Assembly (NCBI RefSeq): GCF_027257155.1
Contig: NZ_JAPWDU010000004.1
Coordinates: 248,001 to 312,000, forward strand
DNA length: 64,000 nt
Direction of reading: 5' to 3'
Source: Cerasicoccus sp. TK19100
GTDB lineage: Bacteria > Verrucomicrobiota > Verrucomicrobiia > Opitutales > Cerasicoccaceae
Shown here: positions 1 to 64,000 of the stretch, piece after piece
Numbering within the stretch: the stretch's first letter is position 1
Layout of the letters: every line of letters starts with the position of its first letter
Notes under the pieces: generated by a model
Databases searched by the model: none
What the model was told of the DNA's origin: nothing
The model's input: only the letters and a program-made list of their open reading frames with translations
Position numbers and translations under genes: made by a program

Positions 1-976
1 CACCAAGCTCCGGACTGTTGACCGAATCCGGGTATTCCTGCGCCTCCAGGCAAACGCCGCTGTATTGGACGTAGCTGCCAGTCTTGCCTGGCTCGCCATC
101 TTCCATTTGGGCGCTGGTGTAAAACTGCAGATAGGGCTCCGTCGTGAGCGCTTCGAGCGTGCGGCCACTTTTTGGCTCGCGAACGCGGGCCACCAGACGC
201 GGTTCAGCCGTGCGCCCCTCGGGCAGGAAGTAACCGTCGCCGTGCCCCTCATGCAGCCCGCTCAATCGGTCCGCGATCACTGCCGGCTTGCGAAAATCAT
301 TGGCCTGCCCTTCCACGGAACGCTTCTCACCAAGCAGAGTCATCTCCTGGTCACATACCGCAACTTCATTAGCGAGAATCTGGATTTCGTGGTCCAAAAT
401 GGTCCCCTCGCCCTGGCCCTTCAGGTTGAAATAGCTATGATTGGTCACCACCAGCGGCGTCGCCTTATCGGTGCTGAACTGGTAATCAATGACCAGCTCG
501 TCCTCATCGGTCAGAGAATAATCCACGCGGCAGTCAACATTGCCCGGATAGCCATTAGCACCATCCGGATCACGGTGCGTCAGGCGGAGCTTGTCCTGTC
601 CGCTTTCAGAAACGACCTCGGCATTCCACAGGATTTTGTCGAATCCAACGAGCCCGCCGTGCAGGTGGTTGGGCTCGTTGTTAATCACGAGAGAATAGTC
701 CTCACCGTCGATCGAGAATTTGCCATGCGTCACCCGCCCGGCCACGCGTCCGGTGATCGCGCCAAAATACGGATGCCCCGCCAGGTAACCAGCCAGATCG
801 GCCTTGCCCAGCGCGATGTCAGCAAAATTGCCGTCGCGATCCGGTGCCAGGATCGACACCACGATACCGCCGTAATTGGTGATCGTGACCTTAAGGCCGT
901 GACTGTTCGTTAGCGTGAAAAGCTGAGCGGTTTCGCCGGTTGGCAAATCGCCGTAGGGGCTGGATGAGATAGGCAT
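1..976 (-). CDS. galM: Aldose 1-epimerase (galactose mutarotase), 3' end cut by window edge
   Basis: The enzyme interconverts alpha and beta anomers of aldoses such as galactose in the first step of the Leloir route. My reverse translation from the ATG at 976 stays open to base 2 (325 residues), so only a short C-terminus is missing from a family of about 340-350. Visible family motifs are GGLVGFDK near residue 107, DPDGANGYPG near 136, TNHSYFNL with the likely catalytic His180, and CLEAQEYPD with the likely catalytic Glu311. No signal peptide is seen, so the protein is cytoplasmic. The start lies 9 bases after the stop of the CstA-like gene, so the two are probably co-transcribed. Confidence 0.93.
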   Translation of the reverse strand, partial: MPISSSPYGDLPTGETAQLFTLTNSHGLKVTITNYGGIVVSILAPDRDGNFADIALGKADLAGYLAGHPYFGAITGRVAGRVTHGKFSIDGEDYSLVINNEPNHLHGGLVGFDKILWNAEVVSESGQDKLRLTHRDPDGANGYPGNVDCRVDYSLTDEDELVIDYQFSTDKATPLVVTNHSYFNLKGQGEGTILDHEIQILANEVAVCDQEMTLLGEKRSVEGQANDFRKPAVIADRLSGLHEGHGDGYFLPEGRTAEPRLVARVREPKSGRTLEALTTEPYLQFYTSAQMEDGEPGKTGSYVQYSGVCLEAQEYPDSVNSPELG

Positions 977-985
977 GATCGTAAA

Positions 986-2608
986 TTAATTGGCGGGGGC
1001 CGGTGGTGTTGGTGTGGCGTTGTTGTTGAAGACAAACTTCAATGACATACCGGCAACAAATATTCCGAGGATGAACATGGCGATGCTAATTGACGGTATC
1101 AGCCAGTTATCAGCAGAGAAATTCATCGCCATAAACACGAGCGCGGTCAGCGGACAGATCATCATGAACAGCGCGGGGATCATGACGAAATGGTAGCCGA
1201 TCCGCCGGTCCTTGAGAAAAACCATAAAAGTCACCAATGCCAGGCCCGCGATGAGTTGGTTCGTAGCTCCGAAGAGTGGCCACAGCGCCTTCCAGGCGGG
1301 CATTCCGTCAAACGACTGCAGCGCCACCAGCGCTGGCACGATGACAACACCCAGCGTGCCAAGATAACGCGCGGCCGGGCCATCCCAGCCAAACATCTCC
1401 GAGATCATAAAGCGCGTCAGCCGCGTGCATGTGTCGAGAGTCGTCAGCAAAAAAGTACTTACGGTCAGCGCCGTGAACTCTCGGCCGATCTGCTCCGGGA
1501 TGCCAAATGTGCTCATGAACACCGCCGCGCCACTGGAGAAAATTTCCACTGGCCCTTTTCCCGCCAAGTCATCTTGGCTGAAAATTGCAATCGTCGCCAA
1601 CGCAAACACAGCCAGCAATCCCTCCACCAGCATACTACCATAGGCAACCGGCTTAGCATCACTCTCGCGCTCGATCTGTTTGGAGGTCGTGCCGCTGGCA
1701 ACGAGGCTATGAAACCCACTGCAAGCCCCACAAGCTACCGTGATAAAAAGCACGGGAAACAAATAACCCACATTGGGCACGGCTGAAGAAAATCCCGTAA
1801 ACAGCGGAGCCTGTAGCGTTCGACCACTGAACAGCAGCCCCAACACCCCAACGAGCATCATGGCATAGAGAAAAATAGAGCTCAGGAAGTCCCGAGGTTG
1901 TAGTAATACATTGACCGGCAAAACAGCTGCTCCAAAGCAATAGACGACGATCAATGTGAGCCAGGTGTTCTTACCGATCCCCTCAGCCGGAAAGAAATGC
2001 CCAACCGCCAGGCCAGCAAATGTAAGCGGAATGAAAATAGTTAGAGTCGCCCACATCGGCAGCCCCTTTGATCGCAGCACTAAGCCGAATCCCACGGCAC
2101 ACGCCATAAACCAGCCGGAGGAAGTCGCCACTGCGGGCGAGCTGGCAAATGCGCCAGCCGTTAAATCGAGAAAGACGATGATCACATAGATCAGCGACAG
2201 AATAAGAAAAATGCGGAAAAACATTCCTGTCTGCGGCCCGACCAAGGAGTTAGTAATCTCCGTCACCGTGCGTCCTCGATAGCGGAGCGACATCAGCAAA
2301 CTGCCAAAATCATGAACACCGCCAACAAAGATTGCTCCAATCAAAATCCATAGCCAGGTCGGACCCCAGCCAAAATACATCGTTGCCAAGATCGGCCCCA
2401 CGATGGGCCCTGCCCCGGCAATCGACGAAAAATGGTGTCCAAATACTATCGATGCCCGCGTAGGCACGTAATCCACACCGTCATTCTTTTCATGGGCTGG
2501 CGTGGCATGTTTGTTATCAATCCGGCAATGCCTGACCAAAAAGCGCCCGTACAAATAATAGCCCGAGGCAAGGAGAACTAGGGATAAACTGACGAGTCCA
2601 AGCAACAC
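986..2608 (-). CDS. cstA: CstA-family carbon starvation / peptide or pyruvate transporter
   Basis: A 540-residue polytopic inner-membrane protein with many hydrophobic segments across its length. The N-terminal part carries CstA signatures: VFGHHFSSIAGAGPIVGPI near residues 55-73, then TMYFGWGPTW and GGVHDFGSLLMS. Characterised family members import peptides or pyruvate during carbon limitation. E. coli CstA is about 700 residues, so this belongs to the shorter form. The gene heads a two-gene unit with galM; the 253 bases upstream hold no gene and should contain its promoter. Substrate is not determinable from sequence. Confidence 0.9.
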   Translation of the reverse strand: MLLGLVSLSLVLLASGYYLYGRFLVRHCRIDNKHATPAHEKNDGVDYVPTRASIVFGHHFSSIAGAGPIVGPILATMYFGWGPTWLWILIGAIFVGGVHDFGSLLMSLRYRGRTVTEITNSLVGPQTGMFFRIFLILSLIYVIIVFLDLTAGAFASSPAVATSSGWFMACAVGFGLVLRSKGLPMWATLTIFIPLTFAGLAVGHFFPAEGIGKNTWLTLIVVYCFGAAVLPVNVLLQPRDFLSSIFLYAMMLVGVLGLLFSGRTLQAPLFTGFSSAVPNVGYLFPVLFITVACGACSGFHSLVASGTTSKQIERESDAKPVAYGSMLVEGLLAVFALATIAIFSQDDLAGKGPVEIFSSGAAVFMSTFGIPEQIGREFTALTVSTFLLTTLDTCTRLTRFMISEMFGWDGPAARYLGTLGVVIVPALVALQSFDGMPAWKALWPLFGATNQLIAGLALVTFMVFLKDRRIGYHFVMIPALFMMICPLTALVFMAMNFSADNWLIPSISIAMFILGIFVAGMSLKFVFNNNATPTPPAPAN

Positions 2609-2861
2609 AGCGGAAGAAAAATCTTAACCGAAGAAGCTGCCGGACTTTCCCGAACGGTGCCAGAAAATTTTTTAGACTGCTATGCGTCTGAGGAACTCAA
2701 AAACTGATGACAATAAGGATGGAATTTGTACGACCAAGGAGACTCTGGAGCACAAGGTCTAAAATCTGTGGTCCACCAACCTTCGCTAAGTGGGATTGAA
2801 CGCAAAAGCCTTCCGTCGATCAATGCAGTTAAAAACGAGAAGTTACCCCGTTGGCCACTTT

Positions 2862-3578
2862 CTATGGGCTATTGGGATGCGCGGGATACAGCTGACGTGC
2901 GTTTCCTCGACCAGCACCTGTGCGGCCAACTGGGCGGTTCGTAGCTTGTTTCTCCGGAAGATCAGTTTGGTAAGCCTCTACCGTCATATCCACCTTCGGC
3001 AACTTGAACAAAGTTTGGTCTTCCTGACGAACAGGCACCGATCCCGCTGAATGATGAACCACATCCCGTTCAATAGTACTGGCGGGGCGTCCGCCATTAG
3101 GGTCGAAATTTTCCAATGTGGTCGTGCCAAGATTTCGGCGAAAATTATGCCCACCGCTTCCATCGCGACGACCAACCGGGCGATTGGTAATAAACTTGTC
3201 CGGCGTCTCAAATTGATCAGCACTACCTGCAACCAGCAATGGCGAAATAACGCCTGCGATAAGGTAAGTAACACCGTAGTCAGCTGCACGAACACCAACG
3301 ATGGCGGGTAACAAAATTTTAGGGTGATCACTGTCACTACGGCCCTGTCCTGCACTGGCTCGACTGCTGGCACCCAAACCTGACAAATCTGTTCCGTCAG
3401 CAGAACGATGGGCAACATACTCATCATTATAGTTCAAGTAATCGAGGCCCTCCTTGGTGATATCCATATCAAAGACAGCACGCGGAGCCGTATCGCTTTC
3501 AGCACTGGCTTGACCAAACACAGAAAAAATTGGCAGCAAGCCCACTAATAGGACAATCAGTCGGTTGTAACGGAGCAT
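2862..3578 (-). CDS. Exported protein of unknown function with TNRPVGR repeat
   Basis: I do not recognise this 238-residue protein. It begins with a convincing signal peptide (basic start, hydrophobic core, FGQASAES cleavage region near residue 22-28). The mature part is polar and Gly/Arg/Asp rich. The heptad TNRPVGR occurs twice, near residues 130 and 213. No cysteine pairs or membrane segments follow the signal. It is the last gene of the minus-strand run and starts about 70 bases after the DUF1573 gene. A degenerate gene is possible, since the C-terminal third looks low in complexity. Confidence 0.55.
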   Translation of the reverse strand: MLRYNRLIVLLVGLLPIFSVFGQASAESDTAPRAVFDMDITKEGLDYLNYNDEYVAHRSADGTDLSGLGASSRASAGQGRSDSDHPKILLPAIVGVRAADYGVTYLIAGVISPLLVAGSADQFETPDKFITNRPVGRRDGSGGHNFRRNLGTTTLENFDPNGGRPASTIERDVVHHSAGSVPVRQEDQTLFKLPKVDMTVEAYQTDLPEKQATNRPVGRTGAGRGNARQLYPAHPNSP

Positions 3579-3648
3579 GATCTCAAAAGATGTAATTTAG
3601 GCTTGTTTCAACAAGCACAAAGGTGGCTTTGGCGGCGGGAAAATAGAA

Positions 3649-4314
3649 TTACCGGATCATTAAAAACAGATCTTTAGTAACGACAACTTCCGAGCCGCCG
3701 TCTTCGGCTTTTCGGTTGATCGAAAACTTGATATCTTCGCGAACCGGAGCGTCAGTTGAAGTGGGCGTAATTTTCAGTGTAATCTCGCTACCATCCTGTT
3801 CGATTTGAGAGATCGTAAAATTATCAGCAGATTTAGGAAATTGAACCAGTTCGAGCACATCAGACTGTTCTGCAAAAAGCTTTACGGTTTTGGGCTCAGC
3901 CGTTGAACCACTCTTCCAAAAAAGAATTCGAGGCGTTACTGACAACAACGGCTGAATGTTTGCCATCATGTCCAGTTCAATCGGATTCGAGCCGGTGTAG
4001 TTGGTGTAAACCAATATAGTTTTCTTATGGTTTCCTTCGCGATCACCGAAGGTAAAAGTAGCGGTCAAGCTTCCGGATTCACCCGGTTCGAATACCTTCT
4101 TCTCCAACGCCGCAACCGTGCAATCGCACTTCGTATTCGTTGAAACAATTTCAACTGGCTTATCACCGGTATTCTTGAACTTGAACTCAGTGATCATTTC
4201 CCTGGCCCCAATTGGAGCATCCCAGATGTCGCGTGTTTCCTCAAACTGAAGCTCAGCCTTAAGACTAGAGAATCCCAGCAGAGCTAAGAAAGTGAATTTG
4301 ATTACCTTGCTCAT
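3649..4314 (-). CDS. DUF1573-domain exported protein
   Basis: A 221-residue protein with a short signal peptide (MSKVIKFTFLALLGFSSLKA) and a DUF1573 immunoglobulin-like domain. The core shows the typical FKFKNTGDKPVEIVSTNT followed by a CDC motif (KCDCTVAAL) and GESGSLTATFTFGDREG. Such domains are common in exported proteins of Bacteroidota and Verrucomicrobiota; no enzymatic role is known. I chose the ATG at 4314, preceded by AGGA at a good distance, over an in-frame start at 4446 that would run back through the terminator and into the upstream PEP-CTERM gene. Confidence 0.85.
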   Translation of the reverse strand: MSKVIKFTFLALLGFSSLKAELQFEETRDIWDAPIGAREMITEFKFKNTGDKPVEIVSTNTKCDCTVAALEKKVFEPGESGSLTATFTFGDREGNHKKTILVYTNYTGSNPIELDMMANIQPLLSVTPRILFWKSGSTAEPKTVKLFAEQSDVLELVQFPKSADNFTISQIEQDGSEITLKITPTSTDAPVREDIKFSINRKAEDGGSEVVVTKDLFLMIR

Positions 4315-4342
4315 CTTGTTTCCTAAAGAAGTCGAAAATTGG

Positions 4343-4372
4343 AAAAAAGCGCTCCCCTGGTGGGGAGCGCTT
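4343..4372 (-). terminator. Rho-independent terminator after the PEP-CTERM gene
   Basis: On the minus strand AGCGCTCCCC and GGGGAGCGCT form a 10-base stem around a 4-base loop (4348-4371). A run of six T follows (the A run at 4343-4348 on plus). It sits 22 bases past the stop of the PEP-CTERM gene and before the DUF1573 start. Confidence 0.88.
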
Positions 4373-4393
4373 CGTAAAGATTCATGTGCGGGA

Positions 4394-5146
4394 TTAGCTG
4401 CGGCGGCGACGCATTGCTGCCAGACCGAGAACTGCGACACCAGCAATCATTGCGTACGTGGAAGGCTCAGGAACAACGATGTCACCAGTAACTTGGAAGT
4501 TGTCCAATTGCAATGAACCGAAATTGTCGATCGTGCCAAAGGTGCCACGGAGAACAACACCGTCACCGAACACAATGCCAGAGTCGAGAGTAACCGTCTC
4601 CAACTCACCGCCAGATGCTACAGTGCTGCTGGTTGTGGTCGTAACTCCAGTGGATTGAAAACCGGCACCCGAGTCGTATTCCCATGTAATGGAGATACCA
4701 TTGCCAGCGTTCGTTAGACCGGCAGCAAAGCTCAATACAACATTGTTGAATTGAGTTCCCTCGCCAGCAACGAGAACGAATGACGAATTCGATGCATTGA
4801 AGGAGAAACCATTAGCAAAACCGACTGAAGCAGCAGGAGTCAGAGACATCTGGTTGTCGATTGTGCGAGATGCGATCGTGGTGTTCTTGTTGACGTTGGT
4901 CCCATTGAAAGCAGCGCCACCGACAACACCATCAATGATATTTGTCGAGCCATTGGAGCCGTTCCAATAGATGGCACCGTTCGAATTGTTGGTGCCATCA
5001 CCAGACAAGTCTGACCAGTTAGCAGCAACGGAACCGTTGGTCGGAGCAGTGAGGTTACTCAAGTCCCAGCCAGCAATCAGCTGAGCGGCTTGAGCAGAGC
5101 CAGCAGTCGCTGCAACGACGGATGCAATTAGAATAACTTTTTTCAT
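4394..5146 (-). CDS. PEP-CTERM sorting-domain protein
   Basis: A 250-residue exported protein: signal peptide MKKVILIASVVAATAGSAQA, then a Ser/Thr/Asn/Gly-rich beta-type body, then a PEP-CTERM tail (VPEPSTYAMIAG, hydrophobic helix, MRRRRS). In known systems the tail is cut by an exosortase, and the mature protein is exported to the surface or extracellular matrix. No exosortase is in this window. It follows the beta-helix-like protein by 82 bases and has its own strong terminator, so it is probably the last highly expressed gene of the TonB-linked locus. Confidence 0.92.
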   Translation of the reverse strand: MKKVILIASVVAATAGSAQAAQLIAGWDLSNLTAPTNGSVAANWSDLSGDGTNNSNGAIYWNGSNGSTNIIDGVVGGAAFNGTNVNKNTTIASRTIDNQMSLTPAASVGFANGFSFNASNSSFVLVAGEGTQFNNVVLSFAAGLTNAGNGISITWEYDSGAGFQSTGVTTTTSSTVASGGELETVTLDSGIVFGDGVVLRGTFGTIDNFGSLQLDNFQVTGDIVVPEPSTYAMIAGVAVLGLAAMRRRRS

Positions 5147-5228
5147 ATTAATTATACTTTTAAATTGCTGACTCCAGCGCCGAAAGTGAATCCAGCGCTG
5201 GAGCGCAGCATAAATCTAAAGAATCAGA

Positions 5229-6860
5229 TTAGAGGTTTTGGCCTACAGCATTGTCGACGAGAACACCGCTGGTGTTCAGTGCGGTCCAACCGGTGGTCCA
5301 GAGAGCAGCGAAAGCATTCGGCTCGAAAGCACCTGCATAATTCACTTCGTCGAAGAACAGGTTGGTGTAAGGTACCAAGTAAGCTGCATTTTGAGCGTTG
5401 CCAGCAGGTGTCGGAACCGGGTTCAGACCGTTTGCGATGGTCTGGTTGTAGGTGCCAGGAGTCCCGAAGACACCGTAGCCAGGGTCGGCGATGGTATCAG
5501 CGCCACCGATACGATTGAGCGTGCATGCCGGGTAGCCGGTGAAGCCGCCGGGTTGGCCAGTTGCATTCAGGATGTTGGTGGTCTCAGCGGACTCACCAAC
5601 GTTAGCTGCAGTGTTGTCGCCAACGTTGAACCACATGGTGCCAGCGACACCGAAAGTTCCGGCAACCATCTGGTCATACGGAAGCTGGCTAGGGAACTGG
5701 GCGAAGGTAGCTACACCAGCCGAATCGTTGTTAACTTCGAACAGACCATTCTGGTCGGCGCGGAAGTTAGCAATGATGGAGTTGTTGAGCTGACCGCCCC
5801 AACCACGACGCATGCGAACAGCGTGACCGATCGTTTCGATTGGGTTGCCGTCACCGCTACGTGAGCCCCAGATAGTGGCATTGTAAATAGTTGGGTGAGT
5901 CGTAGGCTGAGCAGCGTCATTGAAGTTGTCGTCGTCGGAGCCGGAGTCACAGCAATCGTCACCGTCCCATTCGCAAACGTTGTCGGTGGTGATGTCGTTA
6001 TCGAGGCCGGAAGCGAGGAGGAAGGCGAACTGAATGAGGCCGGTGTAGCCTTGGTCCATGTCGAGGCCGTCATCGTCAACGTAGCTGATAGCAATATTCT
6101 TCAAAGCCGCAGTGCCACCGAAGATTTCGATACCATCGTCACCGGAGCCATAGATTTCGATGTTGGTCAGCTGAGTGCCATAACCAACGCCACCTACGGT
6201 CAGACCCTGGGTTTCAGAGTTAATTGAAGTCGCGTCACCAGAGTAGCGGATCGAAACGTAGTCGAGGATGCCGGAGCTGTCGTTCGGGATCAAGCCACCG
6301 TAAGTCGTGCGGTAGTCTTCGATAACGAAACCTTCGATGAATGCTTCACCAGATATGCCAGTGTCAACAGCACCAGTGTTGGTCGGTGCATAACCGAGGA
6401 GAACGAGCGCGCCCCAAAGGTTCACATTAGGAGCCATCGGGTTGTTCTTCGGATCGGCGTCCATAAAAGTGTCACCAGCGGTGTAACGCTCGCCGTTTAC
6501 ATCAGCAGCAGTGGTGAAGATGATCGGATTGCTGGCGGAACCGTCAGCAATGATCTCAGCGCCACGGGAAACGCAAAGAGCGCCAGGACCGTTGGTGCCA
6601 TCGCGAGGCTGGCCGCGAACCACGACACCAGGCTCAATGGTGATCGTATTGCCTGCGTTAACAAAAGTAAGACCTTCCAGGATGTAGGTGCTGTCGGCGA
6701 GTGTTGCGCCAGCGGTCAGAGTTAAATCTCCAGTGATTTCATAAACACCGGTAGATGGGTTGGTTACGACCCCGAAATTTGCGGGAGTAATTGAAGTCTG
6801 AGCAAAGGCAGCGCTTGCCGTGCCGAGACCCAATACAGTGAGGAGGGTTTGTTTATTCAT
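5229..6860 (-). CDS. Exported parallel beta-helix-like protein linked to the TonB receptor
   Basis: A 543-residue protein with a signal peptide (MNKQTLLTVLGLGTASAAFA). The body has repeats of the kind that form right-handed beta-helices: GNTITIEPGVVVRG, GAEIIADGSASNPIIFTTA, NLWGALVLLGYAPTNTG, LTNIEIYGSGDDGIEIFGG. A very acidic cysteine-bearing loop (CEWDGDDCCDSGSDDD) near residues 295-312 could bind metal. There is no PEP-CTERM tail. Proteins of this shape often sit beside TonB-dependent receptors in Bacteroidota and Proteobacteria, and the receptor gene lies 109 bases upstream. A role as surface partner of that receptor is inferred; the function is unknown. Confidence 0.75.
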   Translation of the reverse strand: MNKQTLLTVLGLGTASAAFAQTSITPANFGVVTNPSTGVYEITGDLTLTAGATLADSTYILEGLTFVNAGNTITIEPGVVVRGQPRDGTNGPGALCVSRGAEIIADGSASNPIIFTTAADVNGERYTAGDTFMDADPKNNPMAPNVNLWGALVLLGYAPTNTGAVDTGISGEAFIEGFVIEDYRTTYGGLIPNDSSGILDYVSIRYSGDATSINSETQGLTVGGVGYGTQLTNIEIYGSGDDGIEIFGGTAALKNIAISYVDDDGLDMDQGYTGLIQFAFLLASGLDNDITTDNVCEWDGDDCCDSGSDDDNFNDAAQPTTHPTIYNATIWGSRSGDGNPIETIGHAVRMRRGWGGQLNNSIIANFRADQNGLFEVNNDSAGVATFAQFPSQLPYDQMVAGTFGVAGTMWFNVGDNTAANVGESAETTNILNATGQPGGFTGYPACTLNRIGGADTIADPGYGVFGTPGTYNQTIANGLNPVPTPAGNAQNAAYLVPYTNLFFDEVNYAGAFEPNAFAALWTTGWTALNTSGVLVDNAVGQNL

Positions 6861-6969
6861 TTATAGATGATGTGACTATAGTTAGGAGAGAAAGCTCAAT
6901 TCTAGAGCCTAATTGAATCAACATGAAGGCTGTCAGGTTACATTCGTGTAAAATGGCAGCCGGAGACCC

Positions 6970-9900
6970 CTAAAAGTTGTAATCCAAGGCAACTCGGTAA
7001 TTCTGCCCGACCTTATAGCTCAGGCGATCAATCGTCTCATCGACAAAATCATTCGAATAGTAGATTGAGCGCTTCGTATCGGTAATATTGCTTACCGCAA
7101 ATTTAAGAGTCAGGTTTTCTGTAATTCGTTGCTGGAAAGTCAGATCCAACTGATAGTATGATCCAGTGAATTGGTCTACGGAGCCATTACTACCGGAGCC
7201 AACGCCGGTCAGCACGTCACTCTGAGAGAACACTGAAAGCGTCAATGTCGTCCCCAAATCCGGGTGCGAAAATGTGACATCCGCATTCACGATCCACTCT
7301 GGCTGGTCAAACAGACGTCGGTCTTGCGGCTGTCGGTTGTTACCATTGGGAGGGCCATCGTTGCCCACAAACGGACCACTCGGAATCCCGTTCGATGTGT
7401 ATCGGAAGTATGACTGCCAAACTGATTCCGGGTAGGCAACCGTGGCGTCAATCATTGTCCAATTAGCGCCAATGGAGACATACTTAAGATCCTTAAAAAA
7501 GTTAGACAGACTCGTTCTGGTCTCCAGCTCAAACCCCTTCACGATTGCGCGATCAGGATTATTAATGAACGACAGGAAATCGACATTACCGGGGGCTCTT
7601 AAAAGAACTCGCTCAATCGGATTCTCGACATTCTTATAAAAGACACTGGCAGCGATCAGGTCGCCATCTCCAAACCGATATTCCAAACGCGCATCATAAC
7701 TCTCGACCGGGCTCAGTTCCAACGTCGGGTTACCAATAATCAGGTCTCCCGTTTCCAGCTCGGTAGAAAAATACGGAGCCATTTCGCGGAACGACGGGCG
7801 GGCAATCGTTTTGCTGTAGCCTGCACGGAAAGTGATATCATCCGTAATATCATAGGTCATTGAAACGCCCGGCAACACTGCGTCACTTCGGATATCCCCC
7901 TGCTCATTAGGATTGGTCCATCCCAAGACCTCGCCGTTGGTGGTCGGACCTGTGAAGCCAGGAGGAGGCGTTTCCAAGCCTGGCAAAGGCGTATTGAGAA
8001 TCTGATCCAGTGTATAAATACCAAGTTCAGCGTCACCGTTCGCCGTCATTCTAAGATCTTCAAAACGAGCGCCACCAGTAAACTTAAGATTATCAAAGAC
8101 CGGCAAGGTTAGCATTCCGTAAAATGCGTTAATCTTTCGGGTGTTATTGGCGAAAGAAGTATTGGTACCCAAATTGGTGTTATTCGCCGCATCAATGTTT
8201 CGCACGAGCGCGTACTGCAACTCTTCTGGTGTTTGAAATACTGCAGGCTCCCCTCCCGTCTTAGGTATGTTGTTGTTCGAGGGATAAATAAGCTCGATTT
8301 GGTCGGTTCGGCGGCTGGCATTTTCGTAATACATGCCGGAACGGATTTGACCATCCAAGTTATTGAGGAACTCAAGCTCATAGGTTAAATCAGCCCTGGC
8401 ACCGTAGACATCCTCGTCGATATCCCGCCAGGTTTGTGTCAATGGGCTGATGCCAGATACCACGTTGTCGGGAAGCCAATAACCTTCAGCATCAGGGGTA
8501 TTACTTCCTGGATAGGCACTGCCATCATCGATTTGATAAGCATACTCAAATGTCGTTTGTCCCGGCGTGTCGCTGCTGGTAGTCGCATAGGAAGCGCCCC
8601 AAAATATTTCCAAGTCATTCAACTCCTCAATCAAGTGCTCACCGTTGAGCTGATAAGCTTTAAGATTACGCTCTTCGTAAGAGATTGTATCCTTATTGAA
8701 AAGCTGATTGCCATCATCTTGCTGCCCAACGAGGACGAATCCATCCGCCTGAGAATTGGAAGTTAAGTCGGTAACCTGATTCCCGGTTTGGCGAAATTGG
8801 GGAGGTAAGCTGCCATTACTTTTTCGCTGCACAAAATCCTGAGAATTTTGACTGAATAGGTAGTTGAAGGACAACTGGTTTGTGCCTTCCGGATCAAGAT
8901 CAAAGGCAAAGCCACCCAGAGCAGCAATTTGGACAGTACCTATCGAATTTTCGACGTCATACCTCACGTCACTGGCAGCCAGTTCACGGTTATATAAAGA
9001 ACCGGGGATGAACTCCTTCAAGTTCGCATTAAACCGAGCCAGGAATCTGTCATAAAGCGGAGTCCCAGGCGGAAAGGGAATAACTTCGCTCTCGAACCCT
9101 GGGACAGCATTACCCACACTGTAGCTGCTCGCGCCATAGCGATCCTGCTGAACGCCAAACTGAGTTTTGTAGCTGCTGTCATAGGACGCAGAAGCGATCA
9201 CCCCCAAGTTGCGACCAAAAACCTTGGTTGTATCACCAAATCCCAAAGAAAATTTACCACCCACGGGCGCATTGCCGGGCTGAGCAATAAAAGTTGGGCT
9301 GGGCAGATTCAGCTGGTTCGCCCTGGATCTGCTGGTGCCGGGGTTCATGGGGCGGCTCCCTTTGCCAAACCCGAACAAGTCATCGGTGGAGCTGTTGGGA
9401 TCCCTCAGATAGGAGTCCATGGCATTGCTGTTAAAACGAGCGCCAGCACTAAACCAAGTGGTAAACTCTTCCGGATAAGCCTTGGTGTTGAGCTCGAAAG
9501 CCGCACCCGAAGAGTTACTTGGCATGTAGGGCAGAAACTGCTTGTTCGTAACAACGCTGTCGATGATCGAAGTGGGGAATAAGTCCAGTTGCAACCCTTG
9601 GCGCAAGGGGTCAGGACTGGGCACCGGAAGGCCATTGACCAAAGTACTGTTATAGCGATCGCTCAAACCGCGAACTACGGCGAACTTGCCCTCCACCACG
9701 TTGACGCCCGGCAGGCGCTTTACCACGTCGGCCAAGTCGGTTGCTGCATACTTGGAAAAGTCTTCCGAGGTAAGAAAATCCATTGAGCCCGCGGAGTCCC
9801 GTCGAAGATCATCCATCGCGATTCGGGAGTCGGTAACAAGCTCGCCTCCCGCAGCGAATTCTTCTAATTGGAAGACCTCTCCGGCTTGTTCCGCAGCAGT

Positions 9901-10392
9901 CAAGGAAGTGAGCTGCACATTGACCCGATTGGCGGAATTCGCCAGCACCTCAAAGTCCTTCACTTCCTCTTCCTTGTAGCCATCTTCAACAACGAGGATA
10001 GTGTAAAAGCCAGCTGGGATATCCGTAAAGCGGAACTCCCCCTCTTTGTTGGTCACCGTCTTTTCCTGCGGCTCGTAATCATCTGCCTCTGCGGCTGCTT
10101 CGGCACCTGGCCAAAGCAACACTACATTTGCGCCACGCACAAACTTACGCTTCTCTGGATCAAAGACTTGGCCAATGATATTACCGACCCCTGCGGATTC
10201 TCCCGTGTAAGGCGCAGGTGCAGCAGGCTGCTTAGCATCAACGACCTCGACATCGTTGAAAGGTTGATCCTCAGTTTCGCTGGCTTCCGTCCCCTGCGAA
10301 TAAGCCGCAATAGGTGCCAGCAGAATTCCCCAACACGCGAGTGTCGTCAAACAAAGTAGCTGTCTGTTAAAAATAGAGTTAAATCGCTTCAT
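6970..10392 (-). CDS. TonB-dependent outer-membrane receptor with carboxypeptidase-regulatory-like N-domain
   Basis: An 1140-residue receptor. After a signal peptide ending near residue 33 there is a carboxypeptidase-D regulatory-like domain at about 70-165 (GNIIGQVFDP, EGEFRFTDIPAGFYTILVVEDG). The plug domain follows at about 190-310 (DLADVVKRLPGVNVVEG, VVRGLSDRYNSTLVNGLPV). The rest is a long beta-barrel ending in the outer-membrane signature YRVALDYNF with a terminal Phe. The ligand is unknown. Its ATG overlaps the stop of the preceding gene by 4 bases, and the TonB-ExbBD genes lie upstream in the same run, so this is likely a receptor with its own energising complex. Confidence 0.93.
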   Translation of the reverse strand: MKRFNSIFNRQLLCLTTLACWGILLAPIAAYSQGTEASETEDQPFNDVEVVDAKQPAAPAPYTGESAGVGNIIGQVFDPEKRKFVRGANVVLLWPGAEAAAEADDYEPQEKTVTNKEGEFRFTDIPAGFYTILVVEDGYKEEEVKDFEVLANSANRVNVQLTSLTAAEQAGEVFQLEEFAAGGELVTDSRIAMDDLRRDSAGSMDFLTSEDFSKYAATDLADVVKRLPGVNVVEGKFAVVRGLSDRYNSTLVNGLPVPSPDPLRQGLQLDLFPTSIIDSVVTNKQFLPYMPSNSSGAAFELNTKAYPEEFTTWFSAGARFNSNAMDSYLRDPNSSTDDLFGFGKGSRPMNPGTSRSRANQLNLPSPTFIAQPGNAPVGGKFSLGFGDTTKVFGRNLGVIASASYDSSYKTQFGVQQDRYGASSYSVGNAVPGFESEVIPFPPGTPLYDRFLARFNANLKEFIPGSLYNRELAASDVRYDVENSIGTVQIAALGGFAFDLDPEGTNQLSFNYLFSQNSQDFVQRKSNGSLPPQFRQTGNQVTDLTSNSQADGFVLVGQQDDGNQLFNKDTISYEERNLKAYQLNGEHLIEELNDLEIFWGASYATTSSDTPGQTTFEYAYQIDDGSAYPGSNTPDAEGYWLPDNVVSGISPLTQTWRDIDEDVYGARADLTYELEFLNNLDGQIRSGMYYENASRRTDQIELIYPSNNNIPKTGGEPAVFQTPEELQYALVRNIDAANNTNLGTNTSFANNTRKINAFYGMLTLPVFDNLKFTGGARFEDLRMTANGDAELGIYTLDQILNTPLPGLETPPPGFTGPTTNGEVLGWTNPNEQGDIRSDAVLPGVSMTYDITDDITFRAGYSKTIARPSFREMAPYFSTELETGDLIIGNPTLELSPVESYDARLEYRFGDGDLIAASVFYKNVENPIERVLLRAPGNVDFLSFINNPDRAIVKGFELETRTSLSNFFKDLKYVSIGANWTMIDATVAYPESVWQSYFRYTSNGIPSGPFVGNDGPPNGNNRQPQDRRLFDQPEWIVNADVTFSHPDLGTTLTLSVFSQSDVLTGVGSGSNGSVDQFTGSYYQLDLTFQQRITENLTLKFAVSNITDTKRSIYYSNDFVDETIDRLSYKVGQNYRVALDYNF

Positions 10393-11192
10393 TGAGCATT
10401 AGAAAGAGTTTTCCGGATATCCGCATCTTGGGATATTCCGCGTTGTAGCTCAGAAAATTTGGCATCCAAATCGTCGCCGTTTTCCAACTTGATGGGGTCG
10501 ACAACCGTGCGACCATTCTTATCGATCACTGCCATCATGGCACCCTCGGGTTCGTGGTTGAGGATCGTCCGATAGGGCTTGGCCAAGGGATAAACCAGAG
10601 TCAGGCCCGGGTATTCGTAAGCAATGAGCTCCAACAGGTAATCCTGAACATTGTGCTCATCCGGAATCAGCATGAGGCAGACATTCGATGGCAATTCATT
10701 GATGCCTTTTGAATCACGCATCCAAGACAAAATCTGCTGTCCCTCGTCCGATGAATGATCGAGATAGAAAATCAGGAAGTAGTCCTTATCGTCATATACT
10801 TTAATCGGAAGCGTCTGGAATCCGGTTGGCTTCGCCGCCATCAGCTTAGTATGGAACTGAGCAGTCCAGTTTCCGAGATGTCCCCAATCACGCACACCAC
10901 GAAGTTCCTTCGAACGATCCACGAAATCAGTCTGGGCAATCGGAAGTTGGATGACGCCGTAGCGACCAAAGTCAATGAGTACATCGTCACCGACCAGACG
11001 CACGACGAAGCCCAAACGACCAGGCTTAATTGTTTGGCCGTTCAAGGTTTCTTCGACGGGCTCATTCACCGTGACGCGATCTGGCCACCATTCAGACCGA
11101 ACTTGCAGCTCGGCGTTTGCTGGTTCTACGTCGGCGCTCACTGCACAGACTGCGCCGAGTAAAACTAAAATACTCAATATACTTTGCTTCAT
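10389..11192 (-). CDS. Exported protein of unknown function in the TonB locus
   Basis: I do not recognise this 267-residue protein. It starts with a signal peptide (MKQSILSILVLLGAVCAVSA). The mature chain is mixed alpha/beta with hydrophobic strands such as KDYFLIFYLDHSSDEG, NVCLMLIPDEHN and AMMAVIDKNGRTV, which is loosely like a thioredoxin fold but without a CxxC. It overlaps the next gene (the receptor) by 4 bases and the previous gene's stop by 4 bases, so translation of the three is probably coupled. A periplasmic or surface accessory to the receptor is the simplest inference. Confidence 0.7.
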   Translation of the reverse strand: MKQSILSILVLLGAVCAVSADVEPANAELQVRSEWWPDRVTVNEPVEETLNGQTIKPGRLGFVVRLVGDDVLIDFGRYGVIQLPIAQTDFVDRSKELRGVRDWGHLGNWTAQFHTKLMAAKPTGFQTLPIKVYDDKDYFLIFYLDHSSDEGQQILSWMRDSKGINELPSNVCLMLIPDEHNVQDYLLELIAYEYPGLTLVYPLAKPYRTILNHEPEGAMMAVIDKNGRTVVDPIKLENGDDLDAKFSELQRGISQDADIRKTLSNAQ

Positions 11193-11857
11193 AACGATTC
11201 CGCTTGGCGCTGGCCAACCGTGTTGTTTTCAGAATTTATGACTTTTTCCTTTTTCGTGAGCGCAGTAGAATTCAGTGGCAGCATGGAAGGTCTTGGAGGT
11301 TGAACGGTAGCTGGTCTGGCCAGTAGCTGGTCTCGGATTTCATCCGTTTCGCCAACAACCAGTGTTTCGCCTGCGCGGGATGAGAGCGCGCGGCGTCCCC
11401 CTGGGTGTTGCTCCGTCACTGGCTCCTCACTCGCCTTCCCCACAACAATGCCACCAACTGTTGGTTCGGTTTCAATCTGCGGAACCAACGCGTTGTTGGC
11501 ACTTCGTGGTAAGGAGCGCGGTTTACGTTCCACCACCGGCTCTCGATCAACAAAGCTCATACCAATCTCCGTAGGTTTTTCCAAACGCAGCACATGCTTC
11601 TGACCTTCGGCAAATACAACGGCTTCTCGCGAATTCGGCCTCCACTCAGAGGCATAAATCAGTCGGTTCTCCGTCTCGCCTACGGGCAGAACTTTGGTGG
11701 TTCCTGACGGCGACCGCACCGTGGCAAACACTTGGTCATCAATGCGCGTGACTCCCTGTAGCGTGTAAGCTTGTGCCAGCAGACCAGAACATGCCGCCGT
11801 CATTCCCAATAGAATAACGCTGCCTTTGCTGATCCAACTATGCACGAGGTTAAACAT
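11189..11857 (-). CDS. Exported protein of unknown function in the TonB locus
   Basis: A 222-residue protein that I cannot assign. The first 30 residues form a signal peptide with a somewhat long N-region. Residues 30-95 look like a small beta domain (YTLQGVTRIDDQVFATV, TTKVLPVGETENRLIYASEW). The remainder is low in hydrophobic residues and probably disordered. It starts 7 bases after the TPR gene and overlaps the following gene by 4 bases. A periplasmic linker or scaffold for the TonB complex is possible but unsupported. Confidence 0.65.
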   Translation of the reverse strand: MFNLVHSWISKGSVILLGMTAACSGLLAQAYTLQGVTRIDDQVFATVRSPSGTTKVLPVGETENRLIYASEWRPNSREAVVFAEGQKHVLRLEKPTEIGMSFVDREPVVERKPRSLPRSANNALVPQIETEPTVGGIVVGKASEEPVTEQHPGGRRALSSRAGETLVVGETDEIRDQLLARPATVQPPRPSMLPLNSTALTKKEKVINSENNTVGQRQAESL

Positions 11858-11864
11858 AAAGCTC

Positions 11865-13256
11865 CTAGCGGTTTACCGCGCGCTCAAGCTGTGCGAGGTA
11901 ACGCTCGATGCGCGGCTCTTCCTTGATGCTCAAGGCGCGCTTAAGCAGGATAATTGCGTCGTGGTATTTACGCTTATTCGCCAGCATTTGCGCGTGCTTG
12001 ACTAACGCCTGGTATTCGAACTCCTCAATGGATTCAGCCAGTTCGATGTAATAAATGGCGCGTTCCAGGTCTTCGGCTTCCGCCGATTTGCTGTAGAAAT
12101 CCGCCAGTTCGATCAGAGCCTCCCCGTTAGTGCCGTCACGCTTAACGATATCCTTTAGAATCGCAATGGCCTGCACTTCATCACCCAATGAACGGGCATT
12201 TTTAGCCTGAAGCGTGAGCACCGTAAGCTCCTGCTCAGTCGTGAGCATGCCAGCATACTGGCTCTTAACTTTTTCCAGTAACTCCGTGGATTCCTCAGCA
12301 GCACCGATTTGCTGCAGGAGACGGGCGGCGCGTATTGCGCTCGGATAGCCCGCAGAAGTTTTATCGTTGCCGATTGCCGACTCATAAACTTCCAGTGCTG
12401 CCTCGGGCATCTGCATATTCAGGTAGATATCGCCGAGCAACAAAAGCGACTCGCGCTTGGCCGTGCCCAGCGAACGAACTGCCTCCAGATTAATAGCGGC
12501 TTCCATGGGCTTTCCCTGCCCCAGGTAGGCATTAGCTTGGAGCATCCAAAGCATGGAGTTATTCGGCTGCTGCTTGATCAATGTATCAAACAAAGAGACC
12601 GCCTCGTTATAGCGTTCTGTCGCCAAGAGAGTGCGCGCCAGGCCTAACTGCCAGTCGACCACATCCGGCTCTTGTTGAATGGCGTCACGATAGGCTTCTT
12701 CGGCAGCAAGGTAGTTGTCCGTGCTCAAGTAAGCATAGCCGATCAATCCGTTGGTACGACCATCGTGTTCGCCCAACTCCGATGCGCGGCCGAGATGCTT
12801 TTGTGCATTGGCAAAGTCCTGATCCTGCAGATAGAGCAGCCCGATGTTCTTATGTGCGCGAAGAAACGACGGGTGCTTCTCAATGGCCATCAAGTAATAC
12901 TTCTGCGCCTCTTCAAGCTTGCCCTGTTGGAAATACAAATTGCCCAGAATGAAGATCAAGGCGGCGCTGCTGTTGTCATTGATCTTTAGCTTCAACTGTT
13001 CGGCCGCAGCGTCGGGATCGGCCTTCATGATTTCGATCAAATCACCGAGCACGACGATCTCTTCCTGGTTCACTTTCGGCTCCAATGAAGGCATGAAACC
13101 ATAGCTGCCCAAAAAGCGCTTCTGCCACTCAGGATCATCCATCACCTTGGGAGCCTCTAGCATGAGGTCGGTCTTCGACTGCGCCGCGAGCGGCAGCGCC
13201 ATGGCAAAACCAGCAGCCAGCAATGCGGTGTACTTTTTCATGTTTGAATAATTCAT
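11865..13256 (-). CDS. Exported TPR protein of the TonB operon
   Basis: A 463-residue protein with a signal peptide (MKKYTALLAAGFAMALPLAA after a 5-residue lead) followed by a solenoid of tetratricopeptide repeats from about residue 85 to the end, for example YYLMAIEKHPSFLRAHKNIG and YLSTDNYLAAEEAYRDAI. In TonB2-type clusters of Vibrio and relatives a TPR gene follows tonB and is thought to help the complex. I kept the ATG at 13256 because it overlaps the tonB stop by 4 bases; the ATG at 13241 is an alternative that gives a tidier signal peptide. Confidence 0.88.
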   Translation of the reverse strand: MNYSNMKKYTALLAAGFAMALPLAAQSKTDLMLEAPKVMDDPEWQKRFLGSYGFMPSLEPKVNQEEIVVLGDLIEIMKADPDAAAEQLKLKINDNSSAALIFILGNLYFQQGKLEEAQKYYLMAIEKHPSFLRAHKNIGLLYLQDQDFANAQKHLGRASELGEHDGRTNGLIGYAYLSTDNYLAAEEAYRDAIQQEPDVVDWQLGLARTLLATERYNEAVSLFDTLIKQQPNNSMLWMLQANAYLGQGKPMEAAINLEAVRSLGTAKRESLLLLGDIYLNMQMPEAALEVYESAIGNDKTSAGYPSAIRAARLLQQIGAAEESTELLEKVKSQYAGMLTTEQELTVLTLQAKNARSLGDEVQAIAILKDIVKRDGTNGEALIELADFYSKSAEAEDLERAIYYIELAESIEEFEYQALVKHAQMLANKRKYHDAIILLKRALSIKEEPRIERYLAQLERAVNR

Positions 13257-13924
13257 TGGATATTTATCGGAATTGGCAGGTTCGCTTTAGCCTTCACCTT
13301 GCGGCCTTGGAAAGTGGGCGCAGAAAACTTGCGCCGGCTGATTTCCTTGAGAACAAAATCATTGAATTGTGGCAGATCGGATTTGGATACTTCCGCCTTG
13401 GTCACGTTGCCTTCTTCGTCCAGCTCGATGTAAACCACGACGCGACCGGAAACTTTCTTTGTGCGCAGGCTGCGCGGATAATTGAAAGCGCTTTGGTCAA
13501 TCAGTTTCGGCGGCTCATCCAGCTCGGAGAAGTCGATGAAATCTTCCGTGCCCAGATCACCGGCATTAGCGGCAGTCGTCGGCAGCGCGAAGTCGCCGGC
13601 CAAGCTACCACCGGTGCCTGGATTCAGCACCAGGTCCATCTGCTCCAGTGAAAGGTCGGGCGGTGGCTCCTCCATCTCGGGTGGCGGCTCTTCCTCCGGT
13701 GGCTCTTCCGGTTCTGGTTCTTCGATCTCCTCGAACTCCGGCGGCGGGAACGCTACCATCACTTCCTGCAGGTCGTTCTGCGGCGGCTTGATGTTTCCCA
13801 CCAGTGGCGCAATGGCCATCAATACAAACAGGAAGGTGGAAAACAGTACGCCACACGTCATACCAAGAGGCAGGTCTGTTTTGGCGGTGGGAATTTTAAA
13901 ACTTTGATGCTTACGATCAGACAT
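13253..13924 (-). CDS. tonB: TonB-like energy transducer
   Basis: A 223-residue inner-membrane protein. A cytoplasmic N-terminus is followed by one membrane helix (about 20-42) and an acidic Pro/Glu-rich periplasmic linker near 60-95 (EEPEPEEPPEEEPPPEMEEP). The C-terminal TonB domain covers about 145-222 (SGRVVVYIELDEEGNVTKAE, FSAPTFQGRKVKAKANLPI). TonB passes proton-motive energy from ExbBD to outer-membrane receptors. The linker is Glu-Pro rather than the Lys-Pro common in classical TonB, as in short TonB2-type proteins. It lies 3 bases after the second ExbD gene and overlaps the TPR gene. Confidence 0.9.
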   Translation of the reverse strand: MSDRKHQSFKIPTAKTDLPLGMTCGVLFSTFLFVLMAIAPLVGNIKPPQNDLQEVMVAFPPPEFEEIEEPEPEEPPEEEPPPEMEEPPPDLSLEQMDLVLNPGTGGSLAGDFALPTTAANAGDLGTEDFIDFSELDEPPKLIDQSAFNYPRSLRTKKVSGRVVVYIELDEEGNVTKAEVSKSDLPQFNDFVLKEISRRKFSAPTFQGRKVKAKANLPIPINIQ

Positions 13925-13927
13925 GGA

Positions 13928-14329
13928 TCAGCCCCTGAAAGTTGAAACGCTAATTTTCTTGGCACCGGCATTTTTCACTTCGCTATAAACTTTGGAAAAA
14001 GTGCCGTGCTCTGCGTTTATGTCCGCCTGGATGATCACCGGTAAATCGTTCTGTTTGATCTGCTGCTTGACTTGCGATGCGACCCCGGAAACGCCGATTT
14101 CCTTACCGCCATAAACAACGCGGTTATCGGAAGTGATCGCGATGATGATACTATTCTTCTCCAAGTCAGCATCGGTAACCGCATTCGGCTTGATGATTTC
14201 AACACCCGGCTCCTCGACGAAAACGGTCGTCACAATGAAGAAGATCAGCAGAATGAAAATACAGTCGATCATGGGAGACAGATTGATCTCTGTTTCCTGA
14301 TCCGGCTCGTCGTTGATGCTGCGTCCCAT
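13928..14329 (-). CDS. exbD: ExbD/TolR-family protein (second copy)
   Basis: A 133-residue protein with the standard plan of a short cytoplasmic lead ([20 protein letters not shown]), one membrane helix containing the conserved Asp (PMIDCIF), and a periplasmic ExbD domain with [12 protein letters not shown] near residue 104. With ExbB it forms the proton-driven motor. It is 6 bases downstream of another exbD; the helices of the two are nearly identical while the periplasmic parts differ, which suggests a hetero-oligomer or receptor-specific subunits. Confidence 0.92.
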
Positions 14330-14335
14330 AGAAAA

Positions 14336-14743
14336 TTAGTTGGTCGTGGTGTAGCTCAGTTGGTTGGCACCGGCTTGCGAAGCCTCGTCCCACACCGAGA
14401 TGAAGAGACCGTGGCTCGCGCGTTCATGGCTGCGGATCATTACGGGCGTATCCGCATCGACCATGCCGTCCTTGACGCGGTTTTTCACTTGGCTCAGCGG
14501 AATCTCCTGCCCATCGATCATGATTTTATTATTGGCGGTAATCTCCAGGGCGACCGATACACTGTCGTCGTTGTTGGCCGAGGCGGCGGCGGCGTCCGGC
14601 TTGTTCACCTGAAGTCCGCTTTCCTCGACAAAGACAGTCGTCACGATGAAGAAAATCAGCAGGATGAAGATACAATCGATCATCGAAGACAGGTTGATCT
14701 CAGTCGCCTCTTCCCCCTCTGCAAGTATGCTGCGCTTGGCCAT
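14336..14743 (-). CDS. exbD: ExbD/TolR-family protein (first copy)
   Basis: A 135-residue ExbD with [20 protein letters not shown] carrying the proton-path Asp, followed by a periplasmic domain (MIDGQEIPLSQVKNRVKDGM, VMIRSHERASHGLFISVWDE). The gene begins 1 base after the short exbB stop. It was presumably duplicated to give the adjacent exbD, since the membrane segment is almost the same at DNA level. Confidence 0.92.
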   Translation of the reverse strand: MAKRSILAEGEEATEINLSSMIDCIFILLIFFIVTTVFVEESGLQVNKPDAAAASANNDDSVSVALEITANNKIMIDGQEIPLSQVKNRVKDGMVDADTPVMIRSHERASHGLFISVWDEASQAGANQLSYTTTN

Positions 14744-14744
14744 A

Positions 14745-15341
14745 TTAGTCGATTTTTAGCTGGCTGAGAGTCAAGCACTCCAGCCGGGTGATATTGGCTT
14801 CCAGCCCGTGCTTTTGCCGTTGAATAATCATGACGATGAATAGACCAGGCAGGGCGATGATCAGACCGGTCAGCGTGGTCAAGAGCGCTTCAGAAATACC
14901 CGATGCCACCACACCAGCCGTCTCACCGCCTCCGCTAGTGGCCAAGCCAAGAAACGTTTGCAACATACCAATGACCGTCCCCAACAGCCCGAGTAGAGGA
15001 GCCGTTGCGACCAGCGTATTAACAAAGCGAACACGCCGGTCCACGAGATTGAGCGTGGCCATGCGCACTTCATCAAAACGGTTGCGTACCTGCTTGGCTG
15101 AGCTGGTGTCAGTTTGCGTGTAGCGGATAATTTCCGCAACGCGCCCTTCCGCCTTCTCGGGGGATTGCACCCACTGCGCCCATTGAAACTCGTTGCGCTT
15201 ATTCAAGCTGGTGCGGCGAACGTAGAATATAAGCTGGAACGCCTGAGTGTAGAGCAAGCATGCGAGGAAAAACAGCGGATACATCACCGTCCCACCGCTT
15301 GCCCATACATCAAAAATTTTCTCTAGCGTGACACCTTCCAT
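14745..15341 (-). CDS. exbB: MotA/TolQ/ExbB proton channel protein, short form
   Basis: A 198-residue protein with three membrane segments (about 20-40, 108-130, 150-172). It has the family core VATAPLLGLLGTVIGMLQTF and GISEALLTTLTGLIIALP. It should form the pentameric ExbB channel around ExbD. It lacks the long periplasmic N-terminal region seen in the neighbouring ExbB, so the operon encodes one short and one long version, as in TonB2 / TtpC clusters. Confidence 0.93.
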   Translation of the reverse strand: MEGVTLEKIFDVWASGGTVMYPLFFLACLLYTQAFQLIFYVRRTSLNKRNEFQWAQWVQSPEKAEGRVAEIIRYTQTDTSSAKQVRNRFDEVRMATLNLVDRRVRFVNTLVATAPLLGLLGTVIGMLQTFLGLATSGGGETAGVVASGISEALLTTLTGLIIALPGLFIVMIIQRQKHGLEANITRLECLTLSQLKID

Positions 15342-15370
15342 GGTGGTCGTCCTGAATAAAGATTTAGAAA

Positions 15371-16777
15371 TTAGTCCTTCTTTTCGTGACGACGGCTGAT
15401 CACCCCGTTCACGAAGGCAACGGCACCTTGCTCCAGCAGACCCAGCTTACGCTTGGCCATGCGTGAAAGCATGCCGTGAAGAATCAAAGTAGGAATGGCC
15501 ACGATCAGACCCAGTGCGGTGGTAACGAGCGCTTCGGAAATACCCGAAGAAAGGCTCTTGGCGTCACCCGTGCCAAAGATCGTAATCAATTGGAAAGTCT
15601 TAATCATACCGATAACGGTACCCAGCAGACCCAACAGCGGAGCCGCTGCGGCGGTGATCGCGAGAAACGGCAAAAAACGCTCCAGATAAGGACGGGCCTT
15701 CAGGATTCGCTCGAACATCATTTCTTCGAGAATACCGCGCTTTTCCTCGGCGTTAATCACACCAGCAGCCAACATTTCACCAGCAGTGCCACCAATTTCG
15801 TTGGCCTTTTCCTGCGCCTTGTCCTGCTTGCCTTCGTTTACCAGATCGAGCAGCTCGTCGATCTGCTTAGGCATGGCAACCTTGAAGCTGAAGATTTCAA
15901 AGCACTTAAAGACCGCCAGCAAAATGGCGATAATGCCCAGGCCGATAATGACGTAACCAACCTGGCCGCCGTCCTCAACGTAGGCCATCAGAGATTTCTT
16001 GGCCTTGGCGACCTTGATTGCCTTACCCAGAGTTGCATCAAAGGGAAGCGCACCTGAGCCGGTCGAAACCGCATTAGAAATGCTTCCACTGATCGTTTCC
16101 GGTAAAGCGACGACTACCGGATCAGCCGCATTGAGCTGAGTTTCGACCAAGCCGTAGACACTTTTATCATTGCTCGTAAAGAAAACCGTCGGGCCAAACT
16201 TGGCAAACGTGCCTTCTTGCAGCACGCCTTCCGGGCTCAGCGCGGCACCCTCAAAAGTGTGGCCGCCAACGAGGTTTTCCATGCGATCCATGGCGGATTC
16301 CACCACGGCTACCTGCAAATCACGCTTTTCCTCCGGGCTCAAGTTTGCGTTCTTGGGTGCAAGCTTGGCGTCCTTAATATCAGCAGCATAGAGAGGATTC
16401 TCGGCCTTATCGATGCGTTGCTCAAAGCCTTCGATAAACTCATTGAGCAAACGGTTCACGAAATCTGACTGCTCCTGCAACTGGCTCACCTGGCGTTCCA
16501 GTGAGGATAAATCGATCGTGCGGCTGTCCTTGATCTTCAGCAAGCGATTGTGCTCACGGCGCAACTCGGTCGCCTGGCTTTCCAACTCGGCAACTTCCGT
16601 CGATAGCGGGACCCGCTCCTCTTGAATCGTCTCACGGACATCCGCAAGTTTCTTCAGGGATGCTTCCAACTTTGCGTCAACGTCGCTCGAAACTTGATCA
16701 AAATTCTGGGCACCCAGTGGCAGTGCCAGCGCGCCAGCGATCGTCAGCAAGGAAGTATAAGTGATAATCCGTTTCAT
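15371..16777 (-). CDS. Long ExbB/TolQ-family protein with periplasmic coiled coil (TtpC-like)
   Basis: A 468-residue protein. It has a signal peptide (to about residue 23), then a predicted coiled coil at about 25-125 rich in Glu/Arg/Leu, then a beta-rich periplasmic part (GTFAKFGPTVFFTSNDKSVY). A membrane helix lies at about 270-290, and the C-terminus is a MotA/TolQ/ExbB channel domain (ITAAAAPLLGLLGTVIGMIK, SSGISEALVTTALGLIVAIP). This matches the layout of TtpC, an extra ExbB-like component required by the Vibrio TonB2 system. It starts 23 bases after the DUF3450 gene. The assignment to that role is by architecture and context. Confidence 0.88.
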   Translation of the reverse strand: MKRIITYTSLLTIAGALALPLGAQNFDQVSSDVDAKLEASLKKLADVRETIQEERVPLSTEVAELESQATELRREHNRLLKIKDSRTIDLSSLERQVSQLQEQSDFVNRLLNEFIEGFEQRIDKAENPLYAADIKDAKLAPKNANLSPEEKRDLQVAVVESAMDRMENLVGGHTFEGAALSPEGVLQEGTFAKFGPTVFFTSNDKSVYGLVETQLNAADPVVVALPETISGSISNAVSTGSGALPFDATLGKAIKVAKAKKSLMAYVEDGGQVGYVIIGLGIIAILLAVFKCFEIFSFKVAMPKQIDELLDLVNEGKQDKAQEKANEIGGTAGEMLAAGVINAEEKRGILEEMMFERILKARPYLERFLPFLAITAAAAPLLGLLGTVIGMIKTFQLITIFGTGDAKSLSSGISEALVTTALGLIVAIPTLILHGMLSRMAKRKLGLLEQGAVAFVNGVISRRHEKKD

Positions 16778-16800
16778 GTTAAAAATAGTAAAATTGCTCG

Positions 16801-17562
16801 TTACTGGACGCTGATGGGGAGCGCGACGAATTCGATCACATCAGTGTTGCCTTCATACATGTCGATGAAGCGCTTGGCGTCCGCCGCCAGTTCCTTATTC
16901 TCAGTCCACACCCAGCCATCGCTGGTCGGCTTACCGAAGCCAGCCGTCTTGCCCTGGGAGTCCACGTAAATGGCGAATGACATGCCCCAATAGACTGTTT
17001 TGACCTGGATTTTCTGGCCGCCCACTTCACGCGTCTCGCCAACAAAGGTCGCGGTGCTATTAAACTTCTCCGCCTGATTAAGGATCGCGAGAACCTGGCC
17101 CATGCGCTTGCCCAGCGTAGCATCCGACTCTTCGGGATTCTCTGGGATCTGGACGATCAGCGGCTCGAGCTTGGCCTTAAGCGGTTCCGGGAAAATCTTC
17201 ACCAACTCCAGTATTTGCTTCTCCAGCGTTGCGACCTGTTGGGCCAATGCGATATCAGCGATCTGCAATTGGTCTTTCTTGTCGAGCAGCTCCTTGCGCG
17301 ATTGGTCGCTGGCGGTTTCCTCGGACTTCAGCTCTTTGACCTGTTCATCCAGCGCCTTTACCTGATTGCTCAGCAGGTCTCTCGTGGCGATCAGCAGCTC
17401 CTTGTCTGCCTCCCAATCAGTGACTTCCTTGGAAATCATCTGGCGAGTCTCGACCCACTTGGCGAGCTTCTCCTTCGCGACGGAAGGGTCGCTCTGAGCG
17501 GAGAGTGATGTCCAACCAAGACAGCAGGCAATAAGTGTGTTTGCGATGACGCGAATCTTCAT
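16801..17562 (-). CDS. DUF3450 periplasmic coiled-coil protein, first gene of TonB locus
   Basis: A 253-residue exported protein: signal peptide to about residue 22, then a long coiled coil (about 25-120), then a C-terminal beta-type region (VYWGMSFAIYVDSQGKTAG, WVWTENKELAADAKRFIDMY). DUF3450 genes regularly precede the TtpC-like exbB in TonB2-type clusters, as here. Its coiled coil probably pairs with that of the long ExbB next door (inference). It is the promoter-proximal gene, and the 293 bases upstream hold operator-like sequences. Confidence 0.86.
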   Translation of the reverse strand: MKIRVIANTLIACCLGWTSLSAQSDPSVAKEKLAKWVETRQMISKEVTDWEADKELLIATRDLLSNQVKALDEQVKELKSEETASDQSRKELLDKKDQLQIADIALAQQVATLEKQILELVKIFPEPLKAKLEPLIVQIPENPEESDATLGKRMGQVLAILNQAEKFNSTATFVGETREVGGQKIQVKTVYWGMSFAIYVDSQGKTAGFGKPTSDGWVWTENKELAADAKRFIDMYEGNTDVIEFVALPISVQ

Positions 17563-17642
17563 AAGGAAAGTAAATTAAAATTCAGTCGCCAACGTAGAAC
17601 AGATTTACCCCGCCTTGACTAGAGGTAGGTTGTTAAACTTGT

Positions 17643-17715
17643 GTCACATATTACAGTTGGGTTACGACTCCGTAACCCGCGCGTCACATTGCGATTTTGC
17701 ATTCATAAATGTGAC
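17643..17715. promoter_or_regulatory. Operator-like cluster upstream of the TonB locus
   Basis: The gap between the DUF3450 gene and the EF-hand gene contains a perfect 8-base inverted repeat, GGGTTACG / CGTAACCC, at 17659-17678. It is flanked by three copies of GTCACAT in either orientation (17643-17649, 17683-17689, and reverse at 17709-17715). No gene is seen between 17563 and 17855. The arrangement resembles binding sites for a dimeric regulator; the regulator is unknown. Confidence 0.4.
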
Positions 17716-17777
17716 CCCTCAGCCGCGTTAAGTGGTAAACCGCAGGCCTTTTGTCACTATCGTAATACGGACATGAA

Positions 17778-17806
17778 GAAACCCCGGCATTCCTAGCCGG
17801 GGTTTC
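17778..17806 (-). terminator. Hairpin after the EF-hand gene
   Basis: GAAACCCCGGC and GCCGGGGTTTC pair perfectly over 11 bases around a 7-base loop. The T tract on the minus strand is weak, so this may be a bidirectional or Rho-assisted terminator. It ends the EF-hand transcript and isolates the TonB promoter region. Confidence 0.7.
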
Positions 17807-17855
17807 TATGTGTCTTGCTGACTGTAGCTGCTAACTATTGTGATCTATGAAATAC

Positions 17856-18410
17856 TTATGCTCCGGGAGGCGCGGCTGGAACATCGCCGAGATCGCTGCT
17901 GCGGGGCGGGCCCTGGCGGCGATCAGCGGGACCGTTTTGACCATTGCCCTGGCCTTGACGGCGGTTCATGCCTTGGCGGGCGGCCTGGCGCTCCTCATCG
18001 CTGAGGACTCCGTCACCGTCGGCGTCAAAACGTTCCAATATTTTTGCTTCACGCTCGGCAATGAAAGCATCGAACTGCGCGCGCTCCTCATTGGACAGCG
18101 TGCCGTCCTTGTTGGCGTCAAAGCGGCGCAGGGCCATTTCTTCACGATGTGCTTCGCGGGCGGTTTCGCGCTCGGCTTGATCGAGCTGGCCGTCGCCGTT
18201 GGCGTCAAACTTCGCCAGGATGTCTTCCTTGGACGGACGGTTCGGGCGCTGCTGGTTCTGCTGGCCTTTGGGGCGCTGTCCACCGGGGCCGGCGTTTTCG
18301 CTTTGCGGCTGATTGCCATCACCATTGCCGTCACCGAGTGCGGCAGATTCTGCATGAACGAGGCCAGCCGAGAGCAGACCGCAGAGAATTAAATACTTTA
18401 GAGATTTCAT
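17856..18410 (-). CDS. Exported EF-hand calcium-binding protein
   Basis: A 184-residue protein with a signal peptide (MKSLKYLILCGLLSAGLVHA), a Gln/Pro/Gly/Asn-rich spacer, and three EF-hand loops: FDANGDGQLDQAE, FDANKDGTLSNEE and FDADGDGVLSDEE, each with the Asp/Asn/Asp-Gly-Glu ligands of a functional loop. The C-terminal tail is Gly/Pro/Arg rich and probably disordered. Such small exported EF-hand proteins are common in Planctomycetota and Verrucomicrobiota; they are calcium binders without a known enzymatic activity. It stands alone between a terminator and a divergent gene. Confidence 0.88.
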   Translation of the reverse strand: MKSLKYLILCGLLSAGLVHAESAALGDGNGDGNQPQSENAGPGGQRPKGQQNQQRPNRPSKEDILAKFDANGDGQLDQAERETAREAHREEMALRRFDANKDGTLSNEERAQFDAFIAEREAKILERFDADGDGVLSDEERQAARQGMNRRQGQGNGQNGPADRRQGPPRSSDLGDVPAAPPGA

Positions 18411-18548
18411 TGTGGATATTTCTGGTTAAAGGTTGTCGTGGTTGGTAACTGTTTAGATTCAACCCAGCCACCCGCCAAAAGTTGCAGAAAAAATAGCCAC
18501 AGAGAGTGATTGAAGTACGCTCCAAGCCTGTGTTGTATTAATAGATCA

Positions 18549-18965
18549 ATGTTTGAAGTCACCTTCAGCGACCAGAGCATGTCGATGCTCAACCGGCTGG
18601 ATATCATGATCCAAATGCCGATTATCGAACGGTTCAGCAACCTCACCAGTAAGGAGCTGTCCGCCGGCAGTGACGACGTGGGCAAGTTCGAGCGCGGCGG
18701 CAAGACCTACTACCGCCTCCGAGCGGGCGAATACCGCATCTACTTCGAGGTCATCAACGACAGCCGCCTGCTGAGCCACTACATCATCCACAAGCACACC
18801 CTGGCCGACTTTATTTTCCGTTTCAAACTCCCCTACCACGAGGAAACGCTCGTCGAGCAAAACCAATCCTTCTGGCAATACGTGGAGAGCCTCACCAGCC
18901 GTCAGCAGGAAAGACTGCCCGACGGCCAATCCGAGCACCCTGGCAAACATCCCGGTAATGTCTAA
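18549..18965 (+). CDS. RelE/ParE-like protein upstream of pssA
   Basis: A 138-residue protein whose first 90 residues resemble the RelE/ParE ribonuclease toxin fold (MFEVTFSDQSMSMLNRLDI, FERGGKTYYRLRAGEYRIYF, LLSHYIIHKHTLADFIFRF). The last 45 residues are an extra polar tail. No antitoxin gene is adjacent. It overlaps the pssA start by 8 bases, so it is part of the pssA unit and is more likely a domesticated or regulatory protein than a free toxin (inference). The ATG at 18549 fits the fold start; an in-frame TTG at 18510 is possible. Confidence 0.72.
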   Translation: MFEVTFSDQSMSMLNRLDIMIQMPIIERFSNLTSKELSAGSDDVGKFERGGKTYYRLRAGEYRIYFEVINDSRLLSHYIIHKHTLADFIFRFKLPYHEETLVEQNQSFWQYVESLTSRQQERLPDGQSEHPGKHPGNV

Positions 18966-19806
18966 AACGCCCCCAAAAGATTCACAAGAATCCGGGCTGC
19001 CCTATAAAAACGTCGATGAGGCTGCCCGCATATATATGCTGCCGAACCTCTTCACGGCGGGTAACCTCTTCTTCGGCTTCCTGGCCATCATTTGGTGCAT
19101 CCGCGGTCGCTACGACGCCACCGAAGCGCAGATCAATGAATACTTCACCGAGGCGGTGTTCTTCATCCTTGGCGCGGGCGTGTGCGACATGCTTGACGGC
19201 CGCGTGGCCCGCATGGGCGGCCGCGAATCCCTTTTCGGCAAGGAGTTCGACTCCATTGCCGACATGGTCAGCTTCGGCATGGCCCCCTGCCTGATGATGT
19301 TTTTCCTGATCCTCAGCCCGACCGAGGGTTACGAGTTTTTCCGCCAAATTGGTTGGCTAATCGGCTTTATTTACCTGCTCTGTGCCGGCATCCGCCTGGC
19401 CCGGTATAACATCATTACCAACCCGTTCATTCCCGGCATCGACAAATCTTCGGGCCTGGGCGACTTTCGCGGACTACCCGCCCCTGCTGCCGCCGGCATG
19501 GTGTCCTCCATCATGCTCGCGATGCTCAACTTTGACTTCCAGCGCGGCTTCTACCTGTTTCTGCCGCCACTGATGCTCCTGATTGCCTGGATGATGGTCA
19601 GCAATGTGCGCTACCCGAGCTTCAAACATCTCGGCTGGCAGACACACATGCGGGTGCAGCATTTCATCGGGCTGATAATCCTCGTGATGCTGCTTATCTT
19701 CTTCTGGCGCATCTCCTTTACCCTGCTGTTTTTGATTTACCTCTTCTACGGGCTGTTCCGGCATTTCCGCAATCGCCGTACGCTCGGCGCGGCGGATGAC
19801 GATTAA
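18958..19806 (+). CDS. pssA: CDP-diacylglycerol-serine O-phosphatidyltransferase
   Basis: A 282-residue integral membrane enzyme that makes phosphatidylserine, the precursor of phosphatidylethanolamine. The CDP-alcohol phosphotransferase motif is complete: DMLDGRVAR, then G followed by EFDSIADMVSFG, at about residues 80-107. The N-terminus shows YMLPNLFTAGNLFFGFLAII, typical of type II PssA. Six to eight hydrophobic segments follow. The gene overlaps the RelE-like gene upstream by 8 bases and shares one base with the helicase start downstream, so the three are probably translated as a coupled unit. Confidence 0.95.
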   Translation: MSKTPPKDSQESGLPYKNVDEAARIYMLPNLFTAGNLFFGFLAIIWCIRGRYDATEAQINEYFTEAVFFILGAGVCDMLDGRVARMGGRESLFGKEFDSIADMVSFGMAPCLMMFFLILSPTEGYEFFRQIGWLIGFIYLLCAGIRLARYNIITNPFIPGIDKSSGLGDFRGLPAPAAAGMVSSIMLAMLNFDFQRGFYLFLPPLMLLIAWMMVSNVRYPSFKHLGWQTHMRVQHFIGLIILVMLLIFFWRISFTLLFLIYLFYGLFRHFRNRRTLGAADDD

Positions 19807-22800
19807 TGCCGGATCCATTACCACCCCTCACTGACCAGGCGGACCGCGATCGCTTTACCAGCGAGCTGGACCGGAACTTCACCGTCACCGCGCCTGCCGG
19901 GGTCGGAAAAACCACGGCCATTGTTAGCCGCGTCGTTGCGCTGGCCAAGGCCGACGCCCACTTGGATGACAAGCTCCTGCCACGCCTGGCTGTCGTCACC
20001 TACACCCGCAAGGCTGCTGACGAAATGCGTCGCCGCACCCACGCCAAGCTGCACGAGGTCCACGCCGGGCCCGATGTGATGACCAGCTTTAACCAGGCTT
20101 TCTTTGGCACGATCCACAGCTTTTGCCTGGAGCTATTGCGCACGTTTGGCCCCTTGGCGGGACTGCCGCCGCAGTTCGAGCAAGCAGGCAATCTCGAGGC
20201 GCTGCAGCGCGATTTTCTCCGCAGCAAAGACACCCTGCTCGCCTGCCTGCCCGAAGGCTCACGCCTCAGCCTGGAGCGCCACGGCTCGATGGTCGACATT
20301 CTCAAGCTGATGAGCCAGTTCGGCACGCGCATCCCCGAGCCCGAGCCGCCTGGACCCGCGCCCATGGTGGATGTCGCTCCGATTCTCAATTTCAAACCCG
20401 AGAATAAGCGCGGCCTAAAAGGCATTGAGGAAGGGCAGCGCCTTGCCGCCGAATGGCAAACCGCCTACGCCACCGGTGAGCCTTGCCCTCCCCCAGATTT
20501 CGACAAAGGCAGCGCGGACTTTAAACCCATTTTCCAGGCCGCCTGGCGCCCGCTCAAGCTCTGGCTCGGCCAGGCGTATCTTTATGTGGCCGCGCATTTG
20601 GCGCGCGAGTTTCGCGACTACCGAGTCCAGCGCGGCGAGATCACTTACGACGACCAAGTGGCGCTCGCGGCCTGGCTAATGAACCACGAGGCCGCCGGGC
20701 CCGCCATCCGCGAAGAGCAGCGCCTGGTCATTCTTGACGAGGCGCAGGACACCGACCCGCTACAGTTCGCGGTGTTGCTCAATGTCGCAGGCGGGCAATG
20801 GTCACCCGGCCAGCCGATGGCCGAATCCGTGGGCCCGCCGCCGGGCCGGTTTTGCATGGTCGGCGACCCTCAGCAATCCATTTACAGCGACCGCGCCGAC
20901 CTGCCGACCTATCGCTCGATCCACGAGGGCCTTGTCGACCAGAACGCCGCCGACGCGCTCAGCTTCACCGTCACCATGCGTTGCGATGCCGAGATCGTCA
21001 GCGCCGTGAACCGCTTTTTTCCGCAGATTCTGCGCCGCGAGGATGAGCCCGGCGAACAAGCCGCCTTTGTCCCGTTGGAAGCCCGGCCCAATGCCGGCCC
21101 CGGCAGCTTCGAGCGTCTGCTGCTCCACCCACCCGCCGACTACGACGCCGGCTCCCAGCCCGCGAAAACAAGCCTCAAAGCCGAGGCCGTGGCGATCTCT
21201 CAGTGGCTGGTCGAAGTCGGCCTTGAAGGGCTCGGCGCCAGCGATTGGAGCGAGGTCGCCATCCTCACCCCGCGCAACGACTGGGCCGAGGCGCTGCACC
21301 AGGCCATCGAGCGCGCGCGCCTGCCCGTGCAATCGCATTCGCGCAAGGTCAAGCGGGCCGACGACCCCGTCTGGTCCTGGGCCGCCGCGCTGGTCCGCAT
21401 CATGGCGCACCCCGAGGACGACTTTGAGATCGTCGGCGTGCTGCGCGAAATCTTTGCCCTGCCCGATGGCGCCATCGCGGTCGTCAAGCACGAGCTGCGG
21501 AGCTTCCTCAGCGTCACGCCCGAGCACCGCAGTGACTTCTCCGGTAGCGAAAAAGCGCTGGCCGTCATCGAGGCGCTCTTGATTTTAAAATCGCTCCATG
21601 CCGCCATTCATGAGCTGGCCCTGAGCGACGCCTTCCGCGTCATCTGCGACACGCTGCAACTCGGCGAACGCCTCGCCTCCCTGCCCGATCTGGACCCCGC
21701 CCGCATCGACCAAGGCCTCAAGCGCATGCAGGCCGCCGCCATGCAAGCCGAGGAGCACGGCGACACGCTGGCCGACTGGTCACGCCAGCTTATGCTTGCC
21801 CGCGGCAACGACATCGAGAGCGACGACCCCGCCCCCGGCCAGATCCAGCTGCTCTCCTGCCACAAGTCCAAGGGCCTGCAGTGGGAGGTCGTCATCACGC
21901 CGTTTTTCCACTACCCGGTCTCGCGCCGGCCAGAGAACTTTCCCCGGCTCTACGAAGCCTCGGGCGGCGCGCAGGACTACGTCGCCTACGACTCCAGTTG
22001 CGAGAACGAGCTGGCCAATGACGCCCTTCGCCGTTTCCGCGAGGAAACCGAGCGGCTGGCCTACGTTACCTGGACCCGCGCCCGTAAACGCGTCATCGCG
22101 GTCGACGCTGCCGCCTATTATAAAAACCCCGGCGCATCGATGAGCTGGCTCGACCTCTGCCACTGCCTCGAAGAAGAGTCCAACGGCTTTGTCTGGGCCG
22201 GCATGCGGGAGTTTGCGCCCGCCAGCGAGCCCGTGACCGAGTCCCCCGCAGGCGACGACAACGAACCCGCCGCAGCGCCCGCGTTTTTCATGACAATAGA
22301 GCCCGTGAGCGAAAGCCTGCGCGCGCAAAGCCAGCAGTTCCCGCAACGTATTTTGCCCAGTAGCCTTGCCCAACATGGCGCGCCAGTTGAGACCGACTCC
22401 GCCCACGGTCACGCCCGCGACGAGAGCGACTGGCAATCCGAGCCCGGCTACCCCGAGACGCAGGACGGCAGCAGCGCCCTCGGCGGCGCCGACTACGGTA
22501 ACTGGTGGCACGACTCGATGGAGCGCGGCCCCTGGGGCCAGCCGATCGAAGCCTGGGTGGACTACCAGGCGCAAGTCGTCCCCCACGCGCCCAACGAAGA
22601 GCGCGGCGCGCAGGAATTCGCCGCCCTGCTGAGCACCGAAGAATTTCTCTGGCTCAACCACGCCGACCGCCAAGTCCGCGCCGAGGCCTCCCTCTTCTGG
22701 CCGGAGTCTGCCCACGCCCCCGACGAGCTGGAGCTCGGGCTGGAACTCGCCGCCGCTCCCGCCACGTTTGCCTACGATGGCTTCATCGACCTGCTCGCCT

Positions 22801-22994
22801 ACGACGCCTCCCGCGACGCCTGGCGCATCGTCGACTGGAAGACGGACCGCATTTTCAAAAACGCCGGCCCCGAGCTGCGCGCCTGCTACGGCCCCCAGCT
22901 CGCCGCCTACGTCACCGCGCTCAAAGTGATGTTCTCCCGCCCCGTCGAAGGCTACCTCTACAGCACTCGCAAAGCCCAGTGGATCAAATTATAG
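19806..22994 (+). CDS. AddA-like UvrD-family helicase with C-terminal nuclease domain
   Basis: A 1062-residue superfamily 1A helicase. Walker A is APAGVGKTTA near residue 29, motif Ia TYTRKAADEM near 64, Walker B VILDEAQDTDP near 308, then GDPQQSIYSDRADLPTY near 352, motif V SCHKSKGLQWEVV near 683, and motif VI YVTWTRARKRV near 750. The end has a RecB-type PD-(D/E)xK nuclease signature (GFIDLLAYDAS with IVDWKTDR near 1007). This matches AddA, the helicase-nuclease for double-strand break repair. No AddB partner is in the window. Start by TAATG overlap with pssA. A relic of its 3' end lies at 25029-25085. Confidence 0.9.
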   Translation: MPDPLPPLTDQADRDRFTSELDRNFTVTAPAGVGKTTAIVSRVVALAKADAHLDDKLLPRLAVVTYTRKAADEMRRRTHAKLHEVHAGPDVMTSFNQAFFGTIHSFCLELLRTFGPLAGLPPQFEQAGNLEALQRDFLRSKDTLLACLPEGSRLSLERHGSMVDILKLMSQFGTRIPEPEPPGPAPMVDVAPILNFKPENKRGLKGIEEGQRLAAEWQTAYATGEPCPPPDFDKGSADFKPIFQAAWRPLKLWLGQAYLYVAAHLAREFRDYRVQRGEITYDDQVALAAWLMNHEAAGPAIREEQRLVILDEAQDTDPLQFAVLLNVAGGQWSPGQPMAESVGPPPGRFCMVGDPQQSIYSDRADLPTYRSIHEGLVDQNAADALSFTVTMRCDAEIVSAVNRFFPQILRREDEPGEQAAFVPLEARPNAGPGSFERLLLHPPADYDAGSQPAKTSLKAEAVAISQWLVEVGLEGLGASDWSEVAILTPRNDWAEALHQAIERARLPVQSHSRKVKRADDPVWSWAAALVRIMAHPEDDFEIVGVLREIFALPDGAIAVVKHELRSFLSVTPEHRSDFSGSEKALAVIEALLILKSLHAAIHELALSDAFRVICDTLQLGERLASLPDLDPARIDQGLKRMQAAAMQAEEHGDTLADWSRQLMLARGNDIESDDPAPGQIQLLSCHKSKGLQWEVVITPFFHYPVSRRPENFPRLYEASGGAQDYVAYDSSCENELANDALRRFREETERLAYVTWTRARKRVIAVDAAAYYKNPGASMSWLDLCHCLEEESNGFVWAGMREFAPASEPVTESPAGDDNEPAAAPAFFMTIEPVSESLRAQSQQFPQRILPSSLAQHGAPVETDSAHGHARDESDWQSEPGYPETQDGSSALGGADYGNWWHDSMERGPWGQPIEAWVDYQAQVVPHAPNEERGAQEFAALLSTEEFLWLNHADRQVRAEASLFWPESAHAPDELELGLELAAAPATFAYDGFIDLLAYDASRDAWRIVDWKTDRIFKNAGPELRACYGPQLAAYVTALKVMFSRPVEGYLYSTRKAQWIKL

Positions 22995-23082
22995 ATCTGC
23001 TCAAAGCGATATTGGCAAAGAACATCACCCGCAACCAAGCCAAGACGCGCTGCCCCCAATAAATAACCCCTAAAACCTTACC

Positions 23083-24093
23083 ATGACGATACGGGAACTC
23101 GCCGCTCTTGCCGGAGTCAGCCGGACGACGGTCTCCTATGGGCTCAAAAATGACCCGCGGGTCAGCCCCAAGACCTGTGCCCGGATTCAGGCGCTAGCGC
23201 GCGAGCACGGTTACACGCCCAGCCCCATTATTAATACGCTAATGAAAGAGGTCCGGGCCGGCGCCGTTCGACACCGGAAGTATTCTTTGGCTTATCTCTG
23301 TACCCGGGGAACCATTGGCGGCGAGCCCAGATACGCCTTTGAAAGAGCCATGCTGATGGGCGCCAAATTGGAGGCCGAGGAACTCGGCTACGATCTGGAG
23401 CTATTGGATTGCACTCCCTCGAATATCGACGAACGGCAACTGGAGCGAATCCTGATTGCGCGTGGGCAGCGCGGAGTAATCGTGGGGCCAACTCAAGAGC
23501 ATCATGGGCGAATCCAACTGAACTGGCAGAATTTTTCGGTGGTATGTTGCGGTTTTTCTGTTGAGGAGCCACAAGCCGACCGCGTAACCGCAGACCTGTT
23601 TGCCGCTTTTACCGATGGCCTGAATCTCATTCTGAGCCGTGGTTATGATCCAGTCTTTGCGGTGATGGACCCGCAAACCAACCTCCGCCTGGGGCAGCGC
23701 TGGCTATCTGTCGTGTCCCTACAGCAGCGGCTAACCGGCTCCCAGAAAGTGCAGCTGTTCTCAAATGTAACTGAAGCCCTGCCATCGCTGGAGCAATTGG
23801 TGAAAGCTGGAAAAACCCCGGCAATCTTCGGGCAAAGCAATTGCCTGAATCAACTCCGGGACCATGGATTTAGAGTGCCTGAGCAAGTGGGGCTCCTCGC
23901 CTTTGACAACCTTCCGGATGTGCCAGAAGCTGCCGCCATCATCCAGCCGCACCTGCTGTTGGGGCGGCGCGCAGTGGCGCAGCTCGCCATGTTGGTTGAG
24001 CGCGGCAGTCGTGGCGTTCCTGAGACGCCATGCCGGATTTCCATGAGCTGTGGCTGGCAGGAAGGCGCTACCTTGCCGAAACGTTCCAAATAA
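23083..24093 (+). CDS. LacI-family transcriptional regulator
   Basis: A 336-residue repressor-type protein. The N-terminal helix-turn-helix is clear (TIRELAALAGVSRTTVSYGL, hinge at about 45-60), followed by a periplasmic-binding-protein-like effector domain (RGQRGVIVGPTQEHHG, VGLLAFDNLPDVP). The ligand is unknown. The gene begins 88 bases after the helicase gene and is followed 75 bases later by a PEP-CTERM gene on the same strand, so that gene is a candidate target. The pair lies between the helicase and the duplicated fragment of its 3' end. Confidence 0.92.
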   Translation: MTIRELAALAGVSRTTVSYGLKNDPRVSPKTCARIQALAREHGYTPSPIINTLMKEVRAGAVRHRKYSLAYLCTRGTIGGEPRYAFERAMLMGAKLEAEELGYDLELLDCTPSNIDERQLERILIARGQRGVIVGPTQEHHGRIQLNWQNFSVVCCGFSVEEPQADRVTADLFAAFTDGLNLILSRGYDPVFAVMDPQTNLRLGQRWLSVVSLQQRLTGSQKVQLFSNVTEALPSLEQLVKAGKTPAIFGQSNCLNQLRDHGFRVPEQVGLLAFDNLPDVPEAAAIIQPHLLLGRRAVAQLAMLVERGSRGVPETPCRISMSCGWQEGATLPKRSK

Positions 24094-24107
24094 AAATCGC
24101 CCAAATA

Positions 24108-24119
24108 CTGACGTGTCAG
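24108..24119. promoter_or_regulatory. Possible operator between LacI and PEP-CTERM genes
   Basis: CTGAC-GT-GTCAG is a 12-base inverted repeat in the 74-base gap upstream of the PEP-CTERM start. It could be the operator of the adjacent LacI-family regulator. It is short, and the support is positional only. Confidence 0.3.
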
Positions 24120-24167
24120 CATCCAGGACGCTTGTTACTTATATAGGAGAAAGCCTAGGGTGGAAAT

Positions 24168-25022
24168 ATGGTAAAAACCTACTCCACTCCAATAATTACA
24201 GCAAACTTGTCACTCCTGCTCTTGCTGAGCGTTTCCCAAGCTACGGCCAATGTCGTTTACTACGAGCCATTTGCCGATCCGGCCGAAGCGCCTCCTACCG
24301 GATGGACTGCTGCGAACGGAACCAGTGGCGAAGTCGCCGGCTCGCTCAGCTATCCGGGACTCGCCCCTTCCTCGGGCAACCACTTTGGCATCTCTGGTCC
24401 GGCGAACTACAGCAGCCCGACCTTTACCGCAATGACCAGCGGTGAGACTTATTTCTACTCCCTGCTGTTCCGCATGGATGACTTGTCCAGCCTCAGCACC
24501 ACAGGCTTCGGTTCCAACCTGATCCTGCTGTCCCCGACTACGACCGTCTCCAATGGCGTCGCGAGCTTCGGTGTGGTGAAAGACGCGGACAATGCATCTG
24601 CCTATAATCTGGTATTCGACGGTGACTTCCGCGGCCCCAGCAGCGGCAGCAGCGTCAAGGATCCCAATCTCATCGAATACAGTCCGGGGCAAACGATACT
24701 GCTGATTGGCTCCTACACCAATGGCACGGGCGAAGCCAACTTTTGGGTCAACCCCGACTCCTCCAGCTTTGGCTCCATCTCCGCGCCGACGCCCTACATA
24801 TCGGATACTGGCAACAACAGCCGCCTGATACAGATGATGCTAATCAATAGCGGCACATCAGCGTCTACGCGCCCTGGCTTCAGCATTGATGAGATCCGCG
24901 TCGGCACAAGCTGGGCAGACGTGACCCCGGCCAACATTCCCGAGCCCGGTGAGACTGCCCTGATCATTTCGGGAGTGTTGCTTTCCGTTGCTTGGATGCG
25001 TCGTCGTTCGCGCAATCAATAA
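24168..25022 (+). CDS. PEP-CTERM sorting-domain protein
   Basis: A 284-residue exported protein with an N-terminal signal (hydrophobic stretch to about residue 27), a Ser/Thr/Gly-rich beta-sandwich-like body and a C-terminal sorting signal (IPEPGETALIISG, hydrophobic helix, MRRRSRNQ). The body has features of a concanavalin/lectin-like fold (FYSLLFRMDDLSSL, GEANFWVNPDSSSFG), but no catalytic residues can be named. AGGGTGG lies 6 bases before the ATG. The stop is only 6 bases before the helicase-end relic. Confidence 0.9.
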   Translation: MVKTYSTPIITANLSLLLLLSVSQATANVVYYEPFADPAEAPPTGWTAANGTSGEVAGSLSYPGLAPSSGNHFGISGPANYSSPTFTAMTSGETYFYSLLFRMDDLSSLSTTGFGSNLILLSPTTTVSNGVASFGVVKDADNASAYNLVFDGDFRGPSSGSSVKDPNLIEYSPGQTILLIGSYTNGTGEANFWVNPDSSSFGSISAPTPYISDTGNNSRLIQMMLINSGTSASTRPGFSIDEIRVGTSWADVTPANIPEPGETALIISGVLLSVAWMRRRSRNQ

Positions 25023-25028
25023 TCGCAC

Positions 25029-25085
25029 CGCCCCGTCGACGGCTTCCTCTACAGCACCCGCGCCGCCCGGTGGACTAAGCTGTAA
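25029..25085 (+). pseudogene. Relic of the 3' end of an AddA-like helicase gene
   Basis: These 57 bases read RPVDGFLYSTRAARWTKL-stop. The true helicase gene ends RPVEGYLYSTRKAQWIKL-stop at 22938-22994. I count 44 of 57 bases identical, with most changes at third positions. The bases to the left do not match, so the homology starts sharply at the Arg codon, 6 bases after the PEP-CTERM stop. It is either the displaced end of an old insertion into the helicase gene or the remnant of a lost paralogue. Confidence 0.8.
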
Positions 25086-25124
25086 GCTGAGACGCAAGAC
25101 ACCAAACCACTGCAGTTTTCACTT

Positions 25125-25276
25125 AACCACGGAGCACAAGAAAAGACGGAGAAAACAGAACTCCATACCTCCGTGTGCTCCGTGGTTGAATTTCCTCTGC
25201 CTCAAACCCGTGCTCCTCAGCATCTATGCACGGGCCCCCGCTCATCTTCGTGCGCTTGGTGTCCTTCGTGGTTAAA
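25125..25276. repeat. Intergenic CCACGGAGCAC / CCACGAAGGAC repeat block
   Basis: The block lies between the convergent PEP-CTERM and FAD-dehydrogenase genes. AACCACGGAGCACA (25125-25138) is perfectly repeated in inverse at 25174-25187. A related unit, reverse of TTTAACCACGAAGGACACC, ends at 25276. Repeats of this wording are scattered in intergenic DNA of many unrelated bacteria. The rest of 25086-25408 shows no gene to me. Confidence 0.75.
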
Positions 25277-25408
25277 CAATCCTGCCCCAGCGCACAGACC
25301 GCTCTACCCTTCTTCCACATAGCGGCGCAGGCGGCGGGTGGCCCTTTAAGAAAACGGCTGGCGCAAACTCCCGGCATTGCTGACAATGTTACTCGGGAAA
25401 AGCTAGCG

Positions 25409-26992
25409 CTACGCCAGCGCATCTGCGCAGCGTATGCCATCCAATGCCGCGCTGACAATGCCGCCCGCGTATCCTGCCCCTTCGGCGCAAGGGAAGAGTC
25501 CTCGCACCTCTGGGTGTTGCAACGTCTCCGGATCACGCGGTATACGAACCGGTGAGCTCGTGCGCGTTTCAAAGCCAATCAGGTTGCAATCCTCGGTAAT
25601 GTAGCCGCGCATTTGCTTGCCAAACAGCGTGAGCCCACGGCGCATGCGGCTGACAATCCATTCCGGCAACAATTCGTCGATGCGCGCCTCGTGGATACCG
25701 GGGAAATAACTCGTCGCCGGAAGGTCTTGCGATGCCTTACCTTTGAGAAAATCAGTCACGCGCTGCCCGGGCGCCTTTTGTCCGCCGCCGCCTGCTTGCT
25801 TGGCCACCTGCTCCAACTGCTTTTGAAACGCGATGCCCGCTAGCACGCCATGCTCGGCTTGCAACGGCTGCGTGTCCTCGGGCTCCACGGTGACCACCAT
25901 GCCGCTGTTCGCAAACGGCGAATCGCGCCGCGCCAAGCTCATCCCATTCACCACGACTTCGTCGTTTTCGGTCGCCGCCGGCACGATGAACCCGCCCGGG
26001 CACATGCAAAACGAATGCACGCCCCGGTCGTCGATCTTCGTCGCCAGGCGATAGCTGGCCGCCGGCAAATAAAGCGGGCGCTCGTCCCCGTTCGGGTAGT
26101 GATACTGCAGGCTGTCGATCAGCGGCTGCGGGTGCTCGATGCGCACGCCGACCGCAAACGCCTTTTGCTCCAGGCGAATCCCCTTGCGGTGCAGCAGTTG
26201 ATAAATGTCGCGCGCAGAATGTCCCGTAGCGAGGATCACCTGGCTCGCCAGAAACTCGCGTCCATCGGCCGTTTGCACGCCTTGGATCTGGTTGCCGTCG
26301 AGTAGGATGTCGGTCACCTTCGCGCCGAAGTTGACCTCCCCGCCCGCCGCGATGATCGACTCGCGCATCGCCATGACGACCTTGGGCAGCAGGTTCGAGC
26401 CGATGTGCGGATGCGCGTCGACGAGGATGCGCTCCGGCGCGCCATGCGCGACCAGCGTTTGGTAAATGTCGCCCACCGGCCCGCGCTTCGTCGCGCGTGT
26501 GTAGAGCTTGCCATCGGAAAAGGTTCCCGCGCCGCCCTCGCCAAAGCAGTAGTTGGAGTCCTCGATCACCGTCCCGTGCTTGAGAATCGGTCCGAGGTCA
26601 AAACGCCGCGCCGAAGCGTCCTTGCCCCGTTCCAAAATAACAGGCTTCATCCCCCGCTCCAGGCAACGCAGCCCGGCAAAGAGCCCCGCGGGACCGCAGC
26701 CAACAATAACCACCGCCGCCGCATCCTCGCTGACCGTCGGATAATCCGGCTTCAGATCCGGCTCCGGCGGCAGCATCTGATCCAAACCAACCTCAAAGCG
26801 CAGTTGCGCCTTGATCTGTCTTTGGCGGGCATCGATCGAGTGCTTGCGCAGACGGAATTCAATCACGCGGTCCGGCGACACATCGAGCTTCTTCGCCAAC
26901 GCCATCCGCTGCACCGCGATGTCTTCCGACTGTTCAATCGGAAGAATAATATCCACCATCAGCGGCGGCGTTGCTGGATCGGAATCAGCCAT
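25409..26992 (-). CDS. FAD-dependent dehydrogenase (COG2509-type)
   Basis: A 527-residue cytoplasmic flavoprotein. An N-terminal alpha/beta domain (about 1-85) precedes a Rossmann FAD-binding motif AVVIVGCGPAGLFAGLRCLE near residue 92 and a second nucleotide-site segment (ASQVILATGHSARDIYQLL). CMCPGGFIVPA carries cysteines typical of this family, and the end has LFPCAEGAGYAGGIVSAALD. The substrate is unknown. I prefer the ATG at 26992; an upstream in-frame TTG at 27025 would add 11 residues. It is convergent with the PEP-CTERM gene across a repeat-filled gap. Confidence 0.88.
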   Translation of the reverse strand: MADSDPATPPLMVDIILPIEQSEDIAVQRMALAKKLDVSPDRVIEFRLRKHSIDARQRQIKAQLRFEVGLDQMLPPEPDLKPDYPTVSEDAAAVVIVGCGPAGLFAGLRCLERGMKPVILERGKDASARRFDLGPILKHGTVIEDSNYCFGEGGAGTFSDGKLYTRATKRGPVGDIYQTLVAHGAPERILVDAHPHIGSNLLPKVVMAMRESIIAAGGEVNFGAKVTDILLDGNQIQGVQTADGREFLASQVILATGHSARDIYQLLHRKGIRLEQKAFAVGVRIEHPQPLIDSLQYHYPNGDERPLYLPAASYRLATKIDDRGVHSFCMCPGGFIVPAATENDEVVVNGMSLARRDSPFANSGMVVTVEPEDTQPLQAEHGVLAGIAFQKQLEQVAKQAGGGGQKAPGQRVTDFLKGKASQDLPATSYFPGIHEARIDELLPEWIVSRMRRGLTLFGKQMRGYITEDCNLIGFETRTSSPVRIPRDPETLQHPEVRGLFPCAEGAGYAGGIVSAALDGIRCADALA

Positions 26993-27102
26993 AGGTAAAC
27001 GTAGTGATGGGCCAGAATCCACCAATGAACAAGTCTAAGTTCACACCGTTGCAGCCTTCGCTTTCGCCTTCCAACCGGAAGTCCAATCCAACTAGCCAAA
27101 AG

Positions 27103-27333
27103 AAGGGCGCAGTCCCGCTCAGCGGGACAAGCCGCCACGTTGCCTCCCAAAGGTAGCGGCCAGCGTCCCCGCTGGCCACCATGTAGGCTGAAAACAAATG
27201 GTATTGGGCAAAATCAAATTCGCGGACACGCATTAGCGCGGACCGATTCCTTCTGCCTGTTCCAACTGGCCAATTTGATCAATAAAACCAAACCACTCCA
27301 CCGATGCGGCTTGTCAAGAGACTGCGCCCTACC
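27103..27333. repeat. Composite palindromic element between divergent genes
   Basis: The 525-base gap from 26993 to 27517 holds no gene. It contains GGGCGCAGTC (27105-27114) with GACAAGCCGC (27126-27135), mirrored by GCGGCTTGTC and GACTGCGCCC at 27306-27329. Inside are two smaller perfect palindromes: GTCCCGCT-C-AGCGGGAC (27112-27128) and GGCCAGCG-TCCC-CGCTGGCC (27158-27177). The outer arms match the element at 40086-40196, so this is a dispersed repeat, here apparently interrupted by another unit. Confidence 0.8.
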
Positions 27334-27517
27334 CCCACTCCATCGAACGGCGGCAACAGAGCGCCGCCCTCCACCACTCCGCCGCCTTTTTCCGTTAATC
27401 TTTTTCCTTTTTCCTCCTTGGCCTCCGCCAAGGATTACTGCATAATATTTCACTGATCATTAAAACACAACCAACTTCAACACTTCCACACCTCCCAACC
27501 TCCACACCACTACCACA

Positions 27518-28378
27518 ATGCCATCACTCAACTATTACCTAACTCCCTTTGCGCCAGGCGCTAAGGACCAAGACTCCCGCCCGCAATACGTCGCAAGACC
27601 CGCGGCCTGCGGCGGCCTGAACGATCAGCAGCTCGCCCGGCTAATTGCCCAGCGCTGCACGCTGACCGAGGCCGACGTCCAGGCGACGCTGATCGAGCTG
27701 CGCCAGCACATCCTGCGGACCGTCGCCGAGGGCGGGCGCGTCAACCTGCAAGGCCTCGTCGAGTTCTACCCGAAGCTGCGCGGCACGTTTGACGACCTCA
27801 ACGAGCGCCGCGACCCCAAGCGCCACAAGCTCAACATTGGCGCGCGCCCCTGCAAGTCTCTCAACAAAGAGCTCAGTCGCGAGCCAATCAGCTGGCGACG
27901 CGTCCCCGGGCCCGAGGAATCGCCGATCCTCCACCAGGTGCGCGACACGCGCAGCGGCGAGCTCAACGCCACGCTCTCGCCCGGCGGCCCGGTGGGCCTC
28001 ACCGGCATGCGGCTCAAGTTCAGCGAGTCGCGCCCCGACGAAGGTGTCTTCCTGATCCCCGTCCGCCAACCTGGCTCTCTGCCCGCCAAACGCGAAATCC
28101 GCGTGGACCACTACTTCGGCGTCCGCCCGAAGGAAATCTGGTTCCTCGCCCCGGATGACCTCCCCGCCGGCCAATACGAGCTGGAGCTCCGCACCCGCTC
28201 CCGCGGCGGCGAACACCTCCTGCGCGAACGCTGCCAACACCGCCTAACCTGCCCTGAGCCTGCCAAAGCGGCCTGCCCTGAGCTAGTCGAAGGGGCCTGC
28301 CCTGAACTTAGCAAAGAGCCCGCGCCCCAGCCTGAGGCGTCCCAATCAGAACCCACGGCGGAGAAAATTCCCGCCTAA
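27518..28378 (+). CDS. HU-like DNA-binding protein with C-terminal DUF4469-like domain
   Basis: A 286-residue protein. Residues 1-125 resemble the HU/IHF fold variant (LARLIAQRCTLTEADVQATL, VNLQGLVEFYPKLRGTFDDL, FNIG-type turn seen as LNIGARPCKSL). Residues 140-235 form an Ig-like domain similar to DUF4469 (NATLSPGGPVGLTGMRLKFS, LAPDDLPAGQYELELRT). The tail holds three 8-residue repeats beginning CPE, encoded by a 24-base tandem repeat. Members of this HU variant are thought to bind DNA; the role of the fused domain is unknown. It stands alone, next to phased direct repeats just past its stop. Confidence 0.75.
   Translation: MPSLNYYLTPFAPGAKDQDSRPQYVARPAACGGLNDQQLARLIAQRCTLTEADVQATLIELRQHILRTVAEGGRVNLQGLVEFYPKLRGTFDDLNERRDPKRHKLNIGARPCKSLNKELSREPISWRRVPGPEESPILHQVRDTRSGELNATLSPGGPVGLTGMRLKFSESRPDEGVFLIPVRQPGSLPAKREIRVDHYFGVRPKEIWFLAPDDLPAGQYELELRTRSRGGEHLLRERCQHRLTCPEPAKAACPELVEGACPELSKEPAPQPEASQSEPTAEKIPA
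28248..28319 (+). repeat. Three tandem 24-base repeats within the HU-like gene
   Basis: Units start at 28248, 28272 and 28296 with CCTGCCCTGA followed by a variable part ending near AAAG or GAAG. They encode CPEPAKAA, CPELVEGA and CPELSKEP. The middle copy matches the widespread bacterial intergenic repeat translated as CPELVEG. Confidence 0.85.
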
Positions 28379-28381
28379 GTA

Positions 28382-28455
28382 TCGCCGACTGCGCGACCCA
28401 GCGTCGCCGACTGTCAATCGAGGCGTCGCCGACTCTTCCTAGAAGTGTCGCCGAC
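28382..28455 (+). repeat. Four direct repeats of TCGCCGAC(T) spaced exactly 22 bases
   Basis: TCGCCGACT occurs at 28382, 28404 and 28426, and TCGCCGAC at 28448, always 22 bases apart with unrelated 13-base spacers. The array starts 4 bases after the stop of the HU-like gene. The phase of two helical turns suggests a protein-binding array or iteron-like site, but simple decay of a tandem repeat would look similar. Confidence 0.7.
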
Positions 28456-28654
28456 GCTTTTTCACGTACCCCTACTGGGTTTGGTCACAACCCTTACCTT
28501 GTTTGGGTCAGAAACATGGGGAGGGTTGGGTCTGAAGGACGTGCTAAATATGCTGAAATCCGAGCCACTACGATTAAAGCCAAAATTCATGAAAAAAATG
28601 CTTCGGCCACATTCATCCGATTATTGAAGAAACTAAGTTTCAGCGATATTCTGA

Positions 28655-29947
28655 CTAAGTTTTCTTACTAACTTTATCCGCAATTTTATTTGTGCCTGAA
28701 GAATTGAATTCCGCTTCAAGCCCATTTGGACCCGCTCTTAATCTTGAAGAGGCCCTCAATAGTGTAGCCAACATGTCTTCGCTGGGATGACGTGCATCAG
28801 CTGGCGAAATCTTGTCCTCAAATAGATTAATTGTAAGCCGATCAAGCAACTCAGAGGATATCTCCTTATCTTTGTCTTTTCTCCACTCTAAGGCTAATTC
28901 AACAACCCAGCTAGCTCGGTCAATATCCAGTAATATTCTTTTGAGGCGGAATTCCTCGGAGGCATGTGCTTCTGACCAGCGATCATTCCAGCGAATATAA
29001 TAAATCAGCATGAATAGAGCACCAACAGCTAGCAATATGGGCTTAAGATAAGCTATTATCATGTGGCTAATTGCAACAGTTCCAATCGAAGGCTCACTTG
29101 ATTCAGAAAGTACTATTGGGTTTACCGAAAAATACCCAACCCCGAAAACCAACATGCAAATAGCTAGAACAAAAGCAGTATGAATTGGAATTCGCTTTCT
29201 AATTGTGCCTTTACTCAACCCAAAAGTTTCTAGACTATTTGAAACATCAGACTTTAACCCCTCTCTTAACTGACGACGAGCATGCGTATTTGAACTATCA
29301 TCAAGTTCCTTCAGCCGTTTGGCTAATGCTTTCTTCTCTTTTTCAAGGGAAGTTTGCGCAAGATCATGTTCAGTCTCTAATTTCTTCCGAAGTTCACTAA
29401 TCTCAAGATCCTTGCGACTGCAGCGATCATAAAATCTTTTGTCCTGCTCTTCTTGAAAATCTTGCTGTATGCTTATTTGGTGAGTAGCAGCTTCTTGGAG
29501 TTGGCGAACTAATTCATGCTGATGTCGGTAGAACGTATCGATTTCCTTGCCAAAAACCTCTGCAAAATTGCTATCCCTAGCTGTAGTTGGGAACTGTTTA
29601 AAAGCTGAAGCAAAAAGTAATGCGCTTAGATTTGGATTAGTATCTGTGCTAACCGTTACGTCATCTAGTGGCTCTTGTCGGGTAACATGAATTCGGGCCG
29701 CTTTTCCATTATAACTGAAATCTAAGTGTATCAATAAGAAGACTGTGGAATTAGCTTCCAAAATCCGCTTTATGACTTCATCCGATTCAGCCTCATCTAG
29801 ATTACAGTCGAGCCGAGAATTGTTTGATTCGAGCCAAAGAGCTAACTTGGGATCGGCTACTTTTTCCAATGCCTCAACCGCCATCCTGAATCGCGAAATG
29901 ATATCGCTATCTGTTCGCTTGAATGTTTTGAAGTTTCTACTGGGCAT
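28655..29947 (-). CDS. AT-rich two-helix membrane protein with coiled coil, unknown
   Basis: I do not recognise this 430-residue protein. Residues 1-130 are soluble alpha/beta, about 140-215 form a coiled coil rich in Glu/Lys/Arg, two membrane helices lie at about 255-275 and 291-317, and a soluble C-terminal region follows. The coding DNA is clearly richer in A+T than its neighbours and uses A/T-ending codons, which suggests recent acquisition. It sits alone in a region with repeats, a sulfatase-modifying-factor-like gene and a toxin-antitoxin remnant. A membrane effector of a defence or conflict system is one possibility; nothing in the sequence proves it. Confidence 0.6.
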   Translation of the reverse strand: MPSRNFKTFKRTDSDIISRFRMAVEALEKVADPKLALWLESNNSRLDCNLDEAESDEVIKRILEANSTVFLLIHLDFSYNGKAARIHVTRQEPLDDVTVSTDTNPNLSALLFASAFKQFPTTARDSNFAEVFGKEIDTFYRHQHELVRQLQEAATHQISIQQDFQEEQDKRFYDRCSRKDLEISELRKKLETEHDLAQTSLEKEKKALAKRLKELDDSSNTHARRQLREGLKSDVSNSLETFGLSKGTIRKRIPIHTAFVLAICMLVFGVGYFSVNPIVLSESSEPSIGTVAISHMIIAYLKPILLAVGALFMLIYYIRWNDRWSEAHASEEFRLKRILLDIDRASWVVELALEWRKDKDKEISSELLDRLTINLFEDKISPADARHPSEDMLATLLRASSRLRAGPNGLEAEFNSSGTNKIADKVSKKT

Positions 29948-30109
29948 ATTATAGATTGTTTTTGTAAAAGATGATCCAATCGACTTTTACATAATTTGGC
30001 CAGATATAACTCAATCCAGTTATACCAAACTAATGGGAGGAAAGGACGTGAGACCTTATTATTTACACACCAACCGTGGAGGTATAGTCAAATACCTGAA
30101 TCCACTTTG

Positions 30110-31321
30110 TTACCAATCGGCTGTTTCTAGAAAAATTAATTGTTGCTCGGGGAGCGCGATATCAGTTTCAATTTCCGAGTGGGGTGATGGGCTTTCGCAG
30201 ATTCTAAAGAAAAATAGAGTCCCATCGGTAACCCGATACCGGGTAATTGTGCTACCTGTGCCCAAAATCGCCTGTGGTGAATCAACCCATGTGTCGCTGT
30301 TGAGGCTGAAGGAATGCTGAATGTTATAATACATTCCTGCCTGTGACTCGAATGTTATCTGTACCGTTTTATATATGCTAATGTCCTGTTGGAACTCAAT
30401 AATTGAAGGATCTGTTGTGGGTGCAGTGATCGGTTTTAGACTCGTGAGCCGAAATCCTAAGTTGTTGCGTTCGGTTTCAGGAGCTTCTGTATTTCTTAAC
30501 GTAGAGAGTAACACGCTGGAAATGCCACCACCCGTGCCGAAAGCGCCACCACGAACAACGCGATGATCTAGATAAATAGTGTCTTCTGTCCATTCTCTAA
30601 CGTTACCACCTTGATCATAGGTTCCAAAATAGCTCGGTATTGAATATCCCACCTCAGCGATGTCACCTGGGTTGCTGCCATCTCCTGGGTTGTAATTTGC
30701 TTGAGCACCAGATGGCTCAGTATTGCTGCGAGTGGGATACGTCCAATATTCTCCTGGAGCATTGGGATCGTAATATGCCGCTTTATGCCATTCGTCTTGA
30801 TTTGCGATGGCTACACCACCAGCGCTCCAAGCAGTGGCGTTTCTTCCAATGGATGCATTCACCGGAAATGCAACTCCGTTAAGCATATATACGCCAGTTT
30901 CAGTGGTGCTATTATCCTGTTGGCCGGTGGGTTGCCCGTTGGTAAGCCAATTTGCAAAACGAGCTACATTCCAGAAGGAAACAAAATTGACAGGCTTATT
31001 ACCATACCCACTTCGGGTAGTATAGCTGTAGTTTCCTGGCGATCCTACTCGTAGAATGCCGCCAGAATAATCTGGATTGCCCATGTTTGTGTTGTAGAGC
31101 TCGAATGTGTCAGTTTTGGCTACCGCGTTTAGGAATATTGCATATTGTGTATTAGTTACTTCGTATTTTGAAATATAGTAGTCGTAATTGACCGTACCTA
31201 GGTCAGTAAGCGGATCGGGGGAATTCCCTGACTGGTTGATTAAAACCACCGGCAGATCAACACCGGACACAGAAGTGATTAGAGTGTTGATGTAAAATAT
31301 GAGTGTGAGGCAGCGCTTCAT
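30110..31321 (-). CDS. Exported SUMF1/FGE-like (formylglycine-generating enzyme fold) protein
   Basis: A 403-residue protein with a signal peptide to about residue 20 and an FGE-sulfatase domain at about 30-305. Family marks are YYISKYEVTNTQYAIFLNAV, KPVNFVSFWNVARFANWLTN, GNVREWTEDT, VVRGGAFG and NNLGFRLTSL. The last 100 residues form an extra beta-rich part (MYYNIQHSFSLNSDTWVDSP). True FGE enzymes need a Cys pair in the C-terminal half that I do not see, so this is likely a binding or structural relative. No sulfatase gene is near. Its base composition is AT-rich like the preceding gene. Confidence 0.83.
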   Translation of the reverse strand: MKRCLTLIFYINTLITSVSGVDLPVVLINQSGNSPDPLTDLGTVNYDYYISKYEVTNTQYAIFLNAVAKTDTFELYNTNMGNPDYSGGILRVGSPGNYSYTTRSGYGNKPVNFVSFWNVARFANWLTNGQPTGQQDNSTTETGVYMLNGVAFPVNASIGRNATAWSAGGVAIANQDEWHKAAYYDPNAPGEYWTYPTRSNTEPSGAQANYNPGDGSNPGDIAEVGYSIPSYFGTYDQGGNVREWTEDTIYLDHRVVRGGAFGTGGGISSVLLSTLRNTEAPETERNNLGFRLTSLKPITAPTTDPSIIEFQQDISIYKTVQITFESQAGMYYNIQHSFSLNSDTWVDSPQAILGTGSTITRYRVTDGTLFFFRICESPSPHSEIETDIALPEQQLIFLETADW

Positions 31322-31420
31322 TAAATAGACTATCTTAGGTTATAGGTAATTTTTCAAAAATAATATTAGATTATTTTCAGATAGCTGACATTTAGATCTG
31401 CCCATTAGGGCTGATGGTAT

Positions 31421-31446
31421 ATCACGCAACTGTTAGATTGCGTGAT
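31421..31446. terminator. Hairpin after the toxin gene
   Basis: ATCACGCAA and TTGCGTGAT form a perfect 9-base inverted repeat around an 8-base loop, directly at the stop of the short toxin gene. There is no clear T tract on either side, so it may be a terminator or a scar of the event that shortened the toxin. Confidence 0.45.
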
Positions 31447-31598
31447 CAATTGTAAAACTCGGGGTATCGCTTGATTTCCTGAATAGAATCGAAAACGGTT
31501 TGGATGAACGCCTTTCCCAATCCTTCAACTTCGCCCTCGTAAAATGCCTGAGCTTCGGAAACCTCCTCCCAGACTTCGTATGCAAAGATGACCTCCAT
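31446..31598 (-). pseudogene. Truncated ParE/RelE-family toxin
   Basis: A 50-residue reading frame starting MEVIFAYEVWEEVSEAQAFY and ending IQEIKRYPEFYN. This is the N-terminal half of a ParE/RelE toxin, which is normally 90-100 residues. The missing half would hold the final strands and catalytic or gyrase-binding residues, so it is probably inactive. The ATG follows the antitoxin stop without a gap (TAGATG), the usual antitoxin-toxin order. The stop is embedded at the edge of a 9-base inverted repeat. Confidence 0.75.
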
Positions 31599-31823
31599 CT
31601 AGGCGTTTTCGAAGCGCTGGAAAAAGTCTTTTTCCGGGATGCCGGAGTCCTTGCCACTGACCAGCGCATTGAAGCGCTCCTCGGCAACGGCGATCCATTC
31701 CGTATCCAATTCGTTGAGCTCCGCATTGTGAACACTTTGCAAGAGATAATTCGCCAACGCTTCACGGTCGGCGGCAGAGAGTTTCATCGCCTGCTGCTCA
31801 ATCTCTTTTAACAAATGCACCAT
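31599..31823 (-). CDS. Addiction-module antitoxin (TIGR02574-type)
   Basis: A 74-residue protein matching small antitoxins of the addiction-module component family: KLSAADREALANYLLQSV, then NELDTEWIAVAEERFNALVS and IPEKDFFQRF. The family pairs with ParE/RelE toxins; here the toxin that follows directly is truncated. The antitoxin itself looks full length, so it could be a remnant or a trans-acting anti-addiction protein. Confidence 0.82.
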   Translation of the reverse strand: MVHLLKEIEQQAMKLSAADREALANYLLQSVHNAELNELDTEWIAVAEERFNALVSGKDSGIPEKDFFQRFENA

Positions 31824-31902
31824 ATCCCCATGGCTAGCCAGAATGGCAGTTCAGTCAATTGGATTTCAAAAGCTAAAGACGCGCGAAACCACAGGACGAG
31901 AC

Positions 31903-32667
31903 TCAAGCGCCTCGGCATAGATCATACGCAGCTTGCAGCTCTTGAACGGGATCGCCGGAGGGGATGAACTCGTGGCCGATGAAGCCGGTGTAACCGGTTT
32001 GCTCAATGGCGCGGATGATGGCCGGGTAGTTGAGTTCCTGAGAGTCGCCGATGGGACCGCGGCCCGGATTGCCGGCGGTGTGGTAGTGGGCGATGTGGGC
32101 GTGGTGCTCGCCGATGGTCCGGATGATGTCGCCCTCCATGATCTGCATGTGGTAGATGTCGTAGAGCAGCTTGAAGGCCGGTGAGTTCACCCGCTGGCAC
32201 AGCGCGACGCCCCATTCCGTGTGGTCGCACTGGTAGTCGCGGTGGTTCACCTTGCTGTTGAGCAGCTCCATGATGAGCGTGACGCCCGCCTGCTCGGCGA
32301 TGGGCGCGACGCGCTCCAAGAGCTGCGCGCAGTTGTCCAGGCCAGCAGCGTCGCTGAGCCCGTCCCGGTTGCCCGAGAAGCAAATCAGATCGGGAATGCC
32401 GAATGCGGCTGCCCGGTCGATATTCGCGCGGAGTTCCTGCTCGATGCGGTCGGCGTTCTCCAGTCGGTTCATGCCCGCTTCGATCGAAGTGTGCCCGACA
32501 ATGCTAACGATGGTCAGCCCCGCATCACGCGCCATTGGCCACAGCTCCGGCTCGATGAGCTCGACGCCGTCATAGCCGATGCGGGCGGCCGCTTGCAGGA
32601 GTTCGGCGGCCGCGACTCCCTTGTTGGCGAAGCACCACCAGGAAAAAGATTGTTTCAGTGTGCTCAT
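31903..32667 (-). CDS. Hydroxypyruvate isomerase-like TIM-barrel protein
   Basis: A 254-residue protein of the xylose-isomerase-like TIM-barrel superfamily. Metal-ligand segments are visible: VTLIMELLNSKVNH (Glu), LLYDIYHMQIMEGD (Asp and His), HIAHYHTAGNPGRGP (His) and FIGHEFIP (Glu). LNSKVNHRDY and YHMQIMEGD are typical of hydroxypyruvate isomerase (Hyi) and related enzymes. The partner enzymes of glyoxylate metabolism are not adjacent, so the exact substrate is open. The 246 bases upstream hold no gene that I can support. Confidence 0.82.
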   Translation of the reverse strand: MSTLKQSFSWWCFANKGVAAAELLQAAARIGYDGVELIEPELWPMARDAGLTIVSIVGHTSIEAGMNRLENADRIEQELRANIDRAAAFGIPDLICFSGNRDGLSDAAGLDNCAQLLERVAPIAEQAGVTLIMELLNSKVNHRDYQCDHTEWGVALCQRVNSPAFKLLYDIYHMQIMEGDIIRTIGEHHAHIAHYHTAGNPGRGPIGDSQELNYPAIIRAIEQTGYTGFIGHEFIPSGDPVQELQAAYDLCRGA

Positions 32668-32913
32668 GTCGGGATCAGGTTCAGGATTTCCAATGGAAGC
32701 TGATATTGGATGGCTCGTCCAGAGAGATGGTCGTCATTCAGGCGGAAGAGTCGTTTGCGGAAAGGTTGTCCACCCAGGCGACGTCATTACATCCGTAAGT
32801 TTCAATGCGCTGCGAATACCATTTACCATTCGACGATGTGACCGAACCGGGTGCTTCAATTGCCAACGGCACGGTAGTGTTGCGTGGCAAAATGAATCAC
32901 CGCGCAACCACCC

Positions 32914-34323
32914 CTAAGCCGTAGGGCGGGCTTTGGGCTTGGGGGGCCTGGCGGCGGGGGCTTTGGGCTGTTCGCCTTTTTGGATTTGGCGGCCGGTCTC
33001 GGTGAGGATGGCGCGGATGGCGTCGGGGATGACTGGCTTGGACAAGTAGTAGTTCATGCCGGCGTCGAGGAACTTCTGGCCGTCGCCGACGTTGGCGAAA
33101 GCGGTGGTCGCGACGATGGGGATGTTGACGTATTCCGGGCCGCAGGCACCACTGCGGATGGCCTGGGTGGCCTCGATGCCGTCGACGTTGGGCATCATGA
33201 TGTCCATGAAGATGAGGTTGTAGGGCTTTTGCACGAGTTGCTCCTGCGCCTTGAGACCGTCGGTGGCGAAGTCAGCCCGGTGGCCCATCTTTTCCAGAAT
33301 GGCTTTCATCGTAATGCAGTTGAGCGTGTTGTCGTCGACCACGAGCACATCGAGCACGAAAAGGTTTTTTGAGAGCGACGTCTTGAGCAGCGAACGCGAG
33401 GACAACTTGGAGCCGAGCGTTTCCTTTTTCGTGACGAAGCCTTCGGCAAAAAAGCGGATGTTGAAACGCGCGCCGCCACTCTCACTGGGCTCGTAATTAA
33501 TGGTGCCGCCGAGCCCCTTTTCGACCATGAATTTTGAGATACTCAGGCCCAGCCCCGTGCCCTCGTATTTGCGCGTTTTGGAGTCGACGAGTTGATGAAA
33601 TGGCTTGAAGAGTTCGTTGCGTTTGGCCGGGTCAATGCCGATGCCGGTATCGGCGACTTGAATGGCGACCTCGTATTGGTTTTTGGTGCCGTTGGTCGTG
33701 TAGTGCCGGTAAAAAACCTCCAACTGAATGTGCCCCTGGTCGGTGTATTTGATGGCGTTGGAGACGAGGTTGACGAGGGCTTGGCGGAGGCAATTACGAT
33801 CGCAAATGACCTGAAGCTCCTTGTCATCGTCGTTGTGGTTGCACTCAAAGACGATGTCTTTACGCGAGGCCTCTTCCTTGAAAAGAGTGTGCACTTCCTC
33901 GATGACATGCGAGAGGCTAAAGCGCGTGGCCTGGATCTCAAACGAACCGGCATTGATCTTGGTGTAGTCGAGCACGTTGGTCAAAATATTGAGCAACGCG
34001 TCGGTGCTTTGGGTAATGGTGTTGAGGTATTCGAGCTGGTCAGGACGTGGGTCGGAGGTAATGAGGATTTCCGACAGGCCGTTAATGCAGTTGAGCGGCG
34101 TGCGGATTTCGTGGCTCATTGTGGCCAAAAAGAGCTCTTTGGTGTCGGCCGTGGCCTCGGCTTTTTCCGCCACTTCCAGAGAATGTGCTAACTGCTTTTT
34201 GAGGCGCTCGTTCTCGGCAAGCAGTTTTTCGTTTTTGCGATGAAACCGGTCGAACAAGAAAACGAGCGCGATCAGTACCAACAGTCCTATCAGCAACCCG
34301 CCCGTCGAAATAAGGAAATCCAT
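32914..34323 (-). CDS. Hybrid sensor histidine kinase with receiver domain
   Basis: A 469-residue protein. One membrane helix (about 8-25) is followed by a short coiled coil and the HisKA box FLATMSHEIRTPLN with phospho-accepting His71. The HATPase domain has QALVNLVSNAIKYTDQGH (N box), VADTGIGID (G1) and GTGLGLSISK (G2). A C-terminal receiver domain has LVVDDN, phospho-acceptor Asp374 (FMDIMMPNVDG) and Lys429 (LSKPV). There is no periplasmic sensing domain, so the input is through the helix or a partner. A Pro/Lys/Ala-rich tail closes it. No response regulator is adjacent. It is divergent from the peptide-binding protein gene. Confidence 0.94.
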   Translation of the reverse strand: MDFLISTGGLLIGLLVLIALVFLFDRFHRKNEKLLAENERLKKQLAHSLEVAEKAEATADTKELFLATMSHEIRTPLNCINGLSEILITSDPRPDQLEYLNTITQSTDALLNILTNVLDYTKINAGSFEIQATRFSLSHVIEEVHTLFKEEASRKDIVFECNHNDDDKELQVICDRNCLRQALVNLVSNAIKYTDQGHIQLEVFYRHYTTNGTKNQYEVAIQVADTGIGIDPAKRNELFKPFHQLVDSKTRKYEGTGLGLSISKFMVEKGLGGTINYEPSESGGARFNIRFFAEGFVTKKETLGSKLSSRSLLKTSLSKNLFVLDVLVVDDNTLNCITMKAILEKMGHRADFATDGLKAQEQLVQKPYNLIFMDIMMPNVDGIEATQAIRSGACGPEYVNIPIVATTAFANVGDGQKFLDAGMNYYLSKPVIPDAIRAILTETGRQIQKGEQPKAPAARPPKPKARPTA

Positions 34324-34343
34324 AGCTAATGTTGATTAATAAA

Positions 34344-34397
34344 TAGCGTTCCGACGAGTTTTTTTTATAGGCCCACAAGTCTCAAAGTGGAACGCTA
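34344..34397. promoter_or_regulatory. Spaced inverted repeat in the kinase / lipoprotein intergenic region
   Basis: TAGCGTTCC (34344-34352) and GGAACGCTA (34389-34397) form a perfect 9-base inverted repeat with a 36-base spacer that includes an eight-T run. It sits upstream of both divergent genes. It may be a regulator site, an mRNA hairpin, or a T-rich terminator-like structure. Confidence 0.3.
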
Positions 34398-34525
34398 AAC
34401 CCCTCTGAGGCACCAGTGAAGTTAAGTAAAGCCCGTTCCGTACACCCCTTATCGGCAGCCATGAACGCCACTTAATCCGCGCTTTTTGTTGGCGGGCTAC
34501 GCGGCGTTTTGTAAGCTTAGGGTTA

Positions 34526-36103
34526 ATGCTCACGAAAACTTCTTTGCTCGCCGGCTGCCTTGCACTGGCGCTCGCGCTCGCCGGTTGCGGCGGCGATAAA
34601 TCCAACTCCGCCCGGGAGACGCCCAAGACCTTTATTCTCGCGCGTGGCAGTGATGCGCAGAAGCTCGACCCTGCCGACGTGGACGACGGCGAGTCCGTCA
34701 ATGCGCTGGCCCAGATTTGCGAGGGGCTGCTGCGCTTTAAGCCCGGCACACTGGAGCTGGAGCCATGGCTGGCGGAGTCGTTTGAGTCGTCCGAGGACGG
34801 GCTCAGCCACACCTTCAAGCTACGCGAGGGGGTCCAGTTTCACGACGGCACTCCGCTCACGGCGGAGACCGCGGCCTTCAGCTTTCGCCGGCAGCTCGAC
34901 CCAAGCCATCCCGCGCATTTGGCCACGGCGAGCTTCGTTTACTGGAACTACCTTTACAACGACATCGAGGCCGTGGAAGTCGTCGACCCGATGACGCTGC
35001 GCTTTCGCCTCAAGCAGCCCAATGCGACGATTCTCTACTCTTTGGCGATCTTTCCAGCGTGGCTGATCAGCCCCAACACGCCGCCCGCAGAGATCCCCAG
35101 CAAACCGGTCGGCACCGGCCCGTACGTGTTCGATCACTGGGAAAAGGACCAGGCCATCTCGCTGCGCCGCAACGAGGAATACTGGGCGTATCCTCCGCAT
35201 TTCGACCGCGTGGTCCTCAACACGATTCCGGAAAACACCGTGCGCCGCCTGGCGCTGACCTCCGGGGCGGTGTCTGCCATCGACGGCGTGCAACCGGCCG
35301 AGGCCGAGACCGTTGCGCAGGACCCACTCTTTAAGCTCTACCGTGGCCCGAGCATGAACGTCGGCTACCTGGCCATTCAGACCGAAAACCCGAAGTTTGC
35401 CGATCCCGAGATCCGCCGCGCGCTGGCCATGGCCATCGACCGCGAGGCCTTGGTAAAGCTTGCGCTCGACGGTGCGGCTCTGCCCGCGAGCTACCCGATA
35501 CCGCCCGGCTTCCTTGGCGAACCCAAGGGCGAGGACCCGCCTTTTACCTACGATCCTGCCGCCGCCAAGGCCATCCTGACCCAGTATCCGGAGTTCACCC
35601 AAGAGCCCATCGTGCTGAGCACACTCAGCGACTCGCGCCCGTATTTTCCCGATCCGCAGCGCGTGGCCTCGCTGATCCGCAGCGACTGGGAAGCCATCGG
35701 CCTGCAAGTGGAGATCGAGACGCGCGACTTCAAAAGCCACCTGCAAACGCTTCGCAATGGCGACTACGAGTGCGGGCTCATCGGCTGGATCGGCGACAAC
35801 GGCGACCCGGATAATTTCCTCGCGACTTTCTTTCACAGCCGCGCCGCCGTCAAAGGCAGCGCCACGAATTTCGCCTTCTATCAGAACCCGAAAATGGACG
35901 AGCTACTCGACGAGGCCCGCCGGGTCAGCAACACCGCCGAACGCGCCAAGCTCTACAACGCCGCGCTGGCCGAGTGGTCCCGCGACTTGCCAATCATCCC
36001 CCTGGTCCACGCCGAGCAAATGGTGCTAATGCGCGCGGAGTTCACCGGCTTCACCCTCTCGCCGACGGGCAATATTTTCCTCGGTCCGGTCAAGGCCAAG
36101 TAG
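34526..36103 (+). CDS. Peptide/oligopeptide ABC-transporter substrate-binding lipoprotein
   Basis: A 525-residue family 5 solute-binding protein (OppA/DppA type). The lipoprotein signal ends in the lipobox LAGC at residues 18-21. Family segments include YEGLLRFKPGTLELEPWLAE-like sequence near residue 68, HDGTPLTAETAAFSFRRQLD, KPVGTGPYVFDHWEKDQ, IRRALAMAIDREALV and IGWIGDNGDPDNFLATF. It should be anchored at the outer face of the inner membrane or the inner face of the outer membrane and capture peptides. No permease or ATPase genes are next to it, so it is an orphan here. Confidence 0.93.
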   Translation: MLTKTSLLAGCLALALALAGCGGDKSNSARETPKTFILARGSDAQKLDPADVDDGESVNALAQICEGLLRFKPGTLELEPWLAESFESSEDGLSHTFKLREGVQFHDGTPLTAETAAFSFRRQLDPSHPAHLATASFVYWNYLYNDIEAVEVVDPMTLRFRLKQPNATILYSLAIFPAWLISPNTPPAEIPSKPVGTGPYVFDHWEKDQAISLRRNEEYWAYPPHFDRVVLNTIPENTVRRLALTSGAVSAIDGVQPAEAETVAQDPLFKLYRGPSMNVGYLAIQTENPKFADPEIRRALAMAIDREALVKLALDGAALPASYPIPPGFLGEPKGEDPPFTYDPAAAKAILTQYPEFTQEPIVLSTLSDSRPYFPDPQRVASLIRSDWEAIGLQVEIETRDFKSHLQTLRNGDYECGLIGWIGDNGDPDNFLATFFHSRAAVKGSATNFAFYQNPKMDELLDEARRVSNTAERAKLYNAALAEWSRDLPIIPLVHAEQMVLMRAEFTGFTLSPTGNIFLGPVKAK

Positions 36104-36193
36104 CCACGGCCATGTGACAGCAAGCCAGCTTTGGACAATTGTTATTGCAGCGGTCTGCCCGATACATCATCGTCCAGCGCAACAACGCCACCC

Positions 36194-36874
36194 ATGAAAG
36201 CATTCGCCATCGCCACGGTTATCATCCTGATCGTCCTGCTCTTGGACCTGAATTACAACATCCGCGCCCTGCGTGAAGATACCGCGCAATTGCTGCAAGT
36301 GGAGGCGTCGACCAGTTCGACGCAATCATCCGTGAGGCGTCAGTCATTGAGTGCATCGGCGGACAGCGAGGCCATCGTCGCCCTCATCAAGGCGGAGCTG
36401 GAAGCCCAACTTGCCGAAAACCAACTCGCCCTGATCGCGCAGTTGGAAAAAGAGCGGGAGCTAAACGCCGCTGCCCAGCAGGAGGCCATTGCCGAATATT
36501 TCGCCTCAAGCGACTTCGAGGACCGCCTCTGGGGTATCGTTAACGGCTTCATTCTTGATTTCCTGCACCCGGAAAACCAGGCACTGATCGAAAAGCAAAT
36601 ACAAGAGCAGGCCCAAGCTTATCAAGAAGAGCAGGATCGCAAATTTCCCGAGCGGCGCATCACCAATAACCTTCGCATGATCGCCTCCGCTGGGCAGCAG
36701 TATATCCTCGAAGAAGGCGTGAGCAGCGTGAACTACTCACAGCTGGTCGGTGATTATTTCCGGCCGTTTGACCCCGTCGCCGGTGAGCGCTACGACAACA
36801 TCACCATCTCCGAAGACGGCGGCACCATCCGCGCCACCACCGTCGATGGCAAGGTGGTGGAATTTTCGTACTAG
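36194..36874 (+). CDS. Membrane-anchored coiled-coil protein with pilin-like C-terminal domain
   Basis: A 226-residue protein. One N-terminal membrane helix (MKAFAIATVIILIVLLLDLN) is followed by a Gln/Glu-rich coiled coil at about 60-165. The C-terminal 60 residues (ITNNLRMIASAGQQYILEEG, YSQLVGDYFRPFDPVAGERY) resemble the globular ends of pseudopilin-like proteins frequent in Verrucomicrobiota. There is no prepilin peptidase site. I chose the ATG at 36194 because the start at 36131 puts a polar 21-residue lead before the helix. Function is unknown. Confidence 0.7.
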   Translation: MKAFAIATVIILIVLLLDLNYNIRALREDTAQLLQVEASTSSTQSSVRRQSLSASADSEAIVALIKAELEAQLAENQLALIAQLEKERELNAAAQQEAIAEYFASSDFEDRLWGIVNGFILDFLHPENQALIEKQIQEQAQAYQEEQDRKFPERRITNNLRMIASAGQQYILEEGVSSVNYSQLVGDYFRPFDPVAGERYDNITISEDGGTIRATTVDGKVVEFSY

Positions 36875-36892
36875 ACGTTTTTTCCAGTAATT

Positions 36893-36910
36893 TCGCTAGC
36901 TTACTAGCGA
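36893..36910. promoter_or_regulatory. Palindrome upstream of PEP-CTERM gene
   Basis: TCGCTAG-CTTA-CTAGCGA is an 18-base inverted repeat in the 111-base AT-rich gap between the pilin-like gene and the PEP-CTERM gene. It could be an operator or a weak terminator; there is no T tract directly after it. Confidence 0.35.
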
Positions 36911-36985
36911 TTACACGAATTAATCACTCGATATATTGAATGAGTTAGAGTTGACCCCCTGCGAATAACACGTAATGCTAACGTT

Positions 36986-37864
36986 ATGTCACCTACCCTA
37001 ACAAAGACAATAATGGCTACCGCATCACTCGTCACAATCCCCCTGCTATCTGAGGCCGTTGTGGCCGTTCAGTGGGGGCCCGATACGAATGTAACTGGCG
37101 GCGGATTCGGGATAAACCTTTCCCCGAACTCTCCCGATCCCAGCATCATCGACCTGACGGATCCCGGCAACCCAGATCCTGCGACCAACGGCGGCACCTA
37201 TTATCCGAATAACACCAATTCGCGCTCCCCGGTGTTCTTCTACACAGGCGTCGCGAATGCTGGTGAACTGGACAACCGAATCATTAATAATACCGCCCCC
37301 GCCACCTCAGAAATGCGTCTTGGCATTCGCGACACTGATGGCGGCGACGGATTTGTGGCACAAGGAGCCAACTTGGTGCTTTGGACGCAAACCGGCTTTG
37401 ATTACGCCTCCGGTCCGGACCACGGCTTCCTCAACGGGTATGACTCCACCCCAGCCACGCTGGAAAGCATCAACAGCAGCTGGGCCACCAACGGCGGAAC
37501 GGCAGCTGCCCAAACCACGCTCTATTTTATCATCCGCCTCGGCAGCGATTTCTATGCGGCCGGTGGTGACTCGCTTTCAGCAAGCACGGACTTGCTCGAC
37601 CCCGCAGCGGCAACGTGGTATAACTACGATCCGCTGACAGACATTGAAGCAATTGGCAGCGAGGCCACGCTCACTAATTTCGACAACCTGACCGCCGCCG
37701 GCGTTATGACGGCGTTCGATTATACTTCCGGCAGCGCTATTTATCTTAACGCTGAGCTGGGCGAGTTTCAGGTAAACGTCGTCCCCGAACCGCAGACCTA
37801 CGCCTTGATCGCCGGTTGCACCGGCCTGCTAATCGCTATCCGCCGCCGCCAAAAGCGCAGCTAA
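36986..37864 (+). CDS. PEP-CTERM sorting-domain protein
   Basis: A 292-residue exported protein with a signal peptide (hydrophobic stretch at about 9-27), a beta-type body rich in Asn/Thr/Gly/Asp and a sorting tail (VPEPQTYALIAGCTGLLIAI, then RRRQKRS). An alternative ATG at 37013 would shorten the lead by nine residues and give a more usual signal peptide. It is a single-gene unit with a strong terminator 28 bases downstream. Substrate or partner is unknown. Confidence 0.9.
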   Translation: MSPTLTKTIMATASLVTIPLLSEAVVAVQWGPDTNVTGGGFGINLSPNSPDPSIIDLTDPGNPDPATNGGTYYPNNTNSRSPVFFYTGVANAGELDNRIINNTAPATSEMRLGIRDTDGGDGFVAQGANLVLWTQTGFDYASGPDHGFLNGYDSTPATLESINSSWATNGGTAAAQTTLYFIIRLGSDFYAAGGDSLSASTDLLDPAAATWYNYDPLTDIEAIGSEATLTNFDNLTAAGVMTAFDYTSGSAIYLNAELGEFQVNVVPEPQTYALIAGCTGLLIAIRRRQKRS

Positions 37865-37891
37865 GCGAAATAGAAAGCCCAGTTTCAAACC

Positions 37892-37923
37892 AAAAGCGCC
37901 GGTGTTAGCTGGCGCTTTTTTTT
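37892..37923 (+). terminator. Rho-independent terminator after PEP-CTERM gene
   Basis: AAAAGCGCC and GGCGCTTTT pair over 9 bases around a 10-base loop, followed by a run of T to 37923. It lies 28 bases after the stop at 37864. Confidence 0.9.
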
Positions 37924-38033
37924 GTGTTCCTCGGGAGGATGAATACAGCGGAGAAAGCGCCGCCTGAACAGCTTGCCAGATGCAACGGTGGGTTGCTTTG
38001 TGAAGAGGAGTTCAAGCGTTCGCATCAGTAAAA

Positions 38034-38114
38034 ATGTAGGGCTCGCGCTTGCGCGATGCCGCCGTTACCCCTTCGCCTGCAGTCTGCGGCGTCGCGCAAG
38101 CGCGAGCCCTACAT
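38034..38114. repeat. Palindromic GTAG...CTAC element (GCGCTTGCGCGA type)
   Basis: ATGTAGGGCTCGCGC at 38034 begins an arm of 29 bases, mirrored at 38086-38114 with one mismatch and a 23-base loop region. It lies between two convergent genes. The 339-base gap from 37865 to 38203 holds only this element and the terminator at 37892; I see no gene there. Confidence 0.85.
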
Positions 38115-38203
38115 CATTCCGCGGACAGGGAGACAACGCAGTGGCGGGAAGCATTTTTACACGCCTACCGGCAACCCTGCTTTAACTGCAACGGCGCGAT
38201 ATC

Positions 38204-39082
38204 TTAGTTAATCCGCTGCTCCATGTAGCGGGCGAGCTCGATGAGGACGGTGTTGTTGCCGCCGAGCTGCTCGAAGCGCTTCACGGCTTCCTCGGTGTGC
38301 TCGTGGGCCTTGGCGCGGGAGGCGTCGAGGCCGTAGAGAGCCGGATAGGTCATCTTGTTGTTCTCTTCGTCGGCACCCACGGGCTTGCCCATGGTTTCGG
38401 CGTCAGAGGTTTCGTCGAGAATGTCGTCGATAATCTGGAAAGCCAGGCCAACGTGCTTGCCCGCCTCACGCATGATGGCGACGTGCTCGGCGTCGGCACC
38501 CGTCAGGCGGTAGCCCATGGTCAGCGACGTGGTGATCAGCGCGCCGGTCTTATTTAAATGAATGAACTCCAGGCGGTCGGCAGTGGGCTCGTCGCGTTCG
38601 CCGAGGAGGTCTTCCATCTGCCCACCAATGAGTTTTTCGCTGCCGGCGGCGTCGCCGAGGTCGTGCACGAGGTCCACCGCGAGTTGCGGATCGTAGCGGT
38701 ATTTGTCAGCCAGAATCCAAAGGGCGTAGGTCAGCAGAGCGTCACCAGCCAAGAGCGCGGTTTCCTCGTCGAACTGCTTGTGGCAGGTCGGGCGGCCGCG
38801 GCGCAGATCGGAGTCGTCCATGCAGGGCAGGTCGTCGTGGATCAGGCTGTAGGTGTGCAGGCACTCCATGGCGACGCAGGCTGGCATCGGGTCGTGCTGG
38901 GACTCAAACAACTCGTAAGCCGCGAGGATGAGGCATGGGCGCAGGCGCTTGCCGCCAGCCTGGAGACTGTAGCGCATTGCTTCGTGCAGGACGGCCGGGC
39001 GGACGCTCGCAGCCGGGGTGAGCTCATCAAGGGCGCGCTCGACGCGCTCGCGGTATTCGTTTACTGTTGCTTTGAAATCCAT
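38204..39082 (-). CDS. Polyprenyl (farnesyl/geranylgeranyl) diphosphate synthase
   Basis: A 292-residue isoprenyl chain-elongation enzyme. Both aspartate-rich motifs are present: SLIHDDLPCMDDSDLRRGRP (first, about residues 80-99) and LAFQIIDDILDETSD (second, about 218). GGKRLRP near residue 44 and EKLIGGQMEDL near 158 are also standard. It makes C15-C20 diphosphates for quinones, carotenoids or cell-wall carriers; chain length is not certain. I chose the ATG at 39082; a longer frame from 39214 would overlap the divergent gene that starts at 39120. Confidence 0.94.
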   Translation of the reverse strand: MDFKATVNEYRERVERALDELTPAASVRPAVLHEAMRYSLQAGGKRLRPCLILAAYELFESQHDPMPACVAMECLHTYSLIHDDLPCMDDSDLRRGRPTCHKQFDEETALLAGDALLTYALWILADKYRYDPQLAVDLVHDLGDAAGSEKLIGGQMEDLLGERDEPTADRLEFIHLNKTGALITTSLTMGYRLTGADAEHVAIMREAGKHVGLAFQIIDDILDETSDAETMGKPVGADEENNKMTYPALYGLDASRAKAHEHTEEAVKRFEQLGGNNTVLIELARYMEQRIN

Positions 39083-39119
39083 GGGAGAGACAATCTGGGG
39101 CAATTCAAAACCGGACGGT

Positions 39120-39725
39120 ATGGCAAGCATTGAGAACATTGGCGAGCGCATTTTTAACGAAGAGGACAGCTGGAAGAAGCTGCTCATTGGCGGAGCTATG
39201 TGCCTGACGATCATCGGGCTGCCGCTGGCCTTCGGCTATTTATTCGCCTACGCCTTCAACCTGCGTAAGAACGCGCTCGCCCCCCTGCCCCGCTGGGACA
39301 ACTGGCAGCGGATGTTTATGGTGGGCCTGCACAGCCTGGCGGTCTTCGTGGCCTGGGTAGGTATTCCCATGGCGCTGGCGCTGATCATCACCTGGCTCTT
39401 TGGCATGGTCCCAGGATCGTTTTTAGACATCTTTTCGTGGCTGGCCCGCGCGGGTGCACTAGTCGTGGGACTGCCGATGTTCTGCTCGGCGCTGATTCAT
39501 TATCAAAACACCCAGGAGTGGTCCTCACTGGCGGACGTGGAATCGATCTTCGCGCCAGTGCAGGAAAACTGGATCCGCCTGATCATCCCCAGCGTGGCTT
39601 GGATCGGCCTGATCGTCATTGGCCTGCCGCTGCTGCCCTTCACCTTTTTTCTTGGCATGACGCTCTACGTGGCTTACGCGATTCCGCTGCTTTCCCAAAA
39701 CACCGGGAAAGCACCGAAGCTTTAA
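39120..39725 (+). CDS. DUF4013-like polytopic membrane protein
   Basis: A 201-residue protein with about five hydrophobic segments. The start has IFNEEDSWKKLLIGGAMCLT, then PLAFGYLFAYAFNLRKNAL and PLPRWDNWQRMFMVGL, which match DUF4013 membrane proteins of unknown function. The ATG at 39120 is preferred, because the in-frame ATG at 39018 would place 34 polar residues ahead and overlap the divergent polyprenyl synthase. It shares a 37-base divergent promoter gap with that gene and precedes the FmdB gene by 24 bases. Confidence 0.82.
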   Translation: MASIENIGERIFNEEDSWKKLLIGGAMCLTIIGLPLAFGYLFAYAFNLRKNALAPLPRWDNWQRMFMVGLHSLAVFVAWVGIPMALALIITWLFGMVPGSFLDIFSWLARAGALVVGLPMFCSALIHYQNTQEWSSLADVESIFAPVQENWIRLIIPSVAWIGLIVIGLPLLPFTFFLGMTLYVAYAIPLLSQNTGKAPKL

Positions 39726-39749
39726 TTTCACCAGACGCTCACAACGACC

Positions 39750-40052
39750 ATGCCCACATACGATTATTTTTGCTCCGCCTGCGACACGGAGTTCGAGTAT
39801 TTTCAGTCTATGAAGGACGACCCGCTGACCGACTGCCCGCACTGCAAGAAGAAGGGCAAGGTAAAGCGCCAGATCAGTTCCGGTGCCGGCATAATCTTCA
39901 AAGGGAGCGGCTTCTACGAAACCGACTACAAGACCAAGTCTGGCAGCAAGTCCGAGGGCGATTCCAAGGGCGGCGAGTCGAAGTCGGAATCCAAGAAGGA
40001 AACGAAGTCCGAGAGCAAGAAGAGCGACAGCACTTCCAAGAAGGCAACGTGA
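39750..40052 (+). CDS. FmdB-family zinc-ribbon protein
   Basis: A 100-residue protein. The N-terminal zinc ribbon MPTYDYFCSACDTEFEYFQS with a second Cys pair CPHCKKKGKVKRQ fits FmdB family regulators. The last 40 residues are a low-complexity Lys/Ser/Glu tail. Family members are small proteins of uncertain, possibly regulatory, role. It follows the DUF4013 gene closely and is probably co-transcribed. Confidence 0.9.
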   Translation: MPTYDYFCSACDTEFEYFQSMKDDPLTDCPHCKKKGKVKRQISSGAGIIFKGSGFYETDYKTKSGSKSEGDSKGGESKSESKKETKSESKKSDSTSKKAT

Positions 40053-40085
40053 CCTTGCATCCAAAGATTTTTGCCTAGCAAAAAT

Positions 40086-40196
40086 GGTAGGGCGCAGTCT
40101 CCAGACAAGCCGCCAGCATCCTGCTGGACCGATAAATTTGCTCACTGGGCAAATGCCACTCCTACGCGGCGGCTTGTCTGGAGACTGCGCCCTACC
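40086..40196. repeat. Palindromic GTAG...CTAC element (GGGCGCAGTC type)
   Basis: A 29-base arm beginning GGTAGGGCGCAGTC (40086-40114) is mirrored perfectly at 40168-40196. The region is between the convergent FmdB and zinc-ribbon membrane-protein genes. The TAG stop of the latter (40192-40194) is part of the right arm. Outer sequence matches the element at 27103-27333. Confidence 0.92.
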
Positions 40197-40965
40197 TCTT
40201 AGACATCAGCAGTAAGGATCGCGCCATCACCGCGAACATCCACAACAGGCCGCCGACCATGATCGCGCGACCGATGAATAGCACCGTGCGCGCGATGTAG
40301 ATATCCTGGTCGAGGCAATCGAGTATCGTCAGGATGTTGTTCCAATCGTGTCCGTCGACCTCGCGGCCCGTGTGCCCACCAATCAAGGTCAACTGCAGCG
40401 AGCGGGCGTCGTTAATGTAGATCGAGGTATCGACCAGACTTTGCCCAGCCCACCAGAGGCCAAGGCCCGCCGCGTAGCAGTCGCGGTTTTTGATTAAAAA
40501 CGCCCCTGCCAGAATCAGCGGCATCAGTAGTTGACCCAGTCCACCGCCAAGGAACATGAGCAGCTCGTTGCCGAATACGCCAAAGATCCAGTGCCCGGCC
40601 TCGTGGAAGATCAGATTCACGCGATTGAGCCAGAAATGGTGGTCATCGAGCAGTCGCAGCGGCAACTGGAAAAACGGGATACTCACCCACACGACCAGGC
40701 ACCAAAAGGCGAAACGCGCTCCCGTGGCCCAGGAGTCGTCGGCCTTCGGCGCGCCGAGCAAGTGCTCCCCCGCCCAACTGCCGAAGCCTTGCCCGCCTGC
40801 CGCTGCGGGGACCGCTGGTGCTGAGGATTCGGTGAGCGGGCTCTGGCAGGCCGGACAAGCCAGTGATGCGCCATGTGCCTGAATCGTCGTTTCCTCAAAC
40901 TCCCAGCTTTGCGAGCACGTGTTGCAGCGGTAATGGCGCATCGGGCGATAATCTGCTAACCGCAT
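40192..40965 (-). CDS. Zinc-ribbon membrane protein with HEAGH motif (M50-like)
   Basis: A 257-residue protein. It has an N-terminal zinc ribbon with Cys14/Cys17 (YRCNTCSQ) and Cys37/Cys40 (LACPACQS), then an Ala/Gly linker, then about five hydrophobic segments. The second contains LIFHEAGHWIFGVFG with HExxH at residues 121-125, the metal motif of site-2-protease-like M50 enzymes. I do not see a clear NxxPxxxxDG motif; NDARSLQ and DGHDWN are weak candidates, so activity is uncertain. The stop codon comes from a palindromic repeat. Alternative start M9 would begin at the zinc ribbon. Confidence 0.75.
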   Translation of the reverse strand: MRLADYRPMRHYRCNTCSQSWEFEETTIQAHGASLACPACQSPLTESSAPAVPAAAGGQGFGSWAGEHLLGAPKADDSWATGARFAFWCLVVWVSIPFFQLPLRLLDDHHFWLNRVNLIFHEAGHWIFGVFGNELLMFLGGGLGQLLMPLILAGAFLIKNRDCYAAGLGLWWAGQSLVDTSIYINDARSLQLTLIGGHTGREVDGHDWNNILTILDCLDQDIYIARTVLFIGRAIMVGGLLWMFAVMARSLLLMSKR

Positions 40966-41095
40966 ACCTCAGTAAAGAGGGAAAATGTGATTCTGCCGGA
41001 ACGTTGGGTTGCATTGTGCCCGCGAAGTTCTACGCTGCTTCGTTTTGCCCGAATACAGGCACCCAACCAACAACCCGAAAAACCGCAGAAAAGAC

Positions 41096-42631
41096 ATGGC
41101 CCTTACTCCATTTTCCAGCCGCCTCATTGCCGACGTTGGCGTCAGCATGGGGGACGAAGGCAAGGGACGGCTCATCCCCGAGGTGATTGCCGAGATAACG
41201 GAGCAGACGGGTCATCATGACTCGGTGGGCATCGTCATGAAGGTCAACGGCGGTGCCAACAGCGGGCACACCGCAGGCGGCCTGAAGCTGAACCTCCTAC
41301 CCGCGGGCGTGGTCGACGGTTCGGTGCGCTGGCTCGCCATCGGTAGCGGCGTCGTGGCCGACCCACGCAAGGCCCTCTGGGAGCTGAAGCCCCTCGAAGC
41401 CCGTGGCTACAAGCTCTGGGAACGCCTCGTATTTGACGAGCGCACGATGGTCAGCGACCTCTCCCACCGCCTGCTCGACCTGGCTTGGGAAGACTACCGC
41501 CAGAACGTCCTCAAGGGCGAACCACGCGGCTCGACCGGCCGTGGCATCACCCCGGCCTACTTGGACGAAGTCGGCCAAATGCAGATTTTCTACGGCGATA
41601 TCGAGGACACCTCGGACAACCTCGCCAAGCTCTTCCGCGAGCGCCTGGAGCGCGCGGTATGCGTCATCCGCCACGTCTGCCAAGTCTCACCCGAGGCCTG
41701 GAGCGGCTTCTTCGACACCCTGACCAACGCCGAGCAACGCGCGAACCAGGAAAGCGTCGATGCCGGCATTTTCCCGGCCAGCGAGTTTGACTTCACACAG
41801 TTCCGCGGTGAGGGCGATTACGGGCTCAACGTCGACCGCGTCATCGAGGTTTACATCGACGCGCTAAAGCAGCTAAAGAACAACATCGCCGACGTGCGCG
41901 AGCTGGTCATCCAAAACCAGCAGGCAGGCAAATACCTGGTCGGCGAGTTCGGCCAGAGCTACTGGCTCGACAAACGCGCCGGCTTCTCGCCCAACGTCAC
42001 CGCCTCACACACCTTTACGCCCGAGCTCTTCCTGAGCGCCGGCATCCCCGCGCAGCCCGTCCACACCATCGGCTGCTGCAAGGCATATGACACCAAGGTC
42101 GGCACCCACATTTTCCTGACGAAGATGGACGACGAGGCACCGCTGACCATCGCGCTCAAGAAGCTCGAGTTCGGCGTCAGCACCGGCCGCCAACGCATGG
42201 TGGGCTGGTTCGACGCCGTGGAAAAAGGCGACTGCCTGCGCTTTGGCGGCTATCAGGACCTCGTCATCAACAAGCTCGACGCCCTGACCCAGCCCGATGG
42301 CGGAACCCTCAAGGTCTGCGTGGCCTACCAGGACCCGCAGGGCAAGCGCATCTATGGTGTGCCGCGCGAGGACGCCATTCGCCGCAATTTGACCCCGGTT
42401 TACGAAGAGCTCGAAGGCTGGACGAAAGACATCTCCAGCGTCCGCAGCTTTAAGGATTTGCCCACCGCCGCTCAGCGCTACGTCGCCTTCTGCACCAAGG
42501 CCACGCTCGACGTTGCCGGCCGAGGCGGCTCTCACCCGCCGCTCAACGTGCGCTACGTAGGCGTGGGTCCCGATCCGTCGCAGATCATCAAAGATATCCC
42601 CGCGACGGCAGACCTGCTCAAGCTGGCGTAG
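41096..42631 (+). CDS. purA: Adenylosuccinate synthetase-family protein (divergent, long)
   Basis: A 511-residue protein of the PurA family, which joins IMP and aspartate using GTP on the way to AMP. Recognisable sites are [11 protein letters not shown] (catalytic Asp), [11 protein letters not shown] (catalytic His), [37 protein letters not shown] and [16 protein letters not shown]. Usual PurA is about 430 residues; the extra length is spread through the middle and end. NGGHNAGHT is NGGANSGHT here, so it is a divergent branch. The ATG at 41096 is chosen over 41009 because it starts just before the conserved fold. Confidence 0.85.
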
Positions 42632-42635
42632 CAAA

Positions 42636-42705
42636 GTAGCATAGGCGTCTCGCCTGTGCTCTGCTCTACTCCAACTAAAATGCACAGGCGGGACGCCGAT
42701 GCTAC
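42636..42705. repeat. Palindromic GTAG...CTAC element (AGGCGTCTCGCCTGT type)
   Basis: GTAGCATAGGCGTCTCGCC... (24-base arm from 42636) pairs with 42682-42705 with two mismatches. It fills the gap between convergent genes purA-like and the dehydrogenase; it likely ends both transcripts. It shares arm sequence with 52501-52581. Confidence 0.9.
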
Positions 42706-42709
42706 AAGA

Positions 42710-43711
42710 TTAAGCCATCGTCTGCGCAAGCTTGTGGTTCAGCTCCCACTTTACGGGCTGGCCGCTGATCATGCGGTCGTATTCGGCAATCATGTAGTGC
42801 GCCATGCGGCGGCATTCGCCGTTGATCGAGCCTGCGATGTGTGGCGTGAGCACGACGTTCGGCAGCGTGTAGAATGGCGATCCTGCTTCGGCAGGCTCAG
42901 GGTAGGTTACGTCCAGCACAGCTGTAATGTCCGGGCGCTCCTTCAGCACGCTGATCAGGCCATCTTCGTCCACCACCGCACCACGCGCGGTGTTGATGAA
43001 GCTCGCACCGGGCTTCATGGCGGCAAAGTGCTCACGCTTCAGCATTTTTACGGTTTCCGGCAACCACGGGGTGTGGCAGGAAACCACATCGGCTTTAGCA
43101 AAAACTTCCTCCAGCGAGCAAATTTTAACACCCAAAGCCCGAGCATCCTCCGGTTTAATGAAGGGGTCGTAGGCGATCACATTGACATCCAGCGTGCGCA
43201 GCCGCTCCACAACGAGTCGACCGATCTGCCCCAGCGAAAGCAGCCCAACGGTCGTCCCGAATGTGCCGGGCACATTGTCGCGATCGTACGTTTCGTAGGT
43301 GTGTGTGTGGTTAAACCATGTGCTCCGAATCGGCTGATAGGCATGCTTCAGGCACATGATAACCTGCGCAAAAGTAAACTCCGCCACCGGCAAAGCATTT
43401 GCGCCCCAGGCGCTGAATAAACGAATGCCACTCTCCCAGAAAGCCCCAGTCGTGAATGCCTTGACCGAACCGGCCGCATAAAAAACCGCTTTCAAATTTG
43501 GAGTCTGCGCCAGGAAATCAGCATCGAGCACCGGCATACCCCACGTGCCAAAAATGTAGTCCGCCTCCGCAAATTCTGAAGCTGGCGGCGGTATCCGATT
43601 CACACGACGTGCCTTCGTAATGCTGAAACGCTCTTCCAGCATCGCGCATTCCTGCGGCCCGTAGACCACGTCTATTCGGTTATCAACTCCGGTGATGACA
43701 GCTTGTTGCAT
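42710..43711 (-). CDS. D-isomer-specific 2-hydroxyacid dehydrogenase
   Basis: A 333-residue cytoplasmic NAD(H)-dependent enzyme. The Rossmann motif GLLSLGQIGRLVVERL is near residue 153, followed by VISCHTPWLPET-like VVSCHTPWLPETVKML, FINTARGAVVDEDGLISVL with the Arg of the active site, and LDVTYPEPAE. A C-terminal His (VLTPHIAGS) completes the catalytic set. Substrate is not predictable; the family includes phosphoglycerate, glyoxylate and other oxo-acid reductases. It is convergent with the purA-like gene across a palindrome. Confidence 0.92.
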   Translation of the reverse strand: MQQAVITGVDNRIDVVYGPQECAMLEERFSITKARRVNRIPPPASEFAEADYIFGTWGMPVLDADFLAQTPNLKAVFYAAGSVKAFTTGAFWESGIRLFSAWGANALPVAEFTFAQVIMCLKHAYQPIRSTWFNHTHTYETYDRDNVPGTFGTTVGLLSLGQIGRLVVERLRTLDVNVIAYDPFIKPEDARALGVKICSLEEVFAKADVVSCHTPWLPETVKMLKREHFAAMKPGASFINTARGAVVDEDGLISVLKERPDITAVLDVTYPEPAEAGSPFYTLPNVVLTPHIAGSINGECRRMAHYMIAEYDRMISGQPVKWELNHKLAQTMA

Positions 43712-43783
43712 TCGGGGGACTATGACAAAACGCGGTAGGTATGCGAAGCCGGAAATGCGTTAATCGTAGTGAAATAGGTTGAT

Positions 43784-45097
43784 TTATTCAGTCGGCAATA
43801 CTGGCAAGACGCCCGCCAATGCACCCCAAGGCAGTTCGTGCGGGTGGACCCCCATCTTGGCCGACAACGCCGCCGCCAGGCCTGCTGCCTCGCCCATCGT
43901 TACAGCCTCCCCCGTCACCCGGTAACTCGCAAACGAAAGCCAATCTCCGCTAATGCAACGACCCGCCATCAAGAGACCATGGACATCCCGCGCGATCAGC
44001 GCCCGCAACGGGATGTCGTAGGGAATGACCTTCTGCGTCTTTAGACCCTTGCCCTTCTTGGGATCGCTGGAGTGGACATCCACATTGAAGCGCACACGAC
44101 AAATGGCGTCCTCGTGCCGCTTGCCCGCCATGAGGTCATCGATCGTCACTTGGTAATGCCCTGTCAGGCGTCGCCCTTCGCGCACCCCGATGTGCTCGGC
44201 CGAAGCGACCAGAAACGCGCCCTTAAACGGCGAGCCCGCGCCATTCAGGCCGTCCACCACGCGATTTAGCTCGGCTCGCCCACGCATCGTCGCCTGGCTG
44301 ACTTGACGCGCATTCGTGGCGTCGACCTTGTATTCGTGGTTGACCATCAGCGCCAGCAGGTTGTCCCGCACTTGGAAGAGCGTCGGGTGGCCATAGCTGG
44401 TTTCGATGTTCAGTTTGCGCAGCGTCTCGTGAAAGCGCGGATAGGCGTCGAGGTGGTTGTATTGCCCGCCGAAGAACGACACCTGGTCGCTCACTGCCGC
44501 CAAGTCCGGCACAGCAAACATGCCCATATAAGTCATCGGCTGCAGCGCGCCATTTTCCTCGGAGCCCATCTGGAAGGCATTGCCCGCCAGTGCGCCCAGA
44601 TCACCGTCACCCGTGCAGTCAATAAACACCTTAGCGCGCCAGGCTTCGCGGCCGGATTTCGACTCCGTCACCACCGCCTCCAGCGCGCGCTCCTGGTTAA
44701 CCGACGCCGCAACGACCCGCGTATGTAGGAGCACGTCGATACCGGCCTCCAGGCACATTTCGTCCAGCACGGCCTTCATCGATTCGACGTCGTAGGTGAA
44801 GTTTGTCATCGTCTCCCCATTGGCGAAGACGTACGCGCGGCGCTTGCCCAGGCGTTCCAGAATCTCACCGCCGAGGTCGGTTTTCTCGATATCAAAGACC
44901 CAGGTGAGAATACCCGCGGTCCACACACCCCCGAGGCAACCGTTGGACTCAATTAAAAGCACCTTGGCCCCTTGCCGGGCGGCGGCGACTGCCGCGGGCA
45001 CACCAGCCGGCCCGGCGCCCGCAACGATGACGTCGTATTGGCCGGAAAAGGGCGTTTCTAAAGATTCTTTTAAGACGGGGGATACAGGGGTCTTCAT
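43784..45097 (-). CDS. FAD-dependent oxidoreductase (FAD_oxidored type)
   Basis: A 437-residue flavoprotein with an N-terminal FAD motif (YDVIVAGAGPAGVPAAVAAA) at about residues 21-40, then ESNGCLGGVWTAGILTW and a second segment FIDCTGDGDLGALAGN, both typical of the FAD_oxidored family found in carbohydrate-related clusters. The end has LMAGRCISGDWLSFASYRVT. The substrate is unknown. No signal peptide is seen. It is divergent from a PEP-CTERM gene, with matching operator-like palindromes near both starts, suggesting co-regulation by the adjacent LacI-family protein. Confidence 0.88.
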   Translation of the reverse strand: MKTPVSPVLKESLETPFSGQYDVIVAGAGPAGVPAAVAAARQGAKVLLIESNGCLGGVWTAGILTWVFDIEKTDLGGEILERLGKRRAYVFANGETMTNFTYDVESMKAVLDEMCLEAGIDVLLHTRVVAASVNQERALEAVVTESKSGREAWRAKVFIDCTGDGDLGALAGNAFQMGSEENGALQPMTYMGMFAVPDLAAVSDQVSFFGGQYNHLDAYPRFHETLRKLNIETSYGHPTLFQVRDNLLALMVNHEYKVDATNARQVSQATMRGRAELNRVVDGLNGAGSPFKGAFLVASAEHIGVREGRRLTGHYQVTIDDLMAGKRHEDAICRVRFNVDVHSSDPKKGKGLKTQKVIPYDIPLRALIARDVHGLLMAGRCISGDWLSFASYRVTGEAVTMGEAAGLAAALSAKMGVHPHELPWGALAGVLPVLPTE

Positions 45098-45112
45098 TAA
45101 AAAGCAAAAATA

Positions 45113-45241
45113 GCCTAATTATTTTAGGCATTCAAGCTCCGAATGCCAATACGATCTAAAACCTCAATTCCGGATTATATCTTCAATTTATAATATTCTT
45201 GATTAACCATCCATTCTAAGGAATAACCTAATTTTATTAGG
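45113..45241. promoter_or_regulatory. Two CCTAA-N5-TTAGG operators between divergent genes
   Basis: CCTAA-TTATT-TTAGG (within 45113-45129) is 16 bases upstream of the FAD oxidoreductase start. CCTAA-TTTTA-TTAGG (45227-45241) is 33 bases upstream of the PEP-CTERM start. Both have the same half-sites and spacing, 113 bases apart, consistent with one dimeric repressor acting on both divergent promoters. The LacI-family gene at 46279 is the obvious candidate. Confidence 0.65.
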
Positions 45242-45274
45242 CAACCCATCATCACACCTCGAAGAAAGCATACC

Positions 45275-46156
45275 ATGAAATACAAACTCACCCTACCCGC
45301 AACTTTCTCCATGCTGGCCGCGTCGATCTCCGCCCAGGCAACGGTCCTCGCCTATGAGGGCTTTGCGACAGACGCCAGTGGCTCCGGCACGAACTACGCT
45401 GAAAATGCCAACCTTGAAGGTGTTGACCAAACCCGTACCGGTTTCCAAAGCGCCTGGTTCAACGACTCCAACCAAACCTCAACCCGCAACGTGCGCGCGG
45501 AACTAGGCAACCTGACCTACGACGGCTTCCTGACCGGCACCCCCGGCGTGGGCGTCCCTTTCAACGATGGAACCGTGCAATCCACTTCTGTGCTCGGGCG
45601 CAGTCTCGACATCAGTAACGCGGCCGTGACGGATGGTTACTACGTCGCGCTGCTCATTGACTTCCAGGGCTCCGAGGGCGGTTTCACATTTTCAGGCGCA
45701 TCTTCCGCCAACTCCTTTGTCCGCAATGGCGGCAATGTCTCCTGGTCGCCAGCGGGTGGATCAGCCACTGGAGGATTCACCGACACAGCGGCCAATCTGG
45801 GCATTAGTGACAGCCAGCCCAACTTGATCGTGGTTAAATACACCACGGATCAAGTCGGAGCCCCCAGTACGATTTACTCGCGCTGGAATCTGTGGATCAA
45901 TCCCGATCTAACCGACGGCGAGCTGGGCACCGTGACCGCCACCGGCATGGGCATCGGCCTCTACAACGGTTCCTCCATCGAGGCCCCCAGCTCGTTCGGC
46001 ATCAGTAATGCACGCATCAACAGCGGCTCATTCACCTACGTGGACGAAGTTTATTTCACCACAGAAGTCGCGGACTTCGTCCCCGAACCCGCAACCTACT
46101 TTCTAGTTGGCCTCACGGGTGCCGCGGCGCTCCTGATCCGACGCCGTCGATCGTAA
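45275..46156 (+). CDS. PEP-CTERM sorting-domain protein
   Basis: A 293-residue exported protein with signal peptide (MKYKLTLPATFSMLAASISA), a Gly/Thr/Asn-rich beta body (YVALLIDFQGSEGGFTFSGA, YSRWNLWINPDLTDGEL) and a C-terminal VPEPATYFLVGL signal, hydrophobic helix and RRRRS. It has its own operator-like site upstream and terminator downstream, and the LacI-family gene follows on the same strand. Confidence 0.91.
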   Translation: MKYKLTLPATFSMLAASISAQATVLAYEGFATDASGSGTNYAENANLEGVDQTRTGFQSAWFNDSNQTSTRNVRAELGNLTYDGFLTGTPGVGVPFNDGTVQSTSVLGRSLDISNAAVTDGYYVALLIDFQGSEGGFTFSGASSANSFVRNGGNVSWSPAGGSATGGFTDTAANLGISDSQPNLIVVKYTTDQVGAPSTIYSRWNLWINPDLTDGELGTVTATGMGIGLYNGSSIEAPSSFGISNARINSGSFTYVDEVYFTTEVADFVPEPATYFLVGLTGAAALLIRRRRS

Positions 46157-46177
46157 GCCAGCGGTGCGTTTTTTGAG

Positions 46178-46209
46178 GCGCGGCAGGCAGCGTAACCGCC
46201 GCGCTTTTT
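46178..46209 (+). terminator. Terminator after the PEP-CTERM gene
   Basis: GCGCGGC (46178-46184) and GCCGCGC (46198-46204) form a 7-base stem with a 13-base loop, followed by five T. It lies 22 bases past the stop. Confidence 0.75.
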
Positions 46210-46278
46210 CATGCCTGGCGCTCCCGGCCATCTCTGTCGTTTCAAATAAAAGCTTGTGAAACCAACCCACCCGTCCCG

Positions 46279-47334
46279 ATGATCCGCAATGTGCCGAAAA
46301 AGCCCAAAGTGACGCTATCGGATGTCGCCAAAGAATCCGGCTATTCGACCTACACCGTCTCGTCCGTGATCAATGACAAGGGCGACATCGGTGCCGAAGC
46401 AACGGAGCGCGTGCTGGCGGCCGCCAAGCGCCTGGGTTACGGATACTATGGCACGCATGCCCGGCAGTTAGCGGTGCATTCCATTGGCATGGTTTTGCCC
46501 GATCCCGACTGCCTGCACGACGGCTTTTACAGCCGCGGCCTGTCTACTTTTCGCAAAGCGGCCTCCAACGCCGGCTACGACTGCAAGCTCTACACCGAAG
46601 CGGATTTCCTCGTAAAAAAGCTTCGCGAGCCGATCGCCGGGAACCACCCCCCGGCGCTCGACATGGAAGCCCTGGGCTGCAAAGGCCTCATCTTCTACTG
46701 CCCCTGGCTCGACTACGAATACACCGTGGCCAATTGCCTCAGCAAGGGCGTTGCAGTCGCGCTGATCCGCCGCAACATGGCGACCATGCCGGGGCTTTTC
46801 CTCGCGCTGGATCACGATGAAAATGGCATGCAGGCCCTCTTGGATTACCACGTAGGCCAGCACCGCAACCACCGCCTCGCCTTCGTTTACACCGGCGATA
46901 TTCAACGCACTTTCGTGGACCGTCGCTACTTGGCCTTTACCGAATATTGCCAGACTCATCCTGCCGTTTCCGCCAGCATTAAGCTGCCAGAGATCGCCAA
47001 GAAAATCGACATCAAGGCGCTGGTTGACTTCATCCGCCAAGGAACCAAGCAGGGACAAACCTGCTCCGTTAGCTGCGCGACGGACGCTATTGCCAACCGC
47101 GTGATGACGCTGCTCTTCCAGCACGGCTTCCGCATCCCCGAGGACGTCCGCGTAACAGGCTATAACAACGACCCCATTGCCAGTGAGCTTTCACCTAGCC
47201 TCACCACGATGGAAATTCCCGTGGAGCGGATGGTTAAGGCAGCCTGCGATTACATCATCCAAAGTAGTAACGGTCTGCCCCCAACAAAATCCCGGCGTTT
47301 TAGCCATAAGCTGATTCAGCGCGACTCAGCATAG
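46279..47334 (+). CDS. LacI-family transcriptional regulator
   Basis: A 351-residue regulator. The helix-turn-helix covers VTLSDVAKESGYSTYTVSSV at about residues 11-30, and the hinge follows near residue 55. The effector-binding domain shows AVALIRRNMATMPGLFLALD and RIPEDVRVTGYNNDPIASEL. The ligand is unknown. Its gene follows a PEP-CTERM gene on the same strand, and the divergent FAD oxidoreductase shares operator-like sequences with that gene, so those three genes probably form one sensing circuit. It is convergent with the metallophosphoesterase gene across 13 bases. Confidence 0.92.
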   Translation: MIRNVPKKPKVTLSDVAKESGYSTYTVSSVINDKGDIGAEATERVLAAAKRLGYGYYGTHARQLAVHSIGMVLPDPDCLHDGFYSRGLSTFRKAASNAGYDCKLYTEADFLVKKLREPIAGNHPPALDMEALGCKGLIFYCPWLDYEYTVANCLSKGVAVALIRRNMATMPGLFLALDHDENGMQALLDYHVGQHRNHRLAFVYTGDIQRTFVDRRYLAFTEYCQTHPAVSASIKLPEIAKKIDIKALVDFIRQGTKQGQTCSVSCATDAIANRVMTLLFQHGFRIPEDVRVTGYNNDPIASELSPSLTTMEIPVERMVKAACDYIIQSSNGLPPTKSRRFSHKLIQRDSA

Positions 47335-47347
47335 GCACCGCCTGCGC

Positions 47348-48307
47348 TTACGCCCGCCGCAGCGTGTGGAGCGTAATTTCTGGTCGGCAGTTAAAGCGCG
47401 CCGCCAAGCCACTGGCCCCCGCCCCGCGCGAAGTGTAGCCGTGCATGGCCCCAATTTGCCAAGCGCCTTTGAGGCGTTCACGCGGGCAGTCGGCATGCGT
47501 CACCAGCGCCCTCCCGCCCGGCAAACACATTTGCCCGCCATGCGTATGGCCGCAGAGCATGGCGTCGACGCGGCCACTCGCCGCCGCCTTTTCTGCAAAG
47601 GCCGGAGTGTGTGCCAGTAGCAGGGTTGTCGGGCGTAAACCGGCGGTCTGCGGAACATCCCGTAACGCGTGGGCAAGGTCATCGCTCTCGAAAAAATGCG
47701 GGTCGTCCACGCCTGCGAGCCATAGCTCCTCGCCATCACGCGTCAGCTTGACCGATTCGTTGAGCAGTAACCGGTGACCGGTGGACTCCAAATCCGCCAC
47801 AAAGCCCAGCGAATCATGGTTACCTAAAATACCATAGTGCGGCACCGGGACCGCCGCATGGATCTTGCGTATCGGCTGAAACGCGGTGGACCACTTCCGG
47901 TGAGCGATCACGTAATCGCCGGTGTTCACGCAGAGATCGCACTCGACGGATTCCACAATCGCGAGCACGGCGGGCGTTAGCAATTCTGGTCGCAGATCGA
48001 TGTGCAAATCCGCCAAATGCAGCACCCGATAGCCGTCGAAAGCGGTCGGCAGATTGGCGATTGGCATTTCCCGGCGGACTAGTTCGATATCGTGGAAGTT
48101 CGCCAGCCCACGCTGCATGAGCCCGGTCATATTCAGGCTAAAGCGCATCAGCCGATGCAGGATACGGCTACGGCGCTGGCGAGAGCTTTGTCGGCTGTTG
48201 GGCCGTTTACTTTCAGTCTCCACCGCAAAGCGACGCGCGAAGGCCGCCTGCCCCATGCGCTCTGCGTATCGCGTCAATGCCGCATCCTGTCGCTCATCGC
48301 TTATCAT
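47348..48307 (-). CDS. Calcineurin-like metallophosphoesterase
   Basis: A 319-residue protein. After a basic N-terminal region of about 80 residues the two-metal core is complete: VLHLADLHIDLRPE (Asp, His), CVNTGDYVI (Asp), YGILGNHDSLGF (Asn, His), LLLAHTPAF (His) and MLCGHTHGGQMCL (His, His). Family members hydrolyse phosphoesters; some act on lipid A or UDP-sugar lipids (the GDY variant is seen in YaeI-type enzymes). It is divergent from the ribB-like gene. Confidence 0.9.
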   Translation of the reverse strand: MISDERQDAALTRYAERMGQAAFARRFAVETESKRPNSRQSSRQRRSRILHRLMRFSLNMTGLMQRGLANFHDIELVRREMPIANLPTAFDGYRVLHLADLHIDLRPELLTPAVLAIVESVECDLCVNTGDYVIAHRKWSTAFQPIRKIHAAVPVPHYGILGNHDSLGFVADLESTGHRLLLNESVKLTRDGEELWLAGVDDPHFFESDDLAHALRDVPQTAGLRPTTLLLAHTPAFAEKAAASGRVDAMLCGHTHGGQMCLPGGRALVTHADCPRERLKGAWQIGAMHGYTSRGAGASGLAARFNCRPEITLHTLRRA

Positions 48308-48420
48308 CCCGGTTGTCAGGAATCATCCGGCGGGCCGATGCCCACGCAACCGAAAAAGCCGCCTCCTAAATCGCAATGACTCGACTTTACAGCGCGCCTT
48401 TGCCGTGCCAAGGTGCCGGT

Positions 48421-49527
48421 ATGGAAAACTCCCCCGCAGATGCACATTTTGACTCGATTGACAGCGCGCTGGCCGACGTCGCCAATGGCGTGCCCGTGAT
48501 CGTGACCGACGACGAGTCCCGCGAAAACGAGGGAGACCTAGTCATTGCCGCCGCCAAGGCTACGCCGGAAAACATCAACATGATGATCCGCCACGCCCGC
48601 GGCCTGATCTGCGTGCCCACCATCGCCCCGCAGTTGCGCCGCCTCGGCATCCAGCGCATGGTGGCGGAAAACCGCGAATCGCACGGCACGGACTTCACCG
48701 TGAGCGTCGACGCCTCCGAGGGCATCACCACCGGCATCAGCGCTTACGACCGCTGCGCAACGATTAAGATTCTCGCCGATCCCAAGGCAACCTCCGACAT
48801 GCTCGTGCAGCCCGGTCACGTCTTCCCACTCCAGGCGCGCCCGGGGGGCGTGCTCCAACGAGCTGGCCATACCGAGGCCGCCGTCGATCTGGCTCAACTG
48901 GCCGGCCTGCACCCCAGCGGCGTCATCTGCGAGATTCTTAATGAAGACGGCTCCCTGGCCCGCGTGCCCGACCTGATCGAATTTAAAAAAGAGCACGGGC
49001 TGAAGATGGTCTCCATCGCCCAGCTCATCCACTACCGGCACCAGCGGGACAAGCTCGTGGAGCGCGTTGCCCAGACGCAATTTGACAGCGAATACGGCGT
49101 CTTTGACCTGCATGTGTTCCGCAGCATGCTCGACGACCGCCAGCACATCGCGCTGACCCTCGGCAAGCTCGGCCCGGAGCCGACCCTCGTCCGCGTCCAC
49201 AGTGAAAACCTGCTCGGCGATCTCTTTCGCGGCAAGGGCATGGGCGGTTTCAACTCGCTCAACTGCTCACTGGAGCGCATTGCCAACGAAGGCCATGGCG
49301 TGGTCGTTTACCTGGAGCAGCCCGGTGGCGGCGTAAAGGTGGAATCCGAGGCCGGCCAACTGGCCGTCCAGCGTCGCGGCATGGACTTCCGGGACTACGG
49401 TATCGGCGCGCAAATCCTTTCCGAGCTGGGCTTGGAAAAGATCCGTTTGCTCTCCTCAAGCGGCAAGCCACGCGTCGTCGCGCTCGACGGCTACGACTTG
49501 GAAATTGTCGAAATGGTCGGGCTCTAA
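48421..49527 (+). CDS. ribB: RibBX-like: 3,4-dihydroxy-2-butanone 4-phosphate synthase with degenerate GTP cyclohydrolase II domain
   Basis: A 368-residue fusion in riboflavin synthesis. The N-terminal RibB domain (about 1-205) has the acidic loop DDESRENEGDLVIAA, MIRHARGLICVP, GTDFTVSVDA and GHTEAAVDLAQLAG. The C-terminal domain has the fold of GTP cyclohydrolase II but lacks the three zinc cysteines: the usual CLTGDVFGS and RCDCG stretch reads NLLGDLFRGKGMGG. Such RibBX proteins lack cyclohydrolase activity in characterised cases. Another RibA must exist elsewhere. The ATG at 48421 is chosen over 48376, which would add 15 non-conserved residues. Confidence 0.88.
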   Translation: MENSPADAHFDSIDSALADVANGVPVIVTDDESRENEGDLVIAAAKATPENINMMIRHARGLICVPTIAPQLRRLGIQRMVAENRESHGTDFTVSVDASEGITTGISAYDRCATIKILADPKATSDMLVQPGHVFPLQARPGGVLQRAGHTEAAVDLAQLAGLHPSGVICEILNEDGSLARVPDLIEFKKEHGLKMVSIAQLIHYRHQRDKLVERVAQTQFDSEYGVFDLHVFRSMLDDRQHIALTLGKLGPEPTLVRVHSENLLGDLFRGKGMGGFNSLNCSLERIANEGHGVVVYLEQPGGGVKVESEAGQLAVQRRGMDFRDYGIGAQILSELGLEKIRLLSSSGKPRVVALDGYDLEIVEMVGL

Positions 49528-49545
49528 AGAGCCTTCCCAAGCGGC

Positions 49546-50358
49546 CTACCGACGGCGGCGTACGTAAGTGATGCCCAACACTGCAACACCTAGCAGCATC
49601 GCGTAGGTCGAGGGCTCGGGAACGGGCGTCACGGTCAAGCGCGCAGCGGCCAAACCGGCCCAACCGCCTGAGCTGGCGTCATTCACGCGGACATCGAGCG
49701 TGCCAGCCCCACCAACGGTCAATCCGCCCATATTCATGTAGCGCGCGGCATCATTACCATCCTGTACTGCGCGGAAAACCTCGGTCTGCGTGTTGTTGCC
49801 TACCCAGTAGGTAGCAGAGGTGGCCGTGCCATCCTTTTCCAATACATTCAGCCCAAACCAGGATGTGCCGCCATCGAGAGAATACTCATAAAAGCCTTCG
49901 GAATTCGACGTGCTATTGCGCGACATCCACAGGTCAATATCTACCGTATCGCCCGGTGTCAGATTACCAAAAGTGATGGTAAAATCCGTGTCCGCACTGG
50001 TGCTGGTAAAGAAGTAGTCCGCAGCGGCGGCGGTATTGGCCAAAGAGCCATCCGTCGTCACCCACGAAGGGCCACCAGTGGCGTTATTAAAGGTGTTCGC
50101 ATTACCATTGGTGGAGTCCGTCATCGTCCCCGAGTGGTTGAGCGTCAACCCCATGCCGGTGGAGCCAGTTGTATCCGAGATTAGGCTGCCATTCACACCG
50201 CTGGGAGCCGTGTAGGCATTCCACGCACTGGCACCGCCAGGGTAGCCGTTGGAGTTGGCCACGTTGTTAAAATCGATGAGGAACACATCTGCTTGGGCCG
50301 AAGCAGACAGCAAGGCAACGCTCACCAGAGAAACGGAAAAGAGCTTGGTGTAGGGCAT
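49546..50358 (-). CDS. PEP-CTERM sorting-domain protein
   Basis: A 270-residue exported protein: signal peptide (MPYTKLFSVSLVSVALLSASAQA), a Ser/Thr/Asn/Gly-rich beta body (ADTDFTITFGNLTPGDTVDI, FYEYSLDGGTSWFGLNVL), a VPEPSTYAMLLG signal, hydrophobic helix and VRRRR. It lies opposite and within 19 bases of the ribB gene end, interrupting the riboflavin-NusB-FtsY gene group on the other strand. No regulator is adjacent. Confidence 0.91.
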   Translation of the reverse strand: MPYTKLFSVSLVSVALLSASAQADVFLIDFNNVANSNGYPGGASAWNAYTAPSGVNGSLISDTTGSTGMGLTLNHSGTMTDSTNGNANTFNNATGGPSWVTTDGSLANTAAAADYFFTSTSADTDFTITFGNLTPGDTVDIDLWMSRNSTSNSEGFYEYSLDGGTSWFGLNVLEKDGTATSATYWVGNNTQTEVFRAVQDGNDAARYMNMGGLTVGGAGTLDVRVNDASSGGWAGLAAARLTVTPVPEPSTYAMLLGVAVLGITYVRRRR

Positions 50359-50507
50359 AAAGTTACCCTACTTTTTCCAAACATCGCTGTAAAGTGCATT
50401 CAAGGTAGAATTTTACAACGGTGCGTCGTGCCGTGCGGAGGCTGATTTTCTTATCGCCAAAGCAAACATCGATGCCCACTGTCACCCCTTGCCCAATTGC
50501 CAGAATC

Positions 50508-51077
50508 ATGAGCGAGCACCAAGCACAGTTTGAGGACCTGGACGCCAGCGACCTGTATTTTTCCATCATCGCAGCCCGTTACAACGGTGAGCTGATCGAT
50601 GTGCTCATCCAGCGCGCCGTCGATACACTCGTTGAGCACGGAGCGAACCCGGAAAATATCGACATCAACCGCGTTCCCGGGTCCAACGAAATCCCGTATC
50701 TCGCCGGCATGCACGGCCTCACGGGGCAGTATGACTGCATCATTGGCCTCGGCGTCATCATCAAGGGCGGCACCGCGCATGACGAAGTCATTGCGCACTC
50801 CACGGCCAACGCCCTGCACACCGCCGCCATGAGCGCCGAAACGCCGATCATCAACGGCATCATCACCGCCAACACCGAGGAACAAGCCGTCGAACGCATC
50901 AAAGGCCCGATGGACCGCGGAGCCGAGTTTGCCCGCGCGGCGATTGAGATGGCCCGCCACAAACTGGAAGTCGTCGAGACCCTTGACGAGTTGGAGCAAG
51001 CCGAGTTCATCGAGGATTTTTCCATCGAGGACGACGATGATGACGACGACCTGAAACGACTTTTCCGCAAAAACTAG
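50508..51077 (+). CDS. ribH: 6,7-dimethyl-8-ribityllumazine synthase
   Basis: A 189-residue protein making lumazine from RibB's product and the pyrimidine precursor. Family marks: IIAARYNGELIDVLIQRAVD, VPGSNEIPYLAGM, GLGVIIKGGTAHDEVIAHST (with the catalytic His) and EEQAVERIKGPMDRGAEFAR. The last 30 residues are an unusual acidic tail with seven Asp in a row (IEDDDDDDDLKRLF). I chose the ATG at 50508; starts at 50421 and 50472 are also open. It is followed 12 bases later by nusB. Confidence 0.92.
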   Translation: MSEHQAQFEDLDASDLYFSIIAARYNGELIDVLIQRAVDTLVEHGANPENIDINRVPGSNEIPYLAGMHGLTGQYDCIIGLGVIIKGGTAHDEVIAHSTANALHTAAMSAETPIINGIITANTEEQAVERIKGPMDRGAEFARAAIEMARHKLEVVETLDELEQAEFIEDFSIEDDDDDDDLKRLFRKN

Positions 51078-51089
51078 TTTTTACCGACC

Positions 51090-51551
51090 ATGAGCGACCA
51101 GCCTTCCAGCAAGCCGCCCAGCGCCCGCCGCCAAAACCGCGTCGCCGCGATGCAGTTCCTATACATGTGCGAGTCCAACGACCCGCAAAACCTCGGCCAG
51201 GCCCTACGCCTGTTTTTCGAAAATCAGGAGAAGGAGCGCGACTTTTACTCCTTCGGCGAAGAGCTCGCCGCCGAGGCCTGGGAAAAACACGAGGATGTCG
51301 ACAAGATCATCCGCGAATACGCGCTGAACTGGAAGTTTGACCGCATTGCCAAGGTCGATCTGGCCATCCTGCGCCTGGCGATTTTTGAGCTGGTTTACCG
51401 CCTGGACATCCCGCCGATCGTCACGATCAACGAGGCTATCGACCTAGCCAAGGAATACTCCGAGCCAGAGGCCCGCCGCTTCATCAACGGCATCCTCGAC
51501 CGCTTCAAGGAAACGCTCCAACGCCCGCTGCGCTCCGCCGCAACGAAGTAG
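51090..51551 (+). CDS. nusB: Transcription antitermination protein NusB
   Basis: A 153-residue NusB. The N-terminal basic motif SARRQNRVAAMQFLYMCES, KFDRIAKVDLAILRLAIFEL, and IPPIVTINEAIDLAKEYSEP with FINGILDRF are all standard. It binds boxA RNA with S10 and acts in rRNA transcription. The ribH-nusB order is widespread. It is 12 bases before ftsY. Confidence 0.94.
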   Translation: MSDQPSSKPPSARRQNRVAAMQFLYMCESNDPQNLGQALRLFFENQEKERDFYSFGEELAAEAWEKHEDVDKIIREYALNWKFDRIAKVDLAILRLAIFELVYRLDIPPIVTINEAIDLAKEYSEPEARRFINGILDRFKETLQRPLRSAATK

Positions 51552-51563
51552 AAGCAAGCTGCC

Positions 51564-52499
51564 ATGGCGATGAAATCGTTCCTCAGCCGATTCAACGAAG
51601 GCCTCAAGCGCACGACGCCCACCTTTTACAAGGCGTTCGGTAAAGTCGGTGGCGTGTTCAGCGGCAAAAAGCTGGATGACGACGCCATCGATGAGCTCGA
51701 AGAGGCCCTCTACGGCGCGGACTTCGGCGTCGAAACGGCGACCGAGATCATGGACGAAATTCAGGCCGCCTACAAGAAGGACAAGTCCCTTCGCGGGCAG
51801 GACGCCGCCGCGATCGGTGCCTCCGTGCTGCGCCGCGTGCTTGATGGCGCCGAGCCGCCGGAAAACTTTCTCAGTGGTGCCAAGCCAGAGGTGATCTGCC
51901 TGATCGGCGTCAATGGCTCCGGCAAAACGACCACCACCGCCAAGCTCGGCTGGCGCTTTACCGAGAATGGCCAGGGCGTCGTCCTCGGCGCGTGCGACAC
52001 CTTCCGCGCCGCCGCCAATGAGCAGATCAAATCCTGGGCTGACCGCCTGAATCTGGACCTCATTACGAGCCATCACGGGGCCGACTCCGCCGCCGTCGCT
52101 TTCGATGCATGGCAGGCCGCCAAGTCCCGCGACCGCGAAGTGCTGATCCTCGACACCGCAGGCCGACTCCACACCAAAGGCAACCTGATGGAGGAGCTGA
52201 AGAAGATTCGCCGCGTCCTCCAAAAGAACGACGAGACAGCGCCGCACCACAGCTGGCTCGTGCTCGACGGCTCCATTGGCTCCAACTCCATCGAGCAGGC
52301 ACGCAAGTTTCACGAAGCCTTCGGTCTGACGGGCCTGATCATCACCAAGCTCGACGGCACCAGCCGCGGCGGTGCGCTGGTCGGCATCTACCGCGAGCTC
52401 AAGCTGCCGATCTATTTCGTGGGCCTCGGCGAGCAAAAGGAAGACCTCCAGCCGTTCAGCGTCGATAACTACGTCAACGCGATCTTCGGGCTGGTGTAG
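51564..52499 (+). CDS. ftsY: Signal recognition particle receptor FtsY
   Basis: A 311-residue GTPase that docks signal-recognition-particle complexes at the inner membrane. The NG domain is intact: GVNGSGKTTTTAKLGWRF (G1), DTFRAAANEQIKSWADRL (G2), DTAGRLHTKGNLMEEL (G3), TKLDGTSRGGALVGIY (G4) and YFVGLGEQKEDLQPF. There is no long acidic A domain; the protein begins with the N-domain helix FLSRFNEGLKRTTPTF. The gene's stop is 2 bases before a palindromic element. Confidence 0.95.
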   Translation: MAMKSFLSRFNEGLKRTTPTFYKAFGKVGGVFSGKKLDDDAIDELEEALYGADFGVETATEIMDEIQAAYKKDKSLRGQDAAAIGASVLRRVLDGAEPPENFLSGAKPEVICLIGVNGSGKTTTTAKLGWRFTENGQGVVLGACDTFRAAANEQIKSWADRLNLDLITSHHGADSAAVAFDAWQAAKSRDREVLILDTAGRLHTKGNLMEELKKIRRVLQKNDETAPHHSWLVLDGSIGSNSIEQARKFHEAFGLTGLIITKLDGTSRGGALVGIYRELKLPIYFVGLGEQKEDLQPFSVDNYVNAIFGLV

Positions 52500-52500
52500 C

Positions 52501-52581
52501 CGTAGCGTAGGCGTCCCGCCTGTGCGCTACTAAACGATTTCGAATAGTCGGAATGTTCACAGGCGAGACGCCTGTGCTACG
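52501..52581. repeat. Palindromic element (AGGCGTCYCGCCTGTG type) after ftsY
   Basis: The 24-base arm 52501-52524 (CGTAGCGTAGGCGTCCCGCC...) pairs with 52558-52581 with three mismatches. It begins one base after the ftsY stop and ends 50 bases before the SDR start; it may terminate the ribH-nusB-ftsY transcript. It is related to the element at 42636-42705. Confidence 0.9.
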
Positions 52582-52631
52582 AAATCTCCTTCGTGAGTTG
52601 CCACGGAATGACGCACGGGTATTTTATTGGC

Positions 52632-53393
52632 ATGGCAACTGATTATCTCCGCATCGCAATCGTCACCGGCGCAACCTCCGGCATTGGCGAGGCAACCGCA
52701 AAAGCATTTGTCGAGGCTGGCTACGGCGTCGTCGGCACAGGCCGCACGGCGGACAAGCTGACCGCGCTTGAGAACGAGCTCGGCTCCAGCTTTGTCGGGC
52801 TCGCGGGCGATGGTGCTGACCCAGAGTTGATCGACGGCCTCTTCGCGCTGGCCAAGGAGAAATTTGGCCGCGACGCGGACGCCGTGATCGTCAACGCCGG
52901 TCGCGGTTTGGGCGGTTCGGTGAAGGATGCCGATCTGTCCGAGTTCGAGGACATGATACGCATCAACGTTACCGGAGCGATTCGCATCATGCAGAAGGCG
53001 GCGCAGCTCATGGCCGAGCGACAGAAGGAACATTTCCCGAAAAAAGCGGCAGACATCGTGGTGATCGGCTCCGTGGTCGGCCGACAGGTTTCACCGTTCA
53101 GCGCGGTCTATGGCGGGTCGAAGTTTGCCCTACACTCGATGGCCGAGGGCCTCCGCCGCGAGGTCGGCCCACTGGGCGTGCGCGTGACAACCGTAGCGCC
53201 AGGCATCGTGATCAGTGGTTTTCAGGAAGTAGCCGGCTACAGCGATGACATGCTCAAGAACTTCGAGAAAAAGTTTTCTCCCATGCTCGTGGGCAAGGAC
53301 ATCGCCGACGCGATCCAGCATGTCGTCTCACTGCCGCCCCACGTTCACATGAGCGACATCGTGGTCCGCCCGACGCGTCAGGACTACCCGTAA
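52632..53393 (+). CDS. SDR-family oxidoreductase
   Basis: A 253-residue short-chain dehydrogenase/reductase. Cofactor motif TGATSGIGEATAKAF near residue 11, structural NAGRG near 87, and the catalytic set with Ser in VVIGSVVGRQV and YGGSKFALHSM (Tyr-x-x-x-Lys). It ends with a Rossmann fold C-terminus (APGIVISGFQEVAGYSDDML). The substrate is unknown. I took the ATG at 52632, because the upstream in-frame start at 52593 adds a non-conserved lead. The gene is convergent with the EboE-like gene, one base apart. Confidence 0.93.
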   Translation: MATDYLRIAIVTGATSGIGEATAKAFVEAGYGVVGTGRTADKLTALENELGSSFVGLAGDGADPELIDGLFALAKEKFGRDADAVIVNAGRGLGGSVKDADLSEFEDMIRINVTGAIRIMQKAAQLMAERQKEHFPKKAADIVVIGSVVGRQVSPFSAVYGGSKFALHSMAEGLRREVGPLGVRVTTVAPGIVISGFQEVAGYSDDMLKNFEKKFSPMLVGKDIADAIQHVVSLPPHVHMSDIVVRPTRQDYP

Positions 53394-53394
53394 C

Positions 53395-54549
53395 CTACAG
53401 CCCCGCGCGCTTTAGCGCAGCGAGCGTCCACTGGTATTCCGCGATGATCTGCTGATCGACGTTATTCTTGTGCAGGGCCTTGGGCAGCACGTCCCACGTG
53501 TAGGTTTCCATTTCCAGATGGCGACACAGCCCCGGGTGCGCGGCCAGCCAAGCCAGCGTTCCCTCCAAATGATCGCGGGTCGACTTGAGCGGTGCGGCTG
53601 GCTCTTCGCTCAGCGGGATGTGAAAATGCACGCGCCACTCCTCGCCAATATCATCCGACTTTTCGGCAATCTCCAGCGCTTCCGGGAGGTCCTTCAGCCG
53701 GCGCAACTCATCACCGCATTTGATAATTACCTGATGTAGATACGTGTCCTCGTTAAAGGCGCGCAAGGTCTCCCATGCCCCCTTGCGCGGGTCGATTCTC
53801 AACGCTGAGCTCAGGTGAATTTTGCTCAGGCGGATGTTGGCATCGGCCAGGCGATTCAACGCGTCGGCGGGCTGCTCGTATTCAACCGCCAGATGGCAGG
53901 TGTCGTAATTAACGCCCACGTAAGGCTGCATCCAGTCGCCATGGCTATCCCACAGCGCAAGCATGAAGTCTACTGTTTCGGCCGAGGTCTCAAACAGCCC
54001 GAGCGGCTCCGGCTCCAACCCAAGGTGCAAATCCTTGCCAACGCGGTGCGCGAGGTCGGCCACGTGACGCGCGCAGTTGGTGAGGTTGCGGCGCATCGCA
54101 CGCAGGTCTTCCGTTTGCAAATCGAACTCTTTGAACGAGCCCGGCAAAGTGCTCACACTCCCCTCACTCACATCGTCGGGCAGCAGCTCGGCAAGGATGT
54201 CGAAAAGGCGGTTGGTGTAGTCCATGCGCTCGGTGGTCGACCAGTCCGGGCGATAGACATTCTCCTTCACCCGCGCACCATGAAAGTCGCCATACGGGAA
54301 TCCGTTAATCGTAAAGACATACGCATCGACCTCGTCCAACCAGTGACGAAATGCAGTCATCGCTGTGCCGCTTAGCTCATTGGCCGCGCGCGCGCTCAAG
54401 CGCAAACCAATGCCATAACGATCATCCGGCGAAACGGCTTTCTTGATGACCGGCACGTGCTGCTTGAGCTGCGCAAAAGTTTCGTCCCACGACTCCGCTG
54501 CATGGATGTTCGTGCAATAGCCAAGGTGCCTGTCGTCGCCGATGTCCAT
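53395..54549 (-). CDS. eboE: EboE-like TIM-barrel protein (metabolite traffic protein EboE)
   Basis: A 384-residue xylose-isomerase-like TIM-barrel protein with clear EboE wording: LGYCTNIHAAESWDETFAQL, YGIGLRLSARAANEL, YVFTINGFPYGDFHGARVKE, VYRPDWSTTERMDYTNRLFD and STLPGSFKEFD. EboE is part of the ebo gene set found in cyanobacteria, Bacteroidota and some eustigmatophyte algae; it is needed for export of certain metabolites such as the scytonemin monomer. The start shares one base with the TatD gene stop (TAATG). EboC and EboD genes are not in the window. Confidence 0.85.
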   Translation of the reverse strand: MDIGDDRHLGYCTNIHAAESWDETFAQLKQHVPVIKKAVSPDDRYGIGLRLSARAANELSGTAMTAFRHWLDEVDAYVFTINGFPYGDFHGARVKENVYRPDWSTTERMDYTNRLFDILAELLPDDVSEGSVSTLPGSFKEFDLQTEDLRAMRRNLTNCARHVADLAHRVGKDLHLGLEPEPLGLFETSAETVDFMLALWDSHGDWMQPYVGVNYDTCHLAVEYEQPADALNRLADANIRLSKIHLSSALRIDPRKGAWETLRAFNEDTYLHQVIIKCGDELRRLKDLPEALEIAEKSDDIGEEWRVHFHIPLSEEPAAPLKSTRDHLEGTLAWLAAHPGLCRHLEMETYTWDVLPKALHKNNVDQQIIAEYQWTLAALKRAGL

Positions 54550-55355
54550 TACTCAGTCACGTTGAACTTATCGCACTGGCTCAGGAACCGGCAAGGGTTC
54601 TTAAACAGAAAGTCATCCAGCTCCGCCTCACTGAAGCCACGTGCGCGCAGTTCCATCGCCAGCTTCGGCACGGCCAGCGGATCACTGGGGCCCCAGTCGC
54701 ATGCGGAGTTCACCCACAGCCGCTCGCGGCCGTGCATTTCCAGGATGTCCGCCGCCCTCGCCGGTGTGCACTTTGACACCGGGTAAAGCGTGATACCGGC
54801 CCAAAATCCGGCGTCCAACACCTCGCGCACCGTATGCTCCTCCACGTGATCAATGATCACGCGCTCAGGCTTGATCCGCGAGTCACTTTGCAATGCTGAG
54901 AGAATCAGGCGCGTGCCCTTCAATTTGTCTTCCAAATGCGGCGTGTGCACGAGGATCAACTGATCATGCTGCGCTGCCAAGTCGATATGCTCTTCGAGAA
55001 TCCGCAGTTCGCTGCGCGTATTTTTATTGAGCCCGATCTCGCCAATGCCGAGCACGTTGTCCTTCGGTAAAAACTCCGGAATCAGCGCCATTACCTCGCG
55101 CGCAAAGCCGACATCTTCCGCTTCCTTCGGGTTGATGCACAGCCAGCAAAAATGCGGCAGGTGATACTTCGCGGCGCGGCGCGGCTCATACTCCGTCAGT
55201 TGCAAATAGTAGTCGTAAAATCCCTGCGGAGACGAGCGGTCGAAGCCCGCCCAAAACGCCGGCTCGCACACCGCGCGGCAACCGGCCAACACGAGGCGCT
55301 CGTAATCATCGGTGACACGGCTCACCATGTGCGCATGTGGTTCGATGTATCGCAT
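54549..55355 (-). CDS. eboB: TatD-family hydrolase, EboB-like
   Basis: A 268-residue amidohydrolase-type protein with metal-binding His pair IEPHAHM at the N-terminus, GIGEIGLNKNT, LILVHTPHLED, RVIIDHVEEHT and NSACDWGPSDPLAV with a likely metal Asp. TatD proteins include exonucleases and other hydrolases; this version resembles EboB of ebo clusters. It overlaps the eboE start and lies 6 bases after the 89-residue gene. Whether it acts on DNA or on a metabolite is not known. Confidence 0.82.
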   Translation of the reverse strand: MRYIEPHAHMVSRVTDDYERLVLAGCRAVCEPAFWAGFDRSSPQGFYDYYLQLTEYEPRRAAKYHLPHFCWLCINPKEAEDVGFAREVMALIPEFLPKDNVLGIGEIGLNKNTRSELRILEEHIDLAAQHDQLILVHTPHLEDKLKGTRLILSALQSDSRIKPERVIIDHVEEHTVREVLDAGFWAGITLYPVSKCTPARAADILEMHGRERLWVNSACDWGPSDPLAVPKLAMELRARGFSEAELDDFLFKNPCRFLSQCDKFNVTE

Positions 55356-55361
55356 GACAGC

Positions 55362-55631
55362 TTACCCTTTCGGCTCCCAAGCACCAGCCGCTGGCTTGCC
55401 CGCCTGCGGTGCCGGTTCACTGGTGGGATCACTCATCGCGCGTAAGAAAGCTTCGGCACGGCCAACTTGCTTTGCATCACAAAGTTCACGCATGGCCTGC
55501 TTAAGCGCGGCGACCCGGTAGTCATCCGCGCGGCCATAACGCTCGGCGCGATCGAGAAACGCCGCCACTTCGAGCAGCTTGCCCCGAGCCTCCAGGAAGC
55601 CTCGATCCACGATGTCGTCTGGTGCCGGCAT
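55362..55631 (-). CDS. Small protein of unknown function in the ebo-like unit
   Basis: An 89-residue protein without a signal peptide or membrane segment. The sequence is mostly helical (FLEARGKLLEVAAFLDRAER, YRVAALKQAMRELCDAKQVG) and ends with a Pro/Ala/Gly tail. The ATG at 55631 follows the stop of the squalene-oxidase-repeat gene by 1 base, and the stop is 6 bases before the TatD gene, so it is translated within this operon. An ebo-associated helper is plausible only from position. The longer start at 55721 runs into the upstream gene and is rejected. Confidence 0.7.
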   Translation of the reverse strand: MPAPDDIVDRGFLEARGKLLEVAAFLDRAERYGRADDYRVAALKQAMRELCDAKQVGRAEAFLRAMSDPTSEPAPQAGKPAAGAWEPKG

Positions 55632-55632
55632 G

Positions 55633-56739
55633 TTAGAGGTCCGGGTAGATTTTGTTGAGCGCGAGCAGCGTATAGGCCGTGACCAAATTAGGGTCCTGTT
55701 CCATCCAGCGCCCATTGGCATTTTGCCAACTGCCGTCTTCCTTTTGAATTTCGAGCAATCGCACGGTCAGCGCTTCACGCCAATTCACGGGACCCTGGGT
55801 CTGGGTGTCCAGTGTGGTGATGCCCGCGGCATCCAAGCCAATGCCCATCGTCATGTAATAATAAAATAAGCCCTGCTGATCCATGCCGGGATTTTCGGTA
55901 AGCGTAAAATGCTCCTGCAACCACTCCAACACTCCCAGCACGCGCGGGTCGTCCTGCGACAAGTCAGCATAGGTGTAGCTCATCAGGCCGGAGTAGCTCA
56001 CGCTGCCATAGGAGCGCAGCGCGGTCTCGCCATTGGGCAAAGTAATCTCACCCGCCTTGGAGCTGCCCGGCGTGTAGATAAAGCCGCCACGGTTGGGCGA
56101 GTCTTCCGGCTCGTCCAAGTTCTGGCAACGCTCCAGAAACTGCACCGCCGCCTCCCAATCCAGGTCGGCAGCATCGTTGGACCGTTCGGCGAGTTCGCGG
56201 GTTTCGATTAAGCTTTGTATCGCAAAAGTTGTGTTCATCACATCGGAATGCTCGGGATGCGAGCCATAGCCAATGCCGCCAAAGTATTTGTATTCCGGCG
56301 TGCCGGGAACGTAGGTGAGCATCTGGCCGGTAGTCACAAAGTTCCGCGCCTTCAGCACCACATCATCGTGTCCGCCCATTGCGTGTAGGGCCATCAGGCT
56401 GATCGACGTATTGTAATTCGCCAACCCCTCGCCCTTCGAATAAATGCCACCATCGGGCTGCACCTTGGTCAGCAGGAACTCAGCACCCTTTTCCGCCACC
56501 GGGCTTTCGCGGCCCGCCTCACCCTCGATGGGGCTCGTCGCATACGCCTTGACCACTAAACCGCTCAGGCCGGGGTGGTCGGGCGTGGACCAGAAACCGG
56601 CTTCGTTCTGCTGCCCTGCCAGATATTCCAGAGCCCGCTTAATCGCGAGCTTGGTTTCGATCTTGAGCGACACGTTTTCGGCGGATGCCATCGCCGCCGT
56701 GGACAGCACGAGGAGGGATAGGGAAAGTTGTTTAATCAT
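55633..56739 (-). CDS. Exported squalene-oxidase / prenyltransferase-repeat protein
   Basis: A 368-residue protein with signal peptide (MIKQLSLSLLVLSTAAMASA) and an alpha/alpha-barrel of the prenyltransferase and squalene oxidase repeat type: KRALEYLAGQQNEAGFWSTP, KGAEFLLTKVQPDGGIYSKG, GVLEWLQEHFTLTENPGMDQ and LLEIQKEDGSWQNANGRWME. No DCTAE motif of true squalene cyclases is present. Such exported repeat proteins are common in DUF4175 operons of Planctomycetota and Verrucomicrobiota and are of unknown function. The start at 56739 overlaps the upstream stop by 8 bases. Confidence 0.85.
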   Translation of the reverse strand: MIKQLSLSLLVLSTAAMASAENVSLKIETKLAIKRALEYLAGQQNEAGFWSTPDHPGLSGLVVKAYATSPIEGEAGRESPVAEKGAEFLLTKVQPDGGIYSKGEGLANYNTSISLMALHAMGGHDDVVLKARNFVTTGQMLTYVPGTPEYKYFGGIGYGSHPEHSDVMNTTFAIQSLIETRELAERSNDAADLDWEAAVQFLERCQNLDEPEDSPNRGGFIYTPGSSKAGEITLPNGETALRSYGSVSYSGLMSYTYADLSQDDPRVLGVLEWLQEHFTLTENPGMDQQGLFYYYMTMGIGLDAAGITTLDTQTQGPVNWREALTVRLLEIQKEDGSWQNANGRWMEQDPNLVTAYTLLALNKIYPDL

Positions 56740-57511
56740 CGGATTCGGTGGGTTTGCTGGCAGGCAATTTAGCCTCTGCTGACTCGAGGTCAACAGGCAC
56801 GGCAGGAATTGCTATCTCCAGCAATATCACTTCGCCCGGCTTCGGCAAGGTGGAAGCATTGAAGTTTATCAGCCAATTCTGGTCGTCCACCCGTCGCGCA
56901 TCACCGCTGTTGATCAGCGCCGCCGGGTCGGTAATGATTGAGGCGAACGAGCCGTCGACCTGTGCAATGAACGCTGCACCATCGAAGTAAGAGCCCGTGT
57001 AGCGCCAGTTGCCCGGCGGCATTGTCGCCTCGCGGGCCTCGTCCCAGATCCAGTCTTCGACCGGGATACGCTGATCGCCAGATACGATAGTGAAATTAAC
57101 CTCGGCCCCAATCGGCGCGGGACTGTTCTCCAACCAGGCATCATCGATGTTACTGGGCGGCGCGACCACCGGGCGGTTGCTTTGCTTCGAGATGCCGAGC
57201 AGCAGCATGGCGGTGTGGAGGTGGAAAGGCTGGACTTCGGTCTTCAGCAAACTCTCGTGCGTCTTACCGTTTTCATGCACGAGCATGTATTCGATCAGCT
57301 CGCCTTCGTTACCGTCGTTGAGCAACACGGGAAATGTCGCGGTCTTCGCCGCCGGATCCACAAGAATGCCACCCATCTCCAAGAGGCCATCGGCACGCTG
57401 CACGATTTCCGGTTTAATCGCGGGCTGCCACTCCAGTCGCGACGGCGTTTCCTGCGCGATACTTTGCGATGCAAAGCAAACAGCGAGACCCAAGACCAAT
57501 ACGCGCATCAT
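56732..57511 (-). CDS. Exported YdjY-like domain protein
   Basis: A 259-residue protein with a signal peptide (MMRVLVLGLAVCFASQSIAQ) and a beta-type body. VFPVLLNDGNEG-like ATFPVLLNDGNEGELIEYML and HENGKTHESLLKTEVQPFHL match the YdjY domain of exported proteins in Planctomycetota and Verrucomicrobiota. The role is unknown. The start ATG shares bases with the TAA of the gene upstream (TAATG), so coupling is likely, and its own stop overlaps the next start. Confidence 0.8.
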   Translation of the reverse strand: MMRVLVLGLAVCFASQSIAQETPSRLEWQPAIKPEIVQRADGLLEMGGILVDPAAKTATFPVLLNDGNEGELIEYMLVHENGKTHESLLKTEVQPFHLHTAMLLLGISKQSNRPVVAPPSNIDDAWLENSPAPIGAEVNFTIVSGDQRIPVEDWIWDEAREATMPPGNWRYTGSYFDGAAFIAQVDGSFASIITDPAALINSGDARRVDDQNWLINFNASTLPKPGEVILLEIAIPAVPVDLESAEAKLPASKPTESDD

Positions 57512-58695
57512 TACTCCCGGACCAGCATCGGCTCGATCCACAGGCCGGGCGCTTCGTTGGTATCGTCGTTAACCGGTAAGACTTCGAGGATCAGGTAGCG
57601 CCGGATCGGATCGCGAACCGACACGACCTGTACCGGGCTTTCCGAATTCATCGGCTCACTGCGGAACGCCACGCGCTGATCGGCGCGGACTTGGAAGATC
57701 ACCTGTTGCTCGGGCGGGTATTCCTTCGGCACACCAATGCGCGACACGAAGCCCCGGTAGCTCTCGTCAGCCATGATGGCCATCGCGTTACCTGCGGGCA
57801 TGCGCACGATGCGCTCCACCGGATCGACCACCAGCGGAGCGGCCGTAGTCGGGTTGGAGCGGATCGCCAGATCGTCGCCGCTGTCCACCACCGGCGCACG
57901 GCGAATGTATTTCATGTCCGTCACCGAACGCAAGCGACGGCTGCCCACCGAAATGCTTGCCAGGTAATCGCTCTTGAGCGTCATCTTGCCGATGAATGGA
58001 TCGTCGACTTCGATCGCGTCTCCTTTGATATCGATGTCGTTCGTGAGCAAGCGCAAGCCGTCTTTGCCCGTAACGATGTAGCCGCTGGAGACCGTCGCGT
58101 AGTCTTTTAAAATAATACCCTGCACGTCACGCTGGCGAAAGCTCTTCGGCCCAAACATCAGCGAGTCCGTGTAGATCCTGTCGTCCTCCATCTTGATGAA
58201 TTCGCCCTCCACAAAGCTGCCACTCTTAGTCATGACCCCCTGCTCGCCCGGCGGAATAATCGCGTTGACCACCGGGGCCAGAGAGAAGTTAACCCGCGCC
58301 ACATTTTCCAGCGGAAGTTTTTTATCCGTGCCCTCACCGTAGCTCACCGTGACGGACTCCGGGGTGAAGTCCTTGACCGTGCCAGCCAAGAAACTGCCGT
58401 TGACCAGGAGCACGCCCTCCTGCGTAAAATTCTCCTGATGCCGTGCATCGAGCGGCCCGGGCTTGCCCGCATAGTCGTCGCCCTGGAAGTCTACGTGCCA
58501 CAGCTCGAAGTCACCCACGCTGCGGTCCATACCCACGCCGGACACCGTGATGCGACCGCGCTGCAAACTGACGTCGCCTTGCAGGATGTCTCCCGTTAGT
58601 AAAATGACCTCACCGGCAAATGCCGCCGCGCCGGACATCCATATGCCGACCAGCGCCAGCAAGGCCGGTTTCCATCTGCCCCGTTTCATGATCAT
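57511..58695 (-). CDS. Exported protein with repeated small beta domains
   Basis: A 394-residue protein that I do not recognise by name. After a signal peptide (to about residue 27) there are several units with a common pattern: VILLTGDILQGDVSLQRGRI, GVLLVNGSFLAGTVKDFTPE, GVMTKSGSFVEGEFIKMEDD and GYIVTGKDGLRLLTNDIDIK. These look like repeated Sm-like or SH3-like beta barrels. The C-terminal part is beta-rich without clear motifs (AIMADESYRGFVSRIG). It overlaps the upstream gene by 4 bases and the next by 1, so it is deep inside the DUF4175 operon; a scaffold role is only inferred. Confidence 0.7.
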   Translation of the reverse strand: MIMKRGRWKPALLALVGIWMSGAAAFAGEVILLTGDILQGDVSLQRGRITVSGVGMDRSVGDFELWHVDFQGDDYAGKPGPLDARHQENFTQEGVLLVNGSFLAGTVKDFTPESVTVSYGEGTDKKLPLENVARVNFSLAPVVNAIIPPGEQGVMTKSGSFVEGEFIKMEDDRIYTDSLMFGPKSFRQRDVQGIILKDYATVSSGYIVTGKDGLRLLTNDIDIKGDAIEVDDPFIGKMTLKSDYLASISVGSRRLRSVTDMKYIRRAPVVDSGDDLAIRSNPTTAAPLVVDPVERIVRMPAGNAMAIMADESYRGFVSRIGVPKEYPPEQQVIFQVRADQRVAFRSEPMNSESPVQVVSVRDPIRRYLILEVLPVNDDTNEAPGLWIEPMLVRE

Positions 58696-59747
58696 CGCTG
58701 ATATAGAGGCAGGTAATTGTAGGGCATGGCAAGCACGGTTGTGTAAACCGCCGTCATGTAAACCGGTCCGCTATCGGCGCGACCACCGCCACCAAGTGTT
58801 CCCCAGTAGCAGTATGGGCCGTTTCGGTTTACGTTGCTCATAAAATGTTTGTGCACGCTCTCGTACCAGCGCACCCAGGTGTCACCACCGATCATATACT
58901 GCGCCGGTGCCGCATAGTAATTTCCGTAAGCGCCCCAGCCACCACCTTGATTATTAAAGAGGTAATCCGACGCCGGCGGGATCAACGGGTCATCATAAAT
59001 GCCGAGCACCTGCAGAGAGTAAATCGCCGCCGCCGTGCGCGCAAACCCCGGGCGATCCTGCCCCGCCTGATACGAAAAACCAGCCGAGCTCGGTGCCTTA
59101 CAATCGCGAATATACTGCACTGCTTTTTCAAAAACATCCTGCGGCACATCGATGCCCACATTACGCGCGGCACGGATGGCCACGGCCTGGACCACCGTCA
59201 CCGAAATATCAGCACCACTCGGGCGCGGCTTGTAGCGCCAGCCACCAGTGTGATCCTGTGAGCGCAGGATCACCTGCACCATCCGCTCAAGCGCGGGCCG
59301 GATTTCCGGGTTAAGCGTTTGCCCGTAAACTTCCGCCAGCACGAGGGTCACGATGCCGTGGCTATACATGTAGTGCCGTTGGTTGTTGGTGCGGATCTGG
59401 CCATCGGGCAGTACGATGCTCAGCAAGTAGTCCACGCCCTTGTCGACCGTGCGGCCATAGGGCCCCTCATTGGGTAGATTACCCGCGCACATGTAGGCGA
59501 CCAGCGTGTAGGCCGTCATCGCACCATAATATTGCTCACGACCAGGCGAGCCTTTGCCCCACGATCCGTTGGGCTGCTGCTGCGTAGCCAGCCAAGCCAG
59601 CGCACCCTCGATCACTTTCTCAGTCGCCGGGTCGATACTGGGCATTTCGAGCGCGTCGCCCTCGGCCGGAGCCGGGGGCAACTCTTGCGCAAAGACGGGT
59701 ACCGCCATCAATAGACAACCGGAAAGTGCTGTAAGAAATTTCTTCAT
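58692..59747 (-). CDS. Exported squalene-oxidase / prenyltransferase-repeat protein
   Basis: A 351-residue paralogue of the protein at 55633. Signal peptide MKKFLTALSGCLLMAVPVFA, then repeats EGALAWLATQQQPNGSWGKG, KGVDYLLSIVLPDGQIRTNN and KAVQYIRDCKAPSSAGFSYQ, and WGAYGNYYAAPAQYMIGGD near residue 270. The enzyme activity, if any, is unknown. It lies between the acidic repeat protein (2 bases) and the beta-domain protein (4-base overlap). Confidence 0.86.
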   Translation of the reverse strand: MKKFLTALSGCLLMAVPVFAQELPPAPAEGDALEMPSIDPATEKVIEGALAWLATQQQPNGSWGKGSPGREQYYGAMTAYTLVAYMCAGNLPNEGPYGRTVDKGVDYLLSIVLPDGQIRTNNQRHYMYSHGIVTLVLAEVYGQTLNPEIRPALERMVQVILRSQDHTGGWRYKPRPSGADISVTVVQAVAIRAARNVGIDVPQDVFEKAVQYIRDCKAPSSAGFSYQAGQDRPGFARTAAAIYSLQVLGIYDDPLIPPASDYLFNNQGGGWGAYGNYYAAPAQYMIGGDTWVRWYESVHKHFMSNVNRNGPYCYWGTLGGGGRADSGPVYMTAVYTTVLAMPYNYLPLYQR

Positions 59748-59749
59748 CG

Positions 59750-62428
59750 TTAACGCGTCCCCGTAGCCAGATTGCGGCGGTATTGCTCGATCATCGAGCG
59801 GTATTCATCGGGATAAGATTCACCCAGCGACTGGCGAATCGCCTCACGCTCGCGCGCGGGCAGCCCCGTGAACTCACCCTCGCCCAAAATGTTTGCATTA
59901 CCGGAATCCGTCTTGTCCCCGGTGGAGGAAAGTTTGTTGTCGTCAGTCGGGTCATCGGAGTTGGATTCAGCGGTGCTCTCAGTAGCCGGGCCCTCTGACT
60001 CACCTTCGCCTTCACCCTCGCCTTCTTCATTGGCTGCCATTTCGCCGCCCTCGCCTTCGCCCTCCATAGGCTCGCCGCCCTCACCGCTCATAGCTTCGCC
60101 CTCCTCGCCTTCGCCGGCTTGCTGGGCTTCAATCGCGGCGACTAAATCTCCCGCCTCGGCGTCGGCCTCCGCCCCCGCCAAAGCATTCTTCGCTTCGGCC
60201 AAAGCCGCCAAAGCCTCTTGCGCCTGAGCCTGTGCCGCCTGAGTATTGCCTGCTTGCAAATTCTGCTCCGCATTGGCGAGGGCTTCTTGCGCAGCAGCAA
60301 TAGCGGCTTGCGCAGCGGGGGGCAGCTCACCGGCGGCTTCACCTTCGCCGTCTTCTTCGCCCTCTTCCCCTTCATCGCCTTCGCCCTCAGCGGCGGCTTG
60401 CATTTCCTCGCCAGGCATCTGGCCTTCCTCGCCTTCGGCACCTTCTTCGCCCGCTTCAGCCATAGCCTCCTGACCTTCTTCGCCCTCTTGGCCTTCTTCT
60501 CCCTTCTGGCCTTCTTCGCCGGCATCGGCCATCACTTCATCACCTTGCTGGCCAGGATCCGCGGCATCCGCCATAGGCTCTTGTCCTTCTTCACCCTGCT
60601 CACCTTCTTGACCTTGTTCGCCGGCGTCGGCCTGGGCTTCCTGCCCCTGGTCACCTTGCTCACCGGCGTCTGCCTCGGCACCTTGTGGATCATTGGCGGC
60701 ATCCAGCGCATCGAGCGCATCGCCGATGTTGGCCAAGGCTTCCTCTTCGTTGCCTTGGTCGAGGTCATTTAATGCATCGTTCGTGGCGGCCTCGGCTGCA
60801 TCAAGTGCGTCGTTCGCTTGAGCCAGCTGTTCTTCGTTGGCGGCATTGGCGTTCTCCTCAGCCATGTCAGCTTGCGCCTCGGCCTGGTCATTAGCCGTTT
60901 GGTTTGCCGCAAGCAACAACAACTCCAGGGCTTCGTCCTGCGCATTGAGCACCAGCGCGCCACGACCATCGAACTGCATGCTCTGGCTCGCGGCTTCCAT
61001 CTTGCGAGCTGCCCGAGCAAGGATTTGCGCCGGTCCGGGATTCGAGTCGAGCGACTCCTTTTGCAGAAAGTCAGTAGAGTGCTTGATGCGGTCCTGCTCA
61101 CCACGGAGGTTATTTAAATTGCTATTGGTTTTCTCACGACGGCGCGTCTGGATATTGAGCGCGGTTTGCCACTCAATCAGCTTTTGCAGCTTGGCGGCGA
61201 AGTCCTGCAACTGCTCCTGTTGGTTCGGCTGATTCTGCTGCTCCTGTGCGGCGGCCTGCTCAGCAGCTTGCTGAAGCAAGCTTAGCGCTTGCTCTAAAAA
61301 TACAATGGCCTGCTGGGCAGGCTCAGCCGAAGCCTCACGCTCTTCCTTTTCTTTGGAGGGCATAATACGGCGAGCTGAACGCATCTTAGCCATGCCCTGA
61401 TAAATCGGGCCTGCGGCGTCCGGGGCTTCATCGCGCGCGGTCTCATAAACGCCAAGGGCGTCCTGCAGCACTACGCCCTGATAGCTGGCGACACTGTGCA
61501 TTGGATGCTCGCGCTCAAATTTCTTTTTAATGTCACTAACGATGAGAGTCTGCTCCTCGATGACTTTCTCCAACCGAGCGGCGAGTTGCTTCAGCTGCTC
61601 CGATCGCGGCGGCTTGGGCGTGAGGTAAGAAATCAGCTCGTTCATCGCATTGAGCGAGGCCTTCTCAAACGACACCGCGCTGAACACCTGCTCCTGGTCA
61701 AGCGCTTCGCGGGCACTGGAGAGCAAGCCCACGATTCGCTTTTGCTGGATCAACTGCAGGGCGCCTTTGTAGAGCGGCGCGTTTTCGGGGTCGTTGCTGG
61801 AAGCGATGATTTCAATCGTCGAGACCACATAATTAAACTGCTCGCTCAAGTCGCGCTGCTCCTCATATTGCGAGTCGAGCGAGGCGCGTTGATACTCATT
61901 GAGTGCCTTGCCCGGTTGAATGTCCTGCGCAAGGCTGACCCCCGCATCCATGTTACCTGCTTGACGCTGAACCAACTCCTGCAAAATCGCGGGCACCGCG
62001 GTGACGTCGCGCTTTTTGTTATACTCATTAACGAGGTCGCGCAAGGTAACCAGAACGGAAAGCTGCCCGCTGTAGGCACCCATCAAGTGCGCGCGCGCTT
62101 CGGCATCGGAACCGGCCGCCATCGCGGCATCCAGCTTAGCCAAAATCTTGGCCATCTCTTCCAGACTACTGTTGGACAAAAGCAAACGCGTGCGCTTTAA
62201 GTCCTCCACCTGATCGCCGGCTAGCCCATTGCGCTCGTATTCCAAAATGATCGCGTCGAGCTGCTGAATGATTTGCTGCGTCCGCTCACGCAAACGCTGC
62301 TGATCCATCTTTTTATCGCTCAGGACTGGCTTGGCCGGAACGCTCGCGGGTGCCTCCTGAGCATAGCCAAAAATGGGCGCAAAAAGGCAAAGCATCAGGA
62401 GTAACCAACGGCGGGGAAAAGTTTTCAT
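59750..62428 (-). CDS. Large exported protein with acidic low-complexity region (DUF4175-operon type)
   Basis: An 892-residue protein. A signal peptide (MKTFPRRWLLLMLCLFAPIF) precedes a long alpha-helical region (about 25-540, rich in Gln/Glu/Ala) and a low-complexity Glu/Gly/Gln/Ala stretch (about 590-840) that resembles a collagen-like or charged polymer, with EGEEGQEAMAEAGEEG. The end has LPAREREAIRQSLGESYPDE and YRSMIEQYRRNLAT, shared with partner proteins of DUF4175 genes. It may form a long scaffold across the periplasm. The ATG at 62428 is preferred over 62440 since it starts the signal peptide. The gene follows the DUF4175 gene by 51 bases. Confidence 0.8.
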   Translation of the reverse strand: MKTFPRRWLLLMLCLFAPIFGYAQEAPASVPAKPVLSDKKMDQQRLRERTQQIIQQLDAIILEYERNGLAGDQVEDLKRTRLLLSNSSLEEMAKILAKLDAAMAAGSDAEARAHLMGAYSGQLSVLVTLRDLVNEYNKKRDVTAVPAILQELVQRQAGNMDAGVSLAQDIQPGKALNEYQRASLDSQYEEQRDLSEQFNYVVSTIEIIASSNDPENAPLYKGALQLIQQKRIVGLLSSAREALDQEQVFSAVSFEKASLNAMNELISYLTPKPPRSEQLKQLAARLEKVIEEQTLIVSDIKKKFEREHPMHSVASYQGVVLQDALGVYETARDEAPDAAGPIYQGMAKMRSARRIMPSKEKEEREASAEPAQQAIVFLEQALSLLQQAAEQAAAQEQQNQPNQQEQLQDFAAKLQKLIEWQTALNIQTRRREKTNSNLNNLRGEQDRIKHSTDFLQKESLDSNPGPAQILARAARKMEAASQSMQFDGRGALVLNAQDEALELLLLAANQTANDQAEAQADMAEENANAANEEQLAQANDALDAAEAATNDALNDLDQGNEEEALANIGDALDALDAANDPQGAEADAGEQGDQGQEAQADAGEQGQEGEQGEEGQEPMADAADPGQQGDEVMADAGEEGQKGEEGQEGEEGQEAMAEAGEEGAEGEEGQMPGEEMQAAAEGEGDEGEEGEEDGEGEAAGELPPAAQAAIAAAQEALANAEQNLQAGNTQAAQAQAQEALAALAEAKNALAGAEADAEAGDLVAAIEAQQAGEGEEGEAMSGEGGEPMEGEGEGGEMAANEEGEGEGEGESEGPATESTAESNSDDPTDDNKLSSTGDKTDSGNANILGEGEFTGLPAREREAIRQSLGESYPDEYRSMIEQYRRNLATGTR

Positions 62429-62479
62429 AGTGTATAACATGTATGCTTAGGGCAAAAGGTCAAGAATGGTCCGGGGTGC

Positions 62480-64000
62480 CTATTCCTTCCGCTCAATGAT
62501 TTTGCCCAGCTCCTGGCTCGTCTCACGCTGGCCGCTGGCCACGCCGGAAATCTGGTTAAACTTGTCCAGCACGCGGTTGACGAGCTCCGCCTGCTTTTCC
62601 TCGGGGGTGACCACGCGGGCCACAAACCGGCGGCTCGCGCTACTGCCCGGTCCGGTAATGTCGTTGGTATCAGTCGCGACGACCCAATATTCGATGATGT
62701 CGTTGATGGACAAATCCAGTTCGCCCAACGGCCAGTCGTAGCGGTTGTGCACCGAAGCACCGGGCTGTGCGCCGAGGTCCAACTCGAAGGACTGCTCGTC
62801 GCCGCGATTGATTGAGTAATGGAGCTCAACCTTGCCGAGGCGGTTGTCATCCGTGGCCTTGAAGCTAAGCAACATGTTGGCATCCGGCGTGACGAGTTGC
62901 TGGATTTCGATCGGGAAAACGATGTCGATGGTCGGTGCTTGGTCTTCAATAATTCGGACCGGATAGGCCGGCGTCGCAGTCGAGGGAACGCCTGCTTCGT
63001 CAAACACGCGGACGCTGACACCGGTCAGGCCCTCAAGCGGAATGTCCACCGAGCCGCGAGCCTGGCTGTCGTTAGCGCCTACAACTTCCATCGGCACCTT
63101 TTGGCCGAGACCAGCCTGGTGAATGTCTCCGCCAGACAGCTCCTGGTTAGAATTTGCAATCAGTTCCAGCTTACCGCCGGGCAGCACATCCAGCTCTTGC
63201 AAGGATAGTGTGCGGGTGCGTTTGCCCGTGTAAGGTGGTGGCGTGTAGCGGGCCTCAACCTTGAGCAGCACCGGCTTGTCCTTGGTGCGCACGGTGTAAG
63301 TTTCACTTTGGCCGTCGCCCGCAAAAACAGTATACTCAAAAGACTCCGGCACGGACTCCAGCATCCGGTGGAAGATCCGCGGATCGCTCTCGGAAACCAT
63401 GATCGGGAACTCCATGCTCCGGCCCGATTCGTAGTCAATTTCAATGGTACCACCTTCCGGGATCACACCCTCGGTGCGGACTTGGATATCGAGGTCGTCG
63501 CCAAAGCCGATCACAGTATCGCCGGTGATGCCGTAAATCATCGTTTTGCGCGGCACGGGCTCCCACGAGAGCAAGGCGCGGCGCATTAAGGCCAAACCAG
63601 TGTCGCCGGCGAGCACAAAACCCGTCACCGCCGCCGCAGTAATAAAGAGCCCGCGCAAGAACATCTTGCCCGCTTCTTTCAACGGCACCGCCGGTCCAAA
63701 CTTCGTCTCCTGGGCCATGGTCTCGGTCTGCTCGTTGAGCGCACGCACCATGCTAACGGCGGTATTCGCGCCCAAGGCACCAGGCTGATTGAGCTGCAGA
63801 GTGGAGATGAGTCGCGACTTTAATTCCGGGTTCGCGCGCTCGACCAACAGCGCCGCCTCTTCGTCCGAAGGCGGATGTTTAAACGGCCAGATGACAAACT
63901 TATAAAACGCGCCGCCAATGAACAGGATCTCCGCAACCAGCGCCAGGAACCGCAGGAACCACGGCATGACCAGCCACCAGTCAATGAAGCAGCGCAGGGC
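62480..64000 (-). CDS. DUF4175-family membrane protein, 5' end beyond window
   Basis: The visible 506 residues lack the N-terminus: the frame is open from the stop at 62480 to base 64000, with ALRCFIDWWLV before the ATG at 63967, which is therefore probably internal. Two or three hydrophobic segments (about residues 15-35, 125-150) are followed by a large periplasmic beta-type region (IPLEGLTGVSVRVFDEAGVP, LSFKATDDNRLGKVELHYSI) typical of DUF4175 proteins. These occur with MoxR/VWA and squalene-repeat genes in operons of unknown role. The first gene of the visible operon; the promoter lies outside the window. Confidence 0.8.
   Translation of the reverse strand, partial: ALRCFIDWWLVMPWFLRFLALVAEILFIGGAFYKFVIWPFKHPPSDEEAALLVERANPELKSRLISTLQLNQPGALGANTAVSMVRALNEQTETMAQETKFGPAVPLKEAGKMFLRGLFITAAAVTGFVLAGDTGLALMRRALLSWEPVPRKTMIYGITGDTVIGFGDDLDIQVRTEGVIPEGGTIEIDYESGRSMEFPIMVSESDPRIFHRMLESVPESFEYTVFAGDGQSETYTVRTKDKPVLLKVEARYTPPPYTGKRTRTLSLQELDVLPGGKLELIANSNQELSGGDIHQAGLGQKVPMEVVGANDSQARGSVDIPLEGLTGVSVRVFDEAGVPSTATPAYPVRIIEDQAPTIDIVFPIEIQQLVTPDANMLLSFKATDDNRLGKVELHYSINRGDEQSFELDLGAQPGASVHNRYDWPLGELDLSINDIIEYWVVATDTNDITGPGSSASRRFVARVVTPEEKQAELVNRVLDKFNQISGVASGQRETSQELGKIIERKE

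Follow-up and report, generated by a model that had tools for sequence, protein, structure and literature searches.

Fourteen minus-strand ORFs were called at positions 2862-17562 of the window, the whole 64,000-nucleotide stretch of DNA analysed, and these comprise the entire gene run described in the initial annotation (Table 1). Pfam backed the parts it had named, that is DUF3450, two MotA/ExbB proteins (one of them long), two ExbD proteins, TonB_C, TPR, a receptor with CarboxypepD_reg, Plug and TonB_dep_Rec domains, a PEP-CTERM protein and, for one of the 'two more' genes said to lie past the terminator, DUF1573. The same scan returned no family for the beta-helix protein, for the exported proteins UNK1 and UNK2 or for the protein encoded at 2862-3578, which has one homolog (genome G002, locus L053) among 40 loci compared. 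The 4-base overlaps it had reported between neighbouring genes are present at three junctions (10389-10392, 11189-11192 and 13253-13256), and its terminator corresponds to a terminator-like stem that follows the PEP-CTERM gene, although this stem was not among the results of a consensus terminator scan of the window. The DUF1573 gene is placed past the stem because its start is probably the ATG at 4314 rather than the listed TTG at 4446. There were no Rfam matches in the window, so no RNA element was found there.

Table 1. Features of the locus, in window coordinates and in the order of the minus strand.
Feature	Position	Strand	Basis
Pho-box-like sites, period-11 direct repeats	17649..17687	17651-17666 (-), 17671-17686 (+)	Pattern matches
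DUF3450 protein (TtpB-like), opens unit	16801..17562	-	Pfam PF11932, E 9e-29
Long ExbB (TtpC-like)	15371..16777	-	Pfam MotA_ExbB, E 5e-28
Short ExbB	14745..15341	-	Pfam MotA_ExbB, E 8e-23
ExbD copy 1	14336..14743	-	Pfam ExbD, E 3e-26
ExbD copy 2	13928..14329	-	Pfam ExbD, E 5e-28
TonB	13253..13924	-	Pfam TonB_C, E 8e-10
TPR protein (TtpD-like)	11865..13256	-	Pfam TPR families; place matches ttpD2 of V. vulnificus (PMC6957404, available text)
UNK2: exported; low-complexity tail behind a short conserved domain at the N-terminus	11189..11857	-	Family alignment
UNK1: exported; conserved domain at the N-terminus, thioredoxin-like domain without CXXC at the C-terminus	10389..11192	-	hhalign
TonB-dependent receptor, N-terminal carboxypeptidase-regulatory-like domain	6970..10392	-	Pfam PF13620, PF07715, PF00593
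ElpS-family right-handed parallel beta-helix protein	5229..6860	-	Sphingomonas homology, model, fold comparison
PEP-CTERM protein	4394..5146	-	Pfam PF07589, NCBIfam TIGR02595, both over cut-off
Terminator-like stem closing unit	4347..4372	-	11-bp perfect inverted repeat, 4-nt loop, T6
DUF1573 exported protein, membership uncertain	3649..4314	-	Pfam PF07610, E 2e-19; past terminator
Exported protein, no family, membership uncertain	2862..3578	-	Past terminator

The TonB2 cluster of Vibrio vulnificus begins with ttpB2, followed by ttpC2, and ends with ttpD2 after tonB2 (PMC6957404, available text). Judged by the same gene content and order, DUF3450 (TtpB), long ExbB (TtpC), ExbB, ExbD, TonB and TPR (TtpD), the motor of the locus is of the Ttp/TonB2 kind; the N-terminus of the long ExbB carries a weak DUF3450 match, under the Pfam cut-off. 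It differs from the Vibrio cluster in having two ExbD genes, in sharing its unit with a receptor group and in that we found no sign of iron control.

The receptor is homologous to the receptors of an ElpS-type locus in Sphingomonas and of an Alteromonas locus. The Sphingomonas receptor and beta-helix genes stand before type II secretion (T2SS) genes, the arrangement reported for elpS (PMC2996285, available text), and it is against this pair, in the same arrangement, rather than the Caulobacter ElpS/CC0171 sequences themselves, that likeness was measured (hhalign probability 100 for both proteins, E 1e-60 for the receptor and 1e-42 for the beta-helix protein). The predicted structure of the beta-helix protein (pTM 0.86, mean pLDDT 80) resembles beta-helix tailspikes, lyases and epimerases in a fold comparison (best Z 20.3), while a Foldseek search with the model gave no match at E <=0.001 and no solved relative was found by sequence at E up to 1. 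Six of its acidic residues (D241, D242, E245, D263, D264 and D267) are invariant. Because its N-terminal signal region contains no cysteine, and hence no lipobox of the ElpS family, we regard it from its sequence as a relative of ElpS and not the same type of protein.

The PEP-CTERM protein ends in a VPEP-TM-Arg motif, and the host genome holds five exosortase-family matches. The C-terminal half of UNK1 aligns with a WCPPC protein of the host genome (hhalign probability 95.5, E 1.4e-8) and is thioredoxin-like, but opposite the WCPPC both cysteines are missing; its structure model (mean pLDDT 55) was too poor for a fold search.

The recurrence that a gene-order comparison had been expected to reveal is evident in the host family, where motor, receptor and beta-helix genes stand in one place in all ten genomes examined and the PEP-CTERM, UNK1 and UNK2 genes accompany them in eight. 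The motor, receptor and beta-helix set also recurs in other families of the host order, and outside the order motor and receptor are linked in Gammaproteobacteria (Salinimonas and Alteromonadales plasmids, with linkage in all four plasmid loci examined; 13 such records matched) and in a Chitinivibrionales metagenome-assembled genome (MAG). The initial annotation held that motor genes lacking this receptor group in relatives would speak against the linkage; such motors exist, for example a second Ttp motor in the host genome itself (locus L090), yet the family keeps the linkage. In the rest of the order, the receptor group is also found alone, without a motor, or next to pst/pho genes, and motors are also found alone. 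Since motor and receptor group each occur in relatives without the other, the two are modules that remain joined in the host family. It is rather unlikely that they are unrelated neighbours, a general-purpose TonB motor and an independent receptor cluster with no functional dependence. The separate occurrence of each in the host order and the second motor favour that view, as do alphaproteobacterial receptor/beta-helix pairs that adjoin T2SS genes instead of a motor, but linkage in every family genome and its recurrence in other families of the order, in Gammaproteobacteria and in the Chitinivibrionales MAG argue against it.

Of 80 named beta-helix loci, 58 have a receptor no more than two genes from the beta-helix gene. 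Such closeness would also suit TonB-driven secretion or surface assembly, with the receptor acting as exporter or assembler of the beta-helix or PEP-CTERM protein, and Oar and PopC of Myxococcus are a proposed precedent. Another point in its favour is that the beta-helix protein has an N-terminal signal but no lipobox, which leaves its retention at the surface without an explanation. We nevertheless consider it improbable: the beta-helix gene has no receptor inside two genes in 16 of 78 named loci, and none nearby on a Marinobacter plasmid, and in Caulobacter deletion of cc0171 does not stop ElpS production, while ElpS, a surface lipoprotein, is exposed without the T2SS (PMC2996285, available text).

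Among the closest known counterparts of the receptor group is that same Caulobacter crescentus pair, ElpS (CC0170) and CC0171, a tandem beta-helix protein and receptor which, as is probable here, combines a surface or secreted partner with a phosphate-starvation setting. According to the available text of PMC2996285, ElpS is made under phosphate starvation; against a phosphate role, deletion of elpS left phosphatase activity unchanged, the effect being seen on overexpression, and RT-PCR showed no phosphate induction of cc0171. ElpS is a lipoprotein encoded beside a type II secretion cluster, whereas the locus described here encodes no lipobox on the partner and adds the motor, the PEP-CTERM protein, UNK1 and UNK2. 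In Flavobacterium johnsoniae, FI, FII and FIII, which the authors link to ElpS via sequence, are strongly induced on phosphate depletion together with neighbouring TonB-dependent transporters (TBDTs); the FI and FII genes each adjoin the gene of a TBDT that has a regulatory-like domain, the FII gene within the phoBR cluster (PUSIII/PUSIV; PMC8115612, available text). These proteins are lipoproteins, the available text mentions neither a dedicated motor nor a PEP-CTERM protein nor counterparts of UNK1/UNK2, and the likeness to our locus is by description, not sequence (PMC8115612). The SusCD/PusCD systems of Bacteroidota likewise join a TonB-dependent receptor with an N-terminal regulatory-like domain to an adjoining surface-partner gene, but the partner here is a beta-helix protein, and Pfam matched none of the proteins of the run to a SusD family.

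Phosphate genes lie beside several related loci. The row in Alteromonas macleodii reads phoB-phoR-pstS-oxygenase-betahelix-receptor-motor, that of Salinimonas is the same minus the oxygenase, and the Chitinivibrionales MAG has receptor-betahelix-two genes-motor-PstB-one gene-PhoU. In the host order, motor and receptor group adjoin an OprO/P-like porin and PstS at two loci (L063 and L257), and at a third (L065) the receptor group adjoins a PhoB-PhoR pair that includes the PhoR matched by the host genome's PhoR. Profile matches to PstS, PstC, PhoU, Pit or OprOP occur in 21 of the 80 named beta-helix loci and in none of 18 pair-less motor loci of the order, a contrast between many phyla and one order that becomes 5/16 vs 0/18 inside the host order. 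These counts exclude PstB and lone PhoB or PhoR matches, as the profiles catch other ABC ATPases and regulators; among the 18 motor-only loci, L081 and L090 have a PstB match of this sort. Against a phosphate reading, pst/pho genes are absent from the examined flanks of nine other family loci and from the window genes scanned with Pfam (65-22994), and among the four Alteromonadales plasmid loci examined only that of Alteromonas has pho genes nearby. The initial annotation made no phosphate link.

The E. coli Pho box consists of direct repeats with a period of 11. Period-11 repeats likewise precede the DUF3450 gene and are common to phoB promoters of the same genomes, with pst promoters mixed; they resemble a Pho box and may constitute a PhoB site. 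A strict pattern has nine matches in the whole genome (5.07 Mb), two at this promoter and another some 150 bp upstream of phoB of the phoB-phoR pair; three of the nine fall inside called ORFs, and no phosphate gene is evident at two further intergenic matches. Against a specific signal, the pattern is not enriched genome-wide (nine matches vs 24 for a reversed control), and the two loose matches in the window were equalled or exceeded in 13 of 100 shuffles. Seven of 11 linked loci have the repeat ahead of the motor, against none of 19 other motor loci, which argues against unrelated neighbours, with the pattern itself derived from the linked loci and the 19 including one motor (L066) divergent from a receptor group, so that strictly motor-only promoters number 18. 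It is missing from 4/11 linked motor promoters, 3/5 pstS promoters and 3/3 promoters of a second PstS-type gene.

A matrix built from motor promoters was tested on 16 phoB promoters outside its training, and these scored above 73 intergenic controls (p 1.7e-5). No such excess was seen for the motor-only set, the 19 promoters that include L066 (p 0.8), and this intergenic comparison supersedes a slight difference of the same set from randomly chosen stretches that were largely coding (p 0.03). The median phoB score was 14.0 at period 11 vs 5.5-7.2 at periods 8-10 and 12-14, where the phoB set still lay slightly over controls (p 0.005-0.11). Six promoters from other families scored slightly higher than controls (p 0.02), none exceeding the 95th percentile of 82 controls, a set that differs from the 73 in the genes excluded. 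The repeat was first spotted by eye in the motor promoters themselves, when three receptor and five pst promoters were already in view; matches before other receptors were also inspected, and phoB upstream sequences were viewed before the matrix was made, with no phoB site entering it. At locus L055 the DUF3450 start was estimated, an antisense ORF having been called there.

Because of the family conservation, the ElpS-type homology, the pst/pho neighbours and the promoter repeats, we think it likely that the locus is one PhoB-controlled unit for TonB-driven import of scarce phosphorus across the outer membrane, the phosphorus probably being taken up in organic form. Least probable of the alternatives, and very doubtful, is an iron or siderophore importer whose receptor takes a ferric chelate, with a motor like Vibrio TonB2 and an incidental phosphate link: these best-studied relatives of the motor are needed for siderophore uptake (PMC6957404, available text), but the receptor accompanies a protein of the ElpS family and at some loci pst/pho genes as well, the promoter resembles a phoB promoter, and the window holds no Fur-box match with <=3 mismatches, a weak, consensus-based test in which chance would give no match either. 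Of the 'undescribed import or surface-assembly system' first suggested for these genes, the import half is the better supported; wholly undescribed it is not, as the pair is ElpS/CC0171-like and the motor Ttp/TonB2-like. We found no papers on this type of locus in the open-access literature searched, among the matches listed.

We propose that phosphorus import would proceed as follows. First, phosphate starvation would cause PhoB to occupy the repeats of period 11 upstream of the DUF3450 gene. At the surface, the beta-helix protein would capture a phosphorus-bearing ligand too large for porins, a candidate being a phosphorylated polymer or phosphoester-rich organic matter, and hand it to the receptor, which the locus's own Ttp-type motor would energise. 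An exosortase may sort the PEP-CTERM protein to the envelope or surface, and UNK1 and UNK2 may act as periplasmic or surface accessories. Finally, phosphate freed in the periplasm would enter via PstSCAB, which the host genome encodes. More tentatively, we suggest that a phosphorus-dedicated, PhoB-controlled Ttp motor could serve solely its ElpS-family receptor, with the PEP-CTERM protein and the redox-dead thioredoxin-like UNK1 as new fixed parts. The pairing of motor and receptor recurs in the host order, Alteromonadales and Fibrobacterota.

Established cargoes of TonB systems include iron, B12 and sugars, and phosphate is considered to cross the outer membrane via porins. Induction of TBDTs on phosphate depletion has already been reported (PMC8115612, PMC11208175; available text). 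By joining receptor, beta-helix partner, motor and a putative Pho-type promoter in one unit, the locus bears on the energy supply of phosphate-induced TBDTs and on the function of their highly expressed beta-helix partners, questions that a few deletions at such loci would make testable.

A minor observation concerns UNK2. Pfam gave nothing useful for this protein, and a GspC/PilP-like domain was considered and rejected (hhalign probability 0.1 against the GspC-position protein of locus L173). In a later comparison of six loci, UNK2 adjoins UNK1 in four.

Gene calls place all fourteen minus-strand genes that the initial annotation had reported, from the DUF3450 protein through the motor to the receptor, beta-helix and PEP-CTERM proteins, where it had put them, and Pfam and NCBIfam matches agree with its protein families, with three refinements that concern the DUF1573 gene, the terminator and the beta-helix protein. 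As a terminator-like stem follows directly 3' of the PEP-CTERM gene, the likely transcription unit comprises 12 genes. The first gene past the stem encodes an exported DUF1573 protein (Pfam). At the far end of the run lies a gene for an exported protein in which a TNRPVGR-like motif occurs twice; a homolog was found in one of 40 loci compared, at the same place in genome G002 (L053).

Features of the gene run and of the loci compared with it
Feature	Location	Coordinates	Strand
Gene run (14 genes)	window	2862-17562	-
Likely transcription unit (12 genes)	window	17562 to 4394	-
Pho-box-like site	window	17651-17666	-
Pho-box-like site	window	17671-17686	+
UNK2, exported protein	window	11189-11857	-
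UNK1, exported protein	window	10389-11192	-
TonB-dependent receptor	window	6970-10392	-
ElpS-family beta-helix protein	window	5229-6860	-
Terminator-like stem	window	4347-4372	
DUF1573 gene, probable start	window	4314	-
Protein with TNRPVGR-like motifs	window	2862-3578	-
PstC and PstA of the pst operon	L193 (G000, contig C3)	4237-8552	
648-aa protein	L208 (G000, contig C5)	1102-3048	
Second Ttp-type motor	L090 (G000, contig C6)	8762-13873	
Two tandem receptors	L066 (G047)	9461-16559	
ElpS-family protein, Alteromonas	L171	8486-12556	
ElpS-family protein, Pseudoalteromonas	L172	7073-11161	

Motor and receptor group recur as one locus throughout the family and in part of the loci beyond it. Motor, receptor and beta-helix genes lie within about 10 kb, in identical order and direction, in 10/10 family genomes searched, Cerasicoccus sp. 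TK19100 (G000) included; in four loci (L054, L055, L058, L059) wrong ORF calls mask some motor genes, and the motor is deduced there from long-ExbB matches. UNK1 is present in eight of the ten, together with the UNK2-position and PEP-CTERM genes, and all three are absent from G004 and G006. Elsewhere in the order the modules are separable, with motors lacking the receptor group and receptor-beta-helix pairs lacking a motor. G000 also encodes a second, more diverged Ttp-type motor, with no ElpS-type receptor group beside it in the 20 kb fetched.

UNK1 marks the module well. It has matches at E 0.001 or better in 23 of 177 genomes of the order, and the six loci below 1e-15 not already covered were examined. 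Five of these have UNK1 clustered with receptor and beta-helix, and the contig of the remaining one starts at the PEP-CTERM gene, next to UNK1, UNK2 and motor. UNK2 is present in four of the six and the motor in two (L256, L257). The only weaker match opened, in G000, is a thioredoxin-like protein with a WCPPC site. The C-terminal half of UNK1 aligns with the WCPPC protein of G000 (probability 95.5, E 1.4e-8), with neither cysteine present at that site. The N-terminal part forms a small, conserved domain, for which the strands of a low-confidence model suggest an SH3-like barrel. UNK2 is exported and has a single short conserved domain; a GspC-like assignment was tested and dropped.

A Pfam search assigns the beta-helix protein to no family. 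Its structure model, built from 36 sequences (pTM 0.86), resembles right-handed beta-helix tailspikes, lyases and epimerases in fold comparison (Z up to 20.3), a shared fold that says nothing on function; Foldseek alone returned nothing at E 0.001 or better. Invariant acidic residues (D241/D242/E245 and D263/D264/D267) form a row spaced by 22, consistent with stacked helix turns, and may bind calcium. ElpS has a lipobox, whereas the protein of the window has none, so surface attachment would be by other means, perhaps by the receptor. The ElpS-family proteins of Alteromonas and Pseudoalteromonas, at about 1350 aa, far exceed in length their beta-helix-matching part.

Among named genomes we considered the best 80 of at least 564 beta-helix loci. 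The beta-helix gene was recovered on the plus strand in 78, with a receptor within two genes, on either strand, in 58, none in 16 and a contig edge in four. The hosts of these best 80 include Bacteroidetes, Verrucomicrobia, Latescibacterota, Zixiibacteriota and Chitinivibrionales, an order of Fibrobacterota, as well as the gammaproteobacteria Salinimonas, Methylophaga, Zhongshania and Marinobacter. On a Marinobacter plasmid, the beta-helix gene has neither receptor nor motor nearby. On Sphingomonas and Indioceanicola plasmids, beta-helix and receptor are followed by T2SS genes. The elpS-cc0171 pair of Caulobacter and Sphingomonas alaskensis is arranged likewise (PMC2996285), and the window-family pair matches the Sphingomonas plasmid pair with probability 100. 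ElpS is produced upon phosphate starvation (PMC2996285). PMC8115612 counts Flavobacterium johnsoniae FI, FII and FIII, whose sequences its authors connect with ElpS, among the proteins strongly induced at low phosphate, and FI and FII adjoin induced TBDTs. The Caulobacter PhoB regulon includes the T2SS and several TonB receptors (PMC11208175).

Phosphate genes adjoin several of these loci. An Alteromonas macleodii plasmid carries phoB, phoR, a phosphate-binding protein, an oxygenase, beta-helix, receptor and complete motor; a Salinimonas chromosome carries phoB, phoR, a PstS-like gene, beta-helix, receptor and motor; and a Chitinivibrionales MAG carries receptor, beta-helix, two genes, motor, PstB (TIGR00972, above cut-off), one gene and PhoU. 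Three Pseudoalteromonas plasmids with motor, beta-helix and receptor have no pho genes nearby. With profiles restricted to PstS, PstC, PhoU, Pit and the OprO/P porin, at least one was found in 21 of the best 80 named loci (of at least 564), and PhoR and PhoB stand together in five more; of motor loci of the order lacking the receptor-beta-helix pair, 0/18 have a match to these profiles. The two groups differ in taxonomy. In the order outside the family, phosphate genes or a PhoB-PhoR pair occur in 5/16 receptor loci opened (L063, L065, L077, L255, L257), one of the sixteen, L256, being cut before the receptor. L063 and L257 bring together motor, receptor, beta-helix, PEP-CTERM gene, UNK1, UNK2, an OprO/P-like porin (by profile) and PstS; in L065, the PhoR adjoining the receptor group is the gene retrieved there by search with G000 PhoR. 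Profile search found no phosphate gene in the window at 65-22994, nor did the fetched flanks of the nine other family loci contain one.

Repeats resembling CGTAACC-N4-TGTAATA were seen by eye in the regions upstream of the DUF3450 gene, of pst and of some receptors. The pattern YGTAACNNNNNYGTMA occurs in 7/11 receptor-linked and 0/19 other motor promoters, in 2/5 pstS promoters, 0/3 promoters of a second PstS-type gene and 1/2 receptor promoters, and in 9/4000 random 250-bp stretches. The motor promoters had supplied the pattern, so that their counts are not independent. Two tests were free of the pattern-building sites, namely a whole-genome search and a matrix scored at phoB promoters. The G000 genome has nine matches: two are the promoter of the window run, one lies about 150 bp upstream of phoB-phoR (best NCBIfam match of PhoB TIGR02154, 251 bits, below the cut-off of 296), one about 0.5 kb upstream of a two-gene unit whose last gene encodes a second PstS-family protein (L208), three within called ORFs and two between ORFs without evident phosphate gene. 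Since the reversed-pattern control gave 24 matches, there is no excess in the count, and only the places tell. The 648-aa protein just upstream of the second PstS-family protein resembles PvdO/GldK models in its C-terminal part, below cut-off.

The matrix, built from seven motor sites with no phoB site in training, has a median of 14.0 at 16 phoB promoters versus 5.2 in 73 intergenic controls (p 1.7e-5). It scores 13.2 (p 2.9e-4) at twelve other receptor promoters (ten outside the family but within the order, one belonging to a second copy in the family, and one from a named MAG), 11.3 (p 0.005) at six pst promoters and 4.8 (p 0.8) at 19 other motor promoters. A period of 8-10 or 12-14 instead of 11 brings the phoB median down to 5.5-7.2 versus 4.1-6.0 in controls (p 0.005-0.11). 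Six later promoters from other families are slightly raised (p 0.02), none of the six exceeding the 95th percentile in 82 controls. Also in other families, two PstS promoters reach 14.3 and 13.8, and a site immediately ahead of a beta-helix gene reaches 18.6. In G047, the repeat TGTCACCAAAACGTCACG stands ahead of each of two tandem receptors.

What is established for the locus is its gene content and gene order, its conservation, its homology to a protein family of phosphate starvation and a promoter repeat in common with phoB. We propose that PhoB would control the unit, that the beta-helix protein would capture a substrate at the cell surface and that the substrate would pass through the TonB receptor, energised by the locus's own Ttp motor. 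Free phosphate crosses the outer membrane through porins; a phosphorus-bearing polymer or large ester would therefore fit a TonB receptor better, and is our guess for the substrate. The individual parts are of known kinds, and the portions of the literature covered by our search make no mention of a Ttp motor, an ElpS-type receptor pair, a PEP-CTERM protein and a cysteine-less thioredoxin-like protein combined in one Pho-type unit. The pst operon of G000 encodes an unusually long PstC (777 aa) and PstA (660 aa), each with a C-terminal permease domain, and lengths are similar in G001-G003.
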